64,000 bases of DNA. Source: Ornithinimicrobium tianjinense. Lineage in GTDB: Bacteria; Actinomycetota; Actinomycetes; Actinomycetales; Dermatophilaceae. The position numbers and the translations under genes were made by a program. Positions 1 through 64,000 of this stretch are shown piece by piece. The stretch lies in the NCBI RefSeq assembly GCF_014636495.1, contig NZ_BMEM01000003.1, positions 62,001 to 126,000 on the forward strand, in the 5' to 3' direction. Under the pieces are notes generated by a model, which did no database searches, had not been told where the DNA came from, and saw nothing but the letters and a program-made list of their open reading frames with translations. How positions within the stretch are numbered: the stretch's first letter is position 1; each line of letters begins with the position of its first letter.

Positions 1-475
1 CGTCGGTGGCTCCCGCGACCAGCACTGCGTGCTTCATCCGGTCCAGCGGCCCGGTGGCGTCGGGGAGCGCGGCGAGAAGGGGAGCGAGGGCATCGCGGAG
101 CGGGTCGAACGACTCTCGCGACGGCATACCGGGCACGAGGTCCCCGGTGAGGAGGGCACGGACCTCCTCGGCGGAGGCGTGCCCGGCGAGGTCGGTGACG
201 TCCCGCCCCCGGTAGGCCAGCCGTCCCGGGCCGATCTCGGTGATCGCCGTGCGCACGTCATCGCTCGCGGCAGGCCGGCGGCGACGCCCCGAGCGCGCAC
301 CCCCGGCGAGCGCCTGCACGTCGGCGAGGGCGAAGAGGCTGCCCGCCGACGGGTCGCGCCGCAGCGGGGTCAGGACGCCCCGGCTGACGTAGGCGTAGAC
401 GGTCTGCACCTTCACGCCGAGGTAGTCCGCGACCTGCGCGGACGTGAGCTCGCCCTCCGGCCGGAGACGGCTCAT
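1..475 (-). CDS. Citrate synthase-like protein with N-terminal HTH (partial, 3' end beyond window)
   Basis: The first 158 codons are visible, from an ATG at 475 to the window edge. Residues about 8-50 read as a MerR/excisionase-type helix-turn-helix (LTSAQVADYLGVKVQTVYAY, then a beta-wing ending in LFALADV). From about residue 78 the text changes to the start of a citrate synthase fold (ITEIGPGRLAYRGRDV, then LAGHASAEEVRALL). HTH-citrate synthases next to a second citrate synthase are known in actinobacteria. It diverges from the citrate synthase at 529, and the 53-bp gap holds two dyads that could be its own operator. Whether it still has catalytic residues cannot be judged because the C-terminal part is missing. 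The family call is firm; the regulatory role is inferred. Confidence 0.85.
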   Translation of the reverse strand, partial: MSRLRPEGELTSAQVADYLGVKVQTVYAYVSRGVLTPLRRDPSAGSLFALADVQALAGGARSGRRRRPAASDDVRTAITEIGPGRLAYRGRDVTDLAGHASAEEVRALLTGDLVPGMPSRESFDPLRDALAPLLAALPDATGPLDRMKHAVLVAGATD

Positions 476-508
476 GTTGACTCGATCAACGTTGACACGG
501 TGATCAAC
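476..508. promoter_or_regulatory. Two adjacent GTTGA-N-TCAAC dyads (putative operator)
   Basis: Positions 476-490 read GTTGACTCGATCAAC and 491-508 read GTTGACACGGTGATCAAC, so four half-sites alternate within 33 bp and the junction TCAACGTTGA (486-495) is itself palindromic. The dyads abut the ATG of the HTH-citrate synthase at 475 and cover the -35 hexamer of the divergent citrate synthase. Binding by the HTH-citrate synthase is an inference from position. Confidence 0.6.
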
Positions 509-521
509 CCTAGGTCACGCT
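492..521 (+). promoter_or_regulatory. Promoter of the citrate synthase at 529
   Basis: A perfect TTGACA lies at 492-497, followed after 18 bp by CACGCT (516-521), a TANNNT-like -10, and the ATG starts 7 bases later. No Shine-Dalgarno sequence precedes the ATG, so the transcript is probably leaderless. The -35 overlaps the dyad operator. Confidence 0.5.
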
Positions 522-528
522 CGCTGAC

Positions 529-1674
529 ATGACCAGCACCCAGATCGTCGCCCCCGCCGGGCTCAAGGACGTCGTCGTCGCGGACACCACCACCGGGGAC
601 GTGAGGGGGCGGGAGGGCTTCTACCACTTCCGGCAGTACCCCGCGGTCGAGCTCGCGCGGACACGGTCCTTCGAGGACGTCTGCCACCTCATGCTCGAGG
701 GGACCCTGCCCACGCCGGCGCAGTCGGCGGCGCTGCGGGAGCGCCTCGCCGCCGCGGCCGTGCTCCCGCCCGAGCTGCTGCGGCTGCTCCCCGACGTCGC
801 CCGGTCGGGGCCGGACCGCGCCTCGCTCTCGCGGCTGCGCACCGCGGTCTCGCACCTCGGCGCGCTGGACGGCTTCGCCCCGACGTATGGCGCGCCCGCC
901 GAGCAGGTGCGCGCCGACGTGCTCCGGCTGGTGGCGACCGTGCCTGTGCTCCAGGCCGCGATCCACCGGCTGCGCGCCGGGCTCGATCCGCTGCCGGCGC
1001 GACCGGAGCTGGGGGCGGCCGGCAGCTGGCTGTGGATGCTCGGCGGGGAGGAACCGGGCGAGAGGGAAAGGCGGGCGATCACGGCATACCTGACCTCGAC
1101 GGTGGACCACGGCTTCAGCGCGTCGACCTTCGCCGCGCGGGTGGTGACCTCGGCGGGCTCGGACGTCGCCTCCGCGATCTGCGCGGCGATCGGCACGTTC
1201 GCCGGGCCGCTGCACGGCGGCGCCCCCGACCGCGCGCTGGATGCGCTCGACGAGATCGGGTCGGCGGACCGGGCGCGGGAGTGGGTGCGCGAGAAGGTCG
1301 CGGCCGGCGAGCGGATCATGGGCTTCGGGCACGCGGTCTACCGGACCATGGACCCCCGTGCGGCGCTGCTGCGGGAGATCGCGGTCGGGATGGGTGGGCC
1401 GCTCGTGGACCTCGCGGTCCGGGTCGAGGAGGAGGTCGTGAGCGCGCTGGCCGAGCTCAAGCCCGGGCGGGAGCTGCACACCAACGTCGAGTACTACGCG
1501 GGCGTGGTCATGGAGCTGTGCGGGATCCCGCGCGAGATGTTCACGCCGACCTTCGCGACGGCGCGGGTCGTCGGCTGGGGCGCGCACGTCATCGAGCAGA
1601 CGCAGAGCCCGAAGATCTTCCGGCCGTCCGCACGCTACGTCGGCCCCGAGGCCCCCGCACCCCTGCCGTCCTGA
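529..1674 (+). CDS. Citrate synthase / 2-methylcitrate synthase family
   Basis: 381 aa. Condenses acetyl-CoA (or propionyl-CoA) with oxaloacetate at the entry to the TCA or methylcitrate cycle; cytosolic. The three active-site blocks are visible: GPLHGGAPDRALD (first catalytic His), GFGHAVYRTMDPRA (second His) and LHTNVEYYAGVVMELCG. In the third block Glu stands where many citrate synthases have the catalytic Asp (NVD). The C-terminus has the usual PSARYVGP ending. Length fits the short bacterial type. It diverges from an HTH-citrate synthase and is probably controlled through the dyads at 476-508. Citrate and methylcitrate activity cannot be separated from sequence alone. Confidence 0.92.
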   Translation: MTSTQIVAPAGLKDVVVADTTTGDVRGREGFYHFRQYPAVELARTRSFEDVCHLMLEGTLPTPAQSAALRERLAAAAVLPPELLRLLPDVARSGPDRASLSRLRTAVSHLGALDGFAPTYGAPAEQVRADVLRLVATVPVLQAAIHRLRAGLDPLPARPELGAAGSWLWMLGGEEPGERERRAITAYLTSTVDHGFSASTFAARVVTSAGSDVASAICAAIGTFAGPLHGGAPDRALDALDEIGSADRAREWVREKVAAGERIMGFGHAVYRTMDPRAALLREIAVGMGGPLVDLAVRVEEEVVSALAELKPGRELHTNVEYYAGVVMELCGIPREMFTPTFATARVVGWGAHVIEQTQSPKIFRPSARYVGPEAPAPLPS

Positions 1675-1675
1675 C

Positions 1676-2659
1676 CTACTCCCCCGCCAGCGCGCTGCGC
1701 AGCGCCCTCTCTTCCTCGTCCGTGAGCCCGCAGGCCCGCGGCCGGGCCTCGTCCCGGGTCTCTTCGTAGGCCAGCGCCCGCGCCAGGGTCTCCTCCAACG
1801 GCCGGGTGACCAGGCCCTCCCGCCGGGCTGCGGAGGTGTCCAGCGTCGAGAACCACCGCATCGTCGGCTCGGCGATCCACAGCGGCAACGACCTCGGACC
1901 CATCCACTGGTTGACGCCCTCGCGAGCCAGCACGTCCAACGCCACCGGACGCGCCTCGGCACCGCTGCCGGCGACGCGCCGGGCGGCGTCGACCACCGCG
2001 CCGAGCGAGGTCGTGGGGCCGGTCGCGTTGAACGTCCCGTCCACCCGCCGCTCGGCGGCGAGCACGATCCACGCGGCGAGGTCGTCGACGTCGATCAGCG
2101 ACACCGGCAGCTCAGGATCGTCGGGGACGAGCACGTCAGGACCGGTCGGGTGGGCGAACCGCCAGGGGTAGTAGCCCGTGCGCCCGCTGGCATCACCAGG
2201 CCCCCCGATCAGCCCCGCCCGGACCACCGTGGACGTCCCCGGGGCACGGCGGACCGCCACCTCGCACGCGACCTTCGCCGCGCCATACTCCTCCATCCCC
2301 GACATGACGTCCGCCTCCAGCGGGTCGACCACGGGGGCCTGCTCGTCCTGCTCGGGCGTGTCGGCGCGCGCGTAGACGTTGGCGGTCGACACCTGGACCC
2401 GGTGGGAGGTATGCAGATCGCGCACCGCTCGACGGACGTGCCCGGGCAGGGTCGCGAGGTCGACGACCGCGTCCCAGGGTCGGTCGGACACCGGCGCCAG
2501 CGCGCCGTCGTCGTCACGGTCGGCCAGCACCAGGCGGACGCCGTCGGGCACGGGGCCGGACCCGCGGGCCAAGCAGGTGACGTCATGGCCGCGGTCGCGC
2601 GCGGCGGTGGCCACGGCATACCCGAGGAAGCGGGTGCCGCCGAGGATGAGGAGCTCCAT
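1676..2659 (-). CDS. NAD-dependent epimerase/reductase, extended SDR type
   Basis: 327 aa. The N-terminal GGTRFLGYAVATAARDRGHD is a Rossmann NAD(P) loop. YGAAKVACE (about residue 128) is the YxxxK catalytic pair of extended SDRs, with a preceding serine in STANVYA. This is the family of sugar epimerases and isoflavone-reductase-like enzymes; the substrate is unknown. It converges on the citrate synthase with only one base between the stop codons and no hairpin there. A CAGGCT hexamer six bases upstream of the ATG suggests leaderless expression and supports the start. Confidence 0.8.
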   Translation of the reverse strand: MELLILGGTRFLGYAVATAARDRGHDVTCLARGSGPVPDGVRLVLADRDDDGALAPVSDRPWDAVVDLATLPGHVRRAVRDLHTSHRVQVSTANVYARADTPEQDEQAPVVDPLEADVMSGMEEYGAAKVACEVAVRRAPGTSTVVRAGLIGGPGDASGRTGYYPWRFAHPTGPDVLVPDDPELPVSLIDVDDLAAWIVLAAERRVDGTFNATGPTTSLGAVVDAARRVAGSGAEARPVALDVLAREGVNQWMGPRSLPLWIAEPTMRWFSTLDTSAARREGLVTRPLEETLARALAYEETRDEARPRACGLTDEEERALRSALAGE

Positions 2660-2665
2660 CGCCCC

Positions 2666-2671
2666 AGCCTG
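2666..2671 (-). promoter_or_regulatory. -10 hexamer CAGGCT, 6 nt before the start at 2659
   Basis: Read on the minus strand, CAGGCT is followed by six bases and then the ATG. It matches the TANNNT-N6-start layout seen repeatedly in this window. No SD sequence lies between. Confidence 0.4.
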
Positions 2672-2788
2672 CCCCCCTTCGCCACCGAACGCGCGGAATG
2701 GCTGCGCCGCCGGGGAGCAACCACGTGACGCGCTCGGCGGGGAGCGGGGTCAGCGCTCGCCGCGCGGATCGGCAGGCGCTGACCACGG

Positions 2789-2794
2789 CATACT
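2789..2794 (+). promoter_or_regulatory. -10 hexamer CATACT, 6 nt before the GTG at 2801
   Basis: CATACT is followed by CGACAG and the GTG. It lies inside a copy of the recurrent GGCATAC motif. Leaderless expression is inferred. Confidence 0.4.
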
Positions 2795-2800
2795 CGACAG

Positions 2801-3213
2801 GTGACCGGCCACCCCCGGATGTTCGAGGACCTCGACCCGCACCTGGCGAGGGTGCGGGAGATCTGCCTGGCGCTGCCGGGGGCGCAGGAGAAGGTCTCGC
2901 ACGGCCGCCCGACCTTCTTCACCACCAAGGTCTTCGCGACCTACGGCGGCTCGCTGCGGGGTGACCACTACTCACCGGTGGTGCGGCACGCGCTCCTCTT
3001 CCTCCCGGACGCCTCCGAGCGGGAGGCGCTGATCGACGACGGACGGTTCTTCGTGCCGGCCTACGTCGGGCCGTCCGGCTGGCTCGGGCTCAGCTTCCAC
3101 GGGACCTCGCCGTCGGAGGTCGACTGGCAGGAGGTCGCCGAGCTCGTGGAGATGTCTACCGGCTCACCGCGCCGGCCCGGCTGGTGGGCGAGCTCGACCG
3201 CACCCGGTCATAG
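2801..3213 (+). pseudogene. MmcQ/YjbR (DUF419) family protein, frameshifted near 3149-3152
   Basis: Residues 1-117 match the MmcQ/YjbR fold, a small DNA-binding-like domain of unknown role (LALPGAQEKVSHGRPTFF, then GWLGLSF and VDWQEVAELVE). After GTG-GAG at 3146-3151 the frame runs into unrelated sequence and would only stop at 3394, antisense through the next gene. Two bases further on, the other frame reads VYRLTAPARLVGELDRTRS and stops at 3211-3213, which is how the family normally ends. Restoring one base (GAG-GAT-GTC) gives a normal 137-aa protein. So a single-base deletion, either real or a sequencing error, has broken the gene. Confidence 0.8.
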
Positions 3214-3225
3214 CGCACAGTTCCA

Positions 3226-3261
3226 GCAAGGATTCGTTGGTCACGACCAACGAATCCTTGC
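3226..3261. terminator. 17-bp perfect inverted repeat between convergent genes
   Basis: Arms at 3226-3242 (starting GCAAGGATTCGTTGG) and 3245-3261 are perfectly complementary around a two-base centre. They lie just past the reconstructed stop at 3213 and before the stop of the reverse gene ending at 3292. There is no T-tract. The simplest role is bidirectional termination. Confidence 0.6.
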
Positions 3262-3291
3262 CGTAAGTGTCGGCCATGCCCGGAGGCAGGC

Positions 3292-4491
3292 TCAGCCCTC
3301 CTCGAGCGGCCGGCCGACCGCCTGCCGCAACCCGTCCATCGCGTCCCAGTCGTTGATCTGCATGGCGGCGACGACCGTGCCGTCCTTGACGTAGCGCACC
3401 GTCAGCACCCGCCCGGCCACGTCGCCGTCGATGACCGCGCGGTCGTAGCCGTCGGGACCGGGGCTGCCGACGTACTCCATCCCGAGGTCGTACTGATCGG
3501 TGTAGAAGTACGGCATCGTCCGGTATGCCGCGTCGTCGCCCAGGATCGCCCGCGCGGCGTGGCGCCCCTGCTGGCGCGCGACGTCCCAGTGCTCGACGCG
3601 CACGCGCCGGCCGAGCACGGGATGGTCCTCGGAGGCGATGTCGCCGGCCGCCCAGACGTGCGGATCGCTCGTGCGCAGCGTCTCGTCCACCGCGACGCCG
3701 CCGTCCTCCGCGATGGTGAGGCCCGCCTGCTCCGCGAGCCTGACGCGGGGCCGCACGCCGATGCCGACCACGAGCGCGTCGGCGGTGACGGTGCTGCCGT
3801 CGCTCAGGCTCGCGACGACCGTGGGCCGACCGTCCTCGTCCGGGCCGTCGGCGAGCGACTCCACCGTGGTGGACAGGCGCAGGTCCACCCCGTGCTCGCG
3901 GTGCAGGTCAGCGAAGAGCCGCCCCATCTCCGGTCCCAGCACGCGGCCGAGCGGCAGCTCGGCCGGCTCGACCACCGTGACCTCGACCTCGTGCTGCCGG
4001 GCCGCGGCCGCGACCTCGAGCCCGATCCACCCGGCGCCGATCACGAGCAGGCGTCGGGCGTGCCCGCCGCCCTCCCACAGCGCGGCGATGGCCTCGGAGT
4101 CCTCCACGGTCCGCAGGTAGCTCATGGGCACGCTGAGCCCCTCGGCGTCGGGCAGGTGCCGCGGCTCGGAGCCGGTCGCGAGCAGGAGCGCGTCGTAGTG
4201 CAGCTCCTCACCCCCGTCGAGCGTGACCATCTGGCGTCCGAGGTCCAATGCGACCGCCTCGGAGCCGAGGCGCAGGGAGACCCGGCGCTCGTCATACCAG
4301 GCCCGGTCGTGGACCTCGGCGTCCGCCGGGGAGCTCTTGCCCAGGAGCACGTCCTTGGACAGCGGGGGGCGCTCGTAGGGCAGGTGCTCCTCCGCACCCA
4401 CCAGGGTGATCTCGCCGGTGTGGCCCGCCTTGCGCAGCTCCTCGACGGCGCGCGCGCCCGCGAGCCCTCCACCGACCACGACGACGTGCAT
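3292..4491 (-). CDS. NAD(P)/FAD-dependent oxidoreductase (ferredoxin/rubredoxin reductase-like)
   Basis: 399 aa. GGGLAGARAVEELRKAGHTG at the N-terminus is the FAD dinucleotide loop, GAGWIGLEVAAAARQ (about residue 150) is the NAD(P) loop, and VWAAGDIA (about 285) is the second FAD-contacting motif. The last 80 residues form a reductase C-terminal domain with HWDVARQQGRHAARAI. This architecture is that of putidaredoxin/rhodocoxin reductases, which pass electrons from NAD(P)H to a small iron-sulfur partner. No ferredoxin or P450 gene is adjacent, so the partner is unknown. GAGGAGGTCGTC precedes the ATG as a ribosome site. Confidence 0.88.
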   Translation of the reverse strand: MHVVVVGGGLAGARAVEELRKAGHTGEITLVGAEEHLPYERPPLSKDVLLGKSSPADAEVHDRAWYDERRVSLRLGSEAVALDLGRQMVTLDGGEELHYDALLLATGSEPRHLPDAEGLSVPMSYLRTVEDSEAIAALWEGGGHARRLLVIGAGWIGLEVAAAARQHEVEVTVVEPAELPLGRVLGPEMGRLFADLHREHGVDLRLSTTVESLADGPDEDGRPTVVASLSDGSTVTADALVVGIGVRPRVRLAEQAGLTIAEDGGVAVDETLRTSDPHVWAAGDIASEDHPVLGRRVRVEHWDVARQQGRHAARAILGDDAAYRTMPYFYTDQYDLGMEYVGSPGPDGYDRAVIDGDVAGRVLTVRYVKDGTVVAAMQINDWDAMDGLRQAVGRPLEEG

Positions 4492-4597
4492 GACGACCTC
4501 CTCGATCGCGACCCGCCGGCCGGGCCGGACTCTCCCATCTCACACCTGGGTGTCGTCGCGGGTCCACCGTCTTACCCCGCTGGGAGAAGGTGGTCGT

Positions 4598-5476
4598 ATG
4601 ACGATCACGAAGCACACCCCGGGCACCGAGGAGCTGCCGACCGTCCTCGCCGCGCTGCGTGGGTGGCAGGGCGACCAGGCCCCCGCCGCGCTCCATCCCG
4701 GGGACGTGGGGTGGTTCTGGCGGTTCGGCGAGCGCACGGTGGCGGCGTCCGTGCGGCTGTGGCGGCGGGACGACCAGATCCTCGCGGTCGGGCTGGTCGA
4801 CGGCGCGCGTCTGCTGCGCGTCAACGTCGCCCCCGACGTCTTCGCCGACGAGGAGCTGGCGCAGGCGGTCGCGGTCGACGCCGCGGACCCCGGCCGGGGC
4901 CTGCTGCCCGAGGGCGAGGCGACCGTCGACGCACCGAGCGGCTCGGCGGTGTCAGCCGCGCTGCGGGCGGACGGCTGGTCCGAGGGCGAGAGGTGGACTC
5001 CGCTGCGCAGGGACCTCGGCGGGCCCGTGGAGGACCCGGAGGTCGCCGTGACCGTCACCGTCGTGCGGCCGGACCGGCCGGGGGACGTGGCTGACCGGGT
5101 GGCGGTCCAGCGGTCGGCCTTCGCGCGGTCGACCTTCACCGAGGAGCGCTGGCACCTGATGGCGGCCGGCCCTGCCTACGACTCCGCCCGCTGCCTGCTC
5201 GCCCGCGACCCCTCCGGTGCTGCGGTGGCGGCCATCACCGTGTGGTCGGCGGGGCCAGGACTCCCCGGCCTCGTCGAGCCGATGGGCGTCCACCCGGACC
5301 ACCGGGGTCGGGGCTACGGGCGCGCGATCACCCTGGCCGGTGCGGCCGCGCTCCGCGAGCTCGGCTCCTCCAGCGCCCTCGTCTGCGCGGAGAGCAGCAA
5401 CGCCGCCGCGGTCGCCACCTACGCCGCTGCCGGCTGCGTCCCGCAGCCCGAGATCGTCGACCTGTGCCGCGGCTGA
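4598..5476 (+). CDS. GNAT family N-acetyltransferase
   Basis: 292 aa from the ATG at 4598, chosen because GGGAGAAGG (4581-4590) precedes it; a longer in-frame reading upstream would cross the divergent promoter. The C-terminal half is a clear acetyl-CoA-binding GNAT core: MGVHPDHRGRGYGRAI (R/QxxGxG/A loop) followed by SNAAAVATYAAAGC. The N-terminal 140 residues look like a second, degenerate GNAT-like half without the loop. Substrate unknown. It is divergent from the reductase at 4491 and followed after 34 bp by the methyltransferase-DinB gene on the same strand. Confidence 0.82.
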   Translation: MTITKHTPGTEELPTVLAALRGWQGDQAPAALHPGDVGWFWRFGERTVAASVRLWRRDDQILAVGLVDGARLLRVNVAPDVFADEELAQAVAVDAADPGRGLLPEGEATVDAPSGSAVSAALRADGWSEGERWTPLRRDLGGPVEDPEVAVTVTVVRPDRPGDVADRVAVQRSAFARSTFTEERWHLMAAGPAYDSARCLLARDPSGAAVAAITVWSAGPGLPGLVEPMGVHPDHRGRGYGRAITLAGAAALRELGSSSALVCAESSNAAAVATYAAAGCVPQPEIVDLCRG

Positions 5477-5498
5477 CCCGCATGTCGGTGTGCCGTGA

Positions 5499-5504
5499 CA
5501 GGGT
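5499..5504 (+). promoter_or_regulatory. -10-like CAGGGT, 6 nt before the ATG at 5511
   Basis: CAGGGT, then GAGCCC, then ATG. It fits the leaderless layout repeated elsewhere here, with the first T replaced by C. Confidence 0.3.
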
Positions 5505-5510
5505 GAGCCC

Positions 5511-6788
5511 ATGAGCAAGGACCACTTCGACGCGCGGGCCGCGACCTATGACGACCCTGCCAAGGAGGGGGTCGCCGACGAGGTGGCGCGGGGCATCGTC
5601 GCCGCGGGCGCGGCGGTCCCGGGCCAGGACGGCGGCCTCCGCCTCCTGGAGTATGGCGCGGGCACGGGCCTGGTCACGCAGGCGCTGAGCAGGCGGGTCC
5701 AGGGCGTCTCCGCCACGCTCGTCGACAGCTCGGCCGGAATGCGCGAGGTCATGCAGGCCAAGATCGCGGCCGGCACGCTGCCCGCGGACAGCCGCGTCGT
5801 CGACCTCGACCTCGAGCACGAGGAGCCTCCGGCGGACCGCTACGACCTCGTCGTGGCCTCCCTCGTGCTGCACCACGTCCACGACCTCGACCGGGTGCTG
5901 ACCGGCCTCCTCTCGCTGCTCGACGAGGGCGGTCACCTGTGCGTCGCCGACCTGGACAGCGAGGACGGCTCCTTCCACGCCTCCGTGCACGACTTCGACG
6001 GCCACCACGGCTTCGATCGCCACACGCTCGCCGAGCGGATGCGCGCCGTGGGCCTGACCGAGGTGAGCGTCGCGGACTGCACCTCGATCGAGAAGGAGGG
6101 AGCGGCATACCCGGTCTTCCTGGCGACGGGACGGCGCGTGGCGATGACCTCCGACGAGGCGGCCGGACCGGCCCGGCCGGAGCTGGACGACCTCAAGGGC
6201 TGGCTGCTGCGCTACCTGCAGAGCGCCCGGGACGCGCTGCTGTGGAAGCTCGAGGGCCTGTCGGAGTACGACCTTCGCCGACCGCTCACCCCGACCGGCA
6301 CCAACCTGCTCGGCCTGGTCAAGCACCTGGCCAGCGTCGAGCTGGGCTATCTGGGCGACAGCTTCGGCCGACCGAGCGGCATCCCGCTGCCGTGGTACGA
6401 CGACGACGCCGAGGCCAACGCCGACCTGTGGGCGACCGCGGACGAGACCAGCGAGGAGATCATCGACTTCTACCGTCGCGCCTGGGCGCACGGCGACGCC
6501 ACCGTCGCGGCCCTGGACCTCGACGCGCGCGGCCAGGTGCCGTGGTGGGGCGAGCACTCGGAGGTCTCGCTGGGGCAGATCCTCGTCCACCTGACGACCG
6601 AGACCCACCGGCACGCCGGGCACGCCGACATCGTCCGTGAGCTCATCGACGGCCAGGCCGGTCTGCGGCCGGGCGTGAGCAACCTGCCCGAGCAGAGCGT
6701 CGAGGCCTGGGCCGCCCACCGCGAGCGCGTCGAGGGTGCCGCGCGGGCGGCCGGCCACGCGGAGACGCTGCCGCCCGAGCAGGTCTGA
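5511..6788 (+). CDS. Fusion: class I SAM methyltransferase + DinB/DUF664 domain
   Basis: 425 aa in one uninterrupted frame. Residues 1-208 are a class I methyltransferase: LLEYGAGTGLVTQAL is the SAM motif I, VDSSAGM motif II, and LVVASLVLHHV post-motif. Residues about 213-420 are a DUF664 protein of the DinB superfamily (LRYLQSARDALLWKLEGLSE, then HRHAGHADIVRELIDG). Many such proteins are mycothiol-dependent metalloenzymes, and its His residues (HLASVE, HLTTETHRH) could bind the metal. Each half is the normal length of a free-standing protein, and MTSDEAAG at the junction resembles a DinB start codon, so loss of a stop codon probably joined two genes. Substrates unknown. Confidence 0.82.
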   Translation: MSKDHFDARAATYDDPAKEGVADEVARGIVAAGAAVPGQDGGLRLLEYGAGTGLVTQALSRRVQGVSATLVDSSAGMREVMQAKIAAGTLPADSRVVDLDLEHEEPPADRYDLVVASLVLHHVHDLDRVLTGLLSLLDEGGHLCVADLDSEDGSFHASVHDFDGHHGFDRHTLAERMRAVGLTEVSVADCTSIEKEGAAYPVFLATGRRVAMTSDEAAGPARPELDDLKGWLLRYLQSARDALLWKLEGLSEYDLRRPLTPTGTNLLGLVKHLASVELGYLGDSFGRPSGIPLPWYDDDAEANADLWATADETSEEIIDFYRRAWAHGDATVAALDLDARGQVPWWGEHSEVSLGQILVHLTTETHRHAGHADIVRELIDGQAGLRPGVSNLPEQSVEAWAAHRERVEGAARAAGHAETLPPEQV

Positions 6789-6793
6789 CCCGG

Positions 6794-8005
6794 GTGGGCG
6801 CCAGTTCCTCGCCGGTGCGCCACGTCGACGACGAGGAGCGGCGGGCCCGGATCGCGGTCCGGCACGCCCTGCACCCGGCGCACCGGGTCGTCGGCACCCT
6901 CGCCGCCACCCGGGCGATGACGGTCCTGCACGCGACCGAGGCCGCCAGCGTGCATCTCGCGGTGGCCGCCCGCACCGACGGCACCACGCCCGCCGACGTC
7001 GAAGGCGCCCTCTACGACGACCGGCCCGTGGTCAAGCAGCTGGCGATGCGGCGGACCCTCTTCGTCTTCACGCGCGACCTGCTGCCGGCCGCCCTGGGCA
7101 GCGCGTCGGCGCGGGTCGCCGTCGAGCAGCGCCGTCTCGTCGCCCGCGACGCAGCGCTCCACGGCGCCGGTGACGACGGCGAGGCGTGGCTGGACGCCGC
7201 GCGCAGGGCGGTCCTCGCCCGACTGGCGGACGGGTCGGCCCACTCCGCGCGCGACCTGCGCGAGCAGCTGCCCGAGCTGGCCGGGACCTACACGGTCAGC
7301 CCGGACAAGAGCTACGGCGGCACCACCCACCTCGCGCCGCGGGTGCTGACCACTCTCGGCGCCGACGGCCTGATCGTGCGCGGCCCCAACGCCGGGCACT
7401 GGCGCATCAACAGACCCACCTGGGCGCTCAGCTCGGTCTGGCTCGGCGAGCGGGTGGAGCCGCTCACCTCCCGGGAAGGGTATGCCGAGCTCGTGCGCCG
7501 CTGGCTGCGCACCTTCGGGCCGGGCACCGTCGAGGACGTGCAGTGGTGGCTCGGCTCCACCAAGACGGCCGTCCGGACCGCCCTCGCCGACGTCGACGCG
7601 GTGGCCGTCAGCCTCGACGGCGGCGGCACCGGGTGGCTGCTGCCCGACGATGCCGAGCCCGTCGCCGCACCGGGGCCGTGGGCCGCCCTCCTGCCGGTGC
7701 TCGACCCCACGACCATGGGCTGGCGCGGGCGCGACTTCTACCTCGAGCCGGCGAACACGCCATACCTCTTCGACAGCAACGGCAACGGCGGGACGACCGC
7801 CTGGTGGAACGGCCGCGTGGTCGGCGCCTGGGTGCAGGACGCCGACGCCCGGGTGCGTGTCCTGCCCCTGCCGGGCACCCGTCTCCCCCGCGTCGCGCGG
7901 GACGCGCTCGCCACCGAGGCCGACCGGCTCACCGCGTGGCTCGACGGGGTGGTGGTGAGCACCATCTACCGCTCGCAGCTCATGCGGTCCGCCGGTCCCG
8001 CCTGA
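6794..8005 (+). CDS. Winged-helix DNA-binding-domain protein (HTH_42/YcaQ-like)
   Basis: 403 aa from a GTG six bases after the previous stop, so probably co-transcribed. The order of conserved blocks fits the HTH_42 family: an N-terminal helix-rich part with HATEAASVHLAVAAR, a winged-helix segment, LVRRWLRTFGPGTVEDVQWW near residue 235, LPVLDPTTMGWRGRDFYL near 300 and WWNGRVVGAWVQ near 337. Distant members (YcaQ/AlkX, AlkZ) are DNA glycosylases that unhook crosslinks, but the role of the actinobacterial branch is not established. A diverged second member lies at 13434-14525. Confidence 0.78.
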   Translation: MGASSSPVRHVDDEERRARIAVRHALHPAHRVVGTLAATRAMTVLHATEAASVHLAVAARTDGTTPADVEGALYDDRPVVKQLAMRRTLFVFTRDLLPAALGSASARVAVEQRRLVARDAALHGAGDDGEAWLDAARRAVLARLADGSAHSARDLREQLPELAGTYTVSPDKSYGGTTHLAPRVLTTLGADGLIVRGPNAGHWRINRPTWALSSVWLGERVEPLTSREGYAELVRRWLRTFGPGTVEDVQWWLGSTKTAVRTALADVDAVAVSLDGGGTGWLLPDDAEPVAAPGPWAALLPVLDPTTMGWRGRDFYLEPANTPYLFDSNGNGGTTAWWNGRVVGAWVQDADARVRVLPLPGTRLPRVARDALATEADRLTAWLDGVVVSTIYRSQLMRSAGPA

Positions 8006-8041
8006 CGGGAAATCCGCAGGCGCCGCGCGGGTCGGGTCACC

Positions 8042-8047
8042 TACTGT
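8042..8047 (+). promoter_or_regulatory. -10 hexamer TACTGT, 6 nt before the GTG at 8054
   Basis: TACTGT is followed by TCCTGC and then GTG. This is a good TANNNT match and there is no SD sequence, so a leaderless start is expected. Confidence 0.5.
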
Positions 8048-8053
8048 TCCTGC

Positions 8054-9067
8054 GTGAGCACGATCCCCGGGACCGACTACGCCGACCTGACCGACGACGA
8101 GCAGGCGGAGGCGCTGCGCCCCGTGGCCCTCGACGCGGCCGCCGCCTTCGGTCTCGAGCCCGAGCGCCTCGACCTCCTCACCCACGCCTACAACACGACC
8201 TTCGCCCTGGCGACCCCCACGGGCGAGCGCTACGCGCTGAGGGTCAACACCAACTCCTCCAGCTCCGCCGAGGAGATCGTCACCCAGCAGCTGTGGCAGC
8301 TGGCCATCGCCGAGCAGACCCCGGTGCGGGTGGCGGTGCCGCGGGCCACGACCGACGGCGCCTGGTCCGCCCGGGTCGCGTCGCGGGCGCTCGGCCGCGA
8401 GACGCTGGTGACCTGCGCGTCGTGGCTGGAGGGGCCGGACGCCGACGACCTCACCCCCGAGATCGGCCGGGCGCTGGGGCGGGCGATGGCGCAGCTGCAC
8501 GAGCACGCCCGGTCCCTCGACCTGCCGAGGCTCGCCCACCTGCGCACCTTCGTCGAGCCCCTCCTCGGCGACGAGGACCGCATCACCGGCGAGGCCGGTC
8601 TCGACGCCGAGCAGCGGGAGGTCGTCGCCGAGGCCATGGCCCGGACGACCGCCGCCTTCGCCCGCGACCACGCCGCCGGGCCGGTCATCCCGCTGCACGC
8701 CGACCTCCACGGCGCCAACCTCAAGTGGCACGACGGGTGCCTCGCCGTCTTCGACTTCGACGACTGCGGCCTCGGCACGCCGGCCTACGACCTGTCGGTG
8801 ACCACCTTCTACCTCCGCCGCGGGGACGGCGCCACCGAGGAGTCGGTCCGGGCGGGGTATGCCGAGGTCGCTCCCCTCCCGCACGCCGCGGGCGACGACT
8901 TCGAGGCGATGGTCGCCTCGCGTCAGCTCCTGCTCGGCAACGACCTGCTGGGCAGCAGCACGGCCGCCCTCCGCGCCCAGTCGCAGACCTACCTGGTCAG
9001 GTCGGTGGACCGGCTCCGGCACTGGCTGGAGACGGGGCACTTCTCGCTGACGCCTCCCGCCCGCTGA
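8054..9067 (+). CDS. Aminoglycoside-phosphotransferase-fold kinase
   Basis: 337 aa. IPLHADLHGANLKWHDG (about residue 216) is the catalytic HxDxxxxN loop of the APH/choline-kinase fold and FDFDDCGLGTPAYDL is the metal-binding D motif. The N-terminal lobe has the expected beta-strand-rich part (YNTTFALATPTGERYALRVN). It is cytosolic and should phosphorylate a small molecule with ATP. The substrate is unknown, and nothing specifically indicates antibiotic resistance. GTG chosen because of the leaderless promoter at 8042. Confidence 0.85.
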   Translation: MSTIPGTDYADLTDDEQAEALRPVALDAAAAFGLEPERLDLLTHAYNTTFALATPTGERYALRVNTNSSSSAEEIVTQQLWQLAIAEQTPVRVAVPRATTDGAWSARVASRALGRETLVTCASWLEGPDADDLTPEIGRALGRAMAQLHEHARSLDLPRLAHLRTFVEPLLGDEDRITGEAGLDAEQREVVAEAMARTTAAFARDHAAGPVIPLHADLHGANLKWHDGCLAVFDFDDCGLGTPAYDLSVTTFYLRRGDGATEESVRAGYAEVAPLPHAAGDDFEAMVASRQLLLGNDLLGSSTAALRAQSQTYLVRSVDRLRHWLETGHFSLTPPAR

Positions 9068-9137
9068 CGGAGGGGGGTGGGGTCGAGCTCGCGCGGCGGC
9101 CCGGGCGGTCCGACCTGCGGGGGGCACGGCGACGGCA

Positions 9138-9143
9138 TACCGT
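9138..9143 (+). promoter_or_regulatory. -10 hexamer TACCGT, 6 nt before the ATG at 9150
   Basis: TACCGT, GCCTGG, ATG. The hexamer is embedded in a copy of the recurrent GGCATACC octamer (9135-9142). No SD sequence. Confidence 0.5.
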
Positions 9144-9149
9144 GCCTGG

Positions 9150-9770
9150 ATGGCTGACCACGGCAGCGACCTGACCGCGCTCGTCCTCACCTGCACGCTG
9201 AGTCCCTCGCCGACGGAGTCCAGCACCGAGAAGCTCGGGCAGCAGGTGCTCGACGCGCTGGCCACGCACGGCGTGTCCGGCAGCCAGGTCCGCGTGGTCG
9301 ACCACGACGTGCGACCCGGGGTGGAGCTGGACATGGGTGAGGGTGACGAGTGGCCGTCCATCCGCGAGAAGGTCATGGCCGCCGACATCCTGGTGCTCGC
9401 GACGCCGACGTGGATGGGACAGCACTCCAGCGTGGCCCAGCGGGTGCTGGAGCGGCTGGACGCCGAGCTGTCGGAGACCGACGACGAGGGCCGGCTGCTG
9501 ACGTTCGGCAAGGTGGCGATCGCGGTCGTCGTCGGCAACGAGGACGGTGCCCACCACATCACGGCGATCCTCTACCAGGCGCTCAACGACGTCGGCTTCA
9601 CCATCCCGGCGCAGGGCGGCACCTACTGGAACGGCGAGGCCATGCACACGGTCGACTTCAAGGACCTGGACGAGACGCCGGAGCAGACGGACTCGGCGAC
9701 CGCCACCGCGGCGGCCAACGCGGCCCACCTGGCCCGGCTGCTGCGTGGCGAGGGCTACCCCGCCGTCTGA
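9150..9770 (+). CDS. NAD(P)H-dependent FMN reductase / flavodoxin-like protein
   Basis: 206 aa. LVLTCTLSPSPTESSTEKLG is the phosphate loop of the flavodoxin fold, ADILVLATPTWMGQHSSVAQ (about residue 75) contacts the flavin, and GNEDGAHHITAILYQALNDV near 125 is typical of NADPH-dependent FMN reductases. It is cytosolic and should reduce FMN or small electrophiles such as quinones using NAD(P)H; the physiological acceptor is unknown. It sits alone between a kinase-like gene and a convergent hydrolase, separated from the latter by a long hairpin. Confidence 0.85.
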   Translation: MADHGSDLTALVLTCTLSPSPTESSTEKLGQQVLDALATHGVSGSQVRVVDHDVRPGVELDMGEGDEWPSIREKVMAADILVLATPTWMGQHSSVAQRVLERLDAELSETDDEGRLLTFGKVAIAVVVGNEDGAHHITAILYQALNDVGFTIPAQGGTYWNGEAMHTVDFKDLDETPEQTDSATATAAANAAHLARLLRGEGYPAV

Positions 9771-9795
9771 GGTGGCGGCGGCGCACTGACCTCCA

Positions 9796-9868
9796 GGGGC
9801 CAGACAAGGTTCTGCACCAGATGCACCGTCGTCGGGCTGGTCCCAGGTGCAGAATCTTGTCCTGCCCC
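9796..9868. terminator. Long two-part hairpin between convergent genes
   Basis: Arms 9803-9818 and 9846-9861 pair over 16 bp with one G-T wobble, enclosing 27 bases. After a 2+2 mismatch an outer GGGGC/GCCCC (9796-9800 with 9864-9868) adds five more pairs. It lies between the stops at 9770 (+) and 9875 (-), so bidirectional termination is likely. There is no U-tract. Confidence 0.6.
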
Positions 9869-9874
9869 GGACGA

Positions 9875-10951
9875 TCAGCTCGGGCGGGGCGCCAGACCTC
9901 GGCCCACCGCCGCCACCAAGCTGTCGCGGAAGGCCGCGGCAGGACGGATGCCCCGCACCATGTCGGCGGCGTGCGGCATCCCGGGCACGGTCACGAGCTC
10001 GACCGGCACGCCGGCCGCCTCGAGCCGACGCGCGTAGTCGACGTCCTCGTCGAGGAAGAGGTCGGCCTCCCCCACGCCGACCCAGGCGGGTGCCAGGCCG
10101 GCGAGGTCAGCGCGGCGGGCGGGCGCGGCATACGGGCGAGCCTCGTCCTCGCGCACCGGGTGGCCGAGGTACCAGGCCCAGGCGTCCCGGTTCTTCTCCG
10201 GCGTCCAGGCGATCGCGCCGCGGGTGCCGTGGTCGTCGCGCAGCGCGGTGCGGTCGTCGAGCATCGGGTAGACCAGCCCCTGGAACGCCAGCGGCAGCCC
10301 CCGGTCGTGGGCCATCTGGGCGACCGTCGCGGCGAGGCCGCCACCGGCGCTCGCGCCCGCGACCCCGACGCGCCCCGGGTCGACGCCCAGCTCCTGCGCG
10401 TGGGCGTGGACCCAGGCGAGCGCGGCGTAGCAGTCGTCGGGACCCGCCGGGAATGGGTGCTCCGGGGCGAGCCGGTAGTCGACGCTGACGACGAGCAGCC
10501 CGAGCTCGGTCGCCAGCCGGTTGCACAGCGCATGGTCGACCCAGGCCGCGCCCAGGATCATGCCGCCGCCGTGGATCCACACCAGCGCGCCCGAGGGAGC
10601 GGTGCGCCCGGGCGGGTCGTAGACGACGACCGGCACGTCCGCCGCGCCTGCCGCGCCCGCCGTGCCCGGCACGGTCGTGGGCCGGCCCAGGCCGGGGCGT
10701 GCCAGGCCCGCCGCCAGCCGCTCCCCGAGCGTGCCGCGACGGGGCGGAGCCGGGTCGTAGGGGCGGTGCAGCAGGTACCACACCGGGCTGCGGAACTCCG
10801 CCGGCACGGTCCCCATCGCCGGCCGCAGGTCGGCGGCCCGGCGGACCAGACGGCCCAGGGCGAGGGCTCCCGCCGCGGTCGCGGTGGCACCGACGGCGAG
10901 GCCCACCCCTCGGGCGGTGCTGGCTGGTCGTCGGGTGCGTGCGAGGTTCAC
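9875..10951 (-). CDS. Alpha/beta hydrolase, hormone-sensitive-lipase (fold-3) type
   Basis: 358 aa. ALVWIHGGGMILG is the oxyanion-hole HGGG motif, VGVAGASAGGGLAATV holds the nucleophile Ser (GxSxG), FLDEDVDYA the acid and MPHAADMVR the catalytic His. SVDYRLAPEHPFPAGPDDC is diagnostic of the HSL family. It should hydrolyse carboxylic esters. The first 40 residues are basic, then Ala/Gly-rich and hydrophobic (GVGLAVGATATAAGALALG), suggesting a membrane anchor. The GTG start is supported by a TAGCCT hexamer six bases upstream. Confidence 0.88.
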   Translation of the reverse strand: MNLARTRRPASTARGVGLAVGATATAAGALALGRLVRRAADLRPAMGTVPAEFRSPVWYLLHRPYDPAPPRRGTLGERLAAGLARPGLGRPTTVPGTAGAAGAADVPVVVYDPPGRTAPSGALVWIHGGGMILGAAWVDHALCNRLATELGLLVVSVDYRLAPEHPFPAGPDDCYAALAWVHAHAQELGVDPGRVGVAGASAGGGLAATVAQMAHDRGLPLAFQGLVYPMLDDRTALRDDHGTRGAIAWTPEKNRDAWAWYLGHPVREDEARPYAAPARRADLAGLAPAWVGVGEADLFLDEDVDYARRLEAAGVPVELVTVPGMPHAADMVRGIRPAAAFRDSLVAAVGRGLAPRPS

Positions 10952-10957
10952 GCGGCG

Positions 10958-10963
10958 AGGCTA
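10958..10963 (-). promoter_or_regulatory. -10 hexamer TAGCCT, 6 nt before the GTG at 10951
   Basis: On the minus strand TAGCCT is followed by CGCCGC and GTG, a leaderless layout. Confidence 0.5.
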
Positions 10964-11497
10964 CGGGACGTCCGGCACCGCGTCGCCGAAGACTCCCCAG
11001 CAGATCGCGTCGCGCCGCGCCTGGTCCTCGAGCACCAGGTCGCGCACCGCGGCGGGGAGCCGGTCGCGCTGCCGGTCCCGCTCGCGCCGGCCCGCCTCCG
11101 GGTCCTGCGGGTATGCCGCGCTCCTCGCCTTGATCGCGTAGGCCGCGGCGCCCAGGTCGTGCTCGGCGACGTGAGGGACGCACGCGGCCTGGCCCGCGGC
11201 ATACGCAGCGAAACGGGGCGCCCCGCGGAGGGGACGGGCCGCGCCCATCGCGTGACCGCCGGCCGCGCGGGAGGCCATCATGGCCACCTCGTCCCGCACC
11301 CAGCCGCGCACCGCCGCGATGGCCTCGCGGGGTCCCCGGTCGTGCGGTGCCTCGCGCTCGAAGAGGTCGAGGACGTGCTCGGCGCAGTCGGCGGCCCACA
11401 GCGCGAGGAGGCGGTGGTGGTCGTCGGTGAGGGTCCCGCCGCGGCGGACGGTGACCAGGCGCGGGTCGCGGACCTCCGGGAGGATCACAGCGACCAT
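10961..11497 (-). CDS. Putative immunity protein-like (Imm5-like) helical protein
   Basis: 178 aa from the ATG at 11497; a longer reading to 11575 would overlap the divergent gene's start. The Ala-rich helical text LLALWAADCAEHVLDLFER, then AIAAVRGWVRDE, RFAAYAAGQAA and HVAEHDLGAAAYAIKA matches the pattern of proteins named putative immunity protein (Imm5-like) in actinobacteria. Such proteins are assumed to neutralise a polymorphic toxin, but no toxin gene or secretion locus is adjacent, so that role is unproven here. Its stop overlaps the start region of the hydrolase at 10951 on the same strand by less than a codon turn. Confidence 0.6.
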   Translation of the reverse strand: MVAVILPEVRDPRLVTVRRGGTLTDDHHRLLALWAADCAEHVLDLFEREAPHDRGPREAIAAVRGWVRDEVAMMASRAAGGHAMGAARPLRGAPRFAAYAAGQAACVPHVAEHDLGAAAYAIKARSAAYPQDPEAGRRERDRQRDRLPAAVRDLVLEDQARRDAICWGVFGDAVPDVP

Positions 11498-11555
11498 CCT
11501 GCACCCGGATCTCAGGGCACCGATGAGTCCGCGCGACCACGCGTGTCTGTCCACC

Positions 11556-12155
11556 ATGGCCGTCACCGCAGACATGTCCGTGTCCCTCGACCTCGTCGCG
11601 AGCGGGGAGGATCAGTCGCTGGAGCACCCGTTCGGCAGCCGGATCGGGCAGGCGCAGGCGATCCACGCCTGGATGTTCGACCATCCGGAGGAGAACGCGG
11701 CGGAGATCGCCGCCATCACTGCGGCGGGTGCGTTCATCATGGGGCGCAACATGTTCGACCCCGGCCGCGGCGACTGGGACCTCGACTGGCGCGGCTGGTG
11801 GGGCGAGGACCCGCCCTACCACGCCCCCGTCTTCGTGCTGTGCTCCCGACCGCGCGAGCCGCTGGTCATGTCCGGCGGGACGACCTTCCACTTCGTCACG
11901 GACGGGATCGAGGCGGCGCTCGAGCGGGCCCGCGACGCCGCGGGGGACCGGGACGTCTCGGTGGCGGGAGGGCCAGGGACGCTCAACGCCTTCCTGCGGG
12001 CGGGGCTGCTCGACGAGCTGCGGCTGCACATCGCGCCGTTGACCTACGGGGAGGGGCTGCGGGTCTTCGACGGCGTGCCGGACCTGCGCCTGGTGCCGGT
12101 GTCGAGCCGCACCACGCCGCACGTGACTCACGTGACCTGGCGGCGGGCGGGCTGA
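11556..12155 (+). CDS. RibD C-terminal / dihydrofolate-reductase-like family protein
   Basis: 199 aa from the ATG at 11556. ITAAGAFIMGRNMFDPG and DVSVAGGPGTLNAFLRAGLLDELRLHIAPL match the RibD_C fold, which binds NADPH and in riboflavin synthesis reduces a pyrimidine. Stand-alone members like this one are common in actinobacteria and have mostly unknown substrates. There is no deaminase domain. Divergent from the immunity-like gene. A longer in-frame reading upstream is rejected because it would overlap that gene. Confidence 0.82.
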   Translation: MAVTADMSVSLDLVASGEDQSLEHPFGSRIGQAQAIHAWMFDHPEENAAEIAAITAAGAFIMGRNMFDPGRGDWDLDWRGWWGEDPPYHAPVFVLCSRPREPLVMSGGTTFHFVTDGIEAALERARDAAGDRDVSVAGGPGTLNAFLRAGLLDELRLHIAPLTYGEGLRVFDGVPDLRLVPVSSRTTPHVTHVTWRRAG

Positions 12156-12200
12156 CGGCGCCGGGGGCTGACGGTGGCGGGGGCTGACGGTGCCCGGACG

Positions 12201-12228
12201 GTGACGGCGCCCGGCCCAGTGCTATGAT
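12201..12228 (+). promoter_or_regulatory. Extended -10 promoter of the gene at 12262
   Basis: TGCTATGAT (12220-12228) is an extended -10 (TGnTATGAT), with GTGACG at 12201-12206 as a weak -35 at 16 bp. A 33-base leader with GAAAGG precedes the ATG. The preceding 45 bp carry three short direct repeats of a CTGACGGTG-like unit. Confidence 0.5.
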
Positions 12229-12261
12229 TGACGTATCACCTATCTCTGCGAAAGGCCCACC

Positions 12262-12906
12262 ATGGCACGCATCGTCATCTTCGGCGGCACCGGCTACTCC
12301 GGCGGCAACATCGCCCGTGAGGCCGTGAGCCGCGGCCACGAGGTCGTCTCCTACAGCCGCAACGCCCCGGCCGAGCCGATCGAGGGCGTGGAGTACCGCA
12401 CCGGCTCGATGGCCGACCCGGCCGTCGTCGAGGCCGCCGCCGAGGGCGCGGACCAGCTCGTCGTCGCCCTGCACGCGGTCGACGTCGACGGCGCCCCGAT
12501 GGTCGAGCGCACCCCGGCGCTGGTCGAGGCCGCCCGCCGCCACGGCGCCCGCCTGTCCTTCGTCGGCGGCGCCGGCTCCTCCCTCGTCGCCGAGGGCGGC
12601 CCCCGCCTCCTCGACCAGCCGGACTTCCTGGACGACTGGAAGCCCGAGGCGACCGCCCACGCGAAGGTGCTCGACGCGCTGCGCGAGGCGCCGGAGGACC
12701 TGGAGTGGTTCTACGTGAGCCCGGCCGCGCTCTACGGGTCGTTCGCGCCCGGCGAGACGACGGGCGCCTACCGCACGGGCGGTGACGTCCTCGTCACCCA
12801 GGAGGACGGCTCCTCAGAGATCTCCGGGACCGACCTGGCCAAGGCCTACGTCGACGAGATCGAGTCCGGCGCGCACCCGCGCCAGCGCTTCACCGTCGGC
12901 CACTGA
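12262..12906 (+). CDS. NAD(P)-binding oxidoreductase (YwnB-like atypical SDR)
   Basis: 214 aa. MARIVIFGGTGYSGGNIARE is the GxxGxxG dinucleotide loop, and LSFVGGAGSSLV at about residue 96 replaces the usual SDR catalytic region, as in the NmrA/YwnB group. There is no YxxxK tetrad, so it may sense or reduce flavins or quinones rather than act on an alcohol. Unlike most neighbours it has an extended -10 promoter and a true leader. Its 3' end overlaps the convergent SRPBCC gene by 17 bp. Confidence 0.82.
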   Translation: MARIVIFGGTGYSGGNIAREAVSRGHEVVSYSRNAPAEPIEGVEYRTGSMADPAVVEAAAEGADQLVVALHAVDVDGAPMVERTPALVEAARRHGARLSFVGGAGSSLVAEGGPRLLDQPDFLDDWKPEATAHAKVLDALREAPEDLEWFYVSPAALYGSFAPGETTGAYRTGGDVLVTQEDGSSEISGTDLAKAYVDEIESGAHPRQRFTVGH

Positions 12907-13390
12907 CCCGGCCGGGGTGGGCGTAGAGCTCCGTCAGGGTCGCCGTGAGGTTCCAGTACTCGAGCCACGGCAGCGGGTGCCCCGCGAGCGAGGCCTCCAG
13001 GTAGGTCAGGTGCGCCAGCCAGCCCGGCACGTAGGACGGCGTCAGCTCGCCGAGGCTCCGGTGGGCCAGCGTCAGCAGGATCTCGTCGGCGGCGCCCACC
13101 CGGGTGAGCTCGAGGGTGAGCGCGGACTCCTGCTCGTCCGGGAACTCCCAGCTCATGGCTAGGCGCTCCTCGGGCACCATCTCGGCGACGATGCTGGTGC
13201 ACAGGTAGCCGCCACCGTGGTCGACGACGATCGTGCCGCCGGGGTTCAGGTCGCCCTGCACCACCTTGCCGAGCCACTGCGGGAGCTTGTCGCGGTCCGC
13301 GAGGTGGGCCCACACGCTGGCGGCGCTGGCGTGCAGCGTCCAGCCGATCGTCAGGTCGGACGGGGTCACGGTCAGGTCGGCGAGAGGCAC
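12890..13390 (-). CDS. SRPBCC (AHSA1/polyketide-cyclase fold) protein
   Basis: 166 aa. SDLTIGWTLHASAASVWAHL, then KLPQWLGKVVQGDLNPGG and ERLAMSWEFPDEQES, trace the helix-grip fold of the AHSA1/START superfamily, which holds a hydrophobic ligand in a cavity. The ligand is unknown. Start is GTG at 13390, supported by TAGAAC six bases upstream. Confidence 0.8.
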   Translation of the reverse strand: MPLADLTVTPSDLTIGWTLHASAASVWAHLADRDKLPQWLGKVVQGDLNPGGTIVVDHGGGYLCTSIVAEMVPEERLAMSWEFPDEQESALTLELTRVGAADEILLTLAHRSLGELTPSYVPGWLAHLTYLEASLAGHPLPWLEYWNLTATLTELYAHPGRVSGRR

Positions 13391-13396
13391 CCTCTC

Positions 13397-13402
13397 GTTC
13401 TA
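13397..13402 (-). promoter_or_regulatory. -10 hexamer TAGAAC, 6 nt before the GTG at 13390
   Basis: TAGAAC, GAGAGG, GTG on the minus strand. Note that GAGAGG could also act weakly as an SD sequence, although it would be too close to the start. Confidence 0.4.
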
Positions 13403-13433
13403 TCGCACGCCGCTCCGCGGCGGTCGGCCGGGT

Positions 13434-14525
13434 TCAGGCGAGCAGCCGCTCCAGCCGCGCGACCTCGCGGGCCAGGTTGTCCGCCGGCAGCCTGCCGACC
13501 CAGCTGGTGACCTCGACCTGCCCCGCCCGGGCGGTCCATGTCCCCGCCACCAAGCCGTCCAGCAGGACGAGGTCAGCTCCGCGGGTCACGGCCGGTCGGC
13601 GTGCGGGAGGCACCACGTGCGGGTCCGCCGTCCCGGGCCCGAGCACCCACTGGTCCAGGCCCGGCAGCAGCCGCACGGCACCCGCCGGTCGCGCCGCGGC
13701 GAGCGCGTCGGCGTGCTCGGCCGGGACCAGGGCCTCCTCGCCGTCCACCTCGAGCCGCACCAGACCGTCGAGCGCCCCGAGCCAGCGCTCGATGCGCCGT
13801 CGGCCCGCGCCGAGCCCGTCGCCGAGCCAGTGCTGCACGTGCGCCGCAGTCGCCGGTCCGTAGGCGGACAGGTAGGCGGACACCGCCCGCGGGCCAGCCT
13901 CCTCCAGGGCGGGTATGCCGGGCCAGCCCGGGTTCGCGTCGAGCCGCTGCAGCGTGGGGCGGCCGTCCCGCGAGGGGCCGAAGCACACGTCGCCCTGCCA
14001 GAAGAACGGCTTGAGGAAGGTGCCGACGGTGGAGAGCGGGCCACGCAGGTGGGCGAACCGTGAGCGCTCCGCGACCCGCTCCCCCAGGTCCTCGGGCGTG
14101 AGCGGCCCCTCGGCCAGGGCGTCGCGCACGACGGCCCGCAGCGACGGCCACTCCTCCGGCTCCAGCCCGTAGTGGCTGGTCCAGCTGCGGCGCTCCCACA
14201 TCCGCCCGGCCGCCCGCAGCGCCAGGTGGTCGGCCGCGAGCGCCGGGGTCATGAGGTGCGTCGCGCCCCGGAAGGTGAAGACCTTGACCAGCCGCCCGTC
14301 GGCGAGGGGCTCGGCCAGGACGCCCGGGGCGGGCGCGGAGGGTGAGGCGCACGCCATACGCAACCGGACCGCGAGGTCCGCGTCGCCGGTCCAGGCCGGG
14401 ACGGCGATCAGCCGCGCGACGACGTCCTCGGCCGTGCGAGCGGCGGACCCGTCGCCGCTGCCGAGCAGGTGACGATCCAGCCGCCAGGTCAGGGCCGAGG
14501 CCCACGTCGTCCGCACCAGCCCCAC
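13434..14525 (-). CDS. Winged-helix DNA-binding-domain protein (HTH_42 family, second copy)
   Basis: 363 aa from a GTG. Conserved blocks follow the same order as the protein at 6794: VFTFRGATHLMTPALAADHL near residue 87, a wing with VRDALAEGPLTPEDLGERV, AVSAYLSAYGPATAAHVQHW near 213, LLPGLDQWVLGPG and LLDGLVAGTWTARAGQVEV near the end. The two proteins are clearly distant relatives rather than a recent duplication. It lies 18 bp downstream of the TetR gene on the same strand and may be co-transcribed with it. Confidence 0.75.
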   Translation of the reverse strand: MGLVRTTWASALTWRLDRHLLGSGDGSAARTAEDVVARLIAVPAWTGDADLAVRLRMACASPSAPAPGVLAEPLADGRLVKVFTFRGATHLMTPALAADHLALRAAGRMWERRSWTSHYGLEPEEWPSLRAVVRDALAEGPLTPEDLGERVAERSRFAHLRGPLSTVGTFLKPFFWQGDVCFGPSRDGRPTLQRLDANPGWPGIPALEEAGPRAVSAYLSAYGPATAAHVQHWLGDGLGAGRRRIERWLGALDGLVRLEVDGEEALVPAEHADALAAARPAGAVRLLPGLDQWVLGPGTADPHVVPPARRPAVTRGADLVLLDGLVAGTWTARAGQVEVTSWVGRLPADNLAREVARLERLLA

Positions 14526-14543
14526 GGTAGGGAACGCGGTGGG

Positions 14544-15116
14544 CTACCGCACCTGGGCGCTGGCGAACATCTCGACCGCGTCGTCGAGCAGACGTCGCCA
14601 CCGCTCGCCACCGGGCTCGTTGCTGACCTGCTGGGTGACCAGGCCCGACATCAGCGCGGTCCACAGGTCCAGCGCCGCGGGATCGGTGATGCCGATCTGC
14701 TCGAACGCCTCCCGCACGCGCTCGACCACCTGGACGGACGCGGCATACGCCTCGGGCGAGGGGGTGAAGCCGGGGATCACGCGCCAGAACATCAGCTGCA
14801 GCCGGGCGGGATTGTCCGTGGCGAAGTCGAAGAACGTCCCGGCGATGGCGCGCAGGCGGGCGCGGGGGTCGTCGGGCAGGTCGGCACTGGTGCCGGCGTC
14901 GAGCAGCGCCTCGTAGGAGTGCCGGAACATCGCGTCGTAGATGTGGTCCTTGGCCGCGAAGTAGACGTAGAGCGACGGGGCCCGCATGCCGACCGCCGCG
15001 GCGAGCTCGCGCAGCGACCACCCCGTCAGACCCTTCTCGGTGCTCAGCGCCCACGCCACGCTGAGGATCTCCTCGCGCGTGGCCTGGTGGCGCTCGGTGC
15101 GGGAGGACGTGGACAC
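14544..15116 (-). CDS. TetR/AcrR family transcriptional regulator
   Basis: 190 aa. ATREEILSVAWALSTEKGLT, then WSLRELAAAVGMRAPSLYVY, FAAKDHIYDAMF is a textbook TetR HTH at residues 12-60. The C-terminal ligand domain (from about 75) resembles the WHG/TetR_C group (LRAIAGTFFDFATDNPARL). GTG start supported by the -10 TAGGAT six bases upstream, which overlaps an operator. It should repress itself and the divergent DinB-like gene at 15183. Confidence 0.9.
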   Translation of the reverse strand: MSTSSRTERHQATREEILSVAWALSTEKGLTGWSLRELAAAVGMRAPSLYVYFAAKDHIYDAMFRHSYEALLDAGTSADLPDDPRARLRAIAGTFFDFATDNPARLQLMFWRVIPGFTPSPEAYAASVQVVERVREAFEQIGITDPAALDLWTALMSGLVTQQVSNEPGGERWRRLLDDAVEMFASAQVR

Positions 15117-15122
15117 GCAGCG

Positions 15123-15128
15123 ATCCTA
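15123..15128 (-). promoter_or_regulatory. -10 hexamer TAGGAT of the tetR gene
   Basis: TAGGAT is followed by six bases and the GTG at 15116. It overlaps the end of the first operator, as expected for autorepression. Confidence 0.5.
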
Positions 15129-15139
15129 ACAATGTTCGG
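15125..15139. promoter_or_regulatory. TetR operator 1 (imperfect dyad)
   Basis: CCTAACAATGTTCGG is an imperfect 15-bp palindrome that matches operator 2 in its outer half-site. It covers the -10 of the tetR gene. Confidence 0.6.
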
Positions 15140-15159
15140 GACAGTTCTGGCGCCGGTGC

Positions 15160-15174
15160 CCTAACGGCGTTAGG
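15160..15174. promoter_or_regulatory. TetR operator 2 (perfect dyad)
   Basis: CCTAACGGCGTTAGG is a perfect 15-bp palindrome apart from its centre. It covers the -10 of the divergent gene at 15183. The centres of the two operators are 35 bp apart. Confidence 0.7.
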
Positions 15175-15176
15175 CT
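15171..15176 (+). promoter_or_regulatory. -10 hexamer TAGGCT, 6 nt before the ATG at 15183
   Basis: TAGGCT, GAGCGC, ATG; no SD sequence. The hexamer shares its first bases with operator 2, so repressor binding would block this promoter. Confidence 0.6.
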
Positions 15177-15182
15177 GAGCGC

Positions 15183-15953
15183 ATGACCGTCGCCGCGAGC
15201 ATCACCCAGGTCGTTCCGATCACCCGCCGCTCGGACGCGGCCGCTGTCGCGACGCGCGCCTACGAGGACCTTGTCGCGCTGCTGGAGAGCCTCGACGACG
15301 AGGACTGGCTCGCGCCGACGGAGTGCCCGGGGTGGAGCGTGTCGGACATGGTGGGTCACCTGATCGGCAACGCCCGCTCGGGCGCGTCGACGCGGGAGAT
15401 GCTCCGTCAGAACCTGTATGGCGTGCGGCACGCCCGGGAGCACGACGGCAACCCGATGGACGCCTACAACGCCCTGCAGGTCGCTGAGCACGCCGGGCTC
15501 CGCCCCGCCGAGCGGGTCGCCACCCTGCGCGACCTCCTCCCGGCGGCCGTGGACGGTCGGATGCGCACGCCCCGCGTCCTGCGCGCCGTGTCGGCACCGG
15601 TGAAGAACAACGGGTCGATGGTCCTCGGCATGCCGAAGCGGATCAACATCGGCCACCTCGTCGACGTGATCCTCAGCCGCGACGTCTTCATGCACCGGGT
15701 GGACATCAGCCGGGCGGTCGGTCGGAACCTGGTGCCCACCGACAACGACCGCCGCCTCGTCGAGGACGCGGTCAAGGAGTGGGCCGGTCGTCACGGGCAA
15801 CCGGTGGAGGTCGACCTCACCGGCCCGGCCGGCGGGACCTTTGTCCAGGGCTCAGGCGGCCCCCGCATCGAGATGGACGCCGTCGAGTTCTGCCGGGTCC
15901 TGTCCGGCCGCGCCCCCGGCCAGGGCCTGCTGGCGACGAAAATCTTCTTCTAG
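15183..15953 (+). CDS. Maleylpyruvate isomerase-like / DinB-superfamily protein
   Basis: 256 aa. Residues 20-160 carry the N-terminal mycothiol maleylpyruvate isomerase pattern: LLESLDDEDWLAPTECPGWS, then DMVGHLIGNARS (first metal His), and INIGHLVDVILSRDVFMHRV with the second and third His. The C-terminal 60 residues are a small lid domain. Members are metal enzymes that use mycothiol, or detoxifying transferases; the exact reaction is unknown. Regulation by the adjacent divergent TetR protein through two operators suggests a response to a small xenobiotic or metabolite. Confidence 0.8.
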   Translation: MTVAASITQVVPITRRSDAAAVATRAYEDLVALLESLDDEDWLAPTECPGWSVSDMVGHLIGNARSGASTREMLRQNLYGVRHAREHDGNPMDAYNALQVAEHAGLRPAERVATLRDLLPAAVDGRMRTPRVLRAVSAPVKNNGSMVLGMPKRINIGHLVDVILSRDVFMHRVDISRAVGRNLVPTDNDRRLVEDAVKEWAGRHGQPVEVDLTGPAGGTFVQGSGGPRIEMDAVEFCRVLSGRAPGQGLLATKIFF

Positions 15954-15957
15954 CCGC

Positions 15958-16020
15958 ACCGGACAGGCGTTAGTGCCACCCCCACCGGCAGAACACACCG
16001 GCCAACAACGCCTGTCCGGT
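15958..16020. repeat. Hairpin repeat copy 1 (14-bp arms)
   Basis: ACCGGACAGGCGTT (15958-15971) and AACGCCTGTCCGGT (16007-16020) form a perfect 14-bp stem. The 35-base loop contains AGTGCCACC and CACCGGC elements that recur in copy 2. It lies just past the stop at 15953, between convergent genes; probably a bidirectional terminator. Confidence 0.7.
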
Positions 16021-16031
16021 CGAAGGGCACA

Positions 16032-16080
16032 ACCGGACAGGCGTTAGTGCCACCGCCACCGGCAACAACGCCTGTCCGGT
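16032..16080. repeat. Hairpin repeat copy 2 (same 14-bp arms)
   Basis: The same two 14-bp arms recur at 16032-16045 and 16067-16080 around a 21-base loop. The last base is part of the stop codon of the reverse gene ending at 16080, so the repeat has grown into the gene border. Two tandem copies of one hairpin suggest local duplication. Confidence 0.7.
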
Positions 16081-17747
16081 CAGAGGGCGTCGGCGACTGC
16101 GCGACCGGCGGCCCGGCCGGAGAGGAGGCAGCCGCCGAGGAAGGTGCCCTCGAGGGCGCTGTAGCCGTGCAGCCCGCCGCCACCGAACCCTGCGGCCTCG
16201 CCTGCGGCATACAGGCCGGGGACCGGAGCACCGTCCGGGCCGAGCGCGCGCGAGGAGAGGTCGGTCTGGAGGGCGCCCAGCGTCTTGCGCGTCAGGACGT
16301 GCAGCTTGACGCCGATGAGCGGCCCGGCCGCGGGGTCGAGCACCCGGTGCGGGGTGGCGACGCGCACCATCCGGTCGCCGCGGTAGCGCCGCGCGTCGCG
16401 GACGAGGCGCAGCTGCGCGTCCTTGCTGAACGGGTTGGCCAGCTCACGGTCGCGCGCCAGCACCTGCCGCTCGATCTCGGCGGGGTCGAGCAGGGGCGTG
16501 TCGGTCAGGGCGTTCATCTGGTCCACGAGCTCCGGGAGACGGTCGGCGACGACGAAGTCGGCGCCCCGCTCCATGAAGGCTGCGACCGGTGGGGGCGCGC
16601 CCTTGCCGAGCCGCGTCCTCACCATGAGCCTGAGGTCGCGGCCGGTGATGTCGGGGTTCTGCTCGGAGCCGGAGAGGGCGAACTCCTTCTCGATCATCTT
16701 CTGCGTGACGACGAACCAGGAGTGGTCGTGGTCGGCCAGCTCGGGCGTCGTGCGCAGGTGGCGCAGCGTCCCGCGCGTGTCGGCCCCCGGCAGGAACGGC
16801 GCCGGGAGCAGCCGGCCGAGGGCGTCGAACCACAGCGGCGACGGACCCGGGAGGATGCGGATGCCGTGCTGCGGCCAGATCGGGGCCCAGTTCTGGATCC
16901 CCTCGACGTAGTGCCACATCCGGTCCTGGTTGACCAGCCGCGCGCCGGCCTCGCGCGCGATGCCGATGCCGCGTCCGTCGACGTAGGCGGGCACGCCCGA
17001 GAGCATCCGGCGCGGCGGCCGGCCCAGCGCCTCGGGCCACAGCTCGCGCACCAGGTCGTGGTTGGCGCCGATCCCGCCGGTGGACAGCACGACCGCCCCG
17101 GCACGCAGCTCGAACCCGCCGACGACCTCGCGGCTGGAGGCGGCACCTCTGGGCGCTCCGTCGTCGGCCAGCACCGAGCCGCGGACGCCCACCACGGCCC
17201 CACCCTCGACGACCAGCTCGTCGACGCGGTGGCGGTGGCGGAAGGTAACCCGCCCCTGCCGCGCCCCCTCGAGGACGTCGTCGGCGAACGGCTTCACCAC
17301 GCCCGTGCCGGTCCCCCAGGCGATGTGGAAGCGCGGCACCGAGTTGCCGTGCCCGTGCGCGCGACCGTCGCCACGCTCCGCCCAGCCCACGACCGGCGTG
17401 AACCGGATCCCCTTGCCCCGCAGCCAGTCGCGCTTCTCGCCGGCCGCCCACTCGACGTAGGCGCGGCCCCACCGCGCCGCCCAGCTGTCCTCGTCGTCGA
17501 GCCGGTCCCAGCCGGCGCTGCCCTGCCAGTCCTGCCACGCCAGCTCGACGGAGTCCTTCACGCCGAGCCGGCGCTGCTCGGGCGTGTCGACCAGGAAGAG
17601 GCCGCCGAAGGACCACCACGCCTGGCCGCCCAGGTTGGCCGCGTTCTCCTGGTCGAGGACCAGCACCCTCCGGCCGCGGGCCACCAGCTCGCTCGCGGCG
17701 ACCAGGCCGGCGAGGCCCGCCCCGACGACGATGGCGTCAGCGTCCAT
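16080..17747 (-). CDS. FAD-binding dehydrogenase (fumarate reductase / ketosteroid-dehydrogenase fold)
   Basis: 555 aa from the ATG at 17747, which is preceded by AAGGAG. DADAIVVGAGLAGLVAASEL is the FAD loop, and the C-terminal GLYAAGEAAGFGGGGLHGYS, then LEGTFLGGCLLSGRAAG is the second FAD-binding block of the FAD-binding-2 family (flavoprotein subunits, KstD-like and 3-oxosteroid dehydrogenases). It is a cytosolic oxidoreductase of unknown substrate. The start overlaps the end of the upstream GMC oxidoreductase by 11 bp, so the two are one operon and may act in sequence. Confidence 0.85.
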   Translation of the reverse strand: MDADAIVVGAGLAGLVAASELVARGRRVLVLDQENAANLGGQAWWSFGGLFLVDTPEQRRLGVKDSVELAWQDWQGSAGWDRLDDEDSWAARWGRAYVEWAAGEKRDWLRGKGIRFTPVVGWAERGDGRAHGHGNSVPRFHIAWGTGTGVVKPFADDVLEGARQGRVTFRHRHRVDELVVEGGAVVGVRGSVLADDGAPRGAASSREVVGGFELRAGAVVLSTGGIGANHDLVRELWPEALGRPPRRMLSGVPAYVDGRGIGIAREAGARLVNQDRMWHYVEGIQNWAPIWPQHGIRILPGPSPLWFDALGRLLPAPFLPGADTRGTLRHLRTTPELADHDHSWFVVTQKMIEKEFALSGSEQNPDITGRDLRLMVRTRLGKGAPPPVAAFMERGADFVVADRLPELVDQMNALTDTPLLDPAEIERQVLARDRELANPFSKDAQLRLVRDARRYRGDRMVRVATPHRVLDPAAGPLIGVKLHVLTRKTLGALQTDLSSRALGPDGAPVPGLYAAGEAAGFGGGGLHGYSALEGTFLGGCLLSGRAAGRAVADAL

Positions 17748-19491
17748 CCCCTTCTCCTTGCTGGTATGCCGTGCGCGCGGGCGTGAGCGGGAGCCGCAGG
17801 GCGCCGGGCGCGGGGCCCGGCACCGCGGGCGAGCGGGGCGGGACCGGGCGTGTGACGGCATACCCCGAGCCCGGGGCCGGACGCGGGTCGGCCTCGCCGC
17901 GGTTGGGCCAGAGGGCCATCGCGCGCTCGGCCTGGGCGGTGATCGTCAGCGACGGATTGACGCCCAGGTTGGCGGAGAGCGCCGAGCCGTCGACGACGTG
18001 CAGGCCGGGGTAGCCGTGGACGCGGTGGTAGGGGTCGATGACGCCGCTCTCCGCGGTCGCGCCGATCGCGCACCCGCCGATGAAGTGCGCGGTGAGCGGG
18101 CGGCCGAACGGCTCGCCGATCGAGCCGCCCGGGTGGCCGCCCATGACCGCGGCCATCCGGCGCACCGCCTCGTTGGCGGCCGGGATCCACGTCGGGTTGG
18201 GCGCCCCGTGGCCCTGCCTGCTGCGCAGCACGCGCCGCCCGGTGAGGCGGCTGCGACCGAGGTAGGTCGTGAGCGAGTTGTCGACGGACTGCATCACCAG
18301 CGCGATGACGGTCCGCTCCGACCAGTGCCGCGGGTCGTAGAGGCGGGGCAGGACGCGCCGCTGCCGCCAGAGCTCGCGCAGCCAGGTCCGCCAGCGGGGT
18401 GTGCCCTCGACCTCGTCGGTGAGGACGGTCTGGAGGGCGTTCATGAGGTTGGAGCCGTGGCCGTAGCGCACCGGCTCGATGTGGGTCTGAGGGTCCGGGT
18501 GCATCGAGGAGGTGATCGCGACGCCGCGGCTGTAGTCGGGCCCGGCGCCGGAGCGGATCGCGCCGACGAGCGACTCGGAGTTGGTGCGGGACAGCGCCCC
18601 GAGCCGCGGTGACAGGTCGCGCAGGTCGCCGTCCGCCCGCATCCGGTGCAGCAGACGCTGGGTGCCCAGGGCCGAGGCGGCGAGGACGACGTGGTCGGCC
18701 GTGACCTCGTAGCTGACCCGGCGGATGGGGCGGGTGTCGCTGACGGTGACCCGGTAGCGCGGGCCGCTGCCAACCTCCGCGTCGGGGCGGACGCGCGTCA
18801 CCGTCGAGAGCGCACGGACCTCGACACCCAGCCCCTCGGCGAGGTGGAGGTAGTTCTTGACCAGGGTGTTCTTGGCGTTGTGCCGGCAGCCGGTCATGCA
18901 CTCGCCGCACCCGGTGCAGCCCGCGCGCACGGGACCGGCCCCGCCGAACCACGGGTCCTCCGACAGCTCGCCCGGCCCGTCGCCGAAGTGGACGCCCACG
19001 GGCGCGAGCCGGAAGGTGTGCCCGACGCCCATCTGCTCGGCGACCTCGCGCAGCACCTCGTCGGAGGCGGTGTGGGTCGGGTTGGTCACCACGCCCAGCA
19101 TCCGCCGCGCCTGGTCGAGGTAGGGCGCGAGCTCGGCCCTCCAGTCCGTGATGTGCGCCCACTGCGGGTCGTCGTAGAAGTCGTCGAGCGGCTCGTAGAG
19201 CGTGTTGGCGTAGACGAGGGAGCCGCCGCCGACCCCGGCGCCGGAGAGGATCAGGGCGTCGTCGAGGGCGTCGATGCGCTGTATGCCGTAGCAGCCCAGT
19301 TCAGGCCGGAAGAGGTAGCGGCGCACGTCGAAGGAGGTGCGCGCGAAGTCCTCGTCGGCGAACCGCGCACCCGCCTCGAGGACGAGCACGTCATACCCCT
19401 TCTCCGCGAGGCGCAGGGCCGCGACGGAGCCGCCGAAGCCGGAGCCCACGACGACGACGTCGCGGTGCTCACGGGCGACGTCGGCTGGCAT
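17737..19491 (-). CDS. GMC-like FAD oxidoreductase with a Cys-rich cluster (cholesterol-oxidase-like)
   Basis: 584 aa. DVVVVGSGFGGSVAALRLAE is the FAD loop. RAGCTGCGECMTGCRHNAKN near residue 190 is a CxxCxxxxxC cluster found in the ChoD-like group and suggests an iron-sulfur site. The C-terminal HFIGGCAIGATAESGVIDPY and HVVDGSALSANLGVNPSLTI blocks bind FAD and hold the GMC active-site region. Relatives oxidise cholesterol or other alcohols, but the substrate cannot be named. The last 45 residues are Pro/Arg-rich and disordered. TAGGTT lies six bases before the ATG. Confidence 0.85.
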   Translation of the reverse strand: MPADVAREHRDVVVVGSGFGGSVAALRLAEKGYDVLVLEAGARFADEDFARTSFDVRRYLFRPELGCYGIQRIDALDDALILSGAGVGGGSLVYANTLYEPLDDFYDDPQWAHITDWRAELAPYLDQARRMLGVVTNPTHTASDEVLREVAEQMGVGHTFRLAPVGVHFGDGPGELSEDPWFGGAGPVRAGCTGCGECMTGCRHNAKNTLVKNYLHLAEGLGVEVRALSTVTRVRPDAEVGSGPRYRVTVSDTRPIRRVSYEVTADHVVLAASALGTQRLLHRMRADGDLRDLSPRLGALSRTNSESLVGAIRSGAGPDYSRGVAITSSMHPDPQTHIEPVRYGHGSNLMNALQTVLTDEVEGTPRWRTWLRELWRQRRVLPRLYDPRHWSERTVIALVMQSVDNSLTTYLGRSRLTGRRVLRSRQGHGAPNPTWIPAANEAVRRMAAVMGGHPGGSIGEPFGRPLTAHFIGGCAIGATAESGVIDPYHRVHGYPGLHVVDGSALSANLGVNPSLTITAQAERAMALWPNRGEADPRPAPGSGYAVTRPVPPRSPAVPGPAPGALRLPLTPARTAYQQGEGDGR

Positions 19492-19497
19492 GGCGGA

Positions 19498-19503
19498 AAC
19501 CTA
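19498..19503 (-). promoter_or_regulatory. -10 hexamer TAGGTT, 6 nt before the ATG at 19491
   Basis: On the minus strand TAGGTT, TCCGCC, ATG. Leaderless promoter for the two-gene oxidoreductase operon. Confidence 0.5.
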
Positions 19504-19561
19504 CCGTGAGGTAACCGGCACCGTCGAGAGGCGCCCGAGGGCCGGTGCGAGGATCGGGGGC

Positions 19562-20218
19562 ATGACGACCCAGCCCCTCCTCGACCGGCTGAGCCGGCTC
19601 TCGACCACGAGCCTGGTGGACGCCTCCCCCGCGCTGCGCGTCCTGCCCACCACCGTCCGACCGGTGCGCGCGGGCAGTCGCGCGGTGGGCCGGGTGGTCA
19701 CGGCGCGGGCCAACCGCGACCTGATGTCGGTGATCCACGGCCTGCGCGAGTCGGGTCCGGGCGACGTGCTCGTGGTCGACGCCGGCGGCGACGACCGGGC
19801 GGTCGCGGGCGAGCTGTTCGCCACCGAGGCCCAGCGCCGCGGGCTGGCGGCGCTCGTCATCCTCGGGCGCTGCCGTGACAGCGCCACCCTGACCGGGCTG
19901 ACGATGCCCGTCTGGGCGACCGGCGTCGCCCCTCACGCGTATGCCGCACGCGCCCTCCCCGAGACCGGCGTCACCCTCGACCTGGCCGGGGTCCGTGTCG
20001 ACCCCGGGGAGCTGCTCGTCGGCGACGACGACGGGCTCGTCGTGGGCTCGGTCGCGGACCTCGAGGCGGCGGTGGAGGTGGCCGAGGCGATCGAGGCGCG
20101 CGAGAAGCAGCTGCAGGCGCGGATGCTGGAGGGCGCCTCGCTCTTCGACGTCATGAACTACGACGAGCACCTCGCGGCGCTGCGGGACGGCCGCCCGGGC
20201 GGTCTGGCCTTCGGCTGA
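19562..20218 (+). CDS. RraA / HMG-aldolase family protein
   Basis: 218 aa from the ATG at 19562. GPGDVLVVDAGGDDRAVAGELFATEAQRRG near residue 62 and LVILGRCRDSATL near 100 follow the RraA fold. Members are either inhibitors of RNase E or Mg-dependent 4-hydroxy-4-methyl-2-oxoglutarate/oxaloacetate aldolases. The GRxRD-type element (GRCRD) is consistent with an aldolase-like phosphate site, but the acid residue normally following the DG motif is not certain. It is divergent from the oxidoreductase operon and converges on nnrD. Confidence 0.78.
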   Translation: MTTQPLLDRLSRLSTTSLVDASPALRVLPTTVRPVRAGSRAVGRVVTARANRDLMSVIHGLRESGPGDVLVVDAGGDDRAVAGELFATEAQRRGLAALVILGRCRDSATLTGLTMPVWATGVAPHAYAARALPETGVTLDLAGVRVDPGELLVGDDDGLVVGSVADLEAAVEVAEAIEAREKQLQARMLEGASLFDVMNYDEHLAALRDGRPGGLAFG

Positions 20219-20223
20219 CGCCC

Positions 20224-20244
20224 GGCCGAGCCCGGACCTCGGCC
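20224..20244. terminator. Short hairpin between convergent RraA and nnrD genes
   Basis: GGCCGAG (20224-20230) and CTCGGCC (20238-20244) pair around a 7-base loop, within the 33-bp gap between the two stop codons. Confidence 0.5.
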
Positions 20245-20251
20245 GCGCAGC

Positions 20252-21136
20252 TCACTCCTCGAGCTCGGAGAGCAGCAGCGGCACCTGGGGACCCAGCTCG
20301 CGCGCCAGGAAGCCCTGCCTGCCCAGCCGGGCGGTGAGCCGGTCCCCGGCGGACCCGTGGAGGTGAGCGCCCCAGACCGCGGCCTGGCACGGCTGCGCAC
20401 CGCGCCCCAGCAGCCCGACGACGAGCCCGGCCCGGACGTCGCCCGAGCCGGCGGTGCCGAGTCCCGGACCCCCGACGGAGCCCTGCCAGGACCGGCCGTC
20501 CGGGTGGGCGGTCCACGTGACGTCGCCCCCGGCGCACACGCAGACGCCGGTGCGGGCCGCCAGCCGGAGCGCGGCCTCGCGCACGTCCTGGTCGACCTTG
20601 TCCTGCTCCCACCCGAGCGTCTCGGCGAGCTCGCGGGTGTTGGGCGTGAGCACGGCCCGCCCCTGCAGGTGCTCCAGGCACGCCGGGTCGGCGGTGACCG
20701 CGGCGAGCGCGAGCGCGTCGAGCACGACCGGGATCCTCAGGACGGGCAGCATCCGGGAGACCAGGTCGGCGGCGGTGTCGGGATCCTGCAGTCCGGGCCC
20801 GACGAGCACCGCCTCGCACCCTGGGGCGAGCTGCTCCACGACCTGGACGACGTCGGGCGTGAGGTCGCCGCCCTCCTCCTCGGCGACGCCGCGCACCATC
20901 ATCTCCGGCATGGCGACCGCGAGCGCGGTCGCGGCCGACGCCACGGTCACCACCTGCACCTTGCCGGCGCCGACGCGCAGCGCCGCCTCGGCGGCCAGCC
21001 GCACCGCGCCGGGGGTGTCCCGGCTGCCGCCCACCACGAGCACACGACCGCGCGACTCCTTGTCACGGCCCAGGGCCGGCAGCGGCCAGGCACGCAGGAG
21101 GTGCGGGGTGACGACCTCTGGGGCGGGCCGGCTCAC
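20252..21136 (-). CDS. nnrD: ADP-dependent (S)-NAD(P)H-hydrate dehydratase
   Basis: 294 aa from a GTG at 21136 that shares GTGA with the stop of the upstream gene. It repairs hydrated NAD(P)H using ADP. GRVLVVGGSRDTPGAVRLAA (ribokinase-like start), AVLVGPGLQD (about residue 108), AVLTPNTRELAETLG and GLGTAGSGDVRAGLVVGLL with the catalytic Asp match the YjeF C-terminal domain. Only the dehydratase half is present; the epimerase domain often fused to it is not in the window. Translational coupling to a histidine phosphatase is unusual. Confidence 0.88.
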   Translation of the reverse strand: MSRPAPEVVTPHLLRAWPLPALGRDKESRGRVLVVGGSRDTPGAVRLAAEAALRVGAGKVQVVTVASAATALAVAMPEMMVRGVAEEEGGDLTPDVVQVVEQLAPGCEAVLVGPGLQDPDTAADLVSRMLPVLRIPVVLDALALAAVTADPACLEHLQGRAVLTPNTRELAETLGWEQDKVDQDVREAALRLAARTGVCVCAGGDVTWTAHPDGRSWQGSVGGPGLGTAGSGDVRAGLVVGLLGRGAQPCQAAVWGAHLHGSAGDRLTARLGRQGFLARELGPQVPLLLSELEE

Positions 21137-21906
21137 TCCTCGCGCTCCTCGGTGCCGTGGGAGGGCTCGTGCGTGACGTGCTCGCCGGCGCGGTCGACGG
21201 CCGTGGTGTCCCCGTAGGAGACGAGCACCAGCCCGCCCTCCTTCTGGACGTAGGTGGTCATCGAGCAGTTGGCCAGCGGGGTCTTCTTGTCGGCGGTCAG
21301 CACCTCGGACTCCTCGAGGCCCTCGATCGCCACCCTGAAGGCCATGATCGTGGCCTGGTGGGAGAACACGCTGAGCCGCTCCCCGGCATACCTCTCCTGC
21401 AGCTCCAGGAGCACCTGCCGCACCCGCAGGGCCACGTCGGCCCAGCTCTCGCCGCCCGGCGGGCGGTAGTAGAACTTGCCCACGCGGCTGCGCCGCTCGG
21501 ACTCCTGGGGGTAGTCCTTCTGGATGCCGATCCACGTCAGGCCGTCGAAGGCACCGAGGTCGCGCTCACGCAGGCGCTCGTCGACCGCGAGCGGCACGTC
21601 GAGGCCCTCGACCGCGATCTCCGCGGTCTGCCGGGCCCTTCGGTATGGCGAGCTCGCCACCGCCGTCGGTCGCGCGTCGTCGGCGAGGGTGCGCAGGTAG
21701 TCGCGGACCGCACGGGCCTGCTGCACGCCGGTGTCGGAGAGGGGGACGTCCGCGTCGCGGACGTCCAGGTCCAGGCGCGTCTCCTTGGCCTGCAGGGCGG
21801 CGCGGTCGGCGAGGTTGCCCATGCTCTCCCCGTGACGCACCAGCATGAGGCTGGCGACACCCCGCTCCCGGGAGGCCTTGTCGAGTGACTCGTATCGCGG
21901 CGTCAT
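21133..21906 (-). CDS. Histidine phosphatase superfamily protein
   Basis: 257 aa from the ATG at 21906. SLMLVRHGESMGNLADRAAL is the RHG catalytic motif, SSPYRRARQTAEIAVEGLDV holds the second Arg, LRERDLGAFDGLTW the Glu region and RLSVFSHQATIMAFR the second His. It should dephosphorylate a sugar phosphate or similar small molecule. A longer reading to 22668 is rejected since it is antisense to two better genes. It is the first gene of a two-gene unit with nnrD (4-bp overlap). Confidence 0.87.
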   Translation of the reverse strand: MTPRYESLDKASRERGVASLMLVRHGESMGNLADRAALQAKETRLDLDVRDADVPLSDTGVQQARAVRDYLRTLADDARPTAVASSPYRRARQTAEIAVEGLDVPLAVDERLRERDLGAFDGLTWIGIQKDYPQESERRSRVGKFYYRPPGGESWADVALRVRQVLLELQERYAGERLSVFSHQATIMAFRVAIEGLEESEVLTADKKTPLANCSMTTYVQKEGGLVLVSYGDTTAVDRAGEHVTHEPSHGTEEREE

Positions 21907-22134
21907 GCTGCGATGGTGCCAAGAATGCGGGCATGGAGCAGGTCGAGCGCGCAGGGGCGGACTCTGCGCGGGCCTTGTGCAGTGCTGTGGTGTCACAAGA
22001 GTTGCCCTGGCGACCCATGTGTCACGACAGAGATGCACAAGGCGCGATCCAGCCGCGTCCAGGACGATGGTCATGAGGTCGACGGCGTCCTGCCGGATCG
22101 GCTCGTGGCACCTGCCCGGCGGGGCGAACGTCCG

Positions 22135-22140
22135 TAGAGT
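22135..22140 (+). promoter_or_regulatory. -10-like TAGAGT upstream of the gene at 22171
   Basis: TAGAGT lies 30 bases before the ATG. A strong SD sequence (GAGGAGACGAG) follows, so this gene would have a short leader. Confidence 0.35.
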
Positions 22141-22170
22141 GGCTGTCACCCGACGCGCTGAGGAGACGAG

Positions 22171-22512
22171 ATGCGAGAGCTCATGCCGGAAGATCGAGAC
22201 GAGGACGACGTGCCCGTGGGCTCCTCCACCGGTGCGAATGACGACCGGACCACCCTCACCGAGACGGGCCAGGCCCAGCGCAAGCTCGAGCCTGAGGGCG
22301 CCGGCCAGGGCGCAGGTGCCGAGGGGTGGAGCGATCCGGCCGACGAGAACCTGATCCAGCTGCCCATCGGGGCCGAGTTCGGGATGGACCACGAGCCCAC
22401 CGCCCCGGAGCGGGAGGACCTGGTCCGGTTCGCGGCGGAGGCGAACCGGGAGCTGCACGGTCAGGACGAAGCGCAGGACGACGACGGGGCCGGTAGAACG
22501 GCCTCCGCGTAG
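22171..22512 (+). CDS. Small acidic disordered protein, function unknown
   Basis: 113 aa, not recognised. The SD sequence GAGGAGACGAG ends right before the ATG, which makes the gene credible. Composition is rich in Asp, Glu, Gly and Ala with no predicted helix longer than a few turns apart from EREDLVRFAAEANRELHG near residue 80. No membrane segment or signal peptide. It precedes the DUF2252 gene by 21 bp on the same strand. Confidence 0.6.
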   Translation: MRELMPEDRDEDDVPVGSSTGANDDRTTLTETGQAQRKLEPEGAGQGAGAEGWSDPADENLIQLPIGAEFGMDHEPTAPEREDLVRFAAEANRELHGQDEAQDDDGAGRTASA

Positions 22513-22521
22513 AGCACGGTC

Positions 22522-22527
22522 TAGGGT
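22522..22527 (+). promoter_or_regulatory. -10 hexamer TAGGGT, 6 nt before the ATG at 22534
   Basis: TAGGGT, CCACTC, ATG with no SD sequence. The DUF2252 gene therefore has its own leaderless promoter despite lying only 21 bp after the previous gene. Confidence 0.5.
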
Positions 22528-22533
22528 CCACTC

Positions 22534-23856
22534 ATGTCGCAGACCCGGTCGGACGGCGCCCGCAGCCGCGTCGTCGTGGACGTGCTCCACGACGCCTTCG
22601 GCGAGGCGATGAGGGGAGCGCCCGCGGCATACCGGACGAAGTTCCGCAGCATGGCGCACGACCCGCACTCCTTCTACCGGGGATCAGCGCCGCTCTTCTA
22701 CCGTGACGTCGTCCGGCTCGAGGCGCCGTGGGTCGACGAGCGCTCCTCGCGGATCTGGGTGCACGGTGACCTGCACGTCGAGAACTTCGGGACGTACCTC
22801 GACTCGGCCGGGCGCCTGGTCTTCGACGTGAACGACTTCGACGAGGCCTACGTCGGGCACTACACCTGGGACCTGCTGCGGTTCGCGACGTCGCTGGCGC
22901 TCCTGGGATGGCAGAAGGCGCTTCCGGACGAGGAGGTGAGCGGCCTGGTGCAGACCTACGTGCGCTCCTACCTTCGGCAGGTCAACCACTACCTCGACAC
23001 CCCGGACGACACCGAGTTCGCGCTGCGTCTCGACAACGCCAAGGGGGCGGTGCTCGGCGTCCTGCAGCAGGCCCGCGAGACGCGTCGCGTCGACCTGCTC
23101 GACTCGCTGACCGTCGTCGAGGACCACCGACGCGTGTTCACCGAGGGCGGCGGGAGGCGCCACCTCGGGAAGGACGAGCGCGCGAAGGTCCTCGACGCCT
23201 TCGATCGCTACCTCCCGTCGATCCCCGATGACAAGCGGAGCCGGATCCCGGTCTTCTACGACGTGCGCGACGTGGTGCTCACGCAGACGCACGGCATCGG
23301 CAGTGCCGGTCAGACGAGCTACAACCTGCTGCTGGAGGGCCACAGCCAGGCCCTCGAGAACGACGTCGTCGTGCAGATGAAGCAGGCGAGCGTGCCCGCG
23401 CTGAGCCGGTTCGTCGACAGCGAGGCGGTGGAGGGTGCGTTCGAGCACGAGGCGCACCGGACCGTGGTCAGCCAGCGGGCCCTCCAGGCCCACACCGACG
23501 CACTGCTCGGGCACACGACAGTCGACGGCGTCGGGTTCGTCGTCTCCGAGGTCTCGCCCTACGAGCTGGGTCTGCCGTGGGCCGACCTCACCGAGCCCGA
23601 GGAGATCGGCGTCGTCGTGCGGCAGCTCGGGCAGGCCACGGCCAAGATCCACTGCGCCTCCGACGAGGACAGCGAGCAGGACCTCGTGGACTTCCAGGTC
23701 GAGGAGGCTGTCGCGGCGTCGGTCGAGGGCGGGCGGACCGAGTTCATGGAGTGGGTGGCCGCGAGAGGTATGGAGTATGCCGCGCAGGTGCGCGCCGACC
23801 ACGCGCACTTCGTCGAGGCGTTCCGGGCGGGGCGGTTCGGTCTAGGCGCGGTGTGA
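22534..23856 (+). CDS. DUF2252 family protein (kinase-like fold)
   Basis: 440 aa. RIWVHGDLHVENFGTYLDSA near residue 70 and LVFDVNDFDEAYVGHYTWDL near 92 are the two DUF2252 signatures and look like the HxDxxxxN and D motifs of APH-type kinases. Residue order otherwise is family-specific: FRSMAHDPHSFYRGSAPLFY at the N-terminus and QVRADHAHFVEAFRAG at the end. No member has a well-established substrate that I can name. It converges with dnaB at a distance of 7 bp with no visible hairpin. Confidence 0.85.
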   Translation: MSQTRSDGARSRVVVDVLHDAFGEAMRGAPAAYRTKFRSMAHDPHSFYRGSAPLFYRDVVRLEAPWVDERSSRIWVHGDLHVENFGTYLDSAGRLVFDVNDFDEAYVGHYTWDLLRFATSLALLGWQKALPDEEVSGLVQTYVRSYLRQVNHYLDTPDDTEFALRLDNAKGAVLGVLQQARETRRVDLLDSLTVVEDHRRVFTEGGGRRHLGKDERAKVLDAFDRYLPSIPDDKRSRIPVFYDVRDVVLTQTHGIGSAGQTSYNLLLEGHSQALENDVVVQMKQASVPALSRFVDSEAVEGAFEHEAHRTVVSQRALQAHTDALLGHTTVDGVGFVVSEVSPYELGLPWADLTEPEEIGVVVRQLGQATAKIHCASDEDSEQDLVDFQVEEAVAASVEGGRTEFMEWVAARGMEYAAQVRADHAHFVEAFRAGRFGLGAV

Positions 23857-23863
23857 GTGATCG

Positions 23864-25234
23864 TCAGAAATTGCTCGCCATGTTGGTGAACCGGCTGTAG
23901 TGACCCTGGAACGCCACGACCACCGTGTCGGTCGGGCCGTTGCGGTGCTTGGCCACGATCACGTCCGCCTCGCCCTCGCGTGGTGACTCCCGCTCGTAGA
24001 GGGACTCCCGGTGCAGCAGGATGACCACGTCAGCATCTTGTTCGATCGAGCCCGACTCGCGAAGGTCGCTCATCTGCGGCTTCTTGTCCGTACGCTGCTC
24101 AGGACCACGGTTGAGCTGCGACAGCGCGATCAGCGGCACCTCGAGCTCCTTGGCCAGCAGCTTGAGCGCACGGGAGAACTCCGCGACCTCCTGCTGACGT
24201 GACTCGACGCGCTTGCCCGAGCTCATCAGCTGCAGGTAGTCGACGATCACCATCTTGAGGTTGTGCCGCTGCTTGAGGCGGCGGCACTTGGCGCGGATCT
24301 CCATCAGCGACATGTTGGGCGAGTCGTCGATGAACAGCGGCGCGTCGTGGATCCGCCCCTGCGTCTCCGCGAGCTTGGTCCAGTCGCGGTCGCGCATGTT
24401 GCCCTTGCGCATGTTCTGCAGCGGGATCTCCGACTCCGCCGACAGGAGGCGCATCGCGATCTCGGTGCGGCTCATCTCCAGGGAGAAGACGACGGTCGCC
24501 AGCTTGTGCTTGATGGCAGCCGCCCGAGCAACGTCTAAAGCGAAGGTGGATTTTCCCACGGCCGGCCTCGCCGCCACGATGATCATCTGCCCCGGGTGCA
24601 GGCCGTTCGTGAGCTCGTCGAGGTCGGTGAAGCCGGTGGGCACGCCCACCATCTCCCCCGTCGACGACGCGTTGTGCTCGATCTCGTCCGTCGCCGCCGG
24701 GATCAGGTCGCCCAGCGCGTGGTAGTCCTCGCCGCCGCGCTTGTCGGCCACGGCATACACCTCGGCCTGGGCCTGGTTGACGATCTCCTCGACGTCTCCC
24801 CCGCCGTAGCCGATCTGCACGATCCGCGTGCCCGCCTCCACGAGGCGCCGCAGCACGGCGCGCTCGGCCACGATCTCGGCGTAGTAGGCCGCGTTCGCGG
24901 CCGTCGGCACCTGGGCGATGAGCTGGTGCAGGTATGCCGTGCCACCCACCCTCGCGAGGTCACCGCGCTTGGTCAGCTCGTCCGAGACGGTGATGGCGTC
25001 GACGGGCTCGCCCCGGCCGAACAGGTCGACGATCGCCTCGTAGATGCGCTCGTGGGCCGGCCGGTAGAAGTCGACCGGCTTGACGACCTCCGAGCACTCC
25101 CCGATCGCGTCCTTGGACAGCAGCATCGCGCCGAGCGCGCTCTGCTCCGCGGCGACGTCCTGCGGCGGCAGACGCTCCTCGGGCGGGGTCCCCGAGCCCC
25201 CGCCGTACGCCTGCTCGAGCTCGCTCAGCGACAT
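23864..25234 (-). CDS. dnaB: Replicative DNA helicase DnaB
   Basis: 456 aa, no intein. The N-terminal primase-binding domain starts LPPQDVAAEQSALGAMLLSK. The RecA-like motor has Walker A in ARPAVGKSTFALDVA (about residue 218), Walker B in MVIVDYLQLM (about 325) and the arginine-finger region IALSQLNRGPEQR. It unwinds the fork 5' to 3' as a hexamer. GGAGGGTGC before the ATG is a clear ribosome site. In many actinobacteria dnaB follows rplI; here an antiporter operon and other genes lie between them. DnaA-box-like 9-mers cluster in the upstream 300 bp. Confidence 0.97.
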   Translation of the reverse strand: MSLSELEQAYGGGSGTPPEERLPPQDVAAEQSALGAMLLSKDAIGECSEVVKPVDFYRPAHERIYEAIVDLFGRGEPVDAITVSDELTKRGDLARVGGTAYLHQLIAQVPTAANAAYYAEIVAERAVLRRLVEAGTRIVQIGYGGGDVEEIVNQAQAEVYAVADKRGGEDYHALGDLIPAATDEIEHNASSTGEMVGVPTGFTDLDELTNGLHPGQMIIVAARPAVGKSTFALDVARAAAIKHKLATVVFSLEMSRTEIAMRLLSAESEIPLQNMRKGNMRDRDWTKLAETQGRIHDAPLFIDDSPNMSLMEIRAKCRRLKQRHNLKMVIVDYLQLMSSGKRVESRQQEVAEFSRALKLLAKELEVPLIALSQLNRGPEQRTDKKPQMSDLRESGSIEQDADVVILLHRESLYERESPREGEADVIVAKHRNGPTDTVVVAFQGHYSRFTNMASNF

Positions 25235-25560
25235 GCACCCTCCAGCTTGCTCGACCGACCCGAACCGACGAGGCCAAGACCATCACGGACCACCGACACA
25301 CCTCTGTGCGACCCCCCGAGGAAGGCGTGAAGACATGTCATCCGCGACACCGTACGTCCGCTGCCCCCGCAGCTCAACGTGCCCTGTGGACGAGGTGTGC
25401 ACAACGTGTGGAGGCGTCGTGGACCGGGTGGCCACTGCCGGTGGACAGCTGTCGACAGCCCTGTGGACGACGGACCAATTTCCTCGACGTCAGCCGGGCT
25501 GACCTGCGCCGACACCACCCACAGCCTGTGGAGAAAAACTTCTTTGGCAGACTCTGCCCG
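25235..25560. promoter_or_regulatory. Intergenic region with a cluster of DnaA-box-like 9-mers
   Basis: This 326-bp gap between divergent dnaB and the MATE gene holds no ORF I would accept. It contains, all in one orientation, TGTGGACGA (25385-25393 and 25462-25470), TGTGCACAA (25396-25404) and TGTGGAGAA (25527-25535), each one mismatch from TGTGGACAA, the complement of the high-G+C DnaA box TTGTCCACA. A weaker TGTGGAGGC lies at 25407. There is no A+T-rich unwinding element and dnaA/dnaN are not adjacent, so it is not an obvious oriC. DnaA could bind here to control dnaB or to be titrated. Confidence 0.5.
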
Positions 25561-26910
25561 GTGACCACACCTCCGCCTCCCGCGCCCCGACCCGGCCCGG
25601 AGATGCGGCGTGAGGTGCTCCGCCTCGCGGTCCCCGCCTTCCTTGCCCTGGTGGCCGAGCCGCTCTTCCTCCTCGCCGACTCGGCGATCGTCGGCTTCCT
25701 CGGCACCACCTCTCTCGCGGGCCTCGGTGTCGCCAGCGCGGTGCTGCTCACGGCGGTCAACATCTTCGTCTTCCTGGCCTACGGCACCACGGCCGTGGTC
25801 GCCCGCCGCCTCGGGGCCGGTGACCAGGCCGGCGCCCTCTCGGCGGGTGTCGACGGCCTGTGGCTGTCCCTCGTCCTCGGCTTCCTCGCAGCCGTCGGCG
25901 TCGCCCTCTGGGCGCACCCGCTCGTCGAGGTCTTCGGCGCGACGCCCGGGGCGACCACCGAGGCGGTGACGTACCTGCGGGTCTCGACCCTCGGCATACC
26001 TCCGATGCTGGTCGTCCTGGCCGCCACCGGGGTGCTCCGAGGACTGCAGGACACCCGCACGCCGCTCGTCGCGGCGGTCGTCGGCTTCACCGCCAACGCG
26101 GCCCTCTCCCTCCTGCTCGTCCACGGCGTCGGCCTCGGCATCGCGGGGGCGGCGTGGGGCACGGTCATCGCGCAGTCCGGTATGGCGATCGCGCTCGTCC
26201 TGGTCGTGCTGGGCGGCGCCCGCGGGCTGGGCGCCTCGCTGCGCTTCCATGCGGCCGGCGTGCTGCGCGCCGCGCTCGGCGGCGTCCCGCTGCTGGTGCG
26301 CACCCTGTCGCTGCGCGCGGTGCTGCTGCTCACCACGTGGGTCGCGGCCGGTCTGGGGGTGGCCGAGCTCGCGGCCCACCAGGTCGCGATGACGGTGTGG
26401 AGCGCGCTGGCCTTCGCACTCGACGCGCTGGCGATCGCGGCCCAGGCGCTCACCGGTCGCTCGCTCGGGGCGGGAGACGTCGCCGGGACCAGGGCGGTGA
26501 CCTGGATGATGGTCCGCTGGGGCGTGTGGTTCGGCCTGGCGCTGGGTGCGCTGATCGTCGCGCTGCACCGGGTGCTGCCCTACGGCTTCACCACCGACGC
26601 CGAGGTCCGGGCGGCCCTGGCGGCGGCCCTGCTCGTCGTCGCGGTGGGGCAGCCGGTGTCCGGGGTGGCGTTCGTGCTCGACGGCGTGCTCATCGGCGCT
26701 GGGGACGCCCGCTGGCTGGCGGTGGCGCAGACCCTGTTCCTGCTCGCCTACCTGCCGATGGTGCTCGGCGTCTGGTCCTCCGGCGTGGTCGGTGTCGCGG
26801 GGCTGGTGTGGCTGTGGGTGGCGTTCACCGGGTTCATGGCCGTGCGCGCGGCCGGCCTGCTGTGGCGGGCCCGGGGCGACGCCTGGCTGGTCACCGGCGC
26901 GGGCCGCTGA
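25561..26910 (+). CDS. MATE family efflux transporter (DinF-like)
   Basis: 449 aa from a GTG at 25561. About twelve hydrophobic segments are visible, in two halves of six. LFLLADSAIVGFLGTTSLAG in the first half and LAAHQVAMTVWSALAFALDA in the second are the MATE signatures. It sits in the membrane and should export cationic compounds in exchange for H+ or Na+. A longer in-frame extension to 25306 would swallow the DnaA-box cluster and has no membrane or signal character, so it is rejected. One Ile codon at 25996 is ATA, inside a GGCATACC motif. Confidence 0.88.
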   Translation: MTTPPPPAPRPGPEMRREVLRLAVPAFLALVAEPLFLLADSAIVGFLGTTSLAGLGVASAVLLTAVNIFVFLAYGTTAVVARRLGAGDQAGALSAGVDGLWLSLVLGFLAAVGVALWAHPLVEVFGATPGATTEAVTYLRVSTLGIPPMLVVLAATGVLRGLQDTRTPLVAAVVGFTANAALSLLLVHGVGLGIAGAAWGTVIAQSGMAIALVLVVLGGARGLGASLRFHAAGVLRAALGGVPLLVRTLSLRAVLLLTTWVAAGLGVAELAAHQVAMTVWSALAFALDALAIAAQALTGRSLGAGDVAGTRAVTWMMVRWGVWFGLALGALIVALHRVLPYGFTTDAEVRAALAAALLVVAVGQPVSGVAFVLDGVLIGAGDARWLAVAQTLFLLAYLPMVLGVWSSGVVGVAGLVWLWVAFTGFMAVRAAGLLWRARGDAWLVTGAGR

Positions 26911-26930
26911 CGCACATGCCCCGCGAGTGC

Positions 26931-26936
26931 GACGAT
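26931..26936 (+). promoter_or_regulatory. -10-like GACGAT, 6 nt before the GTG at 26943
   Basis: GACGAT, CACCGG, GTG. It fits the local leaderless layout but matches only part of TANNNT. Confidence 0.35.
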
Positions 26937-26942
26937 CACCGG

Positions 26943-27476
26943 GTGAGCCAGCCCGAATCCCCCGCCGCCGCCCTCCGCGCCCGCCAGCGTCCCCTCAAGG
27001 ATCGTTACCAGCAGGATCCCGCCTCCGCCCTGACGCCGAGCACCGCCACGGCGAGGGTGGACCAGGCCGCCCTCACCGCGACGGTGGCGACCTCGGCCGG
27101 TGACGTCGTGGCCGGGCTGCACCCGGCGACCGGCGGGGACGGCACGCAGGCCTGCTCCGGCGACATCCTCCTCCAGGCGCTCGTGGCGTGCGCCGGCGTC
27201 ACCCTCTCGTCCGTCGCGACCGCCATGGGGATCGAGCTGCGCCTCGCGACGGTCACGGCGAACGGCACATGGGACGCGCGCGGCACACTGGGCGTCGACC
27301 GGGACGCACCCGTCGGGCTGACCGGCGTCGACCTGGTCTTCGACCTCGACACGGACGCTGCGCCCGACAAGGTCGACCGGCTCCTCGAGCTGACGGAGCG
27401 CTACTGCGTCGTGGCCCGCACCCTCGCCGAGCCGCCCGCCCTCACGGTCAGAAGGTCGACTCCAGCAGCCCCTTGA
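26943..27476 (+). CDS. OsmC family protein
   Basis: 177 aa from a GTG. GGDGTQACSGDILLQALVACAGVTLSSV near residue 62 holds the conserved OsmC/Ohr Cys region: the second Cys is in LVACAGVTL and the first in TQACSGD, although the first is placed slightly differently from classical peroxidases. TERYCVVARTLAEPPALTV is the usual C-terminal strand. Members reduce organic hydroperoxides, but this branch lacks a confirmed substrate. Its 3' end overlaps the convergent SRPBCC gene by 29 bp. Confidence 0.75.
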   Translation: MSQPESPAAALRARQRPLKDRYQQDPASALTPSTATARVDQAALTATVATSAGDVVAGLHPATGGDGTQACSGDILLQALVACAGVTLSSVATAMGIELRLATVTANGTWDARGTLGVDRDAPVGLTGVDLVFDLDTDAAPDKVDRLLELTERYCVVARTLAEPPALTVRRSTPAAP

Positions 27477-27843
27477 GCTGGTCCAGGTCGGCCTCGACGC
27501 GTGCGCAGTCGCGCTCGAAGTCCTCGTCGGTGAGGTCGAGCTGGCGCACCGTGAAGACGACCTCAGCGCCGTGCGGGTGGCTCAGCACCCGGAAGTGGTT
27601 GGTCACCGTCTGTCCCGAGGGCAGGGTCACGTCGTGGTCGAGCACCCCGAGGTCGTTGTCCGGCACGAACACGACCCGGACCTGACCCATCGGCGACTCC
27701 ACGAGGAGCGCCTCCCCCTCCTGGACGATGTCGCCGGCCGCCAGGCCCGCCGCCCAGGCCGGCAGGTTGGCCGGGTTGGAGGCGAACTCGTAGACCTCAC
27801 GTGGGCTCTCGGCGATCTCCCGGCTGAGGTGGCGGCTGCGCAT
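27448..27843 (-). CDS. SRPBCC family protein
   Basis: 131 aa. SREIAESPREVYEFASNPAN, then LPAWAAGLA and VEADLDQLKGLLEST at the end show the helix-grip fold (polyketide cyclase/START-like). The ligand is unknown. ATG at 27843; GACGCT lies six bases upstream as a possible -10 (27850-27855). It is the third protein of this wide fold in the window, after 12890-13390, but the two sequences are not close. Confidence 0.72.
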   Translation of the reverse strand: MRSRHLSREIAESPREVYEFASNPANLPAWAAGLAAGDIVQEGEALLVESPMGQVRVVFVPDNDLGVLDHDVTLPSGQTVTNHFRVLSHPHGAEVVFTVRQLDLTDEDFERDCARVEADLDQLKGLLESTF

Positions 27844-27868
27844 GCCAGCAGCGTCCCACAGATGGGCT

Positions 27869-27933
27869 GCGACGGGCAGGTGTGGCGACGGGCAAGGTGA
27901 GGCGACGGGCAGGTCAGGCGACGGTGGCGTCAG
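27869..27933. repeat. Four 16-17-bp direct repeats of a GCGACGGGCAGGT unit
   Basis: Units start at 27869, 27885, 27902 and 27918 (the last is diverged). The array fills the gap between the SRPBCC start and the end of mrpG at 27930. It probably arose by slippage; no function is visible. Confidence 0.6.
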
Positions 27934-28274
27934 GCCTCCGGCCTGCGGTGCCGCCGCCCGAGGTGGATGTCTGCCGGGGCGACCTGCCCGGTCCGGAACC
28001 CCGCGCGGCCGACCATGTGCGCGCCGGCGGGGATCGTGAGCAGCTGGAAGAGGGCGATGAGGAGCAGCATCCCGACGTCGAGGCCGCTGCGGGTGCGCAG
28101 TCCGACGCCGAGGATCACGAGGAGCACCCCGAGCACCTGCGGCTTGGTGCCGGCGTGCATCCGGGTCAGCAGGTCGGGGAAGCGCAGCAGGCCGATCGAG
28201 GCGGCCAGGCACAGCAGCGCCCCGAGGAAAAGGCACACCAGCCCCAGGAGGTCAGCGACGTCGGTCCAGCTCAT
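27930..28274 (-). CDS. mrpG: Na+/H+ antiporter subunit G
   Basis: 114 aa, last gene of the Mrp operon. Three membrane helices are visible (LLGLVCLFLGALLCLAASIG; VLGVLLVILGVGL; GMLLLIALFQLLTIPAGAHM), and LRFPDLLTRMHAGTKPQVLG is the MrpG signature. Part of the multi-subunit Na+/H+ antiporter in the plasma membrane. Start overlaps the mrpF stop by four bases. Confidence 0.92.
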   Translation of the reverse strand: MSWTDVADLLGLVCLFLGALLCLAASIGLLRFPDLLTRMHAGTKPQVLGVLLVILGVGLRTRSGLDVGMLLLIALFQLLTIPAGAHMVGRAGFRTGQVAPADIHLGRRHRRPEA

Positions 28275-28591
28275 CGGCCCGTCCCGTCCTCGTCGTAGGG
28301 CGCGGAGGCGTCGGGGTCGCGGTCCCGGGCCACGAAGCGGGCCACGGCCACCGACCCCATGAAACCCACCAGGGAGAGCGAGATGAGCAGCGGCAGCGCG
28401 GCAGACCCGCTCGACAGGGCGGCGTGGGCCCCGAGCGCGCAGAGCACGATCGAGACGAGCACGTCGCTGGCGACGACCCGGTCGAGCACGCTCGGACCGA
28501 TCGTGATGCGCGCCAGGGTGAGCAGCGCGGAGGTCGCGAGCAGCATCCCGACGGCCCAGGACAGGACCACCTCGAGCTGGTCCAGGCTCAT
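28271..28591 (-). CDS. mrpF: Na+/H+ antiporter subunit F
   Basis: 106 aa. Three membrane helices and the LARITIGPSVLDRVVASDVL signature of MrpF. The ATG at 28591 shares four bases with the mrpE stop. The tail is Asp-rich and cytosolic. Confidence 0.92.
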   Translation of the reverse strand: MSLDQLEVVLSWAVGMLLATSALLTLARITIGPSVLDRVVASDVLVSIVLCALGAHAALSSGSAALPLLISLSLVGFMGSVAVARFVARDRDPDASAPYDEDGTGR

Positions 28592-29145
28592 TCGTCCACC
28601 GTCCCCTCGTCGCGGCCTCGCCGCGGGTCGAGCTGACCGGCGGGGTCCGGGTGCAGCGCGCGCAGGACCCGGGCCTCCTGCCCGAGGACCCGCCAGCGCA
28701 CCTGCTGCGCCTGCCGCGGCGTGGTGACGCCCAGCGCGTGCAACGTCAGCAGCCGCTCCCCCGGATCCAGGTCGATGACCACCGTGCCGGGCACGAGCGC
28801 CACCATCTCCGCCGTCATCGTCTGCAGCAGCTCGTCGTCGCCGGCCAGCTCGATGTCGAGGACGACACCGCGCACCGGCGGCCCCGGCCGCACCGCCAGC
28901 CAGGCCACGTGGAAGGAGGACACCACGACGTCGAGGAGGAAGCGCAGGACGAGCACCGCCAGCGGCCACGGCCGTGGCCGCAACGCGATCGTCACCCGCG
29001 GCAGCGGGAAGGCCAGCAGGATCAGCACGGCCACCACCAGACCGCCGACGATCGTCAGCGGGGAGAAGCTGCCCCACAGCAGCACCCACACGAGGGTGAG
29101 CCAGAGCACCCCGGGCAGGGAGACCCGGCGTCCGGCGGCGGTCAC
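28588..29145 (-). CDS. mrpE: Na+/H+ antiporter subunit E
   Basis: 185 aa from a GTG at 29145 that shares GTGA with the mrpD stop. Two N-terminal membrane helices (LTLVWVLLWGSFSPLTIVGG; VVAVLILLAFPL) are followed by a cytosolic domain with MTAEMVALVPGTVVIDLDPG, typical of MrpE. A far longer reading to 30492 is antiphase to mrpD and rejected. Confidence 0.9.
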   Translation of the reverse strand: MTAAGRRVSLPGVLWLTLVWVLLWGSFSPLTIVGGLVVAVLILLAFPLPRVTIALRPRPWPLAVLVLRFLLDVVVSSFHVAWLAVRPGPPVRGVVLDIELAGDDELLQTMTAEMVALVPGTVVIDLDPGERLLTLHALGVTTPRQAQQVRWRVLGQEARVLRALHPDPAGQLDPRRGRDEGTVDE

Positions 29146-30692
29146 GGCATACCTCCCTGGAGGACGGCCACCACGTAGGGCTCCCGCAGGGCGAGGTCGA
29201 CCGCCGCCCGGGTCGTCACGTCGTAGAGCGGCCCGGCAGCGAGGGTGATCCCCACCCCGACGACGACGATGGCGATGGTCGGGACGAGCACGCCCAGCCC
29301 GAGCGCCTCGTGGTGCCCGCCCCGCAGCGGCCCCTGCCCGGTGATGCCCTCCGGGTTCTCCGACCAGAAGGCGCGCCCCCAGACCCGGGCGACGGCATAC
29401 AGGGTCAGCAGGGAGGTCAGGACGGAGGCGCCGACCACGGTCAGCGGCAGCCAGCCCCCCTCCGCGACGCCCGCCTGGACGAGTCCGACCTTGCCGAGGA
29501 AGCCGCTGAACGGCGGGATGCCCGCGAGGTTCATGGCCGGGATGAAGAAGAGCACACCGACGATCGGCGAGATGCGCGCGAGGTCGCCGAGCCGGGCGGT
29601 GTCGGTCGAGCCGCCGACCCGCTCCACGAGACCCGTGACGAGGAACAGGGTGGTCTGCACGAGGATGTGGTGCAACGTGTAGAAGATCGCCGCGGCGAGC
29701 CCGGCCGTGCTGCCGACGGCGATGCCGAAGAGCATGAAGCCGATGTGGCTGACGAGCGTGTAGGACAGCATCCGCTTGATGTCGTCCTGGGCGATGGCGC
29801 CGAGGATGCCGAAGATCATGGTCAGCAGCGCCGCCCACAGCAGCAGGTCGTCGAAGCGCGAGTGCGGGAAGAGCAGCGTCTGGGTCCGGATGATGGCGTA
29901 GATGCCGACCTTGGTGAGCAGGCCGGCGAAGACCGCCGTGACCGGCGCGGGCGCGGTCGGGTAGGAGTCCGGCAGCCACCCCGACATCGGGAAGACCGCC
30001 GCCTTGACGGCGAAGCCGATGAGCAGCAGCAGGTGCAGCAGACCGACCGTGCCCGGGTCGATGTCGCCAAGCCGCTGGGAGAGCAGGGCCAGGTTGACGG
30101 TGCCGGTGCTGGCGTAGACCAGCCCGATCGAGACCAGGAAGATCATCGAGGACAGCAGACTGACCAGGACGTATGTCGTGCCTGCCCGGACCCGCTCGGG
30201 CGTGCCGCCGAGGGTGAGGAGCACGAAGCTCGCGGCCAGCAGCATCTCGAAGCCGACGTAGAGGTGGAACAGGTCCCCGGAGATGAACGTCGTCGTGACA
30301 CCCGCGGCGAGGACGAGGATCGAGGGGTGGAAGACCGGCAGCGGCGAGTGCCCGTCGCTCTCGTCGTCGAAGCTGCTCTGCCCCTGGCCGATCGAGTAGC
30401 CCAGGACCGCCATCGTCACCGTCGTGGACACGATGACCATGAGCGCGGCGAGGCGGTCGACGACCAGGACCACGCCCTCCCACGGCAGCCACCCGCCGAC
30501 GAGCATGACCTGCGGCCCGATCCGGTCGGCCGCGACGAGCAGGACCGCGGCGGCCACGAGCATCGCGCCGAGCACGGTGAGGCTGACCGCGCGCTGGATC
30601 GCCGTGCGGCCCGCCGCCGCCAGTGTCAGGCCGGCCCCGATGAGCGGGAGCACCACGAGCAGCGGGACGACCCAGGAGTATGCCGAGATCAC
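29142..30692 (-). CDS. mrpD: Na+/H+ antiporter subunit D
   Basis: 516 aa, a proton-translocating subunit homologous to NuoN/NuoM. About fourteen helices; LIGFAVKAAVFPMSGWLPDS carries the conserved Lys and the PxxxWLP motif, and FVGFEMLLAASFVLL-like text near residue 130 holds the conserved Glu helix (YVGFEMLLAASFVLLTLGG). Overlaps mrpC by four bases. Confidence 0.95.
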   Translation of the reverse strand: MISAYSWVVPLLVVLPLIGAGLTLAAAGRTAIQRAVSLTVLGAMLVAAAVLLVAADRIGPQVMLVGGWLPWEGVVLVVDRLAALMVIVSTTVTMAVLGYSIGQGQSSFDDESDGHSPLPVFHPSILVLAAGVTTTFISGDLFHLYVGFEMLLAASFVLLTLGGTPERVRAGTTYVLVSLLSSMIFLVSIGLVYASTGTVNLALLSQRLGDIDPGTVGLLHLLLLIGFAVKAAVFPMSGWLPDSYPTAPAPVTAVFAGLLTKVGIYAIIRTQTLLFPHSRFDDLLLWAALLTMIFGILGAIAQDDIKRMLSYTLVSHIGFMLFGIAVGSTAGLAAAIFYTLHHILVQTTLFLVTGLVERVGGSTDTARLGDLARISPIVGVLFFIPAMNLAGIPPFSGFLGKVGLVQAGVAEGGWLPLTVVGASVLTSLLTLYAVARVWGRAFWSENPEGITGQGPLRGGHHEALGLGVLVPTIAIVVVGVGITLAAGPLYDVTTRAAVDLALREPYVVAVLQGGMP

Positions 30693-31183
30693 CGCCCGAC
30701 CCCCTTCTCGTGCTCCTCCGGCGGCGGGGGCGCCACCTCCTCGTGGAAGCGGCTCTCGGTGCGCGCGCCCTCGGCCTGGATCGCCTCGGCGGTCTCCCTC
30801 GCGGTCGGGACGGAGCCGAGGTTGTCGGTCTCGGCCAACTCCAGGATGCGGCGGGACTCGGCGTCGTCGCGGACGAGGTCGAGGCCGTCCAGCTGACGGC
30901 TGCGGTGGGCCAGGGCCAGCACGAACGCCGTCATCCCCAGGGTGATGACGATGGCGGTGAGGACGAGCGCCTGCGGCACCGGGTCGGCCATCACTCCCTC
31001 GGAGTGCCCGACGATCGGGGGCTGCCCGGCGGGACCGGAACCCACGATGAACAGCAGGTTGATGCCGTTGCCCATGAGCAGGAAGCCCATCAGCGCCCGG
31101 ACCAGGGAGCGCGAGAGGAACAGGTAGACGCCGGTGCCGATGAGCGTGCAGGCGACCAGCAGCAGGGTCAGGTTGGGGCTCAC
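30689..31183 (-). CDS. mrpC: Na+/H+ antiporter subunit C
   Basis: 164 aa, a NuoK homologue. Three helices with VRALMGFLLMGNGINLLFIV and PVPQALVLTAIVITLGMTAF (the conserved PxPQALVLTAIVI block). The C-terminal 50 residues are a charged cytosolic tail longer than in the shortest family members. Start overlaps the mrpA stop by four bases. Confidence 0.95.
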   Translation of the reverse strand: MSPNLTLLLVACTLIGTGVYLFLSRSLVRALMGFLLMGNGINLLFIVGSGPAGQPPIVGHSEGVMADPVPQALVLTAIVITLGMTAFVLALAHRSRQLDGLDLVRDDAESRRILELAETDNLGSVPTARETAEAIQAEGARTESRFHEEVAPPPPEEHEKGVGR

Positions 31184-34101
31184 CGGCTCACCTCCTCCGT
31201 CCGGTCGGCGCCGGCGCTCTGCTCGGCCCGGATCTGGCTGTCGACGCCCGATCCCAGGCTGCGCAGGATGTCGAGCATGAGGCCCAGGACGACGAGGTAG
31301 ACGCCGACGTCGAACAGCAGCGAGGTCACCACGTGCACGTCACCGAGCAGGGGCACGTGCACGTCGGCGATCCAGGTCCGCAGCGCCGGCGACCCGAAGA
31401 ACATCGGCAGCACCGCGGAGCCGCCGGCGATGAAGAGCCCGGTGCCCAGCAGGACCGGAGGCATGACGGGCAGGGCCGCGCGCAGCTCGGCGCCGTAGCC
31501 GGCGAGGTAGCGCAGGCACAGCGCCAGCCCGGCGACGATGCCCGCGGCGAAGCCTCCGCCCGGCAGGTTGTGCCCGGAGAAGAGCAGGTAGACCGACCAC
31601 AGCACGATCGTGTGGAAGACCAGGTGGGTGACGATCTCGAGGATCGTGGACCGGCGCCGCTGGTCGACGAGGTCGCCGCCGGGGATCCACGGCATACCGG
31701 AGGGCTCCTGCCCCTCGCGCCGGACGGGACGACCCCGCTCGCCACGCACCTTGCGCAGACCCACGCGCACCCGCTCGAGGTTCTCGTCGGTGAGGAAGAT
31801 CAGGCTGGCGACGCCGGTAGCGCACGCGAGGATGACCGACAGCTCTCCCATCGTGTCCCAGGCCCGGACGTCGACGAGGATCACGTTGACGATGTTGTAG
31901 CCGCCGCCGTAGTCGACCGCCCTGGGCGCCAGCCCGGCACCCGCCGGCTCGTGGACCCGGGACCCGGCCGCCACGAGCGTCGCACCACCGAGCACGACCG
32001 CGACCGCCGCGCCCAGCAGGGCGCGCAGCCGCCGCGTCATCACGGTGGGGTCGTCGGGGAAGCGCCCGGAGAGCCGGCGCAGCACGAGCACGAGGACGAC
32101 GAGCGAGACCGTCTCGACGAGCACCTGGGTGAGGGCCAGGTCCGGTCCGCCGTGCAGGAGGAAGAGGTAGGCCGTGCCGTAGCCGGTGACGCTGACGAGG
32201 AAGACCGCCCGCAGTCGGCGCCGCGCGCGGGCCGCGAGCACCGCGGCGGCGACGACGATGATCCCGGCCGCCACCTGGGCCGGTCCGTCGGCCGGCGTCA
32301 CCGAGTCGGGCAGGTCCGTGCGGTCCAGCAGCATCCACGAGCCGGGCAGCGCCACCAGGACGACGAAGATCGTGCCGAGCAGCACGGGGAGCGAGCCGCG
32401 CTGGAGGAAGCCGGTCGACTCGAGGGCGAGCCGGTCCAGCCCGCGCATCAGGTGGTGGTAGGTCCGGCCGGCGTCGAACGGCACCAGCGGCACGGGCACC
32501 TCGACCGGCCGCCGTGCCTGCGCCGACCACCACAGACCGCCCGCCAGCCAGATCCCGACCGACACCAGCAGCGGCGCGCTCACCCCGTGCCAGAGCCCGA
32601 GGTGGACCGGGTGCGCGTCGGCCACGTGGGACACGGTCACGACGTGCGGCTCGACGACGCCCTCGAGGGTGGTCGAGGTGACGCCGAGCACGATCCCCAG
32701 CACGGAGAGCAGCCCGGGCACGGCGACCAGCACCCAGGTCGGCCGGTGCCACCGGGGCGGACCAGGCTTGCCCACCGGCGGGCGCGCCCGGTCGGTGAAG
32801 GCCCCCCAGACGAACCGCACGGAGTATGCCGTCGTCATCACCGAGCCGAGGACGACCACCACGGCGGCCGCGCCCCGGAGGGACCACCAGCCGTCGGCCG
32901 GGTCGAGCAGCGCGGCGATCGCCGCCTCCTTGCCGACGAAGCCGATCAGCACGGGCAGCCCGGCCATCGACATGGCGGCCAGGGTGGCGGAGAGCGCCAG
33001 CCAGGGCATCTTCTGGCGGATCCCGACCAGGCGTCGGATGTCGCGGGTGCCGGTGGCGTGGTCGATCGTGCCGACCGTGAGGAAGAGGCAGGCCTTGAAG
33101 AGGGCGTGGGCGACCAGGAGCGTCAGCCCGGCCAGGGTCGCGCCCGGGCTGCCGTAGCCGAGCAGCACGACGAGGAACCCGAGCTGGCTGACCGTGCCGT
33201 AGGCCAGGAGCAACTTGAGGTCGGTCTGCCGCGTCGCGCGGAAGGCTCCCAGCAGCATCGTCGCGCCGCCGAGGACCAGGACGGTGAACTGCCAGGCCGG
33301 CAGGGCGGCATACCCCGGGGCGAGGCGGGCGACGAGGTAGACGCCGGCCTTGACCATCGCGGCCGCGTGCAGGTAGGCGCTGATGGGGGTGGGGGCGACC
33401 ATGGCGCCGGGCAGCCAGAAGTGGAAGGGCACGAGCGCCGACTTGGTCACCGCACCAGCCAGGAGCAGGACCACGCCCACCGTGACGGCGGTCCCGGTCG
33501 GCGGGTCGGCCAGGAGCTCGCTGACGCGGTAGGTCCCGCCCGCGTGCCCGAGCAGCACGATGCCGACGAGCATCGCCAGCCCGCCGGCGGTGGTGACGAC
33601 GAGCGCCTGCTTGGCGGCGCGCGTGGCGGCCGAGCTCGTCGAGTGGTAGCCGATGAGCAGGTAGCTCAGGACGGTGGTGATCTCCCAGAAGACGTAGAGC
33701 ATCAGCAGGTCGTCGGCCGTGACCACGCCGAGCATGGCGCCGGCGAAACCGACGAGACAGCCCGCGAGCACGGACACCCGACCGTGGTCGTCGTCGTCGA
33801 CGTAGTGCGAGCAGTAGACCAGGACCAGCGCCCCGACGCCGGCGACGACGAGCGTCATCACCCACGCGAGGGTGTCGAGGCGGAACGCCAGGTCGATCCC
33901 GAGGTCGTCGACCCAGGTCACGCTCTGGACCAGACCACCGGTCCGGGGGTCGGTCGCGCCGCTCAGCTGCGCCGCTGCCCACACGACGGTGGCGGCGGGC
34001 GCGAGGGCGACGACCAGGAAGGCCCGGGGGCCGAGGAGACGCACGAGGGTGGGCGCGGCGACCGCGGCGACCAGGTGACCCAGGACGAGAACAGCGATCA
34101 C
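31180..34101 (-). CDS. mrpA: Na+/H+ antiporter subunit A with fused MrpB-like C-terminus
   Basis: 973 aa, first gene of the operon, GTG start with GGAGGAGGG upstream. The N-terminal 500 residues are NuoL-like (LMLYVFWEITTVLSYLLIGY; KSALVPFHFWLPGAMVAPTP). The middle part holds the MrpA-specific DUF4040 region. The last 140 residues (STILEIVTHLVFHTIVLWSV, then GHNLPGGGFAAGIVAGLAL) are a complete MrpB-like domain, which explains why no separate mrpB follows. Uses the proton gradient to expel Na+, supporting pH and salt homeostasis. Confidence 0.95.
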   Translation of the reverse strand: MIAVLVLGHLVAAVAAPTLVRLLGPRAFLVVALAPAATVVWAAAQLSGATDPRTGGLVQSVTWVDDLGIDLAFRLDTLAWVMTLVVAGVGALVLVYCSHYVDDDDHGRVSVLAGCLVGFAGAMLGVVTADDLLMLYVFWEITTVLSYLLIGYHSTSSAATRAAKQALVVTTAGGLAMLVGIVLLGHAGGTYRVSELLADPPTGTAVTVGVVLLLAGAVTKSALVPFHFWLPGAMVAPTPISAYLHAAAMVKAGVYLVARLAPGYAALPAWQFTVLVLGGATMLLGAFRATRQTDLKLLLAYGTVSQLGFLVVLLGYGSPGATLAGLTLLVAHALFKACLFLTVGTIDHATGTRDIRRLVGIRQKMPWLALSATLAAMSMAGLPVLIGFVGKEAAIAALLDPADGWWSLRGAAAVVVVLGSVMTTAYSVRFVWGAFTDRARPPVGKPGPPRWHRPTWVLVAVPGLLSVLGIVLGVTSTTLEGVVEPHVVTVSHVADAHPVHLGLWHGVSAPLLVSVGIWLAGGLWWSAQARRPVEVPVPLVPFDAGRTYHHLMRGLDRLALESTGFLQRGSLPVLLGTIFVVLVALPGSWMLLDRTDLPDSVTPADGPAQVAAGIIVVAAAVLAARARRRLRAVFLVSVTGYGTAYLFLLHGGPDLALTQVLVETVSLVVLVLVLRRLSGRFPDDPTVMTRRLRALLGAAVAVVLGGATLVAAGSRVHEPAGAGLAPRAVDYGGGYNIVNVILVDVRAWDTMGELSVILACATGVASLIFLTDENLERVRVGLRKVRGERGRPVRREGQEPSGMPWIPGGDLVDQRRRSTILEIVTHLVFHTIVLWSVYLLFSGHNLPGGGFAAGIVAGLALCLRYLAGYGAELRAALPVMPPVLLGTGLFIAGGSAVLPMFFGSPALRTWIADVHVPLLGDVHVVTSLLFDVGVYLVVLGLMLDILRSLGSGVDSQIRAEQSAGADRTEEVSR

Positions 34102-34184
34102 GGGGCCCTCCTCCGGGTGGTCGCTGACGTGGGTCCCCCGATCCTACCGGGCGGAGGGAGGGCGTGATCCTCACCCGTGGCGCG

Positions 34185-34190
34185 TACGCT
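34185..34190 (+). promoter_or_regulatory. -10 hexamer TACGCT, 8 nt before the GTG at 34199
   Basis: TACGCT, eight bases, GTG. It lies in the 97-bp divergent gap with mrpA. No SD sequence before the GTG. Confidence 0.45.
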
Positions 34191-34198
34191 GTCCCGCC

Positions 34199-35230
34199 GT
34201 GACCCCGACGTACCGACCCCCGGGCCGGCGCCCGCTCGCGACGGCGCTGCTCCTCGTCGTGGTCGCCCTGGTGGGCGCGTGCTCCTCGGCGCCGTCCGGT
34301 CCGGGGGCCGTGGCGCTGTCGGTCCCCGCCTCGCGCGGGACGGGTCAGCCCGAGCTGCTCGACGACCCCGCCGCCGCCTACACCTCGTCCGGCACTGTCG
34401 TGCCCGCACCGGCCCGGGCCCCCAAGGACACCCCCGTCGCCTACCCGGACGGGTGCCAGGTCGCGCCCGAGGTGGTGACCGTCCCCCCCGAGGACGAGTG
34501 CGTCTACGGCGAGCCCGGCTCGGACGTCGAGGTGGCCCTGGTCGGCGACTCCAAGATGCTCCAGTGGTTCTCGGCGGTCGAGGCCGTGGCCGAGGTCGAG
34601 GGCTGGCGGGTGAAGGTCTACACCAAGTCCGCCTGCGGCTTCACCACGAGCGGCCAGTACGACGAGTGCCTGACCTACAACGCCGCGCTGCGCTCGCACC
34701 TGGCCGACGGGGAGCGCACGCCCGACCTCATCCTCACCTCGCTCGGCGACCGGGCCGAGAGCCTGGGTGCCGAGCTGGCCGACAACCTCGCGCCGGCCGT
34801 GCGCGCGGGTGCTCAGGTCGTCCTCGTCGCGGACAACCCCGTGGGCGAGAAGGAGGAGTGGGTCGACGGTCAGCCGTGGTACACCTGCGTGGCCGAGCAC
34901 CCGGACGAGTACGGCACCTGCTCCTTCAGCGAGCGCGCGGGTCGCGGGACCGCCTCGATCGAGGAGGCGCACGCCCAACTGGAGGGCTCGACGCTGGTCG
35001 ACCTCACCCGCTGGATCTGCCCGCCGGGCACGGCCGTGCCCGGCGCCCCGGACGAGCAGCCTCGCTGCCCCCTGGTCATCGGCGGCGTGCTCGTGCTGCG
35101 CGAGGGCAGCCACCTGACCGACTCCTACGTCCGCACCCTGACCCCCTACCTGCACGCCGCACTGGCCGAGGCGGGGATCGCTCGGACACCGGTCGAGGAG
35201 ATCGCCTGGGACGTGAGGCTCGGCGACTAG
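34199..35230 (+). CDS. SGNH-domain lipoprotein, paralogue of the acyltransferase C-terminal domain
   Basis: 343 aa. A basic start and a hydrophobic stretch end in a lipobox (LVGACSS) with the acylated Cys near residue 27, so it is an exported lipoprotein. From about residue 85 it follows, block by block, the C-terminal SGNH domain of the protein at 40028: [20 protein letters not shown] (block with the nucleophile Ser), [10 protein letters not shown], and VLVLREGSHLTDSYVRTLTP with the catalytic His. Relatives transfer or remove acyl groups on exported glycans. Its stop overlaps the convergent TupA-like gene by four bases. Confidence 0.8.
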   Translation: MTPTYRPPGRRPLATALLLVVVALVGACSSAPSGPGAVALSVPASRGTGQPELLDDPAAAYTSSGTVVPAPARAPKDTPVAYPDGCQVAPEVVTVPPEDECVYGEPGSDVEVALVGDSKMLQWFSAVEAVAEVEGWRVKVYTKSACGFTTSGQYDECLTYNAALRSHLADGERTPDLILTSLGDRAESLGAELADNLAPAVRAGAQVVLVADNPVGEKEEWVDGQPWYTCVAEHPDEYGTCSFSERAGRGTASIEEAHAQLEGSTLVDLTRWICPPGTAVPGAPDEQPRCPLVIGGVLVLREGSHLTDSYVRTLTPYLHAALAEAGIARTPVEEIAWDVRLGD

Positions 35231-36375
35231 CGCGAGCGCTGGGCGACCGACTCCGCGTCCGGGGTGCGGATCGCGTGCGCACCGTAGGTCAAGGTCGGCG
35301 GACGACCTGCCCTGAGGTCGCGGTGGAGCCGGTAGGCCGCCTCCTCCCAGAGCTGACCCAGCCTTGCGTCGTGCACGGCCGTGTAGACCTGCGGCCCACC
35401 GGGGGTGATCGTCAGCTCGCCGAACCAGAGGCCGTCCGGACGGTCGTAGAGGTCAACCCGGACGAAAGGCACCGGCGCCGCGACCGAGAGGGCGCGGGCC
35501 GCCTCCACACACTCGCGCAGGCGCGTCGGGACGGGCAGGGTGGGGTCGACCTCGTTCGTGGCGCTCACCGCGCCGAGGTCGTGCCCCTCGGCGTCGAGGT
35601 ATCGCCAACGGGCACCCCTGCTGTCTCCGTGCCGACGCACCCCCCTGACGAGGACCTGCCCGACCTCACCGTAGAAGGCGTAGACCTTGATGTCGTGCGG
35701 CAGCGACTCACCCTCGAGCGGCATGAGCTCCTCGGCGAAGAACGGGCCCGCCAGGGAGCCGGCGTCCGCACGCTCGCGGAGCTGGCCGACGAAGCGCCTG
35801 GGGGCGTAGGCGCGCTTCTGGCCGACGAGGCGATATCCGTCACCTTCGCGCCGCAGCGGCAGCACGCCGCGGCCTGCGGCGCCGCGGTCGCTCTTGAGGA
35901 CGACATCGTCCGGGAGCGCATCCCAGTCGATCTCCTCCGGTGTCTCCCAGAGACCGTAGATCCGGGGCACCCTCAGCCCGTGGCTCTCGGCCAGGCGGTA
36001 CATCGCCAGCTTCCGGTTCATGCCGACCCGGACGTCGGTGGCGTCTCGCGCCTGACGAGCCCTGTTGATGTCGCGGCGCCACATGGCCATCTGCGCGAGG
36101 TGGCTGGGCAGGCCCAGCAGCCGCCGAGCCTCCTCCGTCAGCTCCGAGCCCGCCTCCGGCACCGATCCCTGTGACGGAGCCAGCAGCTGCAGCTGCGCGG
36201 CGCGCTGCTTGCTCAGGTTGCGGTGGTAGGTCAGCTTGCGCTGCAGGGTGTCGACCTGCTTCTCCAGCTCGGCGACCCGACGCTCCGACTGCCCCGAGCG
36301 CGACCACCACGGCCTCAGGCGCCACGTCCTCAGGCGCGTTCCCCACGCGCTCGTGCCATTCTGCACGTTCCCCAT
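35227..36375 (-). CDS. TupA-like ATP-grasp protein
   Basis: 382 aa from the ATG at 36375, supported by TAGGGT eight bases upstream. Residues about 28-65 form a coiled coil (RRVAELEKQVDTLQRKLTYH). From about 115 the ATP-grasp fold begins: LPDDVVLKSDRGAAGRGVLP (ATP lysine and glycine loop), FFAEELMPLEG, FVRVDLYDRPDGLWFGELTI (metal-binding Glu) and PGGPQVY. This is the ATPgrasp_TupA family, named from teichuronopeptide synthesis, which forms amide bonds on surface polymers. Exact substrates unknown. Confidence 0.78.
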   Translation of the reverse strand: MGNVQNGTSAWGTRLRTWRLRPWWSRSGQSERRVAELEKQVDTLQRKLTYHRNLSKQRAAQLQLLAPSQGSVPEAGSELTEEARRLLGLPSHLAQMAMWRRDINRARQARDATDVRVGMNRKLAMYRLAESHGLRVPRIYGLWETPEEIDWDALPDDVVLKSDRGAAGRGVLPLRREGDGYRLVGQKRAYAPRRFVGQLRERADAGSLAGPFFAEELMPLEGESLPHDIKVYAFYGEVGQVLVRGVRRHGDSRGARWRYLDAEGHDLGAVSATNEVDPTLPVPTRLRECVEAARALSVAAPVPFVRVDLYDRPDGLWFGELTITPGGPQVYTAVHDARLGQLWEEAAYRLHRDLRAGRPPTLTYGAHAIRTPDAESVAQRSR

Positions 36376-36383
36376 GCGCCGGG

Positions 36384-36389
36384 ACCCTA
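36384..36389 (-). promoter_or_regulatory. -10 hexamer TAGGGT upstream of the TupA-like gene
   Basis: On the minus strand TAGGGT is followed by eight bases and the ATG at 36375. It lies just after the rplI terminator, so the gene has its own promoter. Confidence 0.45.
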
Positions 36390-36409
36390 CCCTGCCGGGC
36401 GCACAGCAC

Positions 36410-36446
36410 AGGGCCCCGGCCACCGTGCGGCGGTGACCGGGGCCCT
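36410..36446 (-). terminator. Strong hairpin after rplI
   Basis: Arms 36410-36425 and 36431-36446 (AGGGCCCCGG-type) pair over 16 positions with one mismatch and a 5-base loop. It sits 11 bp after the rplI stop, ending the rpsF-ssb-rpsR-rplI transcript before the TupA-like gene. Confidence 0.75.
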
Positions 36447-36457
36447 CAGGGTGATGC

Positions 36458-36904
36458 TCAGGCGGCTACGACGTCGACCTTCACGTCGGCGGACACGTCG
36501 TCGTGCAGGCGCACGTGGACGGTGTGGGTGCCGAGCGTGCGGATCGGGGTGGTGACCTCGATGCGGCGCTTGTCGACCTGCGGGCCGCCGGCGGCGACGA
36601 TCGCCTCGGCGATCTCCGTCGGGGTGACCGCGCCGAAGAGGCGACCGCCCTGGCCGGCGCGCGCCGGCACGGTGACGGTGGTGCCCTCGAGCGAGGCCTT
36701 GGCGGCGGCTGCGTCCTCGGCGGTCTTCAGGGCACGCTTCTCGCGGCCCTTGGTGATCGCCTCGACCTGCTTCTGGCCGCCCTTGGTCCAGGCGGTCGCC
36801 ACCTTGCGGGGCAGCAGGAAGTTGCGGGCATAGCCGTCCTTGACCTCGACGACGTCACCGGCGACGCCGAGACCCGAGACGGGCTGGGTGAGAATCAGCT
36901 TCAT
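36458..36904 (-). CDS. rplI: 50S ribosomal protein L9
   Basis: 148 aa. [20 protein letters not shown] and [16 protein letters not shown] are the L9 N-terminal domain signature; the long connecting helix ([20 protein letters not shown]) and the C-terminal RNA-binding domain follow. Binds 23S rRNA. Last gene of the rpsF operon, 27 bp after rpsR. Confidence 0.98.
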
Positions 36905-36931
36905 GGCTGGTGTCCTTTCGGCTGATCCGGC

Positions 36932-37168
36932 TCAGCGAGCCGAGCTGGAGTAGGGCAGCAGCGCCATCTCACGCGCGTTCTTCACGGCGTTGGCGATGCG
37001 GCGCTGCTCCTGGACGGAGACACCGGTCACGCGACGAGCGCGGATCTTGCCGCGGTCGGAGATGAACTTGCGCAGCAGCGCGGTGTCCTTGTAGTCGATC
37101 GCCTCGATCTTGGCGGACTTCAGCGGGTTCGCCTTCTTCTTGGGCTTACGCACAACGGGCTTGGCCAT
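36932..37168 (-). CDS. rpsR: 30S ribosomal protein S18
   Basis: 78 aa. [20 protein letters not shown] and [20 protein letters not shown]-type text ([20 protein letters not shown]) are diagnostic. It pairs with S6 on the small subunit. Cys residues of zinc-binding S18 paralogues are absent, so this is the Cys-minus form. Confidence 0.97.
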
Positions 37169-37194
37169 CGTGGTGCTCTCCCCTTTCGTGAGAG

Positions 37195-37211
37195 CCCGAG
37201 CTGTGCTCGGG
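37195..37211 (-). other. Small stem-loop in the ssb-rpsR gap
   Basis: CCCGAGC and GCTCGGG form a perfect 7-bp stem with a 3-base loop, 27 bp upstream of rpsR. It may be an mRNA processing or attenuation element; nothing more can be said. Confidence 0.3.
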
Positions 37212-37261
37212 ATGGGTTGTTCTTCTGGGTGTGCCCGGTGAGGGCTGAGAGATCAGGTGGA

Positions 37262-37882
37262 TCAGAACGGGGGCTCGTCGTAGGACGGGGCCCCGCCCCA
37301 GCCACCACCCTGGCCGCCGCCGGCGTTGCTCGCGCCACCGGTGGCCCACGGGTCGGACTCGGGAGCGCGCTGACCGGACTGCTGGCCGCCGGGCGCGCCG
37401 CCCTGCTGACCACCGGTCTGCTGACCGCCCTGGTTGCCCCAGCCGCCCTGGTTGCCCTGGGGGCTCTGGCCACCGCCGGGCTGGCCGCCCTGACGGTTCC
37501 AGTCGCCGCCGCCCTGACGCTGCGCCTTGGTCACCTGGGCCGTGGCGTAGCGGAGGGACGGGCCGACCTCGTCGACCTGCATCTCCATGACGGTGCGGTT
37601 CTCGCCCTCCGGCGTCTGCCAGGAGCGGGACACCAGACGACCGGTGACGATGACGCGGTCACCGCGGTGCAGCGACTCCGTCGCGTGCTCCGCAGCCTCA
37701 CGCCACACCGAGCACCGCATGAACAGCGTCTCGCCGTCCTTGAAGTCGTTGGCCTGACGGTCGAACGTGCGCGGGGTGGACGCCACCGTGAAGTTGGCGA
37801 CGGCCGCACCGCTGGGGGTGAAGCGCAGCTCGGGGTCGGCGGTCAGGTTGCCGACGACGGTGATGGGGGTCTCTCCGGCCAT
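37262..37882 (-). CDS. ssb: Single-stranded DNA-binding protein
   Basis: 206 aa. Residues 1-110 form the OB fold ([40 protein letters not shown]). Residues 115-195 are a long Gly/Gln-rich disordered linker with QGG repeats. The end SYDEPPF is the acidic tip that recruits replication and repair partners. A tetramer coating ssDNA at the fork. It lies in the classic position between rpsF and rpsR. Confidence 0.97.
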
Positions 37883-37922
37883 GTGTCGTCCTTGATCCGT
37901 GATCCGTGGTGGGGGGTGCGAC

Positions 37923-38210
37923 TCAGGCGTCGCGGCGGAGCAGCTTGGTCCGCAGGACGGTCTCGTTGAGACCGAGCTGGCGGTCGAGCTCCTGGGCGGT
38001 CGCGGGCTCGGCGGTCATCATGACCACCGCGTAGATCCCCTCGGCCTGCTTCTTGATCTCGTAGGCCAGCCGGCGGCGACCCATGACGTCGATCTCGTCG
38101 ACAGAGCCACCCTCCTTCGGCACGACGGCGAGCAGCTTCTCCAGGTTGGTCTGGAGGTTACGCTCGTCGGTCTCGGGGTCGAGGATGATCATCAGCTCGT
38201 ACTGACGCAT
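37923..38210 (-). CDS. rpsF: 30S ribosomal protein S6
   Basis: 95 aa from the ATG at 38210 ([19 protein letters not shown]). [20 protein letters not shown] is the S6 signature. A GTG four codons further upstream is rejected since it lies two bases after the SD sequence. First gene of rpsF-ssb-rpsR-rplI; a leader structure that would bind S6:S18 lies directly upstream. Confidence 0.97.
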
Positions 38211-38221
38211 GCGTGAACCCA

Positions 38222-38264
38222 CCTCCTTCGGTCTTGGCGGTCACGGTCTCTCCGTGACAGGAGG
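38222..38264 (-). promoter_or_regulatory. Candidate S6:S18-binding leader of rpsF mRNA
   Basis: On the minus strand CCTCCT (38264-38259) pairs with the SD AGGAGG (38227-38222). Inside, GTCACGG and CCGTGAC (38258-38252 with 38246-38240) make a hairpin with a 5-base loop. The 12-base bulge on the 3' side contains CCG (38231-38229). A stem, a capping hairpin and a CCG in the 3' bulge are the published features of the S6:S18 autoregulatory motif. Sequestering the SD explains how S6:S18 binding would stop translation. Confidence 0.55.
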
Positions 38265-38324
38265 GCTACATACGGTGCGCTCACCCACCCCCACCCTGCC
38301 AGGTCCGGACCGGACCCGCAGGCG

Positions 38325-38333
38325 TTGTCCACA
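38325..38333 (+). promoter_or_regulatory. Perfect DnaA box TTGTCCACA
   Basis: TTGTCCACA is the consensus DnaA box of high-G+C actinobacteria. It lies about 115 bp upstream of rpsF and within the gap to the GtrA gene. A single site, so it may be chance, but see the cluster at 25385-25535. Confidence 0.4.
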
Positions 38334-38423
38334 GGCACGTGGGTGCCGACGGGAACGGGTGTGAGTGAACCCCGCCACTTTACCGGCCCGGCACGGGCAG
38401 GGTCCAATCCGTCGACGACGCCC

Positions 38424-38810
38424 TCAGGCGCGGTGCCGGAAGGAGAAGAAGCGGTGACCCAGGTAGCTCCCGACCGCGATGACGGCGATGGCGAGCACCT
38501 GGGCGGGGAAGGGCTGCATACCGACGACCTCGACGAGGAAGGGGGTCCCCACGAAGCCGGCCACCATCCCCGAGGACCACACCGACACGAAGCGCCACAG
38601 GTCCGAGGGCCACCGACCCCTGGACTCGAAGACCAGGCTCCGGTATGCCGGGAACGCGCAGGTCATCGCGACGGCGTGCGCCAGCGCGATCGCGACCAGG
38701 TAGTGCAGCCCGAGGCCGAGCCCGGCGGCGACCAGCCCCAGGTAGAAGACAGAGGTCGTCCCGGCGACGAGGAGGTAGCGCACCGGTTGGTGGGTCAGGA
38801 GACGACGCAC
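38424..38810 (-). CDS. GtrA-like membrane protein
   Basis: 128 aa, four membrane helices (YLLVAGTTSVFYLGLVAAG; VAIALAHAVAMTCAF; MVAGFVGTPFLVEVVG; VLAIAVIAVGSYLGHRFFSF), with the family ending HRFFSFRHRA. GtrA proteins are thought to flip lipid-linked sugars or help polymer glycosylation. GTG start supported by TACGCT six bases upstream. Divergent from ugd, which fits a surface-glycan role. Confidence 0.85.
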   Translation of the reverse strand: MRRLLTHQPVRYLLVAGTTSVFYLGLVAAGLGLGLHYLVAIALAHAVAMTCAFPAYRSLVFESRGRWPSDLWRFVSVWSSGMVAGFVGTPFLVEVVGMQPFPAQVLAIAVIAVGSYLGHRFFSFRHRA

Positions 38811-38816
38811 CCTCCC

Positions 38817-38822
38817 AGCGTA
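38817..38822 (-). promoter_or_regulatory. -10 hexamer TACGCT, 6 nt before the GTG at 38810
   Basis: On the minus strand TACGCT, GGGAGG, GTG. GGGAGG touches the start codon, too close to act as an SD sequence. Confidence 0.45.
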
Positions 38823-38850
38823 GGTGGGAGAGTCGCGGAGGCACCGCGCC

Positions 38851-38856
38851 TACACT
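38851..38856 (+). promoter_or_regulatory. -10 hexamer TACACT of ugd
   Basis: TACACT is followed by a 27-base stretch with an SD sequence (GAAGGAG) before the ATG at 38884. No clear -35 seen. Confidence 0.45.
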
Positions 38857-38883
38857 GAGCGGCGACCCGACCGAAGGAGTCTC

Positions 38884-40050
38884 ATGAAGATCGCGATCGC
38901 CGGCACCGGTTACGTCGGCCTGTCCAACGCGGTGATCCTGTCCCAGCACCACGAGGTCGTGGCCCTGGACATCAACGCCGAGAAGGTCGCGCTGATCAAC
39001 GACCGCGTCTCCCCGATCGTGGATCCCGAGCTGTCGGACTACCTCGCGAACAACCACCTGGACCTGCGCGCCACCACCGACCCCGCCGACGCCTACGCGG
39101 ACGCCGACGTCGTCGTCATCGCCACGCCCACGGACTACGACACCGAGACCAACTTCTTCGACACCTCCTCCGTCGAGAAGGTCCTCACCGACGTCCTGGC
39201 CCACGCCCCCGAGGCGGTCGTGGTCATCAAGTCCACCATCCCGGTCGGTTTCACCGAGCGTCTGCGCGGCGAGCACCCGGGCGCGACGGTCCTGTTCTCC
39301 CCGGAGTTCCTCCGCGAGGGCCGCGCCCTCTACGACAACCTCCACCCCTCGCGCATCATCGTGGGCGACACCGGCGAGCACGGCCGTCTCGTGGCGGACC
39401 TGCTCCTGGAGGGCGCCGTCGACAAGGAGGTGCCGGTCCTGCTGACCGGCCCCACCGAGGCCGAGGCCATCAAGCTCTTCGCCAACACCTACCTGGCGAT
39501 GCGCGTCGCCTACTTCAACGAGCTGGACACCTACGCCGCCACCCGCGGGCTCGACACGCGTCAGATCATCGAGGGCGTCGGCCTCGACCCGCGCATCGGC
39601 GCGCACTACAACAACCCCTCCTTCGGCTACGGCGGCTACTGCCTGCCCAAGGACACGCGGCAGCTGCTCGCCAACTACGGCGACGTCCCCCAGACGCTCA
39701 TCACCGCGATCGTCGACGCCAACACCACCCGGATGGACTTCATCGCCGCGGACATCGCCGAGCGGCACCCCCGCCGGGTCGGCATCTACCGCCTCATCAT
39801 GAAGGCCGGCTCGGACAACTTCCGCGCCTCCTCCATCCAGGGCGTCATGTCGCGGCTGCAGGCCCGGGGCACCGAGATCCTCATCCACGAACCCGCCCTG
39901 ACCGAGGCCACCTTCCAGGGGGCCCGCGTCGTCCGCGACCTCGACCAGTTCACGGAGCTGTCCGACGTGATCATCGCCAACCGTCTCGACGACGCCGCCC
40001 GCTCCTTCGGCGACAAGCTCTACACCCGTGACCTCTACGGCCGCGACTGA
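38884..40050 (+). CDS. ugd: UDP-glucose 6-dehydrogenase
   Basis: 388 aa from the ATG at 38884 (SD GAAGGAG). [20 protein letters not shown] is the NAD loop; [14 protein letters not shown] and [20 protein letters not shown] bind substrate; [14 protein letters not shown] has the catalytic Cys. The length and PSR-type motif match the compact Ugd form. It oxidises UDP-glucose twice to UDP-glucuronate, a precursor for acidic surface glycans. Its end overlaps the acyltransferase start by 23 bp, so the two are translationally linked. Confidence 0.93.
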
Positions 40051-42190
40051 GGCGCCTGCCGCCCGGGCTGCGCACCCGCCGAGGGCGGCCCTGCGCGGGG
40101 ACATCGAGGGCCTGCGGGCCATCGCGGTCCTCATGGTGCTCCTCTACCACGCCGGCGTGCCGGGGCTCAGCGGCGGCTTCGCCGGGGTGGACGTCTTCTT
40201 CGTCATCTCCGGCTACCTCATCACCAGCCAGCTGGTGAAGGAGGCGACGGCGACCGGCCACGTCTCGCTGCCGAAGTTCTACGCCCGCCGCGCCCGACGG
40301 CTGCTGCCCGCAGCCACCCTCGTGCTGCTGGTGACCGCCGTGGCGGGCTGGCTGGTCCTCCCGCCGAGCCGGCACGCCACCCTGGGCGCCGACGTCGTCG
40401 GCGCGACGATGTATGTCGTCAACTGGCTCCTCGCGTTCCGTCAGGTCGACTACCTGGCCGAGGACGCCGACCCCTCGCTGCTGCAGCACTACTGGTCGCT
40501 GTCCGTCGAGGAGCAGTTCTACGTCGTCTGGCCGCTGCTCATCCTGCTGGTGCTCTGGCTGACCCGTCGGCTCCGCCTGCGGCTGCGGCGGGTGCTGACG
40601 GTCGCCCTCGTCCTCGTGGTGGCCGCGTCCTTCGCGTGGTCCGTGGTCTCCACCGCCAGCTCCCCCGGCATCGCCTACTTCGCGACGACCACCCGGATCT
40701 GGGAGCTTGGCATCGGCGCTCTGCTCGTCCTGCTCACCCCGTGGCTGCTGCGGCTACCCTCCCTGGTCGCCACCCTGCTGACGTGGGCCGGCCTCGTGAT
40801 GATCGGCGCGACCCTCGTCTCCATCAGCACGCAGACCCCCTGGCCCGGCAGCGCGGCCGCCCTGCCCGTGCTCGGCACGGCCGCCGTGATCGCCGCCGGC
40901 ATCGCCTCCCCCGACATCCTGCCGGCCCGCCTCCTCGGCGTGCGGCCGATGCGCTTCTTCGGCGCGCTCTCCTACAGCCTCTACCTGTGGCACTGGCCCG
41001 CCCTCCAGCTCCTGGAGGCCGCCCGTCCGGGGTCGGGGCTCAAGGCCCGTCTGGCTGTCGCGGCGCTGTCGGTCGTGCTGGCCTGGCTGAGCCTGCGCCT
41101 GGTCGAGAACCCGATCCGCTTCCACCCCCTGCTCGCGCGCAGCACCCGGCGCGCGCTGTTCTACGGGGCCACGAGCATGGTGGCCTCGGCCGCCGCCGGC
41201 GCGGCGCTCATCCTCTCCGCCCCGAGGCTCGACACCGCGGACCTGGAGGCGGTCGCCGCGGACGCGGGCGCGATCGGTCTCGTGGCCGACCCGACCAGCG
41301 AGAAGCTGAGCCTGATCCCCGACCCCGAACGGCTGTTCACCACCACGGGCCCGATCACGCCCGACCCGGCCCTGGCCACCAAGGACACCGCGTCGGCGGC
41401 CTACGGTGCTGGGTGCCAGGTGCGTGCGGGCGACCCCGAGCTGCCCGACGAGGACGCCTGCTTCTTCGGCGACCTCGAGGGAGACGTCGACGTGGCCCTC
41501 GTGGGCGACTCCAAGGCGCTGCAGTGGATCTCCGCCCTGGAGCCCATCGCCAAGGTGGAGGGTTGGCGGATCAAGCTGTACACCAAGTCGGCGTGCGGGT
41601 TCGCCAGCGTCGCCATGGAGGCCGACTGCGTCGCCTACAACGAGGCGCTCTCCGAGCGGCTCGCCTCGCCCGAGCACGCCCCTGACCTGATCTTCACCTC
41701 GATGGTCAGGTCGGGCGGACAGAGCCTCGCCGACTCCCTCGTCGCGCACCTGCAGCCCGCCATCGACGCGGGCGCCGAGGTGGTCATCCTCGGCGACAAC
41801 CCCGCGCCGAACCCCAAGGACATGCCCTCCGAGGAGATGACCTCCTACGAGTGCGTGGAGGCCAACCCGGACGACTACAGCGTCTGCTCGTACGCCAGCG
41901 GCACGGGCTCCGGCACGAAGGCGCTGAAGCTCGCCGCCGAGGAGCTGGACGCGCCGTTCATCTCGATGGACCGCTGGGTCTGCCCGGGCGCCGGGCCCGA
42001 GCCGGCCTGCCCACCGGTCGTCGGCGGGGTGCTGCTCTTCCGTCAGGGCAGCCACCTGACCGCGACCTACATCCGCACCCTGACGCCGATCCTGCACCAC
42101 GAGCTCGTCCGTGCCGGCGTCGCGACGACACCGCTCGACGAGATCGTCTGGAAGGTGGCCCAGCCCGGTGCTGCCACCGAGCAGGACTGA
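40028..42190 (+). CDS. OafA-like membrane acyltransferase with C-terminal SGNH domain
   Basis: 720 aa from a GTG. Residues 20-385 are an acyltransferase-3 domain: [20 protein letters not shown] with the conserved [24 protein letters not shown] and [18 protein letters not shown]-type text ([20 protein letters not shown]), about ten membrane helices. From residue about 460 there is an SGNH domain with [30 protein letters not shown] and [19 protein letters not shown]. The membrane part moves an acyl group across the membrane and the SGNH part transfers it to an exported glycan. The separate lipoprotein at 34199 is a paralogue of this C-terminal domain. Confidence 0.9.
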
Positions 42191-42206
42191 GCGGCGGGCC
42201 GACCGC

Positions 42207-42220
42207 GGCCGGGACCGGCC
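42207..42220. terminator. GC-rich dyad GGCCGGGACCGGCC after the acyltransferase
   Basis: A 6-bp perfect stem with a 2-base centre, 17 bp after the stop. Weak evidence for termination; GC-rich dyads of this size are common by chance here. Confidence 0.25.
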
Positions 42221-42299
42221 GGACGTTATCGTGGGGCGGTCCGGCCTCCCGGTGAACCCACCCGTCCACCTCCGTCACGCCGTCACGAGGAACTCCACC

Positions 42300-43976
42300 A
42301 TGCTCTCCAGACTTCGGACCGCCGTGCTCCGCCCGGCCCCCGTGACCGAGGCACCCCCGGAGGAGCCCGACGCCACCGAGGTCGTGCTGCGCAAGCTCGA
42401 CGCCGCGCGTCGCACCCGTCGCGTCCCGCTCACCGACGCGCCGGTCGCGGTGGCCGGCTCCACCCACGTCCGTGACGGGCTGGGCCAGGAGTGGCCCCAG
42501 ACCGACCTGCCCGAGGACCGCTGGCGCACCGCGCTGACCCCGGAGCACGCCCTGCTGGTCGTCGAGGTCGACGGGGCCCAGGTGGCCGGCTGGTCCTCGG
42601 GCACCTCGCCCGCCGACCTGGCCGCCGTGGCCTCCGCGCTGGGCGTGCCCAGCGTCGCCTGGGTGACCGGCGCCGAGCCTCCCGCCGCCGAGGTCGACGG
42701 CTTCGACCGGGTCCTCACGCTGCCGCCCGCCACCGCCGTGCGCACCCAGTCCCCGGACCGCGCGCCCGGCGAGGAACGTCCCGGGGCGGTCCTGGTGCGG
42801 CACGAGAGCACGGGCGGGACGGCATACCGGGCAGGGACGGCGAACGACACGACCGACCTGACCGAGAGCCTGTCGGCCGTCGGGCTCGTCGCCCACGACT
42901 GGGACCTCGCGGACGACGGCGCGCCCTCGTCGACGCAGGCGCTCTCGTCGCAGTATGCCGTGCTCGCGGACGTGGGTCGGCGCGCGCCCGCAGCGACCTG
43001 GCCGGTGCTCGACGCGCTGGCTAGCAGGACCGCCGTGGTGACGACCCCGGAACGCGCCGCCGGGCTGCCCGAGGAGCTGCGTGCCGTCGTGGCCGTGGCC
43101 GAGCCGCACGAGATCCGCCGCACCGCCTCGGTCCTGGCCAACCAGGCCGAGTACCGCGACCGCGCCACCCAGCAGGGGCTCCGCGCGGTGCTCGCCGGCC
43201 ACACCTTCACCGACCGGGCCCGCAGCCTGCTCGAGGCGGCGGGTGCGGCACCCGCCATGTCCCCGTCCCTTTCTCCGTCCCCACGGACCGTGTCGGTCGT
43301 GGTCCCGACCAACCGGCCGCACGAGCTGGACAACGTGCTCGCCAACGTCGCGCGGCAGGAGCGGGTCGACGTCGAGCTCATCGTCGTCGCCCACGGCATC
43401 GACGTCGACGCCGCCGACCTGCGGGCGCGCGCGGCCGAGCTCGGGGTCGGGGAGGTGACGGTGGTGCCGGCCACCTCCGACCAGACGCTCGGCGCCATCC
43501 TCAACCTCGGCATCGACGTCGCCGGCGGTGCCTACGTGGCCAAGATGGACGACGACAACTTCTACGGCGGGCACTTCCTCGGCGACCTGGTCGACGCGTT
43601 CGCGTCGACGTCCGCCGGGATCACCGGCAAGTGGGCGCACTACGTGTGGCTGCGCTCGTCCGGCGCGGTGGTGCTGCGCTTCGAGAAGTACGAGAACACC
43701 TACCACCGCCTCGTCCAGGGCGGGTCCATCGTGGCGACGCGCGACGTGGCGCTGGACATCCGGTTCAGCGACATCCCGCGCGCGGTCGACTCCGACTTCC
43801 TCAACCGGGCGATGGCCGCGGGCGTCCAGACCTACTCCGCAGACCGCTACAACTTCGTGAGCATCCGCGGCGACGACCGGCTCAGCCACACCTGGAAGGT
43901 CGACGACCTGGTGTTCATGACCGGGGCCGGACGCGTGGTCACCTACGGCGACCCGCGCGAGCTCGTGTCCGTCTAG
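42300..43976 (+). CDS. Two-part glycosyltransferase: CgeB-like N-terminal region + GT2
   Basis: 558 aa from the ATG at 42300 (GAGGAA upstream). The N-terminal 325 residues resemble the glycosyl-transferase-1_2/CgeB group at their end (VLDALASRTAVVTTPERAAG, then EYRDRATQQGLRAVLAGHTF). Residues about 330-550 are a GT-A fold GT2: VSVVVPTNRPHELDNVLANV, then YVAKMDDDNFYGGHFLGDL with the DDD metal site. It should add sugars to a surface polymer at the membrane face. It is followed 17 bp later by a GT4 gene. Confidence 0.8.
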   Translation: MLSRLRTAVLRPAPVTEAPPEEPDATEVVLRKLDAARRTRRVPLTDAPVAVAGSTHVRDGLGQEWPQTDLPEDRWRTALTPEHALLVVEVDGAQVAGWSSGTSPADLAAVASALGVPSVAWVTGAEPPAAEVDGFDRVLTLPPATAVRTQSPDRAPGEERPGAVLVRHESTGGTAYRAGTANDTTDLTESLSAVGLVAHDWDLADDGAPSSTQALSSQYAVLADVGRRAPAATWPVLDALASRTAVVTTPERAAGLPEELRAVVAVAEPHEIRRTASVLANQAEYRDRATQQGLRAVLAGHTFTDRARSLLEAAGAAPAMSPSLSPSPRTVSVVVPTNRPHELDNVLANVARQERVDVELIVVAHGIDVDAADLRARAAELGVGEVTVVPATSDQTLGAILNLGIDVAGGAYVAKMDDDNFYGGHFLGDLVDAFASTSAGITGKWAHYVWLRSSGAVVLRFEKYENTYHRLVQGGSIVATRDVALDIRFSDIPRAVDSDFLNRAMAAGVQTYSADRYNFVSIRGDDRLSHTWKVDDLVFMTGAGRVVTYGDPRELVSV

Positions 43977-43993
43977 CAGGGAGATCCTTTCCG

Positions 43994-46189
43994 ATGCCTT
44001 CCATCAACAGCCGGGGTCGCAAGCAGGTCGAGCGCCTCGCCGCCGGCCTGGCCTCCAGGCTCCCGGCCCACACCGGTCCCCGGCAGTGGACGGAGTTCGT
44101 GACGGCGACCCGGGTGCGTCGGGCGGCGCGGCTCGTCGAGCCCGACCCCCGGGCCGCGCTGGTGCTGCTGGCGCCGGTGCTGGCGGCCGACCCGCCGCCG
44201 CAGGCCTGGCTCGTCGCCGCGCGCGCCCACGAGCAGCTCGGCGAGACGGCGCGGGCCAACGAGCTCGCCGCCCGCGCCCTCGAGGTCGAGGGGCACGGCG
44301 TCGACGCGCTCCTGGAGCGCAAGAAGCTCGCCGCCCGCACCGGGTTCGTCGAGGACACGGCGGCCGCGCTCGAGCTCATGGCCACCACCCCCCCGACCTC
44401 CCGGCAGGAGGTGGAGCTCGCGCAGGCCGAGCTGAGGCACGCGCCGCGGGCGCTGCTCGAGCGGTATGCCGCGACCGTCCGGGAGGCCGCAGGCGAGGAC
44501 CGCCTCGGGGTCGAGGCGGCTGAGGAGCTGCTCGACGAGGACGCCCTGGTCACCGCCCACGCCACCGACCCGGCACGGTTCGCCGAGCTGACGGAGCGGG
44601 TGCTGACGACCCGCACGCACCCGGTCGCCGTCGTCACCCGCGCCCTGACCCGGGAGCGGGCGTGGCAGGAGGCGGCGGACTTCGTGTGCGTCACCCCCGG
44701 GAGCCAGCGCGTCGGGCCCCAGGCCTCGGGCACCTTCCCCACCCGCGACGTGGTCGACGCGGCGACCCGCGCCCTGCGCGCCGGCCACGCGACGCCGGCC
44801 GCCATGCTCGCGGCCCGCGCCCTCGCTGCCACCCCGCGTTCGCGGACCGCGCAGGAGACGTTCACCGCCGCGCACGACCAGATCCGGATCATCCGCGCCG
44901 GCTGGCAGTTCCCCACCGACGCGGGCGCCCCCGCCTACGAGGTGGAGCCCCGCTCGGCGCTGGCCGTCCTGTCCCAGTCGATGCCGCACACCTCGGGGGG
45001 CTACGCCACCCGCACGCACGGCATACTCACCGGGCTCGCTGCGCGCGGACGCCACATCGAGGCCGTGACCCGGCTCGGCTTCCCCTACGACCGCTGGTCC
45101 GGCAGCACACGCACCGTGCCGGAGAGCGACCTCGTCGACGGCATCCGCTACCACCGCCTGCTCGACCAGCGCCGGCGCTACCCGCAGCACCCGCTCGCGG
45201 ACTACGTCGGCGAGACCGCGGACGGTGTCGAGCGGCTGGCCAGGGCGCAGCGGGCGGCGCTGATCCACGCGTCGAGCTTCTACGTGGCCGGTATGGCGGG
45301 GCTCACCGCCGCGCGCCGGCTCGGCATACCGTTCCTCTACGAGATGCGCGGGCTCGAGGAACTGATGAAGGTCTCGCGGGACCCGGACTTCGAGGGGTCC
45401 GAGCGCGAGGCGTTCCTGCGGCTGGTCGAGACCCAGGTGGCAGCCGAGGCGGACGGCGCCCTGATCATCACCAAGGCGCTGCGCGAGGAGATGGTGGCCC
45501 GTGGTGTGGCGGAGGAGCGGGCGCACGTGGTCCCCAACGGGGTCCACACGCACCAGTTCCTGCCGATGGAGCGCGACCCCGAGCTCGAGGCGCGCTACGG
45601 CTACGAGGGCAAGACCGTGATCGGCTACGTCGGCGGGCTGGTCGACTACGAGGGCGTCGACCTGCTGATGACCGCGGTGTCGAAGCTGCGGGCGGCGCGG
45701 GCCGCGGACGACTTCCGCGTCCACGTGGTGGGCGACGGGCCCTACGAGCGTGTCGTCCGTGAGGCCGCCGTGGCGGGCGGAGTGCTCGACATCGTCACCT
45801 TCACCGGGCGCGTTCCCCACGCCGAGGTCACGAAGCACCTCTCGCTCGTCGACGTGGCGCCGTTCCCGCGGCTGCCGCTGCCGGTGTGCGAGCTCATCTC
45901 ACCGATCAAGCCGTTCGAGTCGATGTCGATGGGCAAGGCGGTCGTCGCCTCGGACGTCGCTGCGCTGGCCGAGATCGTCGAGGACGGGCGGACCGGGCGG
46001 CTCTTCCGCAAGGGTGACGCCGAGAGCCTGGCGGCCGTGCTGGGCGAGCTCGTCGACGACCCGGCCCAGCGTCGGGTCCTCGGCCAGGCTGCCCGCGAGT
46101 GGGTGGTGGCCGAGCGCGACTGGGCCCGGATCACCACGTTCGTCGACGAGATCTACGACGAGGTCCTGGCCCGGCGCGGCCTGGTCTGA
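43994..46189 (+). CDS. GT4 family glycosyltransferase with N-terminal helical repeats
   Basis: 731 aa. The first 280 residues are Ala/Leu-rich helices in TPR-like spacing (AWLVAARAHEQLGETARANE). From about 315 the GT-B fold begins: LAVLSQSMPHTSGGYATRTH, IPFLYEMRGLEE, VPNGVHTHQFLP (sugar-nucleotide region) and LPVCELISPIKPFESMSMGK, which is the EX7E region. It should transfer a sugar from UDP or GDP to a polymer. Ile is coded by rare ATA at 45023 and 45324, both inside GGCATAC motifs. Confidence 0.85.
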   Translation: MPSINSRGRKQVERLAAGLASRLPAHTGPRQWTEFVTATRVRRAARLVEPDPRAALVLLAPVLAADPPPQAWLVAARAHEQLGETARANELAARALEVEGHGVDALLERKKLAARTGFVEDTAAALELMATTPPTSRQEVELAQAELRHAPRALLERYAATVREAAGEDRLGVEAAEELLDEDALVTAHATDPARFAELTERVLTTRTHPVAVVTRALTRERAWQEAADFVCVTPGSQRVGPQASGTFPTRDVVDAATRALRAGHATPAAMLAARALAATPRSRTAQETFTAAHDQIRIIRAGWQFPTDAGAPAYEVEPRSALAVLSQSMPHTSGGYATRTHGILTGLAARGRHIEAVTRLGFPYDRWSGSTRTVPESDLVDGIRYHRLLDQRRRYPQHPLADYVGETADGVERLARAQRAALIHASSFYVAGMAGLTAARRLGIPFLYEMRGLEELMKVSRDPDFEGSEREAFLRLVETQVAAEADGALIITKALREEMVARGVAEERAHVVPNGVHTHQFLPMERDPELEARYGYEGKTVIGYVGGLVDYEGVDLLMTAVSKLRAARAADDFRVHVVGDGPYERVVREAAVAGGVLDIVTFTGRVPHAEVTKHLSLVDVAPFPRLPLPVCELISPIKPFESMSMGKAVVASDVAALAEIVEDGRTGRLFRKGDAESLAAVLGELVDDPAQRRVLGQAAREWVVAERDWARITTFVDEIYDEVLARRGLV

Positions 46190-46223
46190 GGGGCTGCCCG
46201 GCGCGGCCTGGTCCGAGGGGCTG
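46170..46223. repeat. 27-bp tandem duplication across the GT4 stop codon
   Basis: Units 46170-46196 and 46197-46223 differ at one base; the first contains the last codons and TGA of the GT4 gene. A third, degenerate part (CCGAGGGCCTCCCTGCC) follows around 46270. It looks like recent slippage. Confidence 0.65.
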
Positions 46224-46424
46224 CCTGCCCGGGATCGTGTCACCATCCCAGCACGCGGTGCGTCCTCGTCCGAGGGCCTCCCTGCCGTGGATCCTGTCCC
46301 CGATCGGGCTCTCCTGACTGCGGCTTCGTCACCCGTTGACGACACGCTGTTGATAACTCTGTTCGTATAGCACCGCCTGGGGTAAGGTCGCTTTTAGATC
46401 ACCTGTTCGACCTGGGGAGGGGCC

Positions 46425-48326
46425 GTGGCAGCGACAGCAGAAGCAGAACCAGACACACGAGGGCCGGTGCCGGCGGGCGTGCTGCACGCGATGGCGGTGC
46501 TGTCGGCGACGCGCTCGGGGGTCGATGCGCGCCTGCTCGAGGCCGCGATCCTCGTGGTGTCCCTGACCGGGCGGGTGCTGCTGGCGGAGAAGGGCTTCGC
46601 CGACGTCACCGAGCTCAGTGAGGGACAGCGCAAGAAGTGGCGGGCCGAAGCGAAACGGCTGGCTCGCGCCGAGGTCGAGGTCCGTCTTGGCCTGGGGGCG
46701 ATGGAGGCCCAGCAGCTCGTCGGCGTGGCGTGCGCACCGGAGCAGGTCCGCGAGCTGATCCTCGGTGCGCTCGACCGCGGCTGGGTGTCCTGGTTCCAGG
46801 TGCGATGCTTCTGGACCCGCTGCGCGAAACTGCCGGCCGAGTCCGCGCTGCTGGTCGCACAGTCCCTCTTCGGGACCGACCCCGCGCTCATGGCGAAGGA
46901 GCGACTCGACCCTGACGGCAACCCGCGGGACGAGCCATGGGCGCACGCGACCTACCGGGCTGCCCTCGAGCGCGAGGCCACCCGCGTCGAGGGGCAGGAC
47001 GTGAAGGCGGAGCGTGAGCGCCGTCGGGCGGCCTATGCAGCCCGGCGCGCCGGCCTCAGCGTCCATGACGACGGCACGGGGACGCTGACGGTCACCGGCC
47101 CGCTGCTGATGATGACCGCCGTGCACGCCCGCATCGAGGCCGTGGCGAGATCCCTGCGCAAGCAGGGCGACCCTCGCACTCTCGACCAGCTGCGGGTCGA
47201 CGTAGCAGGGGCGCTGCTGATCCACGGCCTGCTGCCGCTGCCTGGACAGAGTGACGAGGAGCCGGCCAACCCGGACCCTGACCACGAGCTCTCCACCGCG
47301 GACCTGGCGCAGATCGCCCGCATCGTCAACGCCCAGCCGCAGGTCCAGGTGCAGGTGGTGGTGCCATGGGACGTGCTGACAGGGCGACCGGCCTGTCCCC
47401 CGTGCGGCGAGAAGGACGAGGCCGCACCACCATCCGCAACCGCAACCGCAACCGCGTCCGCGTACGCGTCCGCAACGGCATCCGACGAGAGTGCATCCGA
47501 CGAGACTGCATCCGACGTGACTGCATCCGACGAGACTGATCCGGGAGCGGGCTCGCGCTTGCGGGGTGGGGTGGCCGAGATCCTCGGCCGGTTCCCCGCC
47601 TTCACCACTCCTGGGCACGCGCGGGAGCTGGTCCTGACGCCGGGTGCCACCCTGGTGCGCCTGCTGACCGACCCTGCGGACGGGCGGCTGGTCGAGCGCA
47701 GCATCAGCACCTACCGTCCGGATGCGGCGATGCGCCGACAGGTGCTGGCCGCCGACGTCTACTGCAGGGCCCCTGGCTCCCGACAACCGGGCGCGCACCT
47801 GGAGCTCGACCACGTCGTCCCCTGGGGCACCCCGCGCGGGGACACGGCCGAGCCCAACCTGGTCGGTCTGGGCAAGACAGCGCACCAGCGCAAGACCGAC
47901 AGGCGCTGGATCGTCACGGTCAACGAACGTCGGGATCTGACCTGGACCACGCTGCTCGGACAGCGGGCGCGGACACGGGCGCACGACTACCGGCAGTACC
48001 TCGACCTCCGTGCACCGGTGGACGACAGCTCACCCTCCGAGGTGCATCCCTCCCAGCGGGTCGATCTCGACGACCGCCGCGACGTGCTGAACCAGGCCCT
48101 GTATGCCGCGCTCGCCCACCGTGAGCCCGGAGCAGCGCTGGCCGGTGAGGACGACGCACCGGGGACCGGCGACCATGGCGGAGAGCTGGCTGGCTGGATC
48201 TGGGTCACCCGGCCACGCCGGACGCCTCAGGGGGTCGAGACGATCCTGACCGGGGAGGACGACACAGCCACCCCGGAGCAGACGCGCCAGACAGCACGGC
48301 GGAACGATGACCCTCCCCCGTTCTGA
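46425..48326 (+). CDS. DUF222 / HNH endonuclease domain protein
   Basis: 633 aa from a GTG with GGGGAGGGG upstream. Residues 1-320 are the DUF222 region (LLEAAILVVSLTGRVLLAEK; LARIVNAQPQVQVQVVVPWD-like text near 300). Residues 337-371 are a low-complexity Ala/Thr/Ser/Asp linker encoded by tandem DNA repeats. Residues about 445-490 are HNH: VYCRAPGSRQPGAHLELDHV, then NLVGLGKTAHQRK. DUF222/HNH genes are multi-copy and mobile-like in actinobacteria with unknown function. It interrupts the polysaccharide cluster and is preceded by A+T-richer DNA (46340-46400). Confidence 0.88.
   Translation: MAATAEAEPDTRGPVPAGVLHAMAVLSATRSGVDARLLEAAILVVSLTGRVLLAEKGFADVTELSEGQRKKWRAEAKRLARAEVEVRLGLGAMEAQQLVGVACAPEQVRELILGALDRGWVSWFQVRCFWTRCAKLPAESALLVAQSLFGTDPALMAKERLDPDGNPRDEPWAHATYRAALEREATRVEGQDVKAERERRRAAYAARRAGLSVHDDGTGTLTVTGPLLMMTAVHARIEAVARSLRKQGDPRTLDQLRVDVAGALLIHGLLPLPGQSDEEPANPDPDHELSTADLAQIARIVNAQPQVQVQVVVPWDVLTGRPACPPCGEKDEAAPPSATATATASAYASATASDESASDETASDVTASDETDPGAGSRLRGGVAEILGRFPAFTTPGHARELVLTPGATLVRLLTDPADGRLVERSISTYRPDAAMRRQVLAADVYCRAPGSRQPGAHLELDHVVPWGTPRGDTAEPNLVGLGKTAHQRKTDRRWIVTVNERRDLTWTTLLGQRARTRAHDYRQYLDLRAPVDDSSPSEVHPSQRVDLDDRRDVLNQALYAALAHREPGAALAGEDDAPGTGDHGGELAGWIWVTRPRRTPQGVETILTGEDDTATPEQTRQTARRNDDPPPF
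47436..47537 (+). repeat. Coding tandem repeats in the DUF222/HNH linker
   Basis: GCAACC occurs three times from 47436, then four 15-bp units of GCATCCGACGAGACT type run from 47478 to 47537. They encode a disordered ASDET-like linker and use GCA and GAG-ACT codons seldom seen elsewhere here. Confidence 0.7.
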
Positions 48327-48347
48327 GAACCTAGCTGTTCTGCCCAC

Positions 48348-49469
48348 CTAGCTCGCGGCGAAGCCCTCCATCACCTCGACGAAGGCATCCGCGTGGACGC
48401 GCCAGTCCAGCTCCGCACGGGCGAAGGCGTGACCGCGCCGACCGAGCTCGGCGGCCTCGGCGGGGTCTGCGTACCAGCGGAGGAGCTGCGCCACCGTCTG
48501 GTCGACGTCCCGGTAGGGCACGAGGACCCCGCCCCCGCTGCGCTCCACGACGTCCGCGGCCACCGGCAGCGGTGTGGAGATGACGGGGACCGCGTGGGCG
48601 AGGTACTCGACGACCTTCGTGGGCATGCTGGGCAGGAAGTTCTGCTCCTCGTGCAGCGGCGACAACCCGGCCAGAGCCCCCTCGACGCGGGCGAGCGCCT
48701 CGGGGTTGGGCACGAAGCCGTGCCACACCAGGGCACCCTGATCCTGCGCCGCCCGCAGCAGCGGCTTGGCCTCGCCGTGCGCCGTCCCGAGCACCTCGAG
48801 GCGCGCGCCACCGTCGGTCGCCGCGGTGAGCCGGCGGCCGATCTCGACCAGCTCCGCCGCGCCGCGCTCCATCGTCACCGAGCCGAGGTAGACGACGCGC
48901 TGGACGCCGTCCTCGCCCACGGTGCCGGCGGGCCGGGGGGCGGCGGGGACAAGGGTCGTGTTGGGCACCACCGGGTGCGGCAGCCGGAACCGCTCCGCGT
49001 AGCGCGCGTCGGCGAGCAGCAGGGGCATCCGCCGCTCAGCGAGCCGCTCGACGGCGCTCATGGCGCTCGAGAGGAGGGGACGGAGTGCGTCCGGGACCCA
49101 GGGGCGCACCGCGATGGCGGCCGCGGTGTCCTCGTGCACGTCCCACACCACCGGCGGCAGCGTCAGCCCGAGCGTGGTGGGCACCAGCTCGGGGTCGTGG
49201 AGGAGGACGACGTCGTGATCGGGCCCGTGCTCACGGAGCAGGGCGCGGGCGGACGCCTGTGCGCCCAGCCGGTCCCGGCCCAGGGACCGCCGGACGTCGA
49301 GGGTGCGCAGCCCCTCGACGTGGCCGGATGCCGGGTCGAGGCCGTAGCCGGTCCACGGAGCCGCGTAGGTCACCTGCCACCCCTGGTCGAGCAGGGCCGG
49401 GATCTGCCGGTGCCTGATGCGAGCGTCGTCCGGGTGGTGGACCACCGTGACGACCAGCGCCCGGCTCAC
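48348..49469 (-). CDS. GT4 family glycosyltransferase
   Basis: 373 aa. VVWDVHEDTAAAIAVRPWVP is a donor-domain pattern, VVYLGSVTMERGAAELVEIG the start of the GT-B C-terminal domain, and LPSMPTKVVEYLAHAVPVIS the nucleotide-sugar binding helix. Last gene of a four-gene minus-strand operon (dehydrogenase-permease-ATPase-GT) with 4-bp overlaps, so it likely acts on the polymer exported by the ABC transporter. Confidence 0.87.
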   Translation of the reverse strand: MSRALVVTVVHHPDDARIRHRQIPALLDQGWQVTYAAPWTGYGLDPASGHVEGLRTLDVRRSLGRDRLGAQASARALLREHGPDHDVVLLHDPELVPTTLGLTLPPVVWDVHEDTAAAIAVRPWVPDALRPLLSSAMSAVERLAERRMPLLLADARYAERFRLPHPVVPNTTLVPAAPRPAGTVGEDGVQRVVYLGSVTMERGAAELVEIGRRLTAATDGGARLEVLGTAHGEAKPLLRAAQDQGALVWHGFVPNPEALARVEGALAGLSPLHEEQNFLPSMPTKVVEYLAHAVPVISTPLPVAADVVERSGGGVLVPYRDVDQTVAQLLRWYADPAEAAELGRRGHAFARAELDWRVHADAFVEVMEGFAAS

Positions 49470-50386
49470 TCCCAGCTCGCGTTCTTGTCCCAGCGTCGGA
49501 GGTACTCAGCCGCAGCCTCAGCCCCCTCGGCGTCCGCGATGCGGTGAGCCTCGTCGAAACGCTGGCGCCAGACAGCGCGGTGCTTACCGTACTTGCGCCC
49601 GTAGAGCCCGAGCACCGGGGTCGGTTCACCGTCTGCGAGCAGCTTGCCGTTGTCCATCCAGAGGGCTCGGTCGCACATCTTCTTGATGGTGCTGTCGTTG
49701 TGGCTCACCACGAAGACGGTGCCGGCGTTCTCCCGGATCGCCGTGATCCGCTCGGTCGCGCGCGCCCGGAAATGGGCGTCACCGGTGGAGAGCGCTTCGT
49801 CCACCACGAGGATGTCCGGTGTGATCGCGGTGGAGATGGCGAAGCGGAGCCGCGACCCCATACCGGAGGAGTAGGTGGACATGGGCAGGTCGAGGAAGTC
49901 GCCGATGTCGGCGAACTCGACGATGTCGTCGAACGCGGCGCGCACCTGCGCGGGGCTCAGGCCCAGGGCCTGCGCACCGATCCAGATGTTGTCGCGGCCG
50001 GACAGCTTGGGCATGAGGACGGCGTTGACACCGAGCAGCGAGGCGCGGCCGCCGAGCCAGAGCCGCCCCGAGGTCGGCGGCACCAGGCCCGCGATGGTGC
50101 GGAGCAGCGTGGACTTGCCCGAGCCGTTGGCCCCGACGATGCCGATCGACTCGCCCCGGTAGGCCACGAACGACACGTCACGCACCGCCTGGACCTCGCG
50201 ACGACCGACAGTGCCGAGCCCACGCGCGAGCAGCCGGCGCATCAGGCTCTCCTCGTCGAGGTTGTCGACCTGGCGGTCCCCCGGACCCCCGGCGTCCGAG
50301 CCCGTGCCGCTGCCGTAGACGCGGTAGGTGATGTCCAGGTGGGAGGCGATGACCGAGGGGACCCGGTCCCCCTCAGGCACGTCCAT
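49466..50386 (-). CDS. Polysaccharide ABC exporter, ATP-binding subunit (Wzt/TagH-like)
   Basis: 306 aa. SIGIVGANGSGKSTLLRTIA is Walker A, MSTYSSGMGSRLRFAISTAI the family's variant of the signature (SSGM in place of LSGGQ), PDILVVDEALSTGD Walker B. Both substitution and length match TagH/Wzt ATPases that drive export of wall polymers. The short C-terminal tail after residue 265 lacks a glycan-binding domain, unlike Wzt of O-antigen systems. Confidence 0.93.
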   Translation of the reverse strand: MDVPEGDRVPSVIASHLDITYRVYGSGTGSDAGGPGDRQVDNLDEESLMRRLLARGLGTVGRREVQAVRDVSFVAYRGESIGIVGANGSGKSTLLRTIAGLVPPTSGRLWLGGRASLLGVNAVLMPKLSGRDNIWIGAQALGLSPAQVRAAFDDIVEFADIGDFLDLPMSTYSSGMGSRLRFAISTAITPDILVVDEALSTGDAHFRARATERITAIRENAGTVFVVSHNDSTIKKMCDRALWMDNGKLLADGEPTPVLGLYGRKYGKHRAVWRQRFDEAHRIADAEGAEAAAEYLRRWDKNASWE

Positions 50387-51287
50387 AGCTGCCCTCCCCG
50401 CGCCAGAACACCACGAACCCGACCACGAGGAAGAGGACCGCCCAGCCCACGCTGACGAGCCAGGTTGTCGGGTCGAGCTCCTCGGTGGTCATCACCGTCT
50501 CACGGACCATCGTGAGCGACACGGCCGCCGGCTGGTAGGTCAGCGTGGCCGCGACCCATGCCGGTGCGTCGCCGATGCGCTCCAGCTGCAGCTCGACGGA
50601 GAAGAAGACGCCGGAGACGTACCGCAGCAGGCGCACGACGAGGGGCATGAGGTTCGCCAGGTCGCGGACCGCGTGGACCAGCCGGGAGGTGAGCATGGCC
50701 AGGCCCAGACCCATCGTAGTGACGATGAGCAGCGCGACCGGCAGCAGGAGCACCGTCCAGGGAAGGGTCCAGCCCTGCTCCCAGAAGGCCAGGACGAGCA
50801 GCACCCCGAAGGCGGGCAGCTGTCCGACGAAGGCGGCCAGCACCGTCACGATCGGCAGCATCACCCGCGGGAACTGCAGCGAGCGCATCATCCCGCGCTT
50901 GTTGAGCAGCGCCTTGGAGCCGCTCGTGAGCGACACGGCGAACAGGGAGTAGGTGAAGAGCCCGGAGGTGAGGAAGGTGATGAAGTGCTCGATGCCCCGC
51001 GAGGTGCCCAGCAGCAGCCCGAAGACGAGGTAGTAGGAGGCGCCGAGCAGCAACGGGGTGAGGACCGACCAGAGCAGACCCAGGTAGTTGTCGCGGTGGG
51101 CCGTGACGAACTCGCCGCGCGCCAGGGCCCACATCAGGCCGCGGTAGGACCAGAGCTCGCGCGCGTAGCCGACGAGACCGGGCCGGACCGAGGCCTGCTG
51201 AAGCCCGTGACGACGCGCGAGCGCCTCCGCCGCGGCGTCGGACAGCGCGTCCGGCAGGCGGAGCGGGTCAGGGCCCAGCTCGGTCAC
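50373..51287 (-). CDS. Polysaccharide ABC exporter, permease (ABC-2/TagG/Wzm-like)
   Basis: 304 aa, six membrane segments after a 60-residue cytosolic start. YRGLMWALARGEFVTAHRDN is the amphipathic interface region and YLGLLWSVLTPLLLGASYYL the first membrane helix pair of the ABC-2 family. It forms the channel with the downstream ATPase. GTG start overlaps the dehydrogenase stop (GTGA). Confidence 0.92.
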   Translation of the reverse strand: MTELGPDPLRLPDALSDAAAEALARRHGLQQASVRPGLVGYARELWSYRGLMWALARGEFVTAHRDNYLGLLWSVLTPLLLGASYYLVFGLLLGTSRGIEHFITFLTSGLFTYSLFAVSLTSGSKALLNKRGMMRSLQFPRVMLPIVTVLAAFVGQLPAFGVLLVLAFWEQGWTLPWTVLLLPVALLIVTTMGLGLAMLTSRLVHAVRDLANLMPLVVRLLRYVSGVFFSVELQLERIGDAPAWVAATLTYQPAAVSLTMVRETVMTTEELDPTTWLVSVGWAVLFLVVGFVVFWRGEGSYGRA

Positions 51288-52543
51288 AGCCGGTGGGTCC
51301 GTCCGCCCTGGGTGGTCTTGCCACGGGTGTCGAAGAAGAGCTGGGCCGCGCCGGCGAGGGCGTCCAGGTCGTAGTCGCGGTGGTTCTGCACCAGGATCGT
51401 CAGGTCCGCCTCCGCGACCGCCGCGCCCGGGTCGTCCACCCGGGACGCCTCCGGCACCGCGCGCCAGGCCTCCACGTGCGGGTCGTGGTAGGCCACCACG
51501 GCACCCTTGGCCATCAGCTGCCGCGCCAGCGGCACCGCCGGGGACTCACGCTGGTCGGCGATGTTCGGCTTGTACGTCACCCCCAGCAGCAGCACCGTCG
51601 ACCCCTTTAACGGCTTGCCCGCCTCGTTGAGCAGGTCCTGCGCCCGCGACACCACGTAGGCCGGCATGCTCGTGTTGATCTCCTGCGCCAGCTCCACGAA
51701 CCGGAACGGGTAACCGAGCCGGGCCCGCACGTTGTGCGACAGGTAGTTCGGGTCGATCGGGATGCAGTGCCCACCCACACCCGGCCCCGGGTAGAACGCC
51801 TGGAAACCGAACGGCTTGGAGCTGGCCGCCTCGATCACGTCCCACAGGTCGATCCCCAGCTCGTGGCAGAACTTCGCCATCTCGTTGACCAGCGCGATGT
51901 TGATGTGCCGGTAGGTGTTCTCCAGCAGCTTGGCCGTCTCCGCCTCCCGGGTCCCCCGCGCCCGCACCACCGTGTCCACGAACCGCCCGTAGAACGCCGC
52001 CGCCGCCTCGGTGCACGCCGGCGTGTGCCCACCCACGACCTTCGGGGTGTTCTTCGCCCCGAACCGCTCGTTGCCCGGGTCGATCCGCTCCGGGGAGAAC
52101 GCCAGATGGAAGTCCCGCCCCGCGACCAGCCCACCGGCCTCCAGCGCCGGACGCACCACCTCGTCCGTCGTGCCCGGGTAGGTCGTCGACTCCAGGATCA
52201 CCAGCATCCCCGGCCGCAGGTTGCGCGCCACCGCACCCACCGCCGACTCCACCGCACGCAGGTCCGGACCCCCGTCCTCCGACAACGGCGTCGGCACGCA
52301 GATCACCGCCACGTCCGCCTCCGCGATCCGCGACTCCTCCGTCGTGGCCTCGAACCCGCCCGCGCGCATCTGCGCGATGTCCGCGTCCGACAGGTCGTCC
52401 ACATGGCTGCGACCCGCGTTCAACGCCTCCACCACCCCGGCGTTCACGTCATACCCCAGGACCCGCATCCCGGCCCGGGTCCCCTCCTGCGCCAGCGGCA
52501 GCCCCACGTAGCCCAGCCCAAGGATCACGGCATCAGCAGCCAC
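51284..52543 (-). CDS. UDP-HexNAc 6-dehydrogenase (WbpA/WecC-like) with unusual codon use
   Basis: 419 aa from a GTG at 52543 (AGGAGAG upstream). AVILGLGYVGLPLAQEGTRA is the NAD loop, LVILESTTYPGTTDEVV and FSPERIDPGNERFG bind substrate, and PGPGVGGHCIPIDPNYLSHN has the catalytic Cys. It should oxidise UDP-GlcNAc or UDP-ManNAc to the uronic acid; paired with WecB the latter is attractive. Codons end in G much more than in neighbours (GTG, GCG, CGG, GGG), codon 312 is TTA (51610-51608), and the GGCATAC motif is absent. It may have been transferred recently. First gene of the ABC exporter operon. Confidence 0.88.
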   Translation of the reverse strand: MAADAVILGLGYVGLPLAQEGTRAGMRVLGYDVNAGVVEALNAGRSHVDDLSDADIAQMRAGGFEATTEESRIAEADVAVICVPTPLSEDGGPDLRAVESAVGAVARNLRPGMLVILESTTYPGTTDEVVRPALEAGGLVAGRDFHLAFSPERIDPGNERFGAKNTPKVVGGHTPACTEAAAAFYGRFVDTVVRARGTREAETAKLLENTYRHINIALVNEMAKFCHELGIDLWDVIEAASSKPFGFQAFYPGPGVGGHCIPIDPNYLSHNVRARLGYPFRFVELAQEINTSMPAYVVSRAQDLLNEAGKPLKGSTVLLLGVTYKPNIADQRESPAVPLARQLMAKGAVVAYHDPHVEAWRAVPEASRVDDPGAAVAEADLTILVQNHRDYDLDALAGAAQLFFDTRGKTTQGGRTHRL

Positions 52544-52659
52544 AGTCGTCTCTCCTCCGTCGTCCGACCCCCGCTTCCGCGCGAGCGCCCCGGCATCATA
52601 CCGAGCAGGCACGCCGCCCCGACCCGCCGAGGCGGGCCGGTCGTGCGATTATCGGCACC

Positions 52660-53727
52660 ATGTCCGAGCCGCCCACCGTCCTCCTGCTCTCGAGCAACGG
52701 CGCGGGCATGGGGCACCTGACGCGCCTGCTGGCCTACGGACGGCGGATGGAGGGGGTGCGCGTCCACGTCGTGTCCCTGTCCCAGGCCGCGCCCGTCGTC
52801 GCGGCCGAGGGCGTGACCTGGGAGTACCTGCCCAGCCAGGGGTCGACGGGCCTGCGCCCGGCCACCTGGCGCTCGCTCTTCGCCGACCGCGTCGCCGAGG
52901 TCCTGTCCCGCGTCGCTCCGGCGGCGCTCGTCTTCGACGGCACCCACCCCTACCGCGGGCTGGACGTCGCGCTGCGCAGCCATCCCGGCACGCGCTCGGT
53001 GTGGTCGCGGCGCGGCATGTGGAAGCCGGGGCGCAACGTCGACCAGCTGGCCAAGGCCGCCTGGTTCGACGCCGTCGTCGAGCCGGGTGACCTGTCCGCG
53101 GCCGCGGACCGGGGCGCGACCGCTGCTGCGACCGACGCCGTCCGGGTCGACCCGGTCACGCTGGTCGACCGCGGCGCGACGAGCACCCGGGCGCAGGCGC
53201 GCGAGGCGCTGGGGCTGCCGCCCGACGGCCCGCTGGCGCTCGTCTCGCTGGGCGCCGGCAACATCAACGACACCACCGACGAGGTGGGCGCCGCCGCGGC
53301 GGCCCTGCGACGGCAGGGCGTCGGCGTGTGCGTGACGGTGCCCGCGATCGCCGAGCGCGCCGTGCGCCACGACGACCTGCACGTGGTGAGCCACTTCCCG
53401 CTGTCCGAGCACTTCGCCGCCTTCGACTGCGCGGTCGCGGCGGCCGGCTACAACTCCTTCCACGAGACGCTCCGGCTCGGCGTGCCCACCCTCTTCGTGC
53501 CCAACGACCACACCTCGCTCGACGACCAGGTGGCGCGCGCCGAGCACGCGGCCGCCCAGGGCTGGGCGCTGAGCACCCGCACCCTCACCGACGGGGGTGC
53601 GGACGCGCTGGTGACCAGCCTCCTCGAGGACGGCGAGCAGCTCGCCCGGGCCGCCCAGGAGGCCGACCCCGGCAACGGGGCCGGCGACGCCGCCCGTGCG
53701 GTGCTCGAGGCAGGAGGCCTGGTATGA
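52660..53727 (+). CDS. Glycosyltransferase, GT-B fold (MurG/GT1-like)
   Basis: 355 aa. LLLSSNGAGMGHLTRLLAYG at the start is a GxGH-type acceptor loop; ALVSLGAGNINDTTDEVGAA begins the C-terminal domain; AAAGYNSFHETLRLGVPTLF is the donor-binding GGxxT-like motif. It should transfer a sugar from a nucleotide to a lipid or polymer. First gene of a four-gene plus-strand operon, overlapping the next by ATGA. A GATTAT hexamer (52647-52652) lies seven bases before the ATG. Confidence 0.82.
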   Translation: MSEPPTVLLLSSNGAGMGHLTRLLAYGRRMEGVRVHVVSLSQAAPVVAAEGVTWEYLPSQGSTGLRPATWRSLFADRVAEVLSRVAPAALVFDGTHPYRGLDVALRSHPGTRSVWSRRGMWKPGRNVDQLAKAAWFDAVVEPGDLSAAADRGATAAATDAVRVDPVTLVDRGATSTRAQAREALGLPPDGPLALVSLGAGNINDTTDEVGAAAAALRRQGVGVCVTVPAIAERAVRHDDLHVVSHFPLSEHFAAFDCAVAAAGYNSFHETLRLGVPTLFVPNDHTSLDDQVARAEHAAAQGWALSTRTLTDGGADALVTSLLEDGEQLARAAQEADPGNGAGDAARAVLEAGGLV

Positions 53728-54350
53728 CGTCTCCCTCACCGGCGGTGCGCCGTCGCCAGCAGCAGGTCGCGCGGCTCGCGCGCCGCACGCCCGGCCTGGT
53801 CCCGGCGGTGGACCGGGCGCTGCACCGGGTGCGCCGCAACGCCACGCTGACCGACCTGTTCTGGCGGGTCTTCGTGCCGGAGACCACCCTCGGCGTCCGA
53901 CCGGTCGCGCTGCACCCCGGGCGGCGGCTCGCGGGGCGGGACGTCGTCTTCCTGCCGGTCGTCGCCGTGCTCGGTCTGGGGCTCACCGACGAGCAGGCGC
54001 AGACGCTCCTGCAGACCGTCGCCGACCTGCAGGCGCAGGAGCGGTCGTTCAAGCCGCTCCTGATCCTCGACCGCCCCGTGCTGGGGGCGGCGCGCAGCCA
54101 CGGGTTCGTCGTCGAGCTCGTCACGCCGCGGGAGGACTGGGCCGCGATGCCGGGCGGGTCGGCCGACCCGGCGCACTGGCTGGAGCACGTGGGCCGGCGG
54201 GTCGCGGGCATCGTGGAGCACTACCAGGTGCTGCACCTGGCGCGGGCGGGCGCCGACGGCCTCGACCCCCTCGACCTCGCGGTGCTGCGCGCCCTCGCCG
54301 GCCGCCTCCCCGCGGACCTGGACGTCCGGCTCGTCGAGGAGGACCGGTGA
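53724..54350 (+). CDS. Protein of unknown function in the wecB operon
   Basis: 208 aa, not recognised. An Arg-rich N-terminus (RRRQQQVARLARRTPG) is followed by an alpha/beta-like region with VVFLPVVAVLGLGLTDEQAQ and LLILDRPVLGAARSHGFVVE. There is no signal peptide or membrane helix. Start and stop both overlap neighbours (ATGA, GTGA), so it is translated with the glycosyltransferase and WecB and probably belongs to the same pathway. The hydrophobic strands suggest a Rossmann-like fold, possibly a degenerate glycosyltransferase half. Confidence 0.6.
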   Translation: MTSPSPAVRRRQQQVARLARRTPGLVPAVDRALHRVRRNATLTDLFWRVFVPETTLGVRPVALHPGRRLAGRDVVFLPVVAVLGLGLTDEQAQTLLQTVADLQAQERSFKPLLILDRPVLGAARSHGFVVELVTPREDWAAMPGGSADPAHWLEHVGRRVAGIVEHYQVLHLARAGADGLDPLDLAVLRALAGRLPADLDVRLVEEDR

Positions 54351-55462
54351 CCGGGATGACCGAGCACGTCCAGCCCCTGGTGATGCACGTCACCGGCGCC
54401 CGCCCCAACTTCCCGAAGGCCGCGCCCGTCCTCGCCGCGCTCGCCGACCTGCCGGTCCGCCAGCTGCTCGTCCACACCGGGCAGCACTACGACGAGCGGA
54501 TGAGCGAGGTCTTCTTCCGGCAGCTGGGGCTGCCCGCCCCGGACGTCAACCTGGGCGTCGGGTCGGGCCCGCACGGCGCGCAGACCGCCGCGATCATGGT
54601 GGGCCTCGAGGAGCTCGTCCTCGAGCGGCGGCCGGACCTCGTCGTCGTCTACGGCGACGTCAACTCCACGGTGGCGGCCGCCCTCGTCGCGGCCAAGCTG
54701 CAGATCCCGCTGGCCCACGTGGAGGCCGGCCTGCGCAGCTTCGACCTGACCATGCCCGAGGAGATCAACCGGCTGGTCACCGACCGGCTCGCCGACCTGC
54801 TCCTGGTCACCAGCCCCGACGCCATCGCACACCTGGGCAACGAGGGCGTCGACCCCGACCGGATCCACCTCGTCGGCAACCCGATGATCGACACCCTGCT
54901 GCGTCACCTCGACGAGCTCGACGTCGACTCGGCGCGGACGCTCGTGGGCCTGCCCCCCGAGGAGCCCTACGTCGTCGCCACCCTGCACCGGCCGGGCAAC
55001 GTCGACGACCCGGCCGACGTCGCCGAGCTGGTCGCCGCGGTCCACGGCGTCGCGGACCAGGTGCGCATCGTCATACCCCTGCATCCCCGGGGCCGCGAGC
55101 GCCTCCAGGCGGCCGGGCTCCTGGACCACGAGCGGGTCCTCGCCGCAGAGCCGCTCGGCTACCTGGAGTTCCTGGCCCTGGTCCAGGGGTCGGTCGGGGT
55201 CGTGACCGACTCCGGCGGCGTGCAGGAGGAGACCACCGTCATGGGCGTGCCCTGCCTGACGCTGCGGCCCAGCACCGAGCGCCCGGTGACGATCACGCAC
55301 GGCACCAACCGCCTCGTCACCCGGGCCCAGCTGCCCGCCGTGATGGCCGAGGTGCTGTCGGCCGGCCGCGCCGCGCCGGGCACCACCCCCGTCCCGCCGC
55401 TGTGGGACGGCCAGGCCGGTCCTCGCATCGCCGCCGTGCTGGCGCGGCACCTGGGGCTGTGA
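54347..55462 (+). CDS. wecB: UDP-N-acetylglucosamine 2-epimerase (non-hydrolysing)
   Basis: 371 aa from the GTG of the GTGA overlap (an ATG three codons on is an alternative). MHVTGARPNFPKAAPVLAAL, QHYDERMSEVFF, VYGDVNSTVAAALVAAKLQI, HVEAGLRSFDLTMPEEINR and VTDSGGVQEETTVMGVPCL are all family hallmarks, including the catalytic acids. It interconverts UDP-GlcNAc and UDP-ManNAc. Together with the dehydrogenase at 51284 it could make UDP-ManNAcA, a teichuronic-acid building block. Confidence 0.95.
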   Translation: MTGMTEHVQPLVMHVTGARPNFPKAAPVLAALADLPVRQLLVHTGQHYDERMSEVFFRQLGLPAPDVNLGVGSGPHGAQTAAIMVGLEELVLERRPDLVVVYGDVNSTVAAALVAAKLQIPLAHVEAGLRSFDLTMPEEINRLVTDRLADLLLVTSPDAIAHLGNEGVDPDRIHLVGNPMIDTLLRHLDELDVDSARTLVGLPPEEPYVVATLHRPGNVDDPADVAELVAAVHGVADQVRIVIPLHPRGRERLQAAGLLDHERVLAAEPLGYLEFLALVQGSVGVVTDSGGVQEETTVMGVPCLTLRPSTERPVTITHGTNRLVTRAQLPAVMAEVLSAGRAAPGTTPVPPLWDGQAGPRIAAVLARHLGL

Positions 55463-58149
55463 GCAAGATGTCCGCCGTGCTGGACGGCGCCCACGCCCAC
55501 GGCTACCTGCTGACCGCGGCCCGCCCGGGCGTCCCCGCGCGCCCGTGGCCCGCGGACGTCACCGGCTGGTCCGCGCACGACGACATCCTGCCCGGGCTCA
55601 CCCTGCGCTCCCACCCCCGCACCGTGGTGAGGCACGCCGCCGGGGTGAACGGCGTCGTGGTGCTCCTGGGCCACCCCGTCGACGTGGACGCCGGGATCAG
55701 CGACGCCGCCCGGGTCGCCACCCGGCTCTGCGCGACCTGGGACCTCCAGGACGACGACGCGCTCGTCCGCGAGGCCGCGGGGCTGGGCGGACGGTGGACC
55801 CTCCTGGCCGCCCGTCGCCACGGCGAGCTGCTCGTCGTCCCCGACGCCCACGCCACCCAACCCGTGTTCTACGCCACCGCGGGCGGGCACCTGGCCCTGG
55901 CCAGCACGCCCGCCCTCGCGGCCGCCGCCCTCGACCTGCCGGTCGACGAGGACGCGCTGACCCTGCTGGCCGAGCTCCGCGAGCGGCGCCGCGGGGCCGT
56001 GACCTACCTGCCCGGCCTGCGGACGCCCTACGAGGGCCTGCTGCCGCTGGTCCCCAACTGCCTCCTGCGCATCGACCCCGCGACGTTGCACGTGGAACAC
56101 CGGCGGTTCTGGCCGTGGCAGGACCGCGAGGAGCGGACGGACACCGAGGCGGTCTACCAGCGTTTCCGCGAGCGCCTCGCCGCGCACGTCCGGCTCCTCG
56201 CCGGGCTCGGCGTCCCCGCCCTCAGCCTCACCGCCGGCGGTGACAGCCGCGTGACGGCGGCGCTGGCTCACGAGCAGGTGCGCGCGGGGGGCGGCCTCGC
56301 CTTCACCTACGTCAACCCGCGCGACGCGCGCAACGGCGCCGCGGCCATGGCCGACGTCACCGGCGCGAGCGCGGTGGCCGCGCAGCTCGGCATCCCGCAC
56401 CGGGTGCTGCGGTGGCGCCAGCCGCCGGAGGGCGGGGCCTTCGACCTGCTGCACCGCCGCACCTACGCCCCGCTCGTGCCCTCCCGCGGGGCCGCGCACG
56501 CGATGTGGGCCGACCTGCCGCGCGACCTCGTGCAGCTGCAGTCCAACGGCGCCGAGACGGGGACGGCCTTCCTGCGCCGCCGGACCGACGAGCCCCTCTC
56601 CCCGCTGCGGCTCGCGCGGATGATGATGCACGCCGCCGAGGGGCTCGAGGACCTGGCCGGCCGCATGTACACCGGTTACCTCGAGCACGCCGAGATGCAG
56701 CCGGCCCGCCTCCACGGCTACGACCACCACGACGTCTTCTACTGGGAGCAGCGGATGGGGCGCTGGGGCTGGCAGAAGTTCCTCGACGGCGACCTCGGGC
56801 ACCGCGTGCTCGCCCCGTTCAACGACCGCGTGCTGCTCGAGACGATGCTGGCGCTGCCCTACCCGCAGCGGGAGAGCAAGATGCTGCTCGCGCGCGTGCT
56901 GGAGGACGTCCCCGCAGCGCGCCTGCCCCGCACCCCGGCGGCCCCGGCCTCGCTCGCCCGCTCCGTGACGGGGCTCCTGCCCGGCCGGGCGACCCGGCGC
57001 CTGGACGCCGTCGTCGGGCGACGCGAGCGCGCCGCCGAGACCTCCCGGCTCGCCTTCGCGCAGGGGTATGCCGTGCTGCCCCCGGGTGCGCACGGCACCC
57101 GGGTGCCGGCCGGCTGGGGACGGCTCACCCTGCCGCAGGGAGCCTTCGGCCGGACCTCCGGTGCCGGGATGGTGCTGCGCCACCATCCCCGGCTGCCCCA
57201 CGCCTTCGCCGGCGACGGTTCGGGCTGGGTGCTGGTCCTGGGCGAGCCGGCCTGGCTGCGCCACGAGCTGGACGGGCCGCAGGTCGTCGCCAGGGTGCTG
57301 CACGACCTGCTCGTCGGCGGGACCCAGGGCCCCCAGCTGCTGGCGGACGATCGTGGGCGCGGCCTCGACGCGGTCGTGGCGGCGGGCGCGGGGCTGGTGG
57401 GTCGCTATGTCGTGGTGGTGGGCGACCGCCGTCGCACCCTGGTCATGACGGACCCGCTGTCCGCGCTGGGGGCCCACCTGCCCGCGGACAGCCCCGGGCT
57501 GGTGTCCCACGCCCGGCTGCTCGTGGGCGACACCCTCCCGCTCAGCCCCGACGAGGTGCTCGCCGTGGAGGGGGCGGGACCGACGCTCACCGAGCTCGAC
57601 CAGCTCGTCGACCTGCCCTCGCTCGCCCTGCCCCGCCACGTGGAGGACCCGACGACCGGTGCGGACCGGCTGGCCCGGCACACCCGGATCCTGAGCCACC
57701 GCGGACCGGCCTGGCTGGGGCTCACCGCGTCCCGGGCGGGAGCCGAGCTGCTGCCGCACCTCGTCGCCAGCGCCGGAGGTGCGATCACCTGGTGGGACCG
57801 CACGGCCGACGACGCGGCGGCCGCAGACGTCATCGCCGCGTCCGAGCGCGCCCGCGAGGCAGGGGTGCAGCACCGCGTGGTCGGTCTGCGGGAGGACGCG
57901 GACGGTGGCCGGGCCGGCGACGCCCGCCGCGCCGCGGCTGCGGCGGCGCTGCGCACCACCTGGGGCGAGGGGACCGAGGACCGGCTGCCCGTCTCCTCCG
58001 CGCTCGACGCCGCGCTGCCCGCCGACGCCGTCCTCTGGCTGGGCGACCTACCCGGCACCGGCTCGCGGACGTGGGAGCTGGTCCAGGGGGTGCGCCGGGT
58101 CGCGCTGCCCTTCAGCGACCGGCTGCTGCCCCACCTGCCCCGTCGCTGA
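55459..58149 (+). CDS. Double asparagine-synthetase-like protein
   Basis: 896 aa from a GTG (GTGA overlap with wecB). Residues about 60-240 are a glutaminase-like domain without the N-terminal catalytic Cys (LGGRWTLLAARRHGELLVVP), followed by an ATP-pyrophosphatase domain with LTAGGDSRVTAALAHEQV (259-275) as PP-loop. A second round begins near 645 (GRYVVVVGDRRRTLVMTDPL) and has GLTASRAGAELLPHL near 755 in place of the PP-loop, so the second module seems dead. Asparagine-synthetase-like proteins in glycan clusters amidate or link sugars. Without the Cys it must use free ammonia or another amine. The 3' end overlaps the convergent GT gene by 38 bp. Confidence 0.75.
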   Translation: MSKMSAVLDGAHAHGYLLTAARPGVPARPWPADVTGWSAHDDILPGLTLRSHPRTVVRHAAGVNGVVVLLGHPVDVDAGISDAARVATRLCATWDLQDDDALVREAAGLGGRWTLLAARRHGELLVVPDAHATQPVFYATAGGHLALASTPALAAAALDLPVDEDALTLLAELRERRRGAVTYLPGLRTPYEGLLPLVPNCLLRIDPATLHVEHRRFWPWQDREERTDTEAVYQRFRERLAAHVRLLAGLGVPALSLTAGGDSRVTAALAHEQVRAGGGLAFTYVNPRDARNGAAAMADVTGASAVAAQLGIPHRVLRWRQPPEGGAFDLLHRRTYAPLVPSRGAAHAMWADLPRDLVQLQSNGAETGTAFLRRRTDEPLSPLRLARMMMHAAEGLEDLAGRMYTGYLEHAEMQPARLHGYDHHDVFYWEQRMGRWGWQKFLDGDLGHRVLAPFNDRVLLETMLALPYPQRESKMLLARVLEDVPAARLPRTPAAPASLARSVTGLLPGRATRRLDAVVGRRERAAETSRLAFAQGYAVLPPGAHGTRVPAGWGRLTLPQGAFGRTSGAGMVLRHHPRLPHAFAGDGSGWVLVLGEPAWLRHELDGPQVVARVLHDLLVGGTQGPQLLADDRGRGLDAVVAAGAGLVGRYVVVVGDRRRTLVMTDPLSALGAHLPADSPGLVSHARLLVGDTLPLSPDEVLAVEGAGPTLTELDQLVDLPSLALPRHVEDPTTGADRLARHTRILSHRGPAWLGLTASRAGAELLPHLVASAGGAITWWDRTADDAAAADVIAASERAREAGVQHRVVGLREDADGGRAGDARRAAAAAALRTTWGEGTEDRLPVSSALDAALPADAVLWLGDLPGTGSRTWELVQGVRRVALPFSDRLLPHLPRR

Positions 58150-60649
58150 CCCCGAGCTGGCGCAGCCGGGCGACGAACGAGGCGTGGCCGTAGCGCTCGC
58201 GGACCAGGTCCTGCACCTGGGCGACGCGCGCGGCATACCTCGCGGGGTCGCGCACGTAGGACTCGATGACCGCGCGAGACTCCTCGGGCAGGGCGTAGTC
58301 GAGCACGTCGCCGAAGACCGGCCGGTGCTTGGGGTGCGCGACCACGAGGACGCCGGAGGCCGCCGCCTCGAGCAGCACGCGGCCGAACGCCTCGTGCCGG
58401 CCGGGATGGTCCTGGTAGAGGAAGACGTCCAGGCCGGCGAGGAGCTCGCGGGGGTCCACGGAGCCGACGCGCAGCATCTCCCACTCGCGCGGGGGCCGGG
58501 TGTCCTCCCGCAGGCCGGCCTCCCGGCACAACCTCTTCCAGGTCGCCCGCGCGCCCATCAGGCGCACCACGTAGCCGGGGCCGATGTCGTAGGCCGCCAG
58601 CAGGTCCGCGTGCGTCGGCGGGAACTTCAGCGGGTGGTCGCGTGAGTAGCGCCCGACGACCACCGGGGCACCGCCGGCACCGGGCGGCCGGTCGTCGCGC
58701 ACGTGCCACTCGTCGACGTCGATGAGCCCCGGGTTGTCCCACGGGGTGAGGGCCAGGCCGGGGTCCTGCTGGAGGAGCACCTGGCGCAGCACCGGTCCCT
58801 GCGGCACCCAGACGGGCTCGGTGCCGAACAGCTCGCGGGCCCGCGCGGTGACGTCGGCGACGACGTAGCGCTGGTCGGTGCCGTCCGGCTCCAGCGGCGC
58901 CTGGTTGGCCATGACCAGCAGGTGCCGCGGGCGGAGAGCCCGACCGGACGGCACGCTCGGCGGGTGCTGCAGCACGAGCGGGTAGCGCACCATGAGCACG
59001 TCCACCTCGACGTCGTCGTCCAGCTGGACCCACTCGACCTCGCCGCGCCGCACCAGGTCGACGACCGGCGCGCACAGCGGCAGGTCCTTGGTCGTCGCGA
59101 AGCGCAGCGCCTCCAGGTGCAGGATGCCCACGCGCAGCCCCGCCTCGCGCGCGGCGCGCAGCTCCTCGATCATCGAGCGCTGCGGCCCGCCGTAGCGGCG
59201 CCAGTCACCGCCCAGGACGAGGTCGAGGTGGGCGGGCGGCGGCGGCCCGGGGTCGTGCGCCTTGCGCCAGCGGCGCGGCTCGGGGAAGGCGCGCGGGCCC
59301 TCCGGGTCCAGGTATGGCGTGGCGCCCGCGGCGATCTCCTCGTGCCAGGGCGTGTAGAGGCCCTTGTACTGGTGGCGGGCGCCGTGCCGCCACATCCTGG
59401 AGAACTCGTCGGAGGACAGCGTCTGGCCCGACCGCAGCAGCAGCAGGCACTCGTCGACGGTCACGACCGACCCGGCACCGAAGGCCGCCTCGATCCGTCG
59501 GGCGTACTCGGTGTCGGCGCCCTTGCGGGTGGGGTCGAGGAAGCCGACGCGGCCCAGCACCCGGGCGACCCGGAAGAGGAGCGTCGGCGCGGCGACCGCC
59601 CGGTGCCGGTAGCCCAGCCGGACCAGACCCAGCCCCTCGTCGACGCGCGCGCCGAGCCCGCGCGCGGCCAGCAGCGTCGGGTCGTCCTCGAGCTGCGCCA
59701 CGAGCGTGGCGACGGACTGCGGGTGCAGCCAGTCGTCGGAGTCGAGCGTGGTGAAGTAGGTCCCGCGGGCCTGGGCGAGCGCGGTGTTGCGGGCCCGGTA
59801 GGTGCCACCGTTGGTGCGCTGGCGGATCACCCGGACGCGGGGGTCGAGCGCCTCGGCGCGCTGCAGCCAGGCCTCGGCCTCCGGGCCCGACGCGTCGTCG
59901 ACGACGAGGATCTCGAGGTGCTGCCAGGTCTGGGCCAGCAGCGAGCGCACGGCGGTCAGGAGCGGTGGGCCGGGGCGGTAGGCGCTGACGGCGACGGTGA
60001 CGAGCGGGTCGCCGTCGTGGTCGGCGCGCGGGAGCGGGTCGGTCGTGAGCCGGTCGAAGGCGGTGCCCCCGAGCGTCGGGTCCAGGCGCAGCGGCGCGAG
60101 GGCCTCCGAGTGGAGCGCAGCGTCGACGAGGGCCAACCAGGCCGCCCCGCCGTCGGGCCGCGCCAGGTCGGCGCGCACCGCGGCGGCCACGTCGGCGGGG
60201 ACCGACGGGTGGTCGAGCAGCTCCGCGCAGCCGGCCCCGTCGCCCTCGAGGCAGCGCAGGTGCAGAAGCACCAGGACCGCCTGCGGGTGCAGGTCGTCCA
60301 GCCGTCCGGCCCGGGCCAGCGCCTCGAGGATCGCGCGCCCACGCGCGACGTCGGCCGGGTCGGGGGTCTGCAGGGCCAGCACCCGGGCCAGCTGGCCGAG
60401 GTGGAAGGCGTCGGCGCCGTCGGGCAGGGCGGCCCGCCCGGGCGCGCCGGCACGGCATACCTCCTGCGCCCAGGCGTCCACCTCCTCGGCCGAGTGACCG
60501 GGCCAGGCGGCCTCGACGAGCACCTCCCGGGCGTGCAGCGACCGGGTGCGCAACGCGGTGACCGCCAGCGCGTCGGGGTGGTCGAGCAGGATCTGGTTGC
60601 GCGCGGTGTCGCGGGTCACGCCCGCGCGGGTGGCGACGGGCTCAGCCAC
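58112..60649 (-). CDS. Two-domain glycosyltransferase: GT2 + GT4-like
   Basis: 845 aa. The first 210 residues are helical repeats. About 215-340 is a GT2 domain (VTVAVSAYRPGPPLLTAVRS, LEILVVDDASG, YFTTLDSDDWLHP with the metal-binding DSD). About 480-840 is a GT-B half with VVVGRYSRDHPLKFPPTHAD and LLEAAASGVLVVAHPKHRP. Both parts seem intact, so it may add two sugars in turn. Last gene of a three-gene unit with 60642 and 61006. Confidence 0.82.
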   Translation of the reverse strand: MAEPVATRAGVTRDTARNQILLDHPDALAVTALRTRSLHAREVLVEAAWPGHSAEEVDAWAQEVCRAGAPGRAALPDGADAFHLGQLARVLALQTPDPADVARGRAILEALARAGRLDDLHPQAVLVLLHLRCLEGDGAGCAELLDHPSVPADVAAAVRADLARPDGGAAWLALVDAALHSEALAPLRLDPTLGGTAFDRLTTDPLPRADHDGDPLVTVAVSAYRPGPPLLTAVRSLLAQTWQHLEILVVDDASGPEAEAWLQRAEALDPRVRVIRQRTNGGTYRARNTALAQARGTYFTTLDSDDWLHPQSVATLVAQLEDDPTLLAARGLGARVDEGLGLVRLGYRHRAVAAPTLLFRVARVLGRVGFLDPTRKGADTEYARRIEAAFGAGSVVTVDECLLLLRSGQTLSSDEFSRMWRHGARHQYKGLYTPWHEEIAAGATPYLDPEGPRAFPEPRRWRKAHDPGPPPPAHLDLVLGGDWRRYGGPQRSMIEELRAAREAGLRVGILHLEALRFATTKDLPLCAPVVDLVRRGEVEWVQLDDDVEVDVLMVRYPLVLQHPPSVPSGRALRPRHLLVMANQAPLEPDGTDQRYVVADVTARARELFGTEPVWVPQGPVLRQVLLQQDPGLALTPWDNPGLIDVDEWHVRDDRPPGAGGAPVVVGRYSRDHPLKFPPTHADLLAAYDIGPGYVVRLMGARATWKRLCREAGLREDTRPPREWEMLRVGSVDPRELLAGLDVFLYQDHPGRHEAFGRVLLEAAASGVLVVAHPKHRPVFGDVLDYALPEESRAVIESYVRDPARYAARVAQVQDLVRERYGHASFVARLRQLGVSDGAGGAAAGR

Positions 60650-61001
60650 GGTCCTCGAGCCGGCGCAGCGCCGCGTCCACGCTGTCCTGGAGGCGGTCGA
60701 GGCGGCCGGTGTACTGGGCCTGGAGGGCGCGGACGGTGCCGACGACGTCGTCCGTGGTGGGAGCCGCGCGGCCCGCGCCCCGCTGGGCGTCGAGCTCGGT
60801 GCGCAGGGTCGCCCGCAGCGCGCGCACCCGGTTGTGAGCGTCGAGCGCGACCAGGAGCACCGCCGTGAGCAGCGCGGTCGTCACCAGCGCGACGAGCCAC
60901 CACCAGCCGAGCAGCGCGCCGACGACGGCGAGCACGCAGGCGGCGGCGCCGAGGGCGGCTCCGGCGAGGAGGACCTTCTGGGGCGTCACGCGGATCTGCA
61001 C
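60642..61001 (-). CDS. Small membrane protein with coiled coil
   Basis: 119 aa from a GTG, not recognised. Two close membrane helices (KVLLAGAALGAAACVLAVVG; WWLVALVTTALLTAVLLVAL) are followed by a charged coiled coil (VRALRATLRTELDAQ; ALQAQYTGRLDRLQDSVDAALRRLEDR). It is squeezed between two glycosyltransferase genes with a 4-bp gap and an 8-bp overlap, suggesting a scaffold for the enzymes at the membrane. Confidence 0.7.
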   Translation of the reverse strand: MQIRVTPQKVLLAGAALGAAACVLAVVGALLGWWWLVALVTTALLTAVLLVALDAHNRVRALRATLRTELDAQRGAGRAAPTTDDVVGTVRALQAQYTGRLDRLQDSVDAALRRLEDRG

Positions 61002-61005
61002 GGCG

Positions 61006-63339
61006 TCACGCTACCCCGGCGCCGGGGGTGGTGAGGGAGCGGTAGAGCTCGGTGTAGCGGGCGGCGTTGCGGGCCCAGGTGCGCTCGCGGACCACCCACT
61101 CCCGGGCGCGCGCCGCCACGGTGGCCCGGCCGTCGGGGTCCTCGGCGAGCCGCTCGAGCAGGTCGGCGAGCGCCGCCGCGTCGCCAGCCGGGTAGGACCA
61201 GCCCCGCTCGCCGTCGCCGATCACCTCCAGCAGCGCGGGCTGGGCGGAGACCACGACCGGTAGCCCCATCGCCATCGCCTCGAACGGCTTGAGCGGGGTG
61301 ACCAGGCGCGCCGCCCGCTCGTCGCTGCGGGGGACGACGAGGACGTCGAGCAGCGCGTAGGAGGCGGCCACCTCCTCGTGCGGCACCCGCCCGGTGAAGG
61401 TGACGACGCCGTCCGCGCCGAGCTCGGTGGTCAGCGCGCGCAGGTCCGCCTCCCCGGTGCCCGTCCCGACGACCAGGCACAGCGTGGGGCGCCCCCGGGC
61501 CTGCAGCAGCACCGCCGCGCGCACGAGGTCCTCGACCTGCTCGCGGGCGTGGTCGAGGTTGCTGACGTAGCCGAAGGTGAAGCGGCCCACCGCGTCGTGG
61601 CGCCGCGCGAGCGCGTCGTCCCGCGGGACGGGGGCGAGCCGGTCGGGGTCGACCGCGTTGGGCACGACGTGCACGCGTCCGGCCGGGACGCCGCGGCCGA
61701 CGAGGTCGTCGCGCATCGTGCCGGCCAGGGTCACGGTCGCGTCCGCCCGCGTGGCGAGGTCGGCCTCGCGCGCCATCCGCCGCTCGAACGTCTCCCCGCG
61801 CTCCGCCCGCACCTGGTCCTGCGTCCACGTGGACTCGAAGAGCCCCCTGACCTCGTAGACCCACGGCAGCCCGGTCGCGGCCGCGACCGCCGCCCCGACC
61901 ACGCCGAGGTCGTAGCCGCGGTGCCCGGAGTGGACGTGAAGGACGGCCGGGCGCTCGCGCGCCACGAGGTCGAGCACCGCGGCTGCCGCCGCCTCGAGGT
62001 ATGCCGTGCCCGTCGCCGCCACCACGGGCGGCGGCAGCAGGTGGCGGACGCCGTCGACGACGACCTCCTCCAGGACACCCGGCACCGGCTCGTCCGCGGG
62101 CTCGTCCGCGCGCTCGGGCACCGCGAGCGCCACCACGTCGACGCCTGCCTCGACCAGGGCCCGCAGCGTGTGGTGCCCCCGGACGCTGTAGCCCGCCTGG
62201 CGCTGCGGGAGGGTCGTCTTGAGCAGGTGCAGCACCCGGCCGGGCACCGGGTCGACGGGCGTGGACGGCAGCGCGGGCAGCCAGCCGGGGTCCGTCTCGC
62301 GGAGGCGGTCGTCGACGCGGTCGGTCGGCAGGCCCCGCGCCTCCAGCACCCGGCGCTCCAGGCTGAGCGACCCGGTGACGCGGGTCAGGTAGGCCATCTC
62401 GCGCAAGAGCACCGGGTCGGGGGCGTCGAGCAGCTCACCGACGAGCCGCAGCGCCTCCTCGTCGCGTCGCTCGCGGCCGAGACGCACCAGGGTGGCAGCC
62501 TCCTCGCCCAGCACGAGCGCGGCGAGCTCCTCCGGCGACGGCGCGGCGGCCGGGCCGACGACGAGCCCGGGGCGGTCGAGCAGGTGACGCCAGGGGCTGG
62601 ACCGGTCCTGCGGCCGCGGCAGATGGACGACCCGCACGCGCTCGGGCAGCCCGGGCAGCTGCGCGACGACCGGCCCGAGCCCGTCGAGCACGAGCACCTC
62701 CGCGTCGTCCGGCACCGGCGCGCCGGGGGCCAGCACCTCCACCCGCGCGCGCAGGGCGGGGGCCGTGCCGGACGGCAGCCAGCGTGGCGCCGACCCCGCG
62801 GCGTCCCCCACCGCGACGACGACCCGGTGCATGGCGCCGGGGCTCGTCGGTGCCCGGACGGTCCTGGGTGCGGGGGCCGACGGCTCCCCCTGCACCCGCC
62901 TCGTCGCGACGTCCTCGGCGATCCGCTCTGCGGCCTTGTCCCAGGTCAGCACCGGCACCGTCGCACCGCGCCGCGCCCGCCAGCGGGCCAGCGCCTGGGC
63001 GGCGTCGTCGTCGGTCGCCACGAGGCAGGTCGGGCCCGCGCCGTCCGGCGCCGGCTGCGCCAGGGCGTCCTCCAGCCACGTCGACCCCTCGAGCGCGTCG
63101 CCCAGCTCGGCCGACGTCCCGCGCAGCACCCGGCGCGCCAGGCTCTGCACCAGGCCTCCCACCACGCTCGACGTCGTCACCGGCGCCGTGAGGCGGTGCC
63201 ACTGCACCACCTCGTCGGCCGGGGGTCGCAGCGCCGCAGCCCGGACGGGCACGCCATACCGCACCGCGAGACCGAGCAGGGCCGGGACCGCGGGGTCGTC
63301 CACGCGGGCCCCGACCGCGACATACCGCTCGCTCGCCAT
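61006..63339 (-). CDS. GT4 family glycosyltransferase with long N-terminal region
   Basis: 777 aa from the ATG at 63339; a longer reading to 63972 would be antisense to a better gene. Residues 1-390 have no clear family (an alpha/beta part with VVVAVGDAAGSAPRWLPSGT, then helices). Residues about 395-777 are a GT-B enzyme: RQAGYSVRGHHTLRALVEAG, LPWVYEVRGLFESTW, VPNAVDPDRLAPVPRDD, RFTFGYVSNLDHAREQVED and LVTPLKPFEAMAMGLPVVVS. Related in its second half to the GT4 at 43994. First gene of the minus-strand three-gene unit. Confidence 0.85.
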   Translation of the reverse strand: MASERYVAVGARVDDPAVPALLGLAVRYGVPVRAAALRPPADEVVQWHRLTAPVTTSSVVGGLVQSLARRVLRGTSAELGDALEGSTWLEDALAQPAPDGAGPTCLVATDDDAAQALARWRARRGATVPVLTWDKAAERIAEDVATRRVQGEPSAPAPRTVRAPTSPGAMHRVVVAVGDAAGSAPRWLPSGTAPALRARVEVLAPGAPVPDDAEVLVLDGLGPVVAQLPGLPERVRVVHLPRPQDRSSPWRHLLDRPGLVVGPAAAPSPEELAALVLGEEAATLVRLGRERRDEEALRLVGELLDAPDPVLLREMAYLTRVTGSLSLERRVLEARGLPTDRVDDRLRETDPGWLPALPSTPVDPVPGRVLHLLKTTLPQRQAGYSVRGHHTLRALVEAGVDVVALAVPERADEPADEPVPGVLEEVVVDGVRHLLPPPVVAATGTAYLEAAAAAVLDLVARERPAVLHVHSGHRGYDLGVVGAAVAAATGLPWVYEVRGLFESTWTQDQVRAERGETFERRMAREADLATRADATVTLAGTMRDDLVGRGVPAGRVHVVPNAVDPDRLAPVPRDDALARRHDAVGRFTFGYVSNLDHAREQVEDLVRAAVLLQARGRPTLCLVVGTGTGEADLRALTTELGADGVVTFTGRVPHEEVAASYALLDVLVVPRSDERAARLVTPLKPFEAMAMGLPVVVSAQPALLEVIGDGERGWSYPAGDAAALADLLERLAEDPDGRATVAARAREWVVRERTWARNAARYTELYRSLTTPGAGVA

Positions 63340-63346
63340 GGGGCGC

Positions 63347-63352
63347 AGTCTC
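63347..63352 (-). promoter_or_regulatory. -10-like GAGACT, 7 nt before the ATG at 63339
   Basis: On the minus strand GAGACT is followed by seven bases and ATG. It faces the TAGAGT promoter of the divergent gene at 63391. Confidence 0.35.
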
Positions 63353-63377
63353 CCAGACGCGCCCGCGAGCCCAGGGC

Positions 63378-63383
63378 TAGAGT
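63378..63383 (+). promoter_or_regulatory. -10 hexamer TAGAGT, 7 nt before the ATG at 63391
   Basis: TAGAGT, GGCCGCG, ATG, with no SD sequence: a leaderless layout. Confidence 0.45.
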
Positions 63384-63390
63384 GGCCGCG

Positions 63391-64000
63391 ATGTCCACCA
63401 CCGTCCCCGCGCCCGGCGTCGCGCGCGACCTCGTGGTCGCCTACTGCTACCCGCCCTACGTCGACACGTCCGCGATCGTGGCGGCCAAGCGGGTGCGCGA
63501 GCACGGACGCCCGGTCGACGTGCTGCAGAACGCCCTCGGGTCGCTGCGTCGGACCGATCCCGGCCTGGAACGGATCGCCGGCGACCTCGTCGTCCGGCGG
63601 CACGAGGTGCCCTCGCGCAGCCACTTCGCCTCCTGGGGCGCGATGTCGCGGTTCGTCGAGCTGGGGCTGCAGCAGGCGCTGGCGTGGGACCGCGAGGGAG
63701 AGGGCTACGAGCGCGTCTACAGCCGGGCGCAGTTCGTCGCGAGCCACCTGCTGGCGGCCCGCCTGGTCCTGCAGCGGCCCGACCTGCGGTGGACCGCGGA
63801 GTTCTCCGACCCGCTCTCGCTGGACGTCACCGGGGCGACGCGGCGCTCGGCCGCCGGTGAGGGCGTGCTGCTGCGCCGCCTCGCCGAGGGCGTGCGGGCT
63901 GCGGGGTTCGAGCCGCCGACGAGCAACAACGCCTTCGAGTGGGTGGAGGTGCTTCCCTACGCCCTCGCCCACGAGCTGGTCTTCACCAACGAGCGTCAGC
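63391..64000 (+). CDS. Glycosyltransferase-like protein (partial, runs off the window)
   Basis: 203 codons seen. The start VVAYCYPPYVDTSAIVAAKR resembles the acceptor-side beginning of GT-B glycosyltransferases that act in surface polymer synthesis (YPPxxxxxA). WTAEFSDPLSLDVTGA is a typical inner strand-loop. The donor domain lies outside, so the class cannot be confirmed. It diverges from the GT4 at 63339 and extends the polysaccharide cluster beyond the window. Confidence 0.65.
   Translation, partial: MSTTVPAPGVARDLVVAYCYPPYVDTSAIVAAKRVREHGRPVDVLQNALGSLRRTDPGLERIAGDLVVRRHEVPSRSHFASWGAMSRFVELGLQQALAWDREGEGYERVYSRAQFVASHLLAARLVLQRPDLRWTAEFSDPLSLDVTGATRRSAAGEGVLLRRLAEGVRAAGFEPPTSNNAFEWVEVLPYALAHELVFTNERQ

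Follow-up and report, generated by a model that had tools for sequence, protein, structure and literature searches.

The 64,000-nt stretch of the Ornithinimicrobium tianjinense genome analyzed here (the window) raises the question of why a short word built on GGCATAC recurs along it, and of what reads that word. Uptake sequences, best known from the Neisseriaceae and the Pasteurellaceae, are the clearest case of bacteria marking their own DNA for exchange. The word was followed from the window to the whole genome and to 149 genomes of the family.

Definition of the word

GGCATAC was found in 42 copies in the window (24 on the forward and 18 on the reverse strand), compared with a mean of 2.23 and a maximum of 6 in dinucleotide shuffles. 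About 40 copies had been claimed in an earlier note on this DNA, and each of its 19 example coordinates lies at most 2 bases from where a copy begins. The octamer proposed there, GGCATACC/GGTATGCC, is indeed over-represented (27 copies; shuffle mean 0.64, largest 4), but its framing was slightly off. The base before GGCATAC is C in 42/42 copies, which gives the fixed core CGGCATAC (Table 1), and the base that follows varies (C 27, T 6, A 5, G 4); an A or G stands immediately 5' of CGGCATAC in 34 of the 42. The better reading is CGGCATAC, or more precisely CGNCATAC(C), and not GGCATACC. The third position is tolerant in two of the dialects described below (CGNCATAC and CGNCGTAC). A longer motif with G at position -11 (31/42 in the window) was rejected, as the signal weakened over 464 kb and shows a three-base periodicity; because of this periodicity the G probably reflects codon phase. 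Four ORFs of the window, which may be in wrong frames, gave no match in an NCBIfam profile search at 1e-10.

Table 1. Positions of the CGGCATAC copies in the window.
Position	Strand	Remark
122..129	+	
1082..1089	+	
2614..2621	+	
2786..2793	+	
3523..3530	-	
6103..6110	+	
7480..7487	-	
8857..8864	-	
9133..9140	+	
10126..10133	+	
11111..11118	-	
11197..11204	+	
13913..13920	-	
14741..14748	+	
16205..16212	+	
17764..17771	-	
17856..17863	+	
19281..19288	-	
19939..19946	-	
21384..21391	+	
22625..22632	+	
23775..23782	-	
24751..24758	+	within dnaB helicase gene (23867-25234, -)
24932..24939	-	within dnaB helicase gene (23867-25234, -)
25992..25999	+	rare ATA codon, called gene 25306-26910
29145..29152	+	
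29393..29400	+	
30678..30685	-	
31690..31697	+	
32824..32831	-	
33306..33313	+	
38643..38650	-	
42820..42827	+	
42953..42960	-	
44464..44471	-	
45019..45026	+	rare ATA codon, called gene 43631-46189
45322..45329	+	rare ATA codon, called gene 43631-46189
48101..48108	-	
57066..57073	-	
58231..58238	+	
60453..60460	+	
61999..62006	-	

Background models and codon cost

Genes were called with a simple codon-usage script of the analysis, not with a published caller. The called genes of the window hold 35 copies, against 1.6 (maximum 5 in 100 shuffles) when synonymous codons were shuffled within genes and 5.3 (maximum 12) when the shuffle kept neighbouring bases. Called genes in 400 kb hold 157 copies against 12.5 and 20.9 for two codon shuffles, of which the largest value was 31. 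Markov models of order 3, 4 and 5 predicted 2.6, 9.8 and 30.3 copies for the window, the order-5 model drawing on hexamers of the motif itself. Neither a codon-aware nor a third-order model, both suggested earlier as checks, predicts the count (2.6 vs 42 at order 3).

The motif contains 4/4 ATA and 16/33 TAT codons of the called genes in the window, and 19/40 ATA and 69/160 TAT codons of those in 400 kb. That the motif forces rare codons was thus borne out, apart from one ATA coordinate (45324) that was 2 bases off; the shuffles and the genome counts given below support the wider claim of selection on the octamer itself at this cost. The over-representation is independent of codons and of strand.

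In a window of 73.6% G+C, in which many 8-mers depart from low-order models, the excess might be suspected to follow from composition or codon pairs, or from a dispersed repeat element. The codon and context shuffles and the order-3 and order-4 models are far too low for this, the flanks of the copies have nothing in common past one or two bases on either side, and related genera carry other spellings; the probability of such an origin is practically nil.

Distribution and strand along the genome

Restriction of the excess to the window would have spoken against selection on the word, but the excess extends beyond it: the whole genome holds 1,758 copies of CGGCATAC (0.53 per kb), 886 forward and 872 reverse, and 29 of the reversed control word. 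The two strands carry similar numbers, as had been claimed, and the forward fraction ranges from 0.469 to 0.528 across 85 family genomes rich in CGGCATAC. Copies are scattered (spacing CV 0.92; variance/mean 0.82 in 5-kb bins). Twenty evenly spaced 20-kb samples of a complete congeneric chromosome (G011) gave 96 forward and 91 reverse copies; single samples vary (e.g. 6 and 1 at 1,050 kb), and strand bias was inconsistent between them.

Chi is an octamer comparable to the word in length and abundance, and a Chi- or KOPS-like polar signal, steering recombination or DNA translocation, would agree with both properties. The even strands, genome-wide and along G011, make such a signal very improbable, and its earlier dismissal for want of strand bias is right as far as tested.

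Close pairs of copies (at most 80 bp apart) were on opposite strands in 18/23 cases from eight data sets, and at least two close inverted pairs form perfect hairpins outside called genes. No close pair was present in the window, G062 or G106, and G060 had only a same-strand one.

Dialects in the family

Genomes with at least 300 copies of CGGCATAC were scored as rich. Of the 149 family genomes, 85 are rich in CGGCATAC; 11 are rich in CGGCGTAC, none of them among the 85, and 7 in CGGCATCC, 3 of them among the 85. By these spellings 100/149 genomes are word-bearing and 49/149 have no dialect. There is usually one spelling per genome; among the exceptions are G081 and G116, each with more than 1,000 copies of both CGGCATAC and CGGCATCC. 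Comparison across related genera, proposed in the earlier note, revealed the sister spellings CGGCGTAC and CGGCATCC in relatives. Clear enrichment was seen in 0/290 genomes sampled outside the family, and among the genomes sampled the word is confined to this one family. In 40- or 60-kb samples of 19 genomes, mostly poor in CGGCATAC, a clear sister word was found in some only; the other genomes may use other words or none.

In-place respelling of sites

In two genomes of one genus (G062 and G106), 18/48 CGGCATAC sites of the former read CGGCGTAC in the latter and 0 were unchanged; the background for this single letter change is 606/101,070. For eight CGGCATAC sources, 45/114 sites stand opposite CGGCGTAC in 16 loci of CGGCGTAC dialect, against 18/206 in 37 no-dialect loci, with near-equal mean identity (71.7% and 72.5%, respectively). 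A first run gave 45/116 and 18/208, with a Fisher probability of 1.5e-10 that is too small, since loci recur. When the other seven letters matched, the variable letter was G in 45/48 cases in CGGCGTAC-dialect loci and in 18/32 in no-dialect loci. The idea that CGGCGTAC is a mere G+C-rich precursor was rejected, because the no-dialect control accounts for 18/206 and fails to explain 45/114. The spelling therefore changes in place between CGGCATAC and CGGCGTAC genomes.

In genus g59 no switching was seen: CGGCATCC stood in G139 at 0/7 of the CGGCATAC sites of G081 and at 0/3 of those of G116, and the pair G153-G081 gave 0/1. Position within one dialect is kept only moderately: 3/8, 2/4, 1/4, 3/5 and 3/8 sites in five congener comparisons with some overlap and 1/3 in a sixth, other 8-mers giving 14-24%. 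Against Terrabacter, Knoellia and Phycicoccus, 0/7 sites were kept.

A co-evolving binder inside the cell would equally give dialects and in-place switching. The word could be the site of a chromosome protein (nucleoid-associated, or acting in condensation or in recombination/repair) that binds at thousands of places and whose specificity changed in sister lineages; sites scattered genome-wide on both strands would suit it, a graded motif with tolerant positions resembles a binding site, and the word is scarce in one prophage (2 copies of CGGCATAC in a 34-kb part of it in G002, 11 expected). Known chromosome-organising words are, however, biased in strand or position, and no such bias was seen here; the joint respelling of thousands of sites would be easier if DNA exchange favoured each copy than if each only bound a protein inside the cell. 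We regard a chromosome protein as unlikely, though well worth keeping in mind.

Competence genes and DNA methylases

ComEC was found in 145/149 family genomes, the four without it being word-bearing drafts, and in 49/49 no-dialect genomes; a T2SSE-type (TadA) ATPase was found in 148/149 and 48/49, respectively. Three no-dialect drafts (G043, G122 and G127) lie below the T2SSE family cut-off, too few to carry weight. Being near-universal and showing no contrast, neither ComEC nor the Tad-type ATPase explains which genomes have the word. T4aP was rejected as the cause, as PilM_2 (PF11104) occurs in only 5/149 family genomes and does not track the word, and so was the gene content of the Tad cluster, because several genes from the source genome's cluster recur in no-dialect genomes.

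In the source genome comEA adjoins comEC, and Tad-like genes are present together with a Flp-like pilin. In the word-poor congener G022 comEC is broken, which would fit the low count, but the assembly is in 230 contigs, one of which ends some 113 bp from the break, and in a ComEC tree G022 branches outside the other Ornithinimicrobium.

The methylase search covered the two families PF01555 and PF02384. The two had no match in the source genome or in G044 (4,724 copies), and neither was found in 26/100 word-bearing genomes. PF01555 occurs in 38/100 word-bearing and 22/49 no-dialect genomes and PF02384 in 66/100 and 38/49; on these counts the presence of either family was rejected as the determinant.

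These counts bear on a reading modelled on cyanobacterial HIP1, by which a solitary DNA methyltransferase would act on the word, with methylation-linked repair creating and keeping it. As presented in the parts of PMC4390886 used here, HIP1 and the alternate HIPs are likewise highly repeated octamers with alternate spellings across relatives, tied to methyltransferases. In agreement with such a process, the near-match CGGCGTAC is scarcer in rich genomes (median ratio to control 1.22 in the 75 genomes that hold 1,000 or more copies of CGGCATAC, 2.15 in the 49 no-dialect genomes), but the near-match CGGCATCC is not depleted in the same comparison (2.22 vs 2.24). HIPs are palindromes, whereas CGGCATAC is asymmetric and differs from its complement GTATGCCG. 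Since the source genome is without the two main DNA-methylase families, the methylation model is weakened, and we judge it improbable.

Discussion

Among the three roles named in the earlier note, uptake fits best, methylation has lost ground and a nucleoid protein keeps the lesser chance given above. Uptake is favoured by the dialects, the in-place respelling, some inverted pairs, the lack of strand bias and the restriction to one family with competence genes. The low count in the G002 prophage counts for it as well. CGGCATAC probably serves as a tag for self-recognition throughout the genome, similar to an uptake sequence and read by the DNA-uptake machinery. We lean, if only slightly, towards the fuller proposal of an independent uptake-sequence system in one Actinomycetota (Gram-positive) family, with at least three dialects, read through an Flp/Tad pilus and with about 1,000 or more sites rewritten in place.

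We infer that the competence machinery is the reader and that uptake is biased. A protein of this machinery would prefer double-stranded DNA carrying the word; by the same reasoning the binder would most likely be a minor pilin of the Flp/Tad competence pilus, with ComEA the less likely choice. DNA of dead kin would then enter and recombine more frequently than foreign DNA does, and copies of the word would be gained and kept across the recombining genome even at the cost of rare codons. When the preference of the receptor shifted, the set of sites would drift to a new spelling, and sister lineages would thereby come to differ in dialect (CGGCATAC, CGGCGTAC and CGGCATCC).

The USS of the Pasteurellaceae is a very abundant short, competence-linked word with lineage-specific types. 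The present word shares the abundance and the lineage-specific types; word, phylum and machinery differ, and the present word is a candidate. The DUS of the Neisseriaceae occur, in the account of PMC3630211 as far as used here, as short copies numbering in the thousands, both within genes and between them, in several dialects about one letter apart with a common core, two of which can share a genome, and as inverted pairs forming intergenic hairpins. The abundance, the dialects with a shared core and the presence of two in one genome recur here, the inverted pairs may do so, and by analogy the dialect pattern matches that of the Neisseriaceae. The DUS receptor is the minor pilin ComP (PMC3868556, in the part consulted). 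Unlike the DUS, the candidate uptake word has an Actinomycetota host, is unrelated in sequence and occurs in genomes of which 144/149 have no PilM match.

Machinery of this kind occurs in Micrococcus luteus, an actinobacterium with comEA/comEC and with tad genes and a Flp pilin, whose transformation needs the Flp/Tad-pilus machinery; the terms 'uptake sequence' and 'uptake signal' are absent from the main text of that paper (PMC4322843, consulted in part). Among the matches listed for CC-licensed PMC articles, there was no report of the word or of uptake sequences in the family, nor of transformation in these genera. Searched as whole words, the octamers appeared in one listed article, on a Ralstonia MLVA scheme.

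Were the word something else, it would still be a very strongly favoured short word needing a binding protein. If the uptake reading is true, high-G+C Gram-positives with a different pilus add another independent case, and such tags would evolve repeatedly. The dialect series, including the opposite-dialect congeners G062 and G106, would make the receptor findable by comparison. A practical hint for genetic work on these environmental genera in the laboratory is that word-bearing DNA may enter better. Natural, self-specific transformation would be predicted in Ornithinimicrobium, Terrabacter, Knoellia, Phycicoccus and their kin.

Form and abundance of the word

In the window, the octamer GGCATACC was counted 27 times on both strands (shuffle mean 0.64) and the heptamer GGCATAC 42 times (shuffle mean 2.23). 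The 19 example coordinates of the earlier note were correct to within two bases, and the excess that it described for GGCATACC was confirmed. Its framing of the octamer was replaced by CGGCATAC, since C preceded GGCATAC in 42 of 42 copies and the base after it was loose. A 464-kb sample of the own genome (the window and C1:600,001-1,000,000) had the preceding C in 261 of 267 copies, and the third position of the motif was tolerant; the nonamer with C, T or A there was found 45, 27 and 17 times where an order-2 model expects 2.9, 1.8 and 1.4. Given this looseness and the leading C, the motif is about R-C-G-n-C-A-T-A-C-C. The whole genome contained 1,758 copies of CGGCATAC (886 forward and 872 reverse) and 29 of the word read backwards, used as the control; an excess limited to the window, for which the earlier note had allowed, was thus not found.

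Composition and codon usage

The word excess is not a product of composition or codons. Against 219 copies of CGGCATAC observed in 400 kb of the own genome, Markov models of order 3, 4 and 5 predicted 13.5, 60.6 and 149.2, the order-5 model including the motif's own hexamers; the third-order explanation considered beforehand therefore does not account for the count. Genes were called with a simple purpose-written codon-usage script and held 157 copies. Synonymous codons were shuffled within genes 100 times (mean 12.5, maximum 23), and 100 further times with neighbouring bases also preserved (20.9, maximum 31). Rare codons had been proposed to be forced by the word, and in the called genes of the 400 kb, 19 of 40 ATA and 69 of 160 TAT codons indeed lay inside the motif, as did 4 of 4 ATA codons in the called genes of the window.

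Strand, spacing and close pairs

Copies were scattered almost randomly (spacing CV 0.92). Twenty stretches sampled around the complete chromosome of a congener (G011) held 96 copies on the plus and 91 on the minus strand, individual samples varying without consistent trend. Because the copies have no polarity here or in the own genome, Chi- and KOPS-like roles are unlikely, as had been argued from absent strand bias.

Neighbouring pairs at most 80 bp apart were on opposite strands in 18 of 23 cases (eight data sets; P 0.011), and at least two close pairs formed perfect long hairpins outside called genes (e.g. L016 near 1,683); no pair this close was found in the window, G062 or G106. Close inverted pairs or hairpins are also formed by Neisseria uptake sequences (PMC3630211).

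Distribution among relatives

The closest named DnaB was that of Ornithinimicrobium sediminis (85%), and near kin by DnaB were Intrasporangium, Terrabacter, Phycicoccus, Knoellia, Pedococcus and Janibacter. Window positions 23867-38222 carry dnaB and an Mrp-type antiporter operon (Pfam), followed by putative rplI, rpsR, ssb and rpsF (read from N-termini), and would represent a conserved chromosomal neighbourhood.

Among congeners, 22 of 23 had 394 to 1,901 copies of CGGCATAC, the exception being G022 with 50. In the family, which we take to be GTDB Dermatophilaceae, at least 300 copies were present in 85 of 149 sampled genomes, spanning 31 of 53 genera; richness thresholds were set in this analysis and applied to hand-copied count tables. 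The 290 genomes outside the family, from a class sample of 296, reached a top count of 386 in 7.5 Mb (control 176), with higher word/control ratios only at small counts (e.g. 44 vs 6).

Dialects

Any over-represented 8-mer was searched for in 19 genomes, mostly poor in CGGCATAC, using 40 or 60 kb of each. The sister spelling CGGCATCC was found 35 times in G063 (order-3 expectation 3.3), and CGGCGTAC 28 and 24 times in G060 and G117 (4.3 and 5.0 expected). By whole-genome counts, 11 of the 149 family genomes were CGGCGTAC-rich (785 to 4,185 copies and no less than five times the control) and seven CGGCATCC-rich (2,099 to 4,480 copies). Three of these seven, all from genus g59, counted as CGGCATAC-rich as well, and more than 1,000 copies each of CGGCATAC and CGGCATCC were present in G081 and G116. 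At least one of the three spellings was enriched in 100 of 149 genomes and none in 49. Genus g40 was divided, with CGGCATAC in G062 and G132 and CGGCGTAC in G106. On a ComEC tree of 27 rows, CGGCATAC and CGGCGTAC each occurred in at least two places and seven label changes were needed, 'no dialect' and 'mixed' being treated as labels.

In CGGCGTAC genomes the third-position forms CGCCGTAC, CGTCGTAC and CGACGTAC were counted 192, 210 and 104 times against 212 for the G form (expectations 59 to 74); looseness at this position in both the CGGCATAC and CGGCGTAC dialects suggests one reading architecture. In the CGGCATCC sample it was barely loose (17, 6 and 7 vs 67). CGGCGTAC, one step from the word, had a median ratio to the control of 1.22 in 75 strongly CGGCATAC-rich genomes and 2.15 in the 49 no-dialect genomes, and CGGCATCC showed no depletion (2.22 and 2.24), both by statistics that ignore kinship.

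Other words were also over-represented. In 40 kb of G098 (genus g28; L063-L064), the palindrome GCGATCGC, which is the HIP1 word, was found 30 times against an order-3 expectation of 9.0 (about threefold, both strands counted) and ATCGCGAT 12 times against 1.7 (about sevenfold). Two genomes without the three dialects, G094 (L057-L058) and G124 (L061-L062), had CCGCATCG (38 vs 8.6) and AGTAGGTG and TCCGCTAA (18 vs 1.6 and 8 vs 0.06), respectively, which may be local repeats.

Rewriting and conservation of sites

Sites change spelling in place between CGGCATAC and CGGCGTAC genomes. G106 (300 kb) was aligned to G062 (280 kb), giving 145 kb alignable at 78% identity. Of 48 CGGCATAC sites in G062, 18 faced CGGCGTAC and none was unchanged; viewed from G106, 18 of 60 were switched and four unchanged. 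The identical single change occurred at 606 of 101,070 other 8-mers. Since the natural G+C-rich precursor has the spelling CGGCGTAC too, no-dialect genomes are the fair control. With eight sources, CGGCATAC sites faced CGGCGTAC in 45 of 114 cases in 16 CGGCGTAC-dialect loci (mean identity 71.7%) and in 18 of 206 in 37 no-dialect loci (72.5%). A first run gave 45/116 vs 18/208 (Fisher 1.5e-10); some loci enter these totals more than once, which makes the P values too small, but the contrast is large. The share was higher against CGGCGTAC-dialect loci in all seven comparable sources, and where the other seven letters matched, the variable letter was G in 45 of 48 cases (CGGCGTAC-dialect) vs 18 of 32 (no-dialect). 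Between CGGCATAC and CGGCATCC genomes of g59, no switched site was found among 7, 3 and 1.

Conservation of site position among CGGCATAC genomes was moderate, at 1/4 to 3/5 between congeners vs 14-24% for other 8-mers; none of seven alignable sites in three other genera was conserved.

Competence genes

In the own genome comEA adjoins comEC. Its Tad-like cluster is of a kind required for transformation in Micrococcus luteus (PMC4322843).

Competence-related features of the own genome
Feature	Location	Strand	Basis
comEA	L032 7,718-8,869	minus	
comEC	L032 5,245-7,725	minus	
Tad-like cluster (TadA-type ATPase and Flp-like pilin)	L197 8.9-13 kb		names from sequence reading and PF00437 match

Of the 149 family genomes, 145 had ComEC and 148 the T2SSE ATPase, and neither gene divided word-bearing from word-free lineages; given this near-universality, some other factor, putatively one of specificity, must differ between them. 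PilM was nearly absent (5 of 149).

In G002, comEC is interrupted by a prophage insert of about 40 kb (L178 and L179; G002:C1:1160421-1202884), with a putative serine-recombinase gene beside comEC (read from sequence). A 34.1-kb part of a G002 prophage had two copies of the word against 11 expected (P 0.001). On contig 46 of G017 comEC is apparently interrupted also, in two pieces about 40 kb apart. In G086 (L089) comEC starts at about the same codons (SAVSGSNV) as the breakpoint, and in G131, G152 and G177 partial matches to PF03772 begin near the same profile position. The breakpoint, read closely in G002, resembles a phage attachment site, used repeatedly, within comEC; no published report of it was found in a search of openly licensed papers. 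At G007:C1:3479319-3479483, far from comEC, lies an isolated piece of ComEC 55 residues long (residues 252-306; identity 75%), which spans the same breakpoint and may have been brought there by a mobile element. In G022, the only word-poor congener, comEC stops at about residue 430 (L177 8390-8504, contig 11), running into unrelated sequence about 113 bp from the contig end, and the remainder had no match among those listed for this genome; the gene may be truly broken here, or the junction may stem from assembly.

Role of the word

A DNA methylase could in principle drive the word. For the two families covered, PF01555 and PF02384, no match was found in the own genome, in G044, which has the most CGGCATAC copies of the 149 genomes, or in 26 of 100 word-bearing genomes, which speaks against a methylase of either family. 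In most sequence tests the word behaved like the DNA uptake sequence (DUS) of Neisseriaceae, the g59 switching being negative and the hairpins mixed; it is a candidate member of that class. The main rival is that the word is the site of an internal chromosome-binding protein. The account that fits best, and is probably though by no means securely correct, is that the word would serve as an uptake-sequence-like tag, a genome-wide mark of self favoured in DNA uptake.
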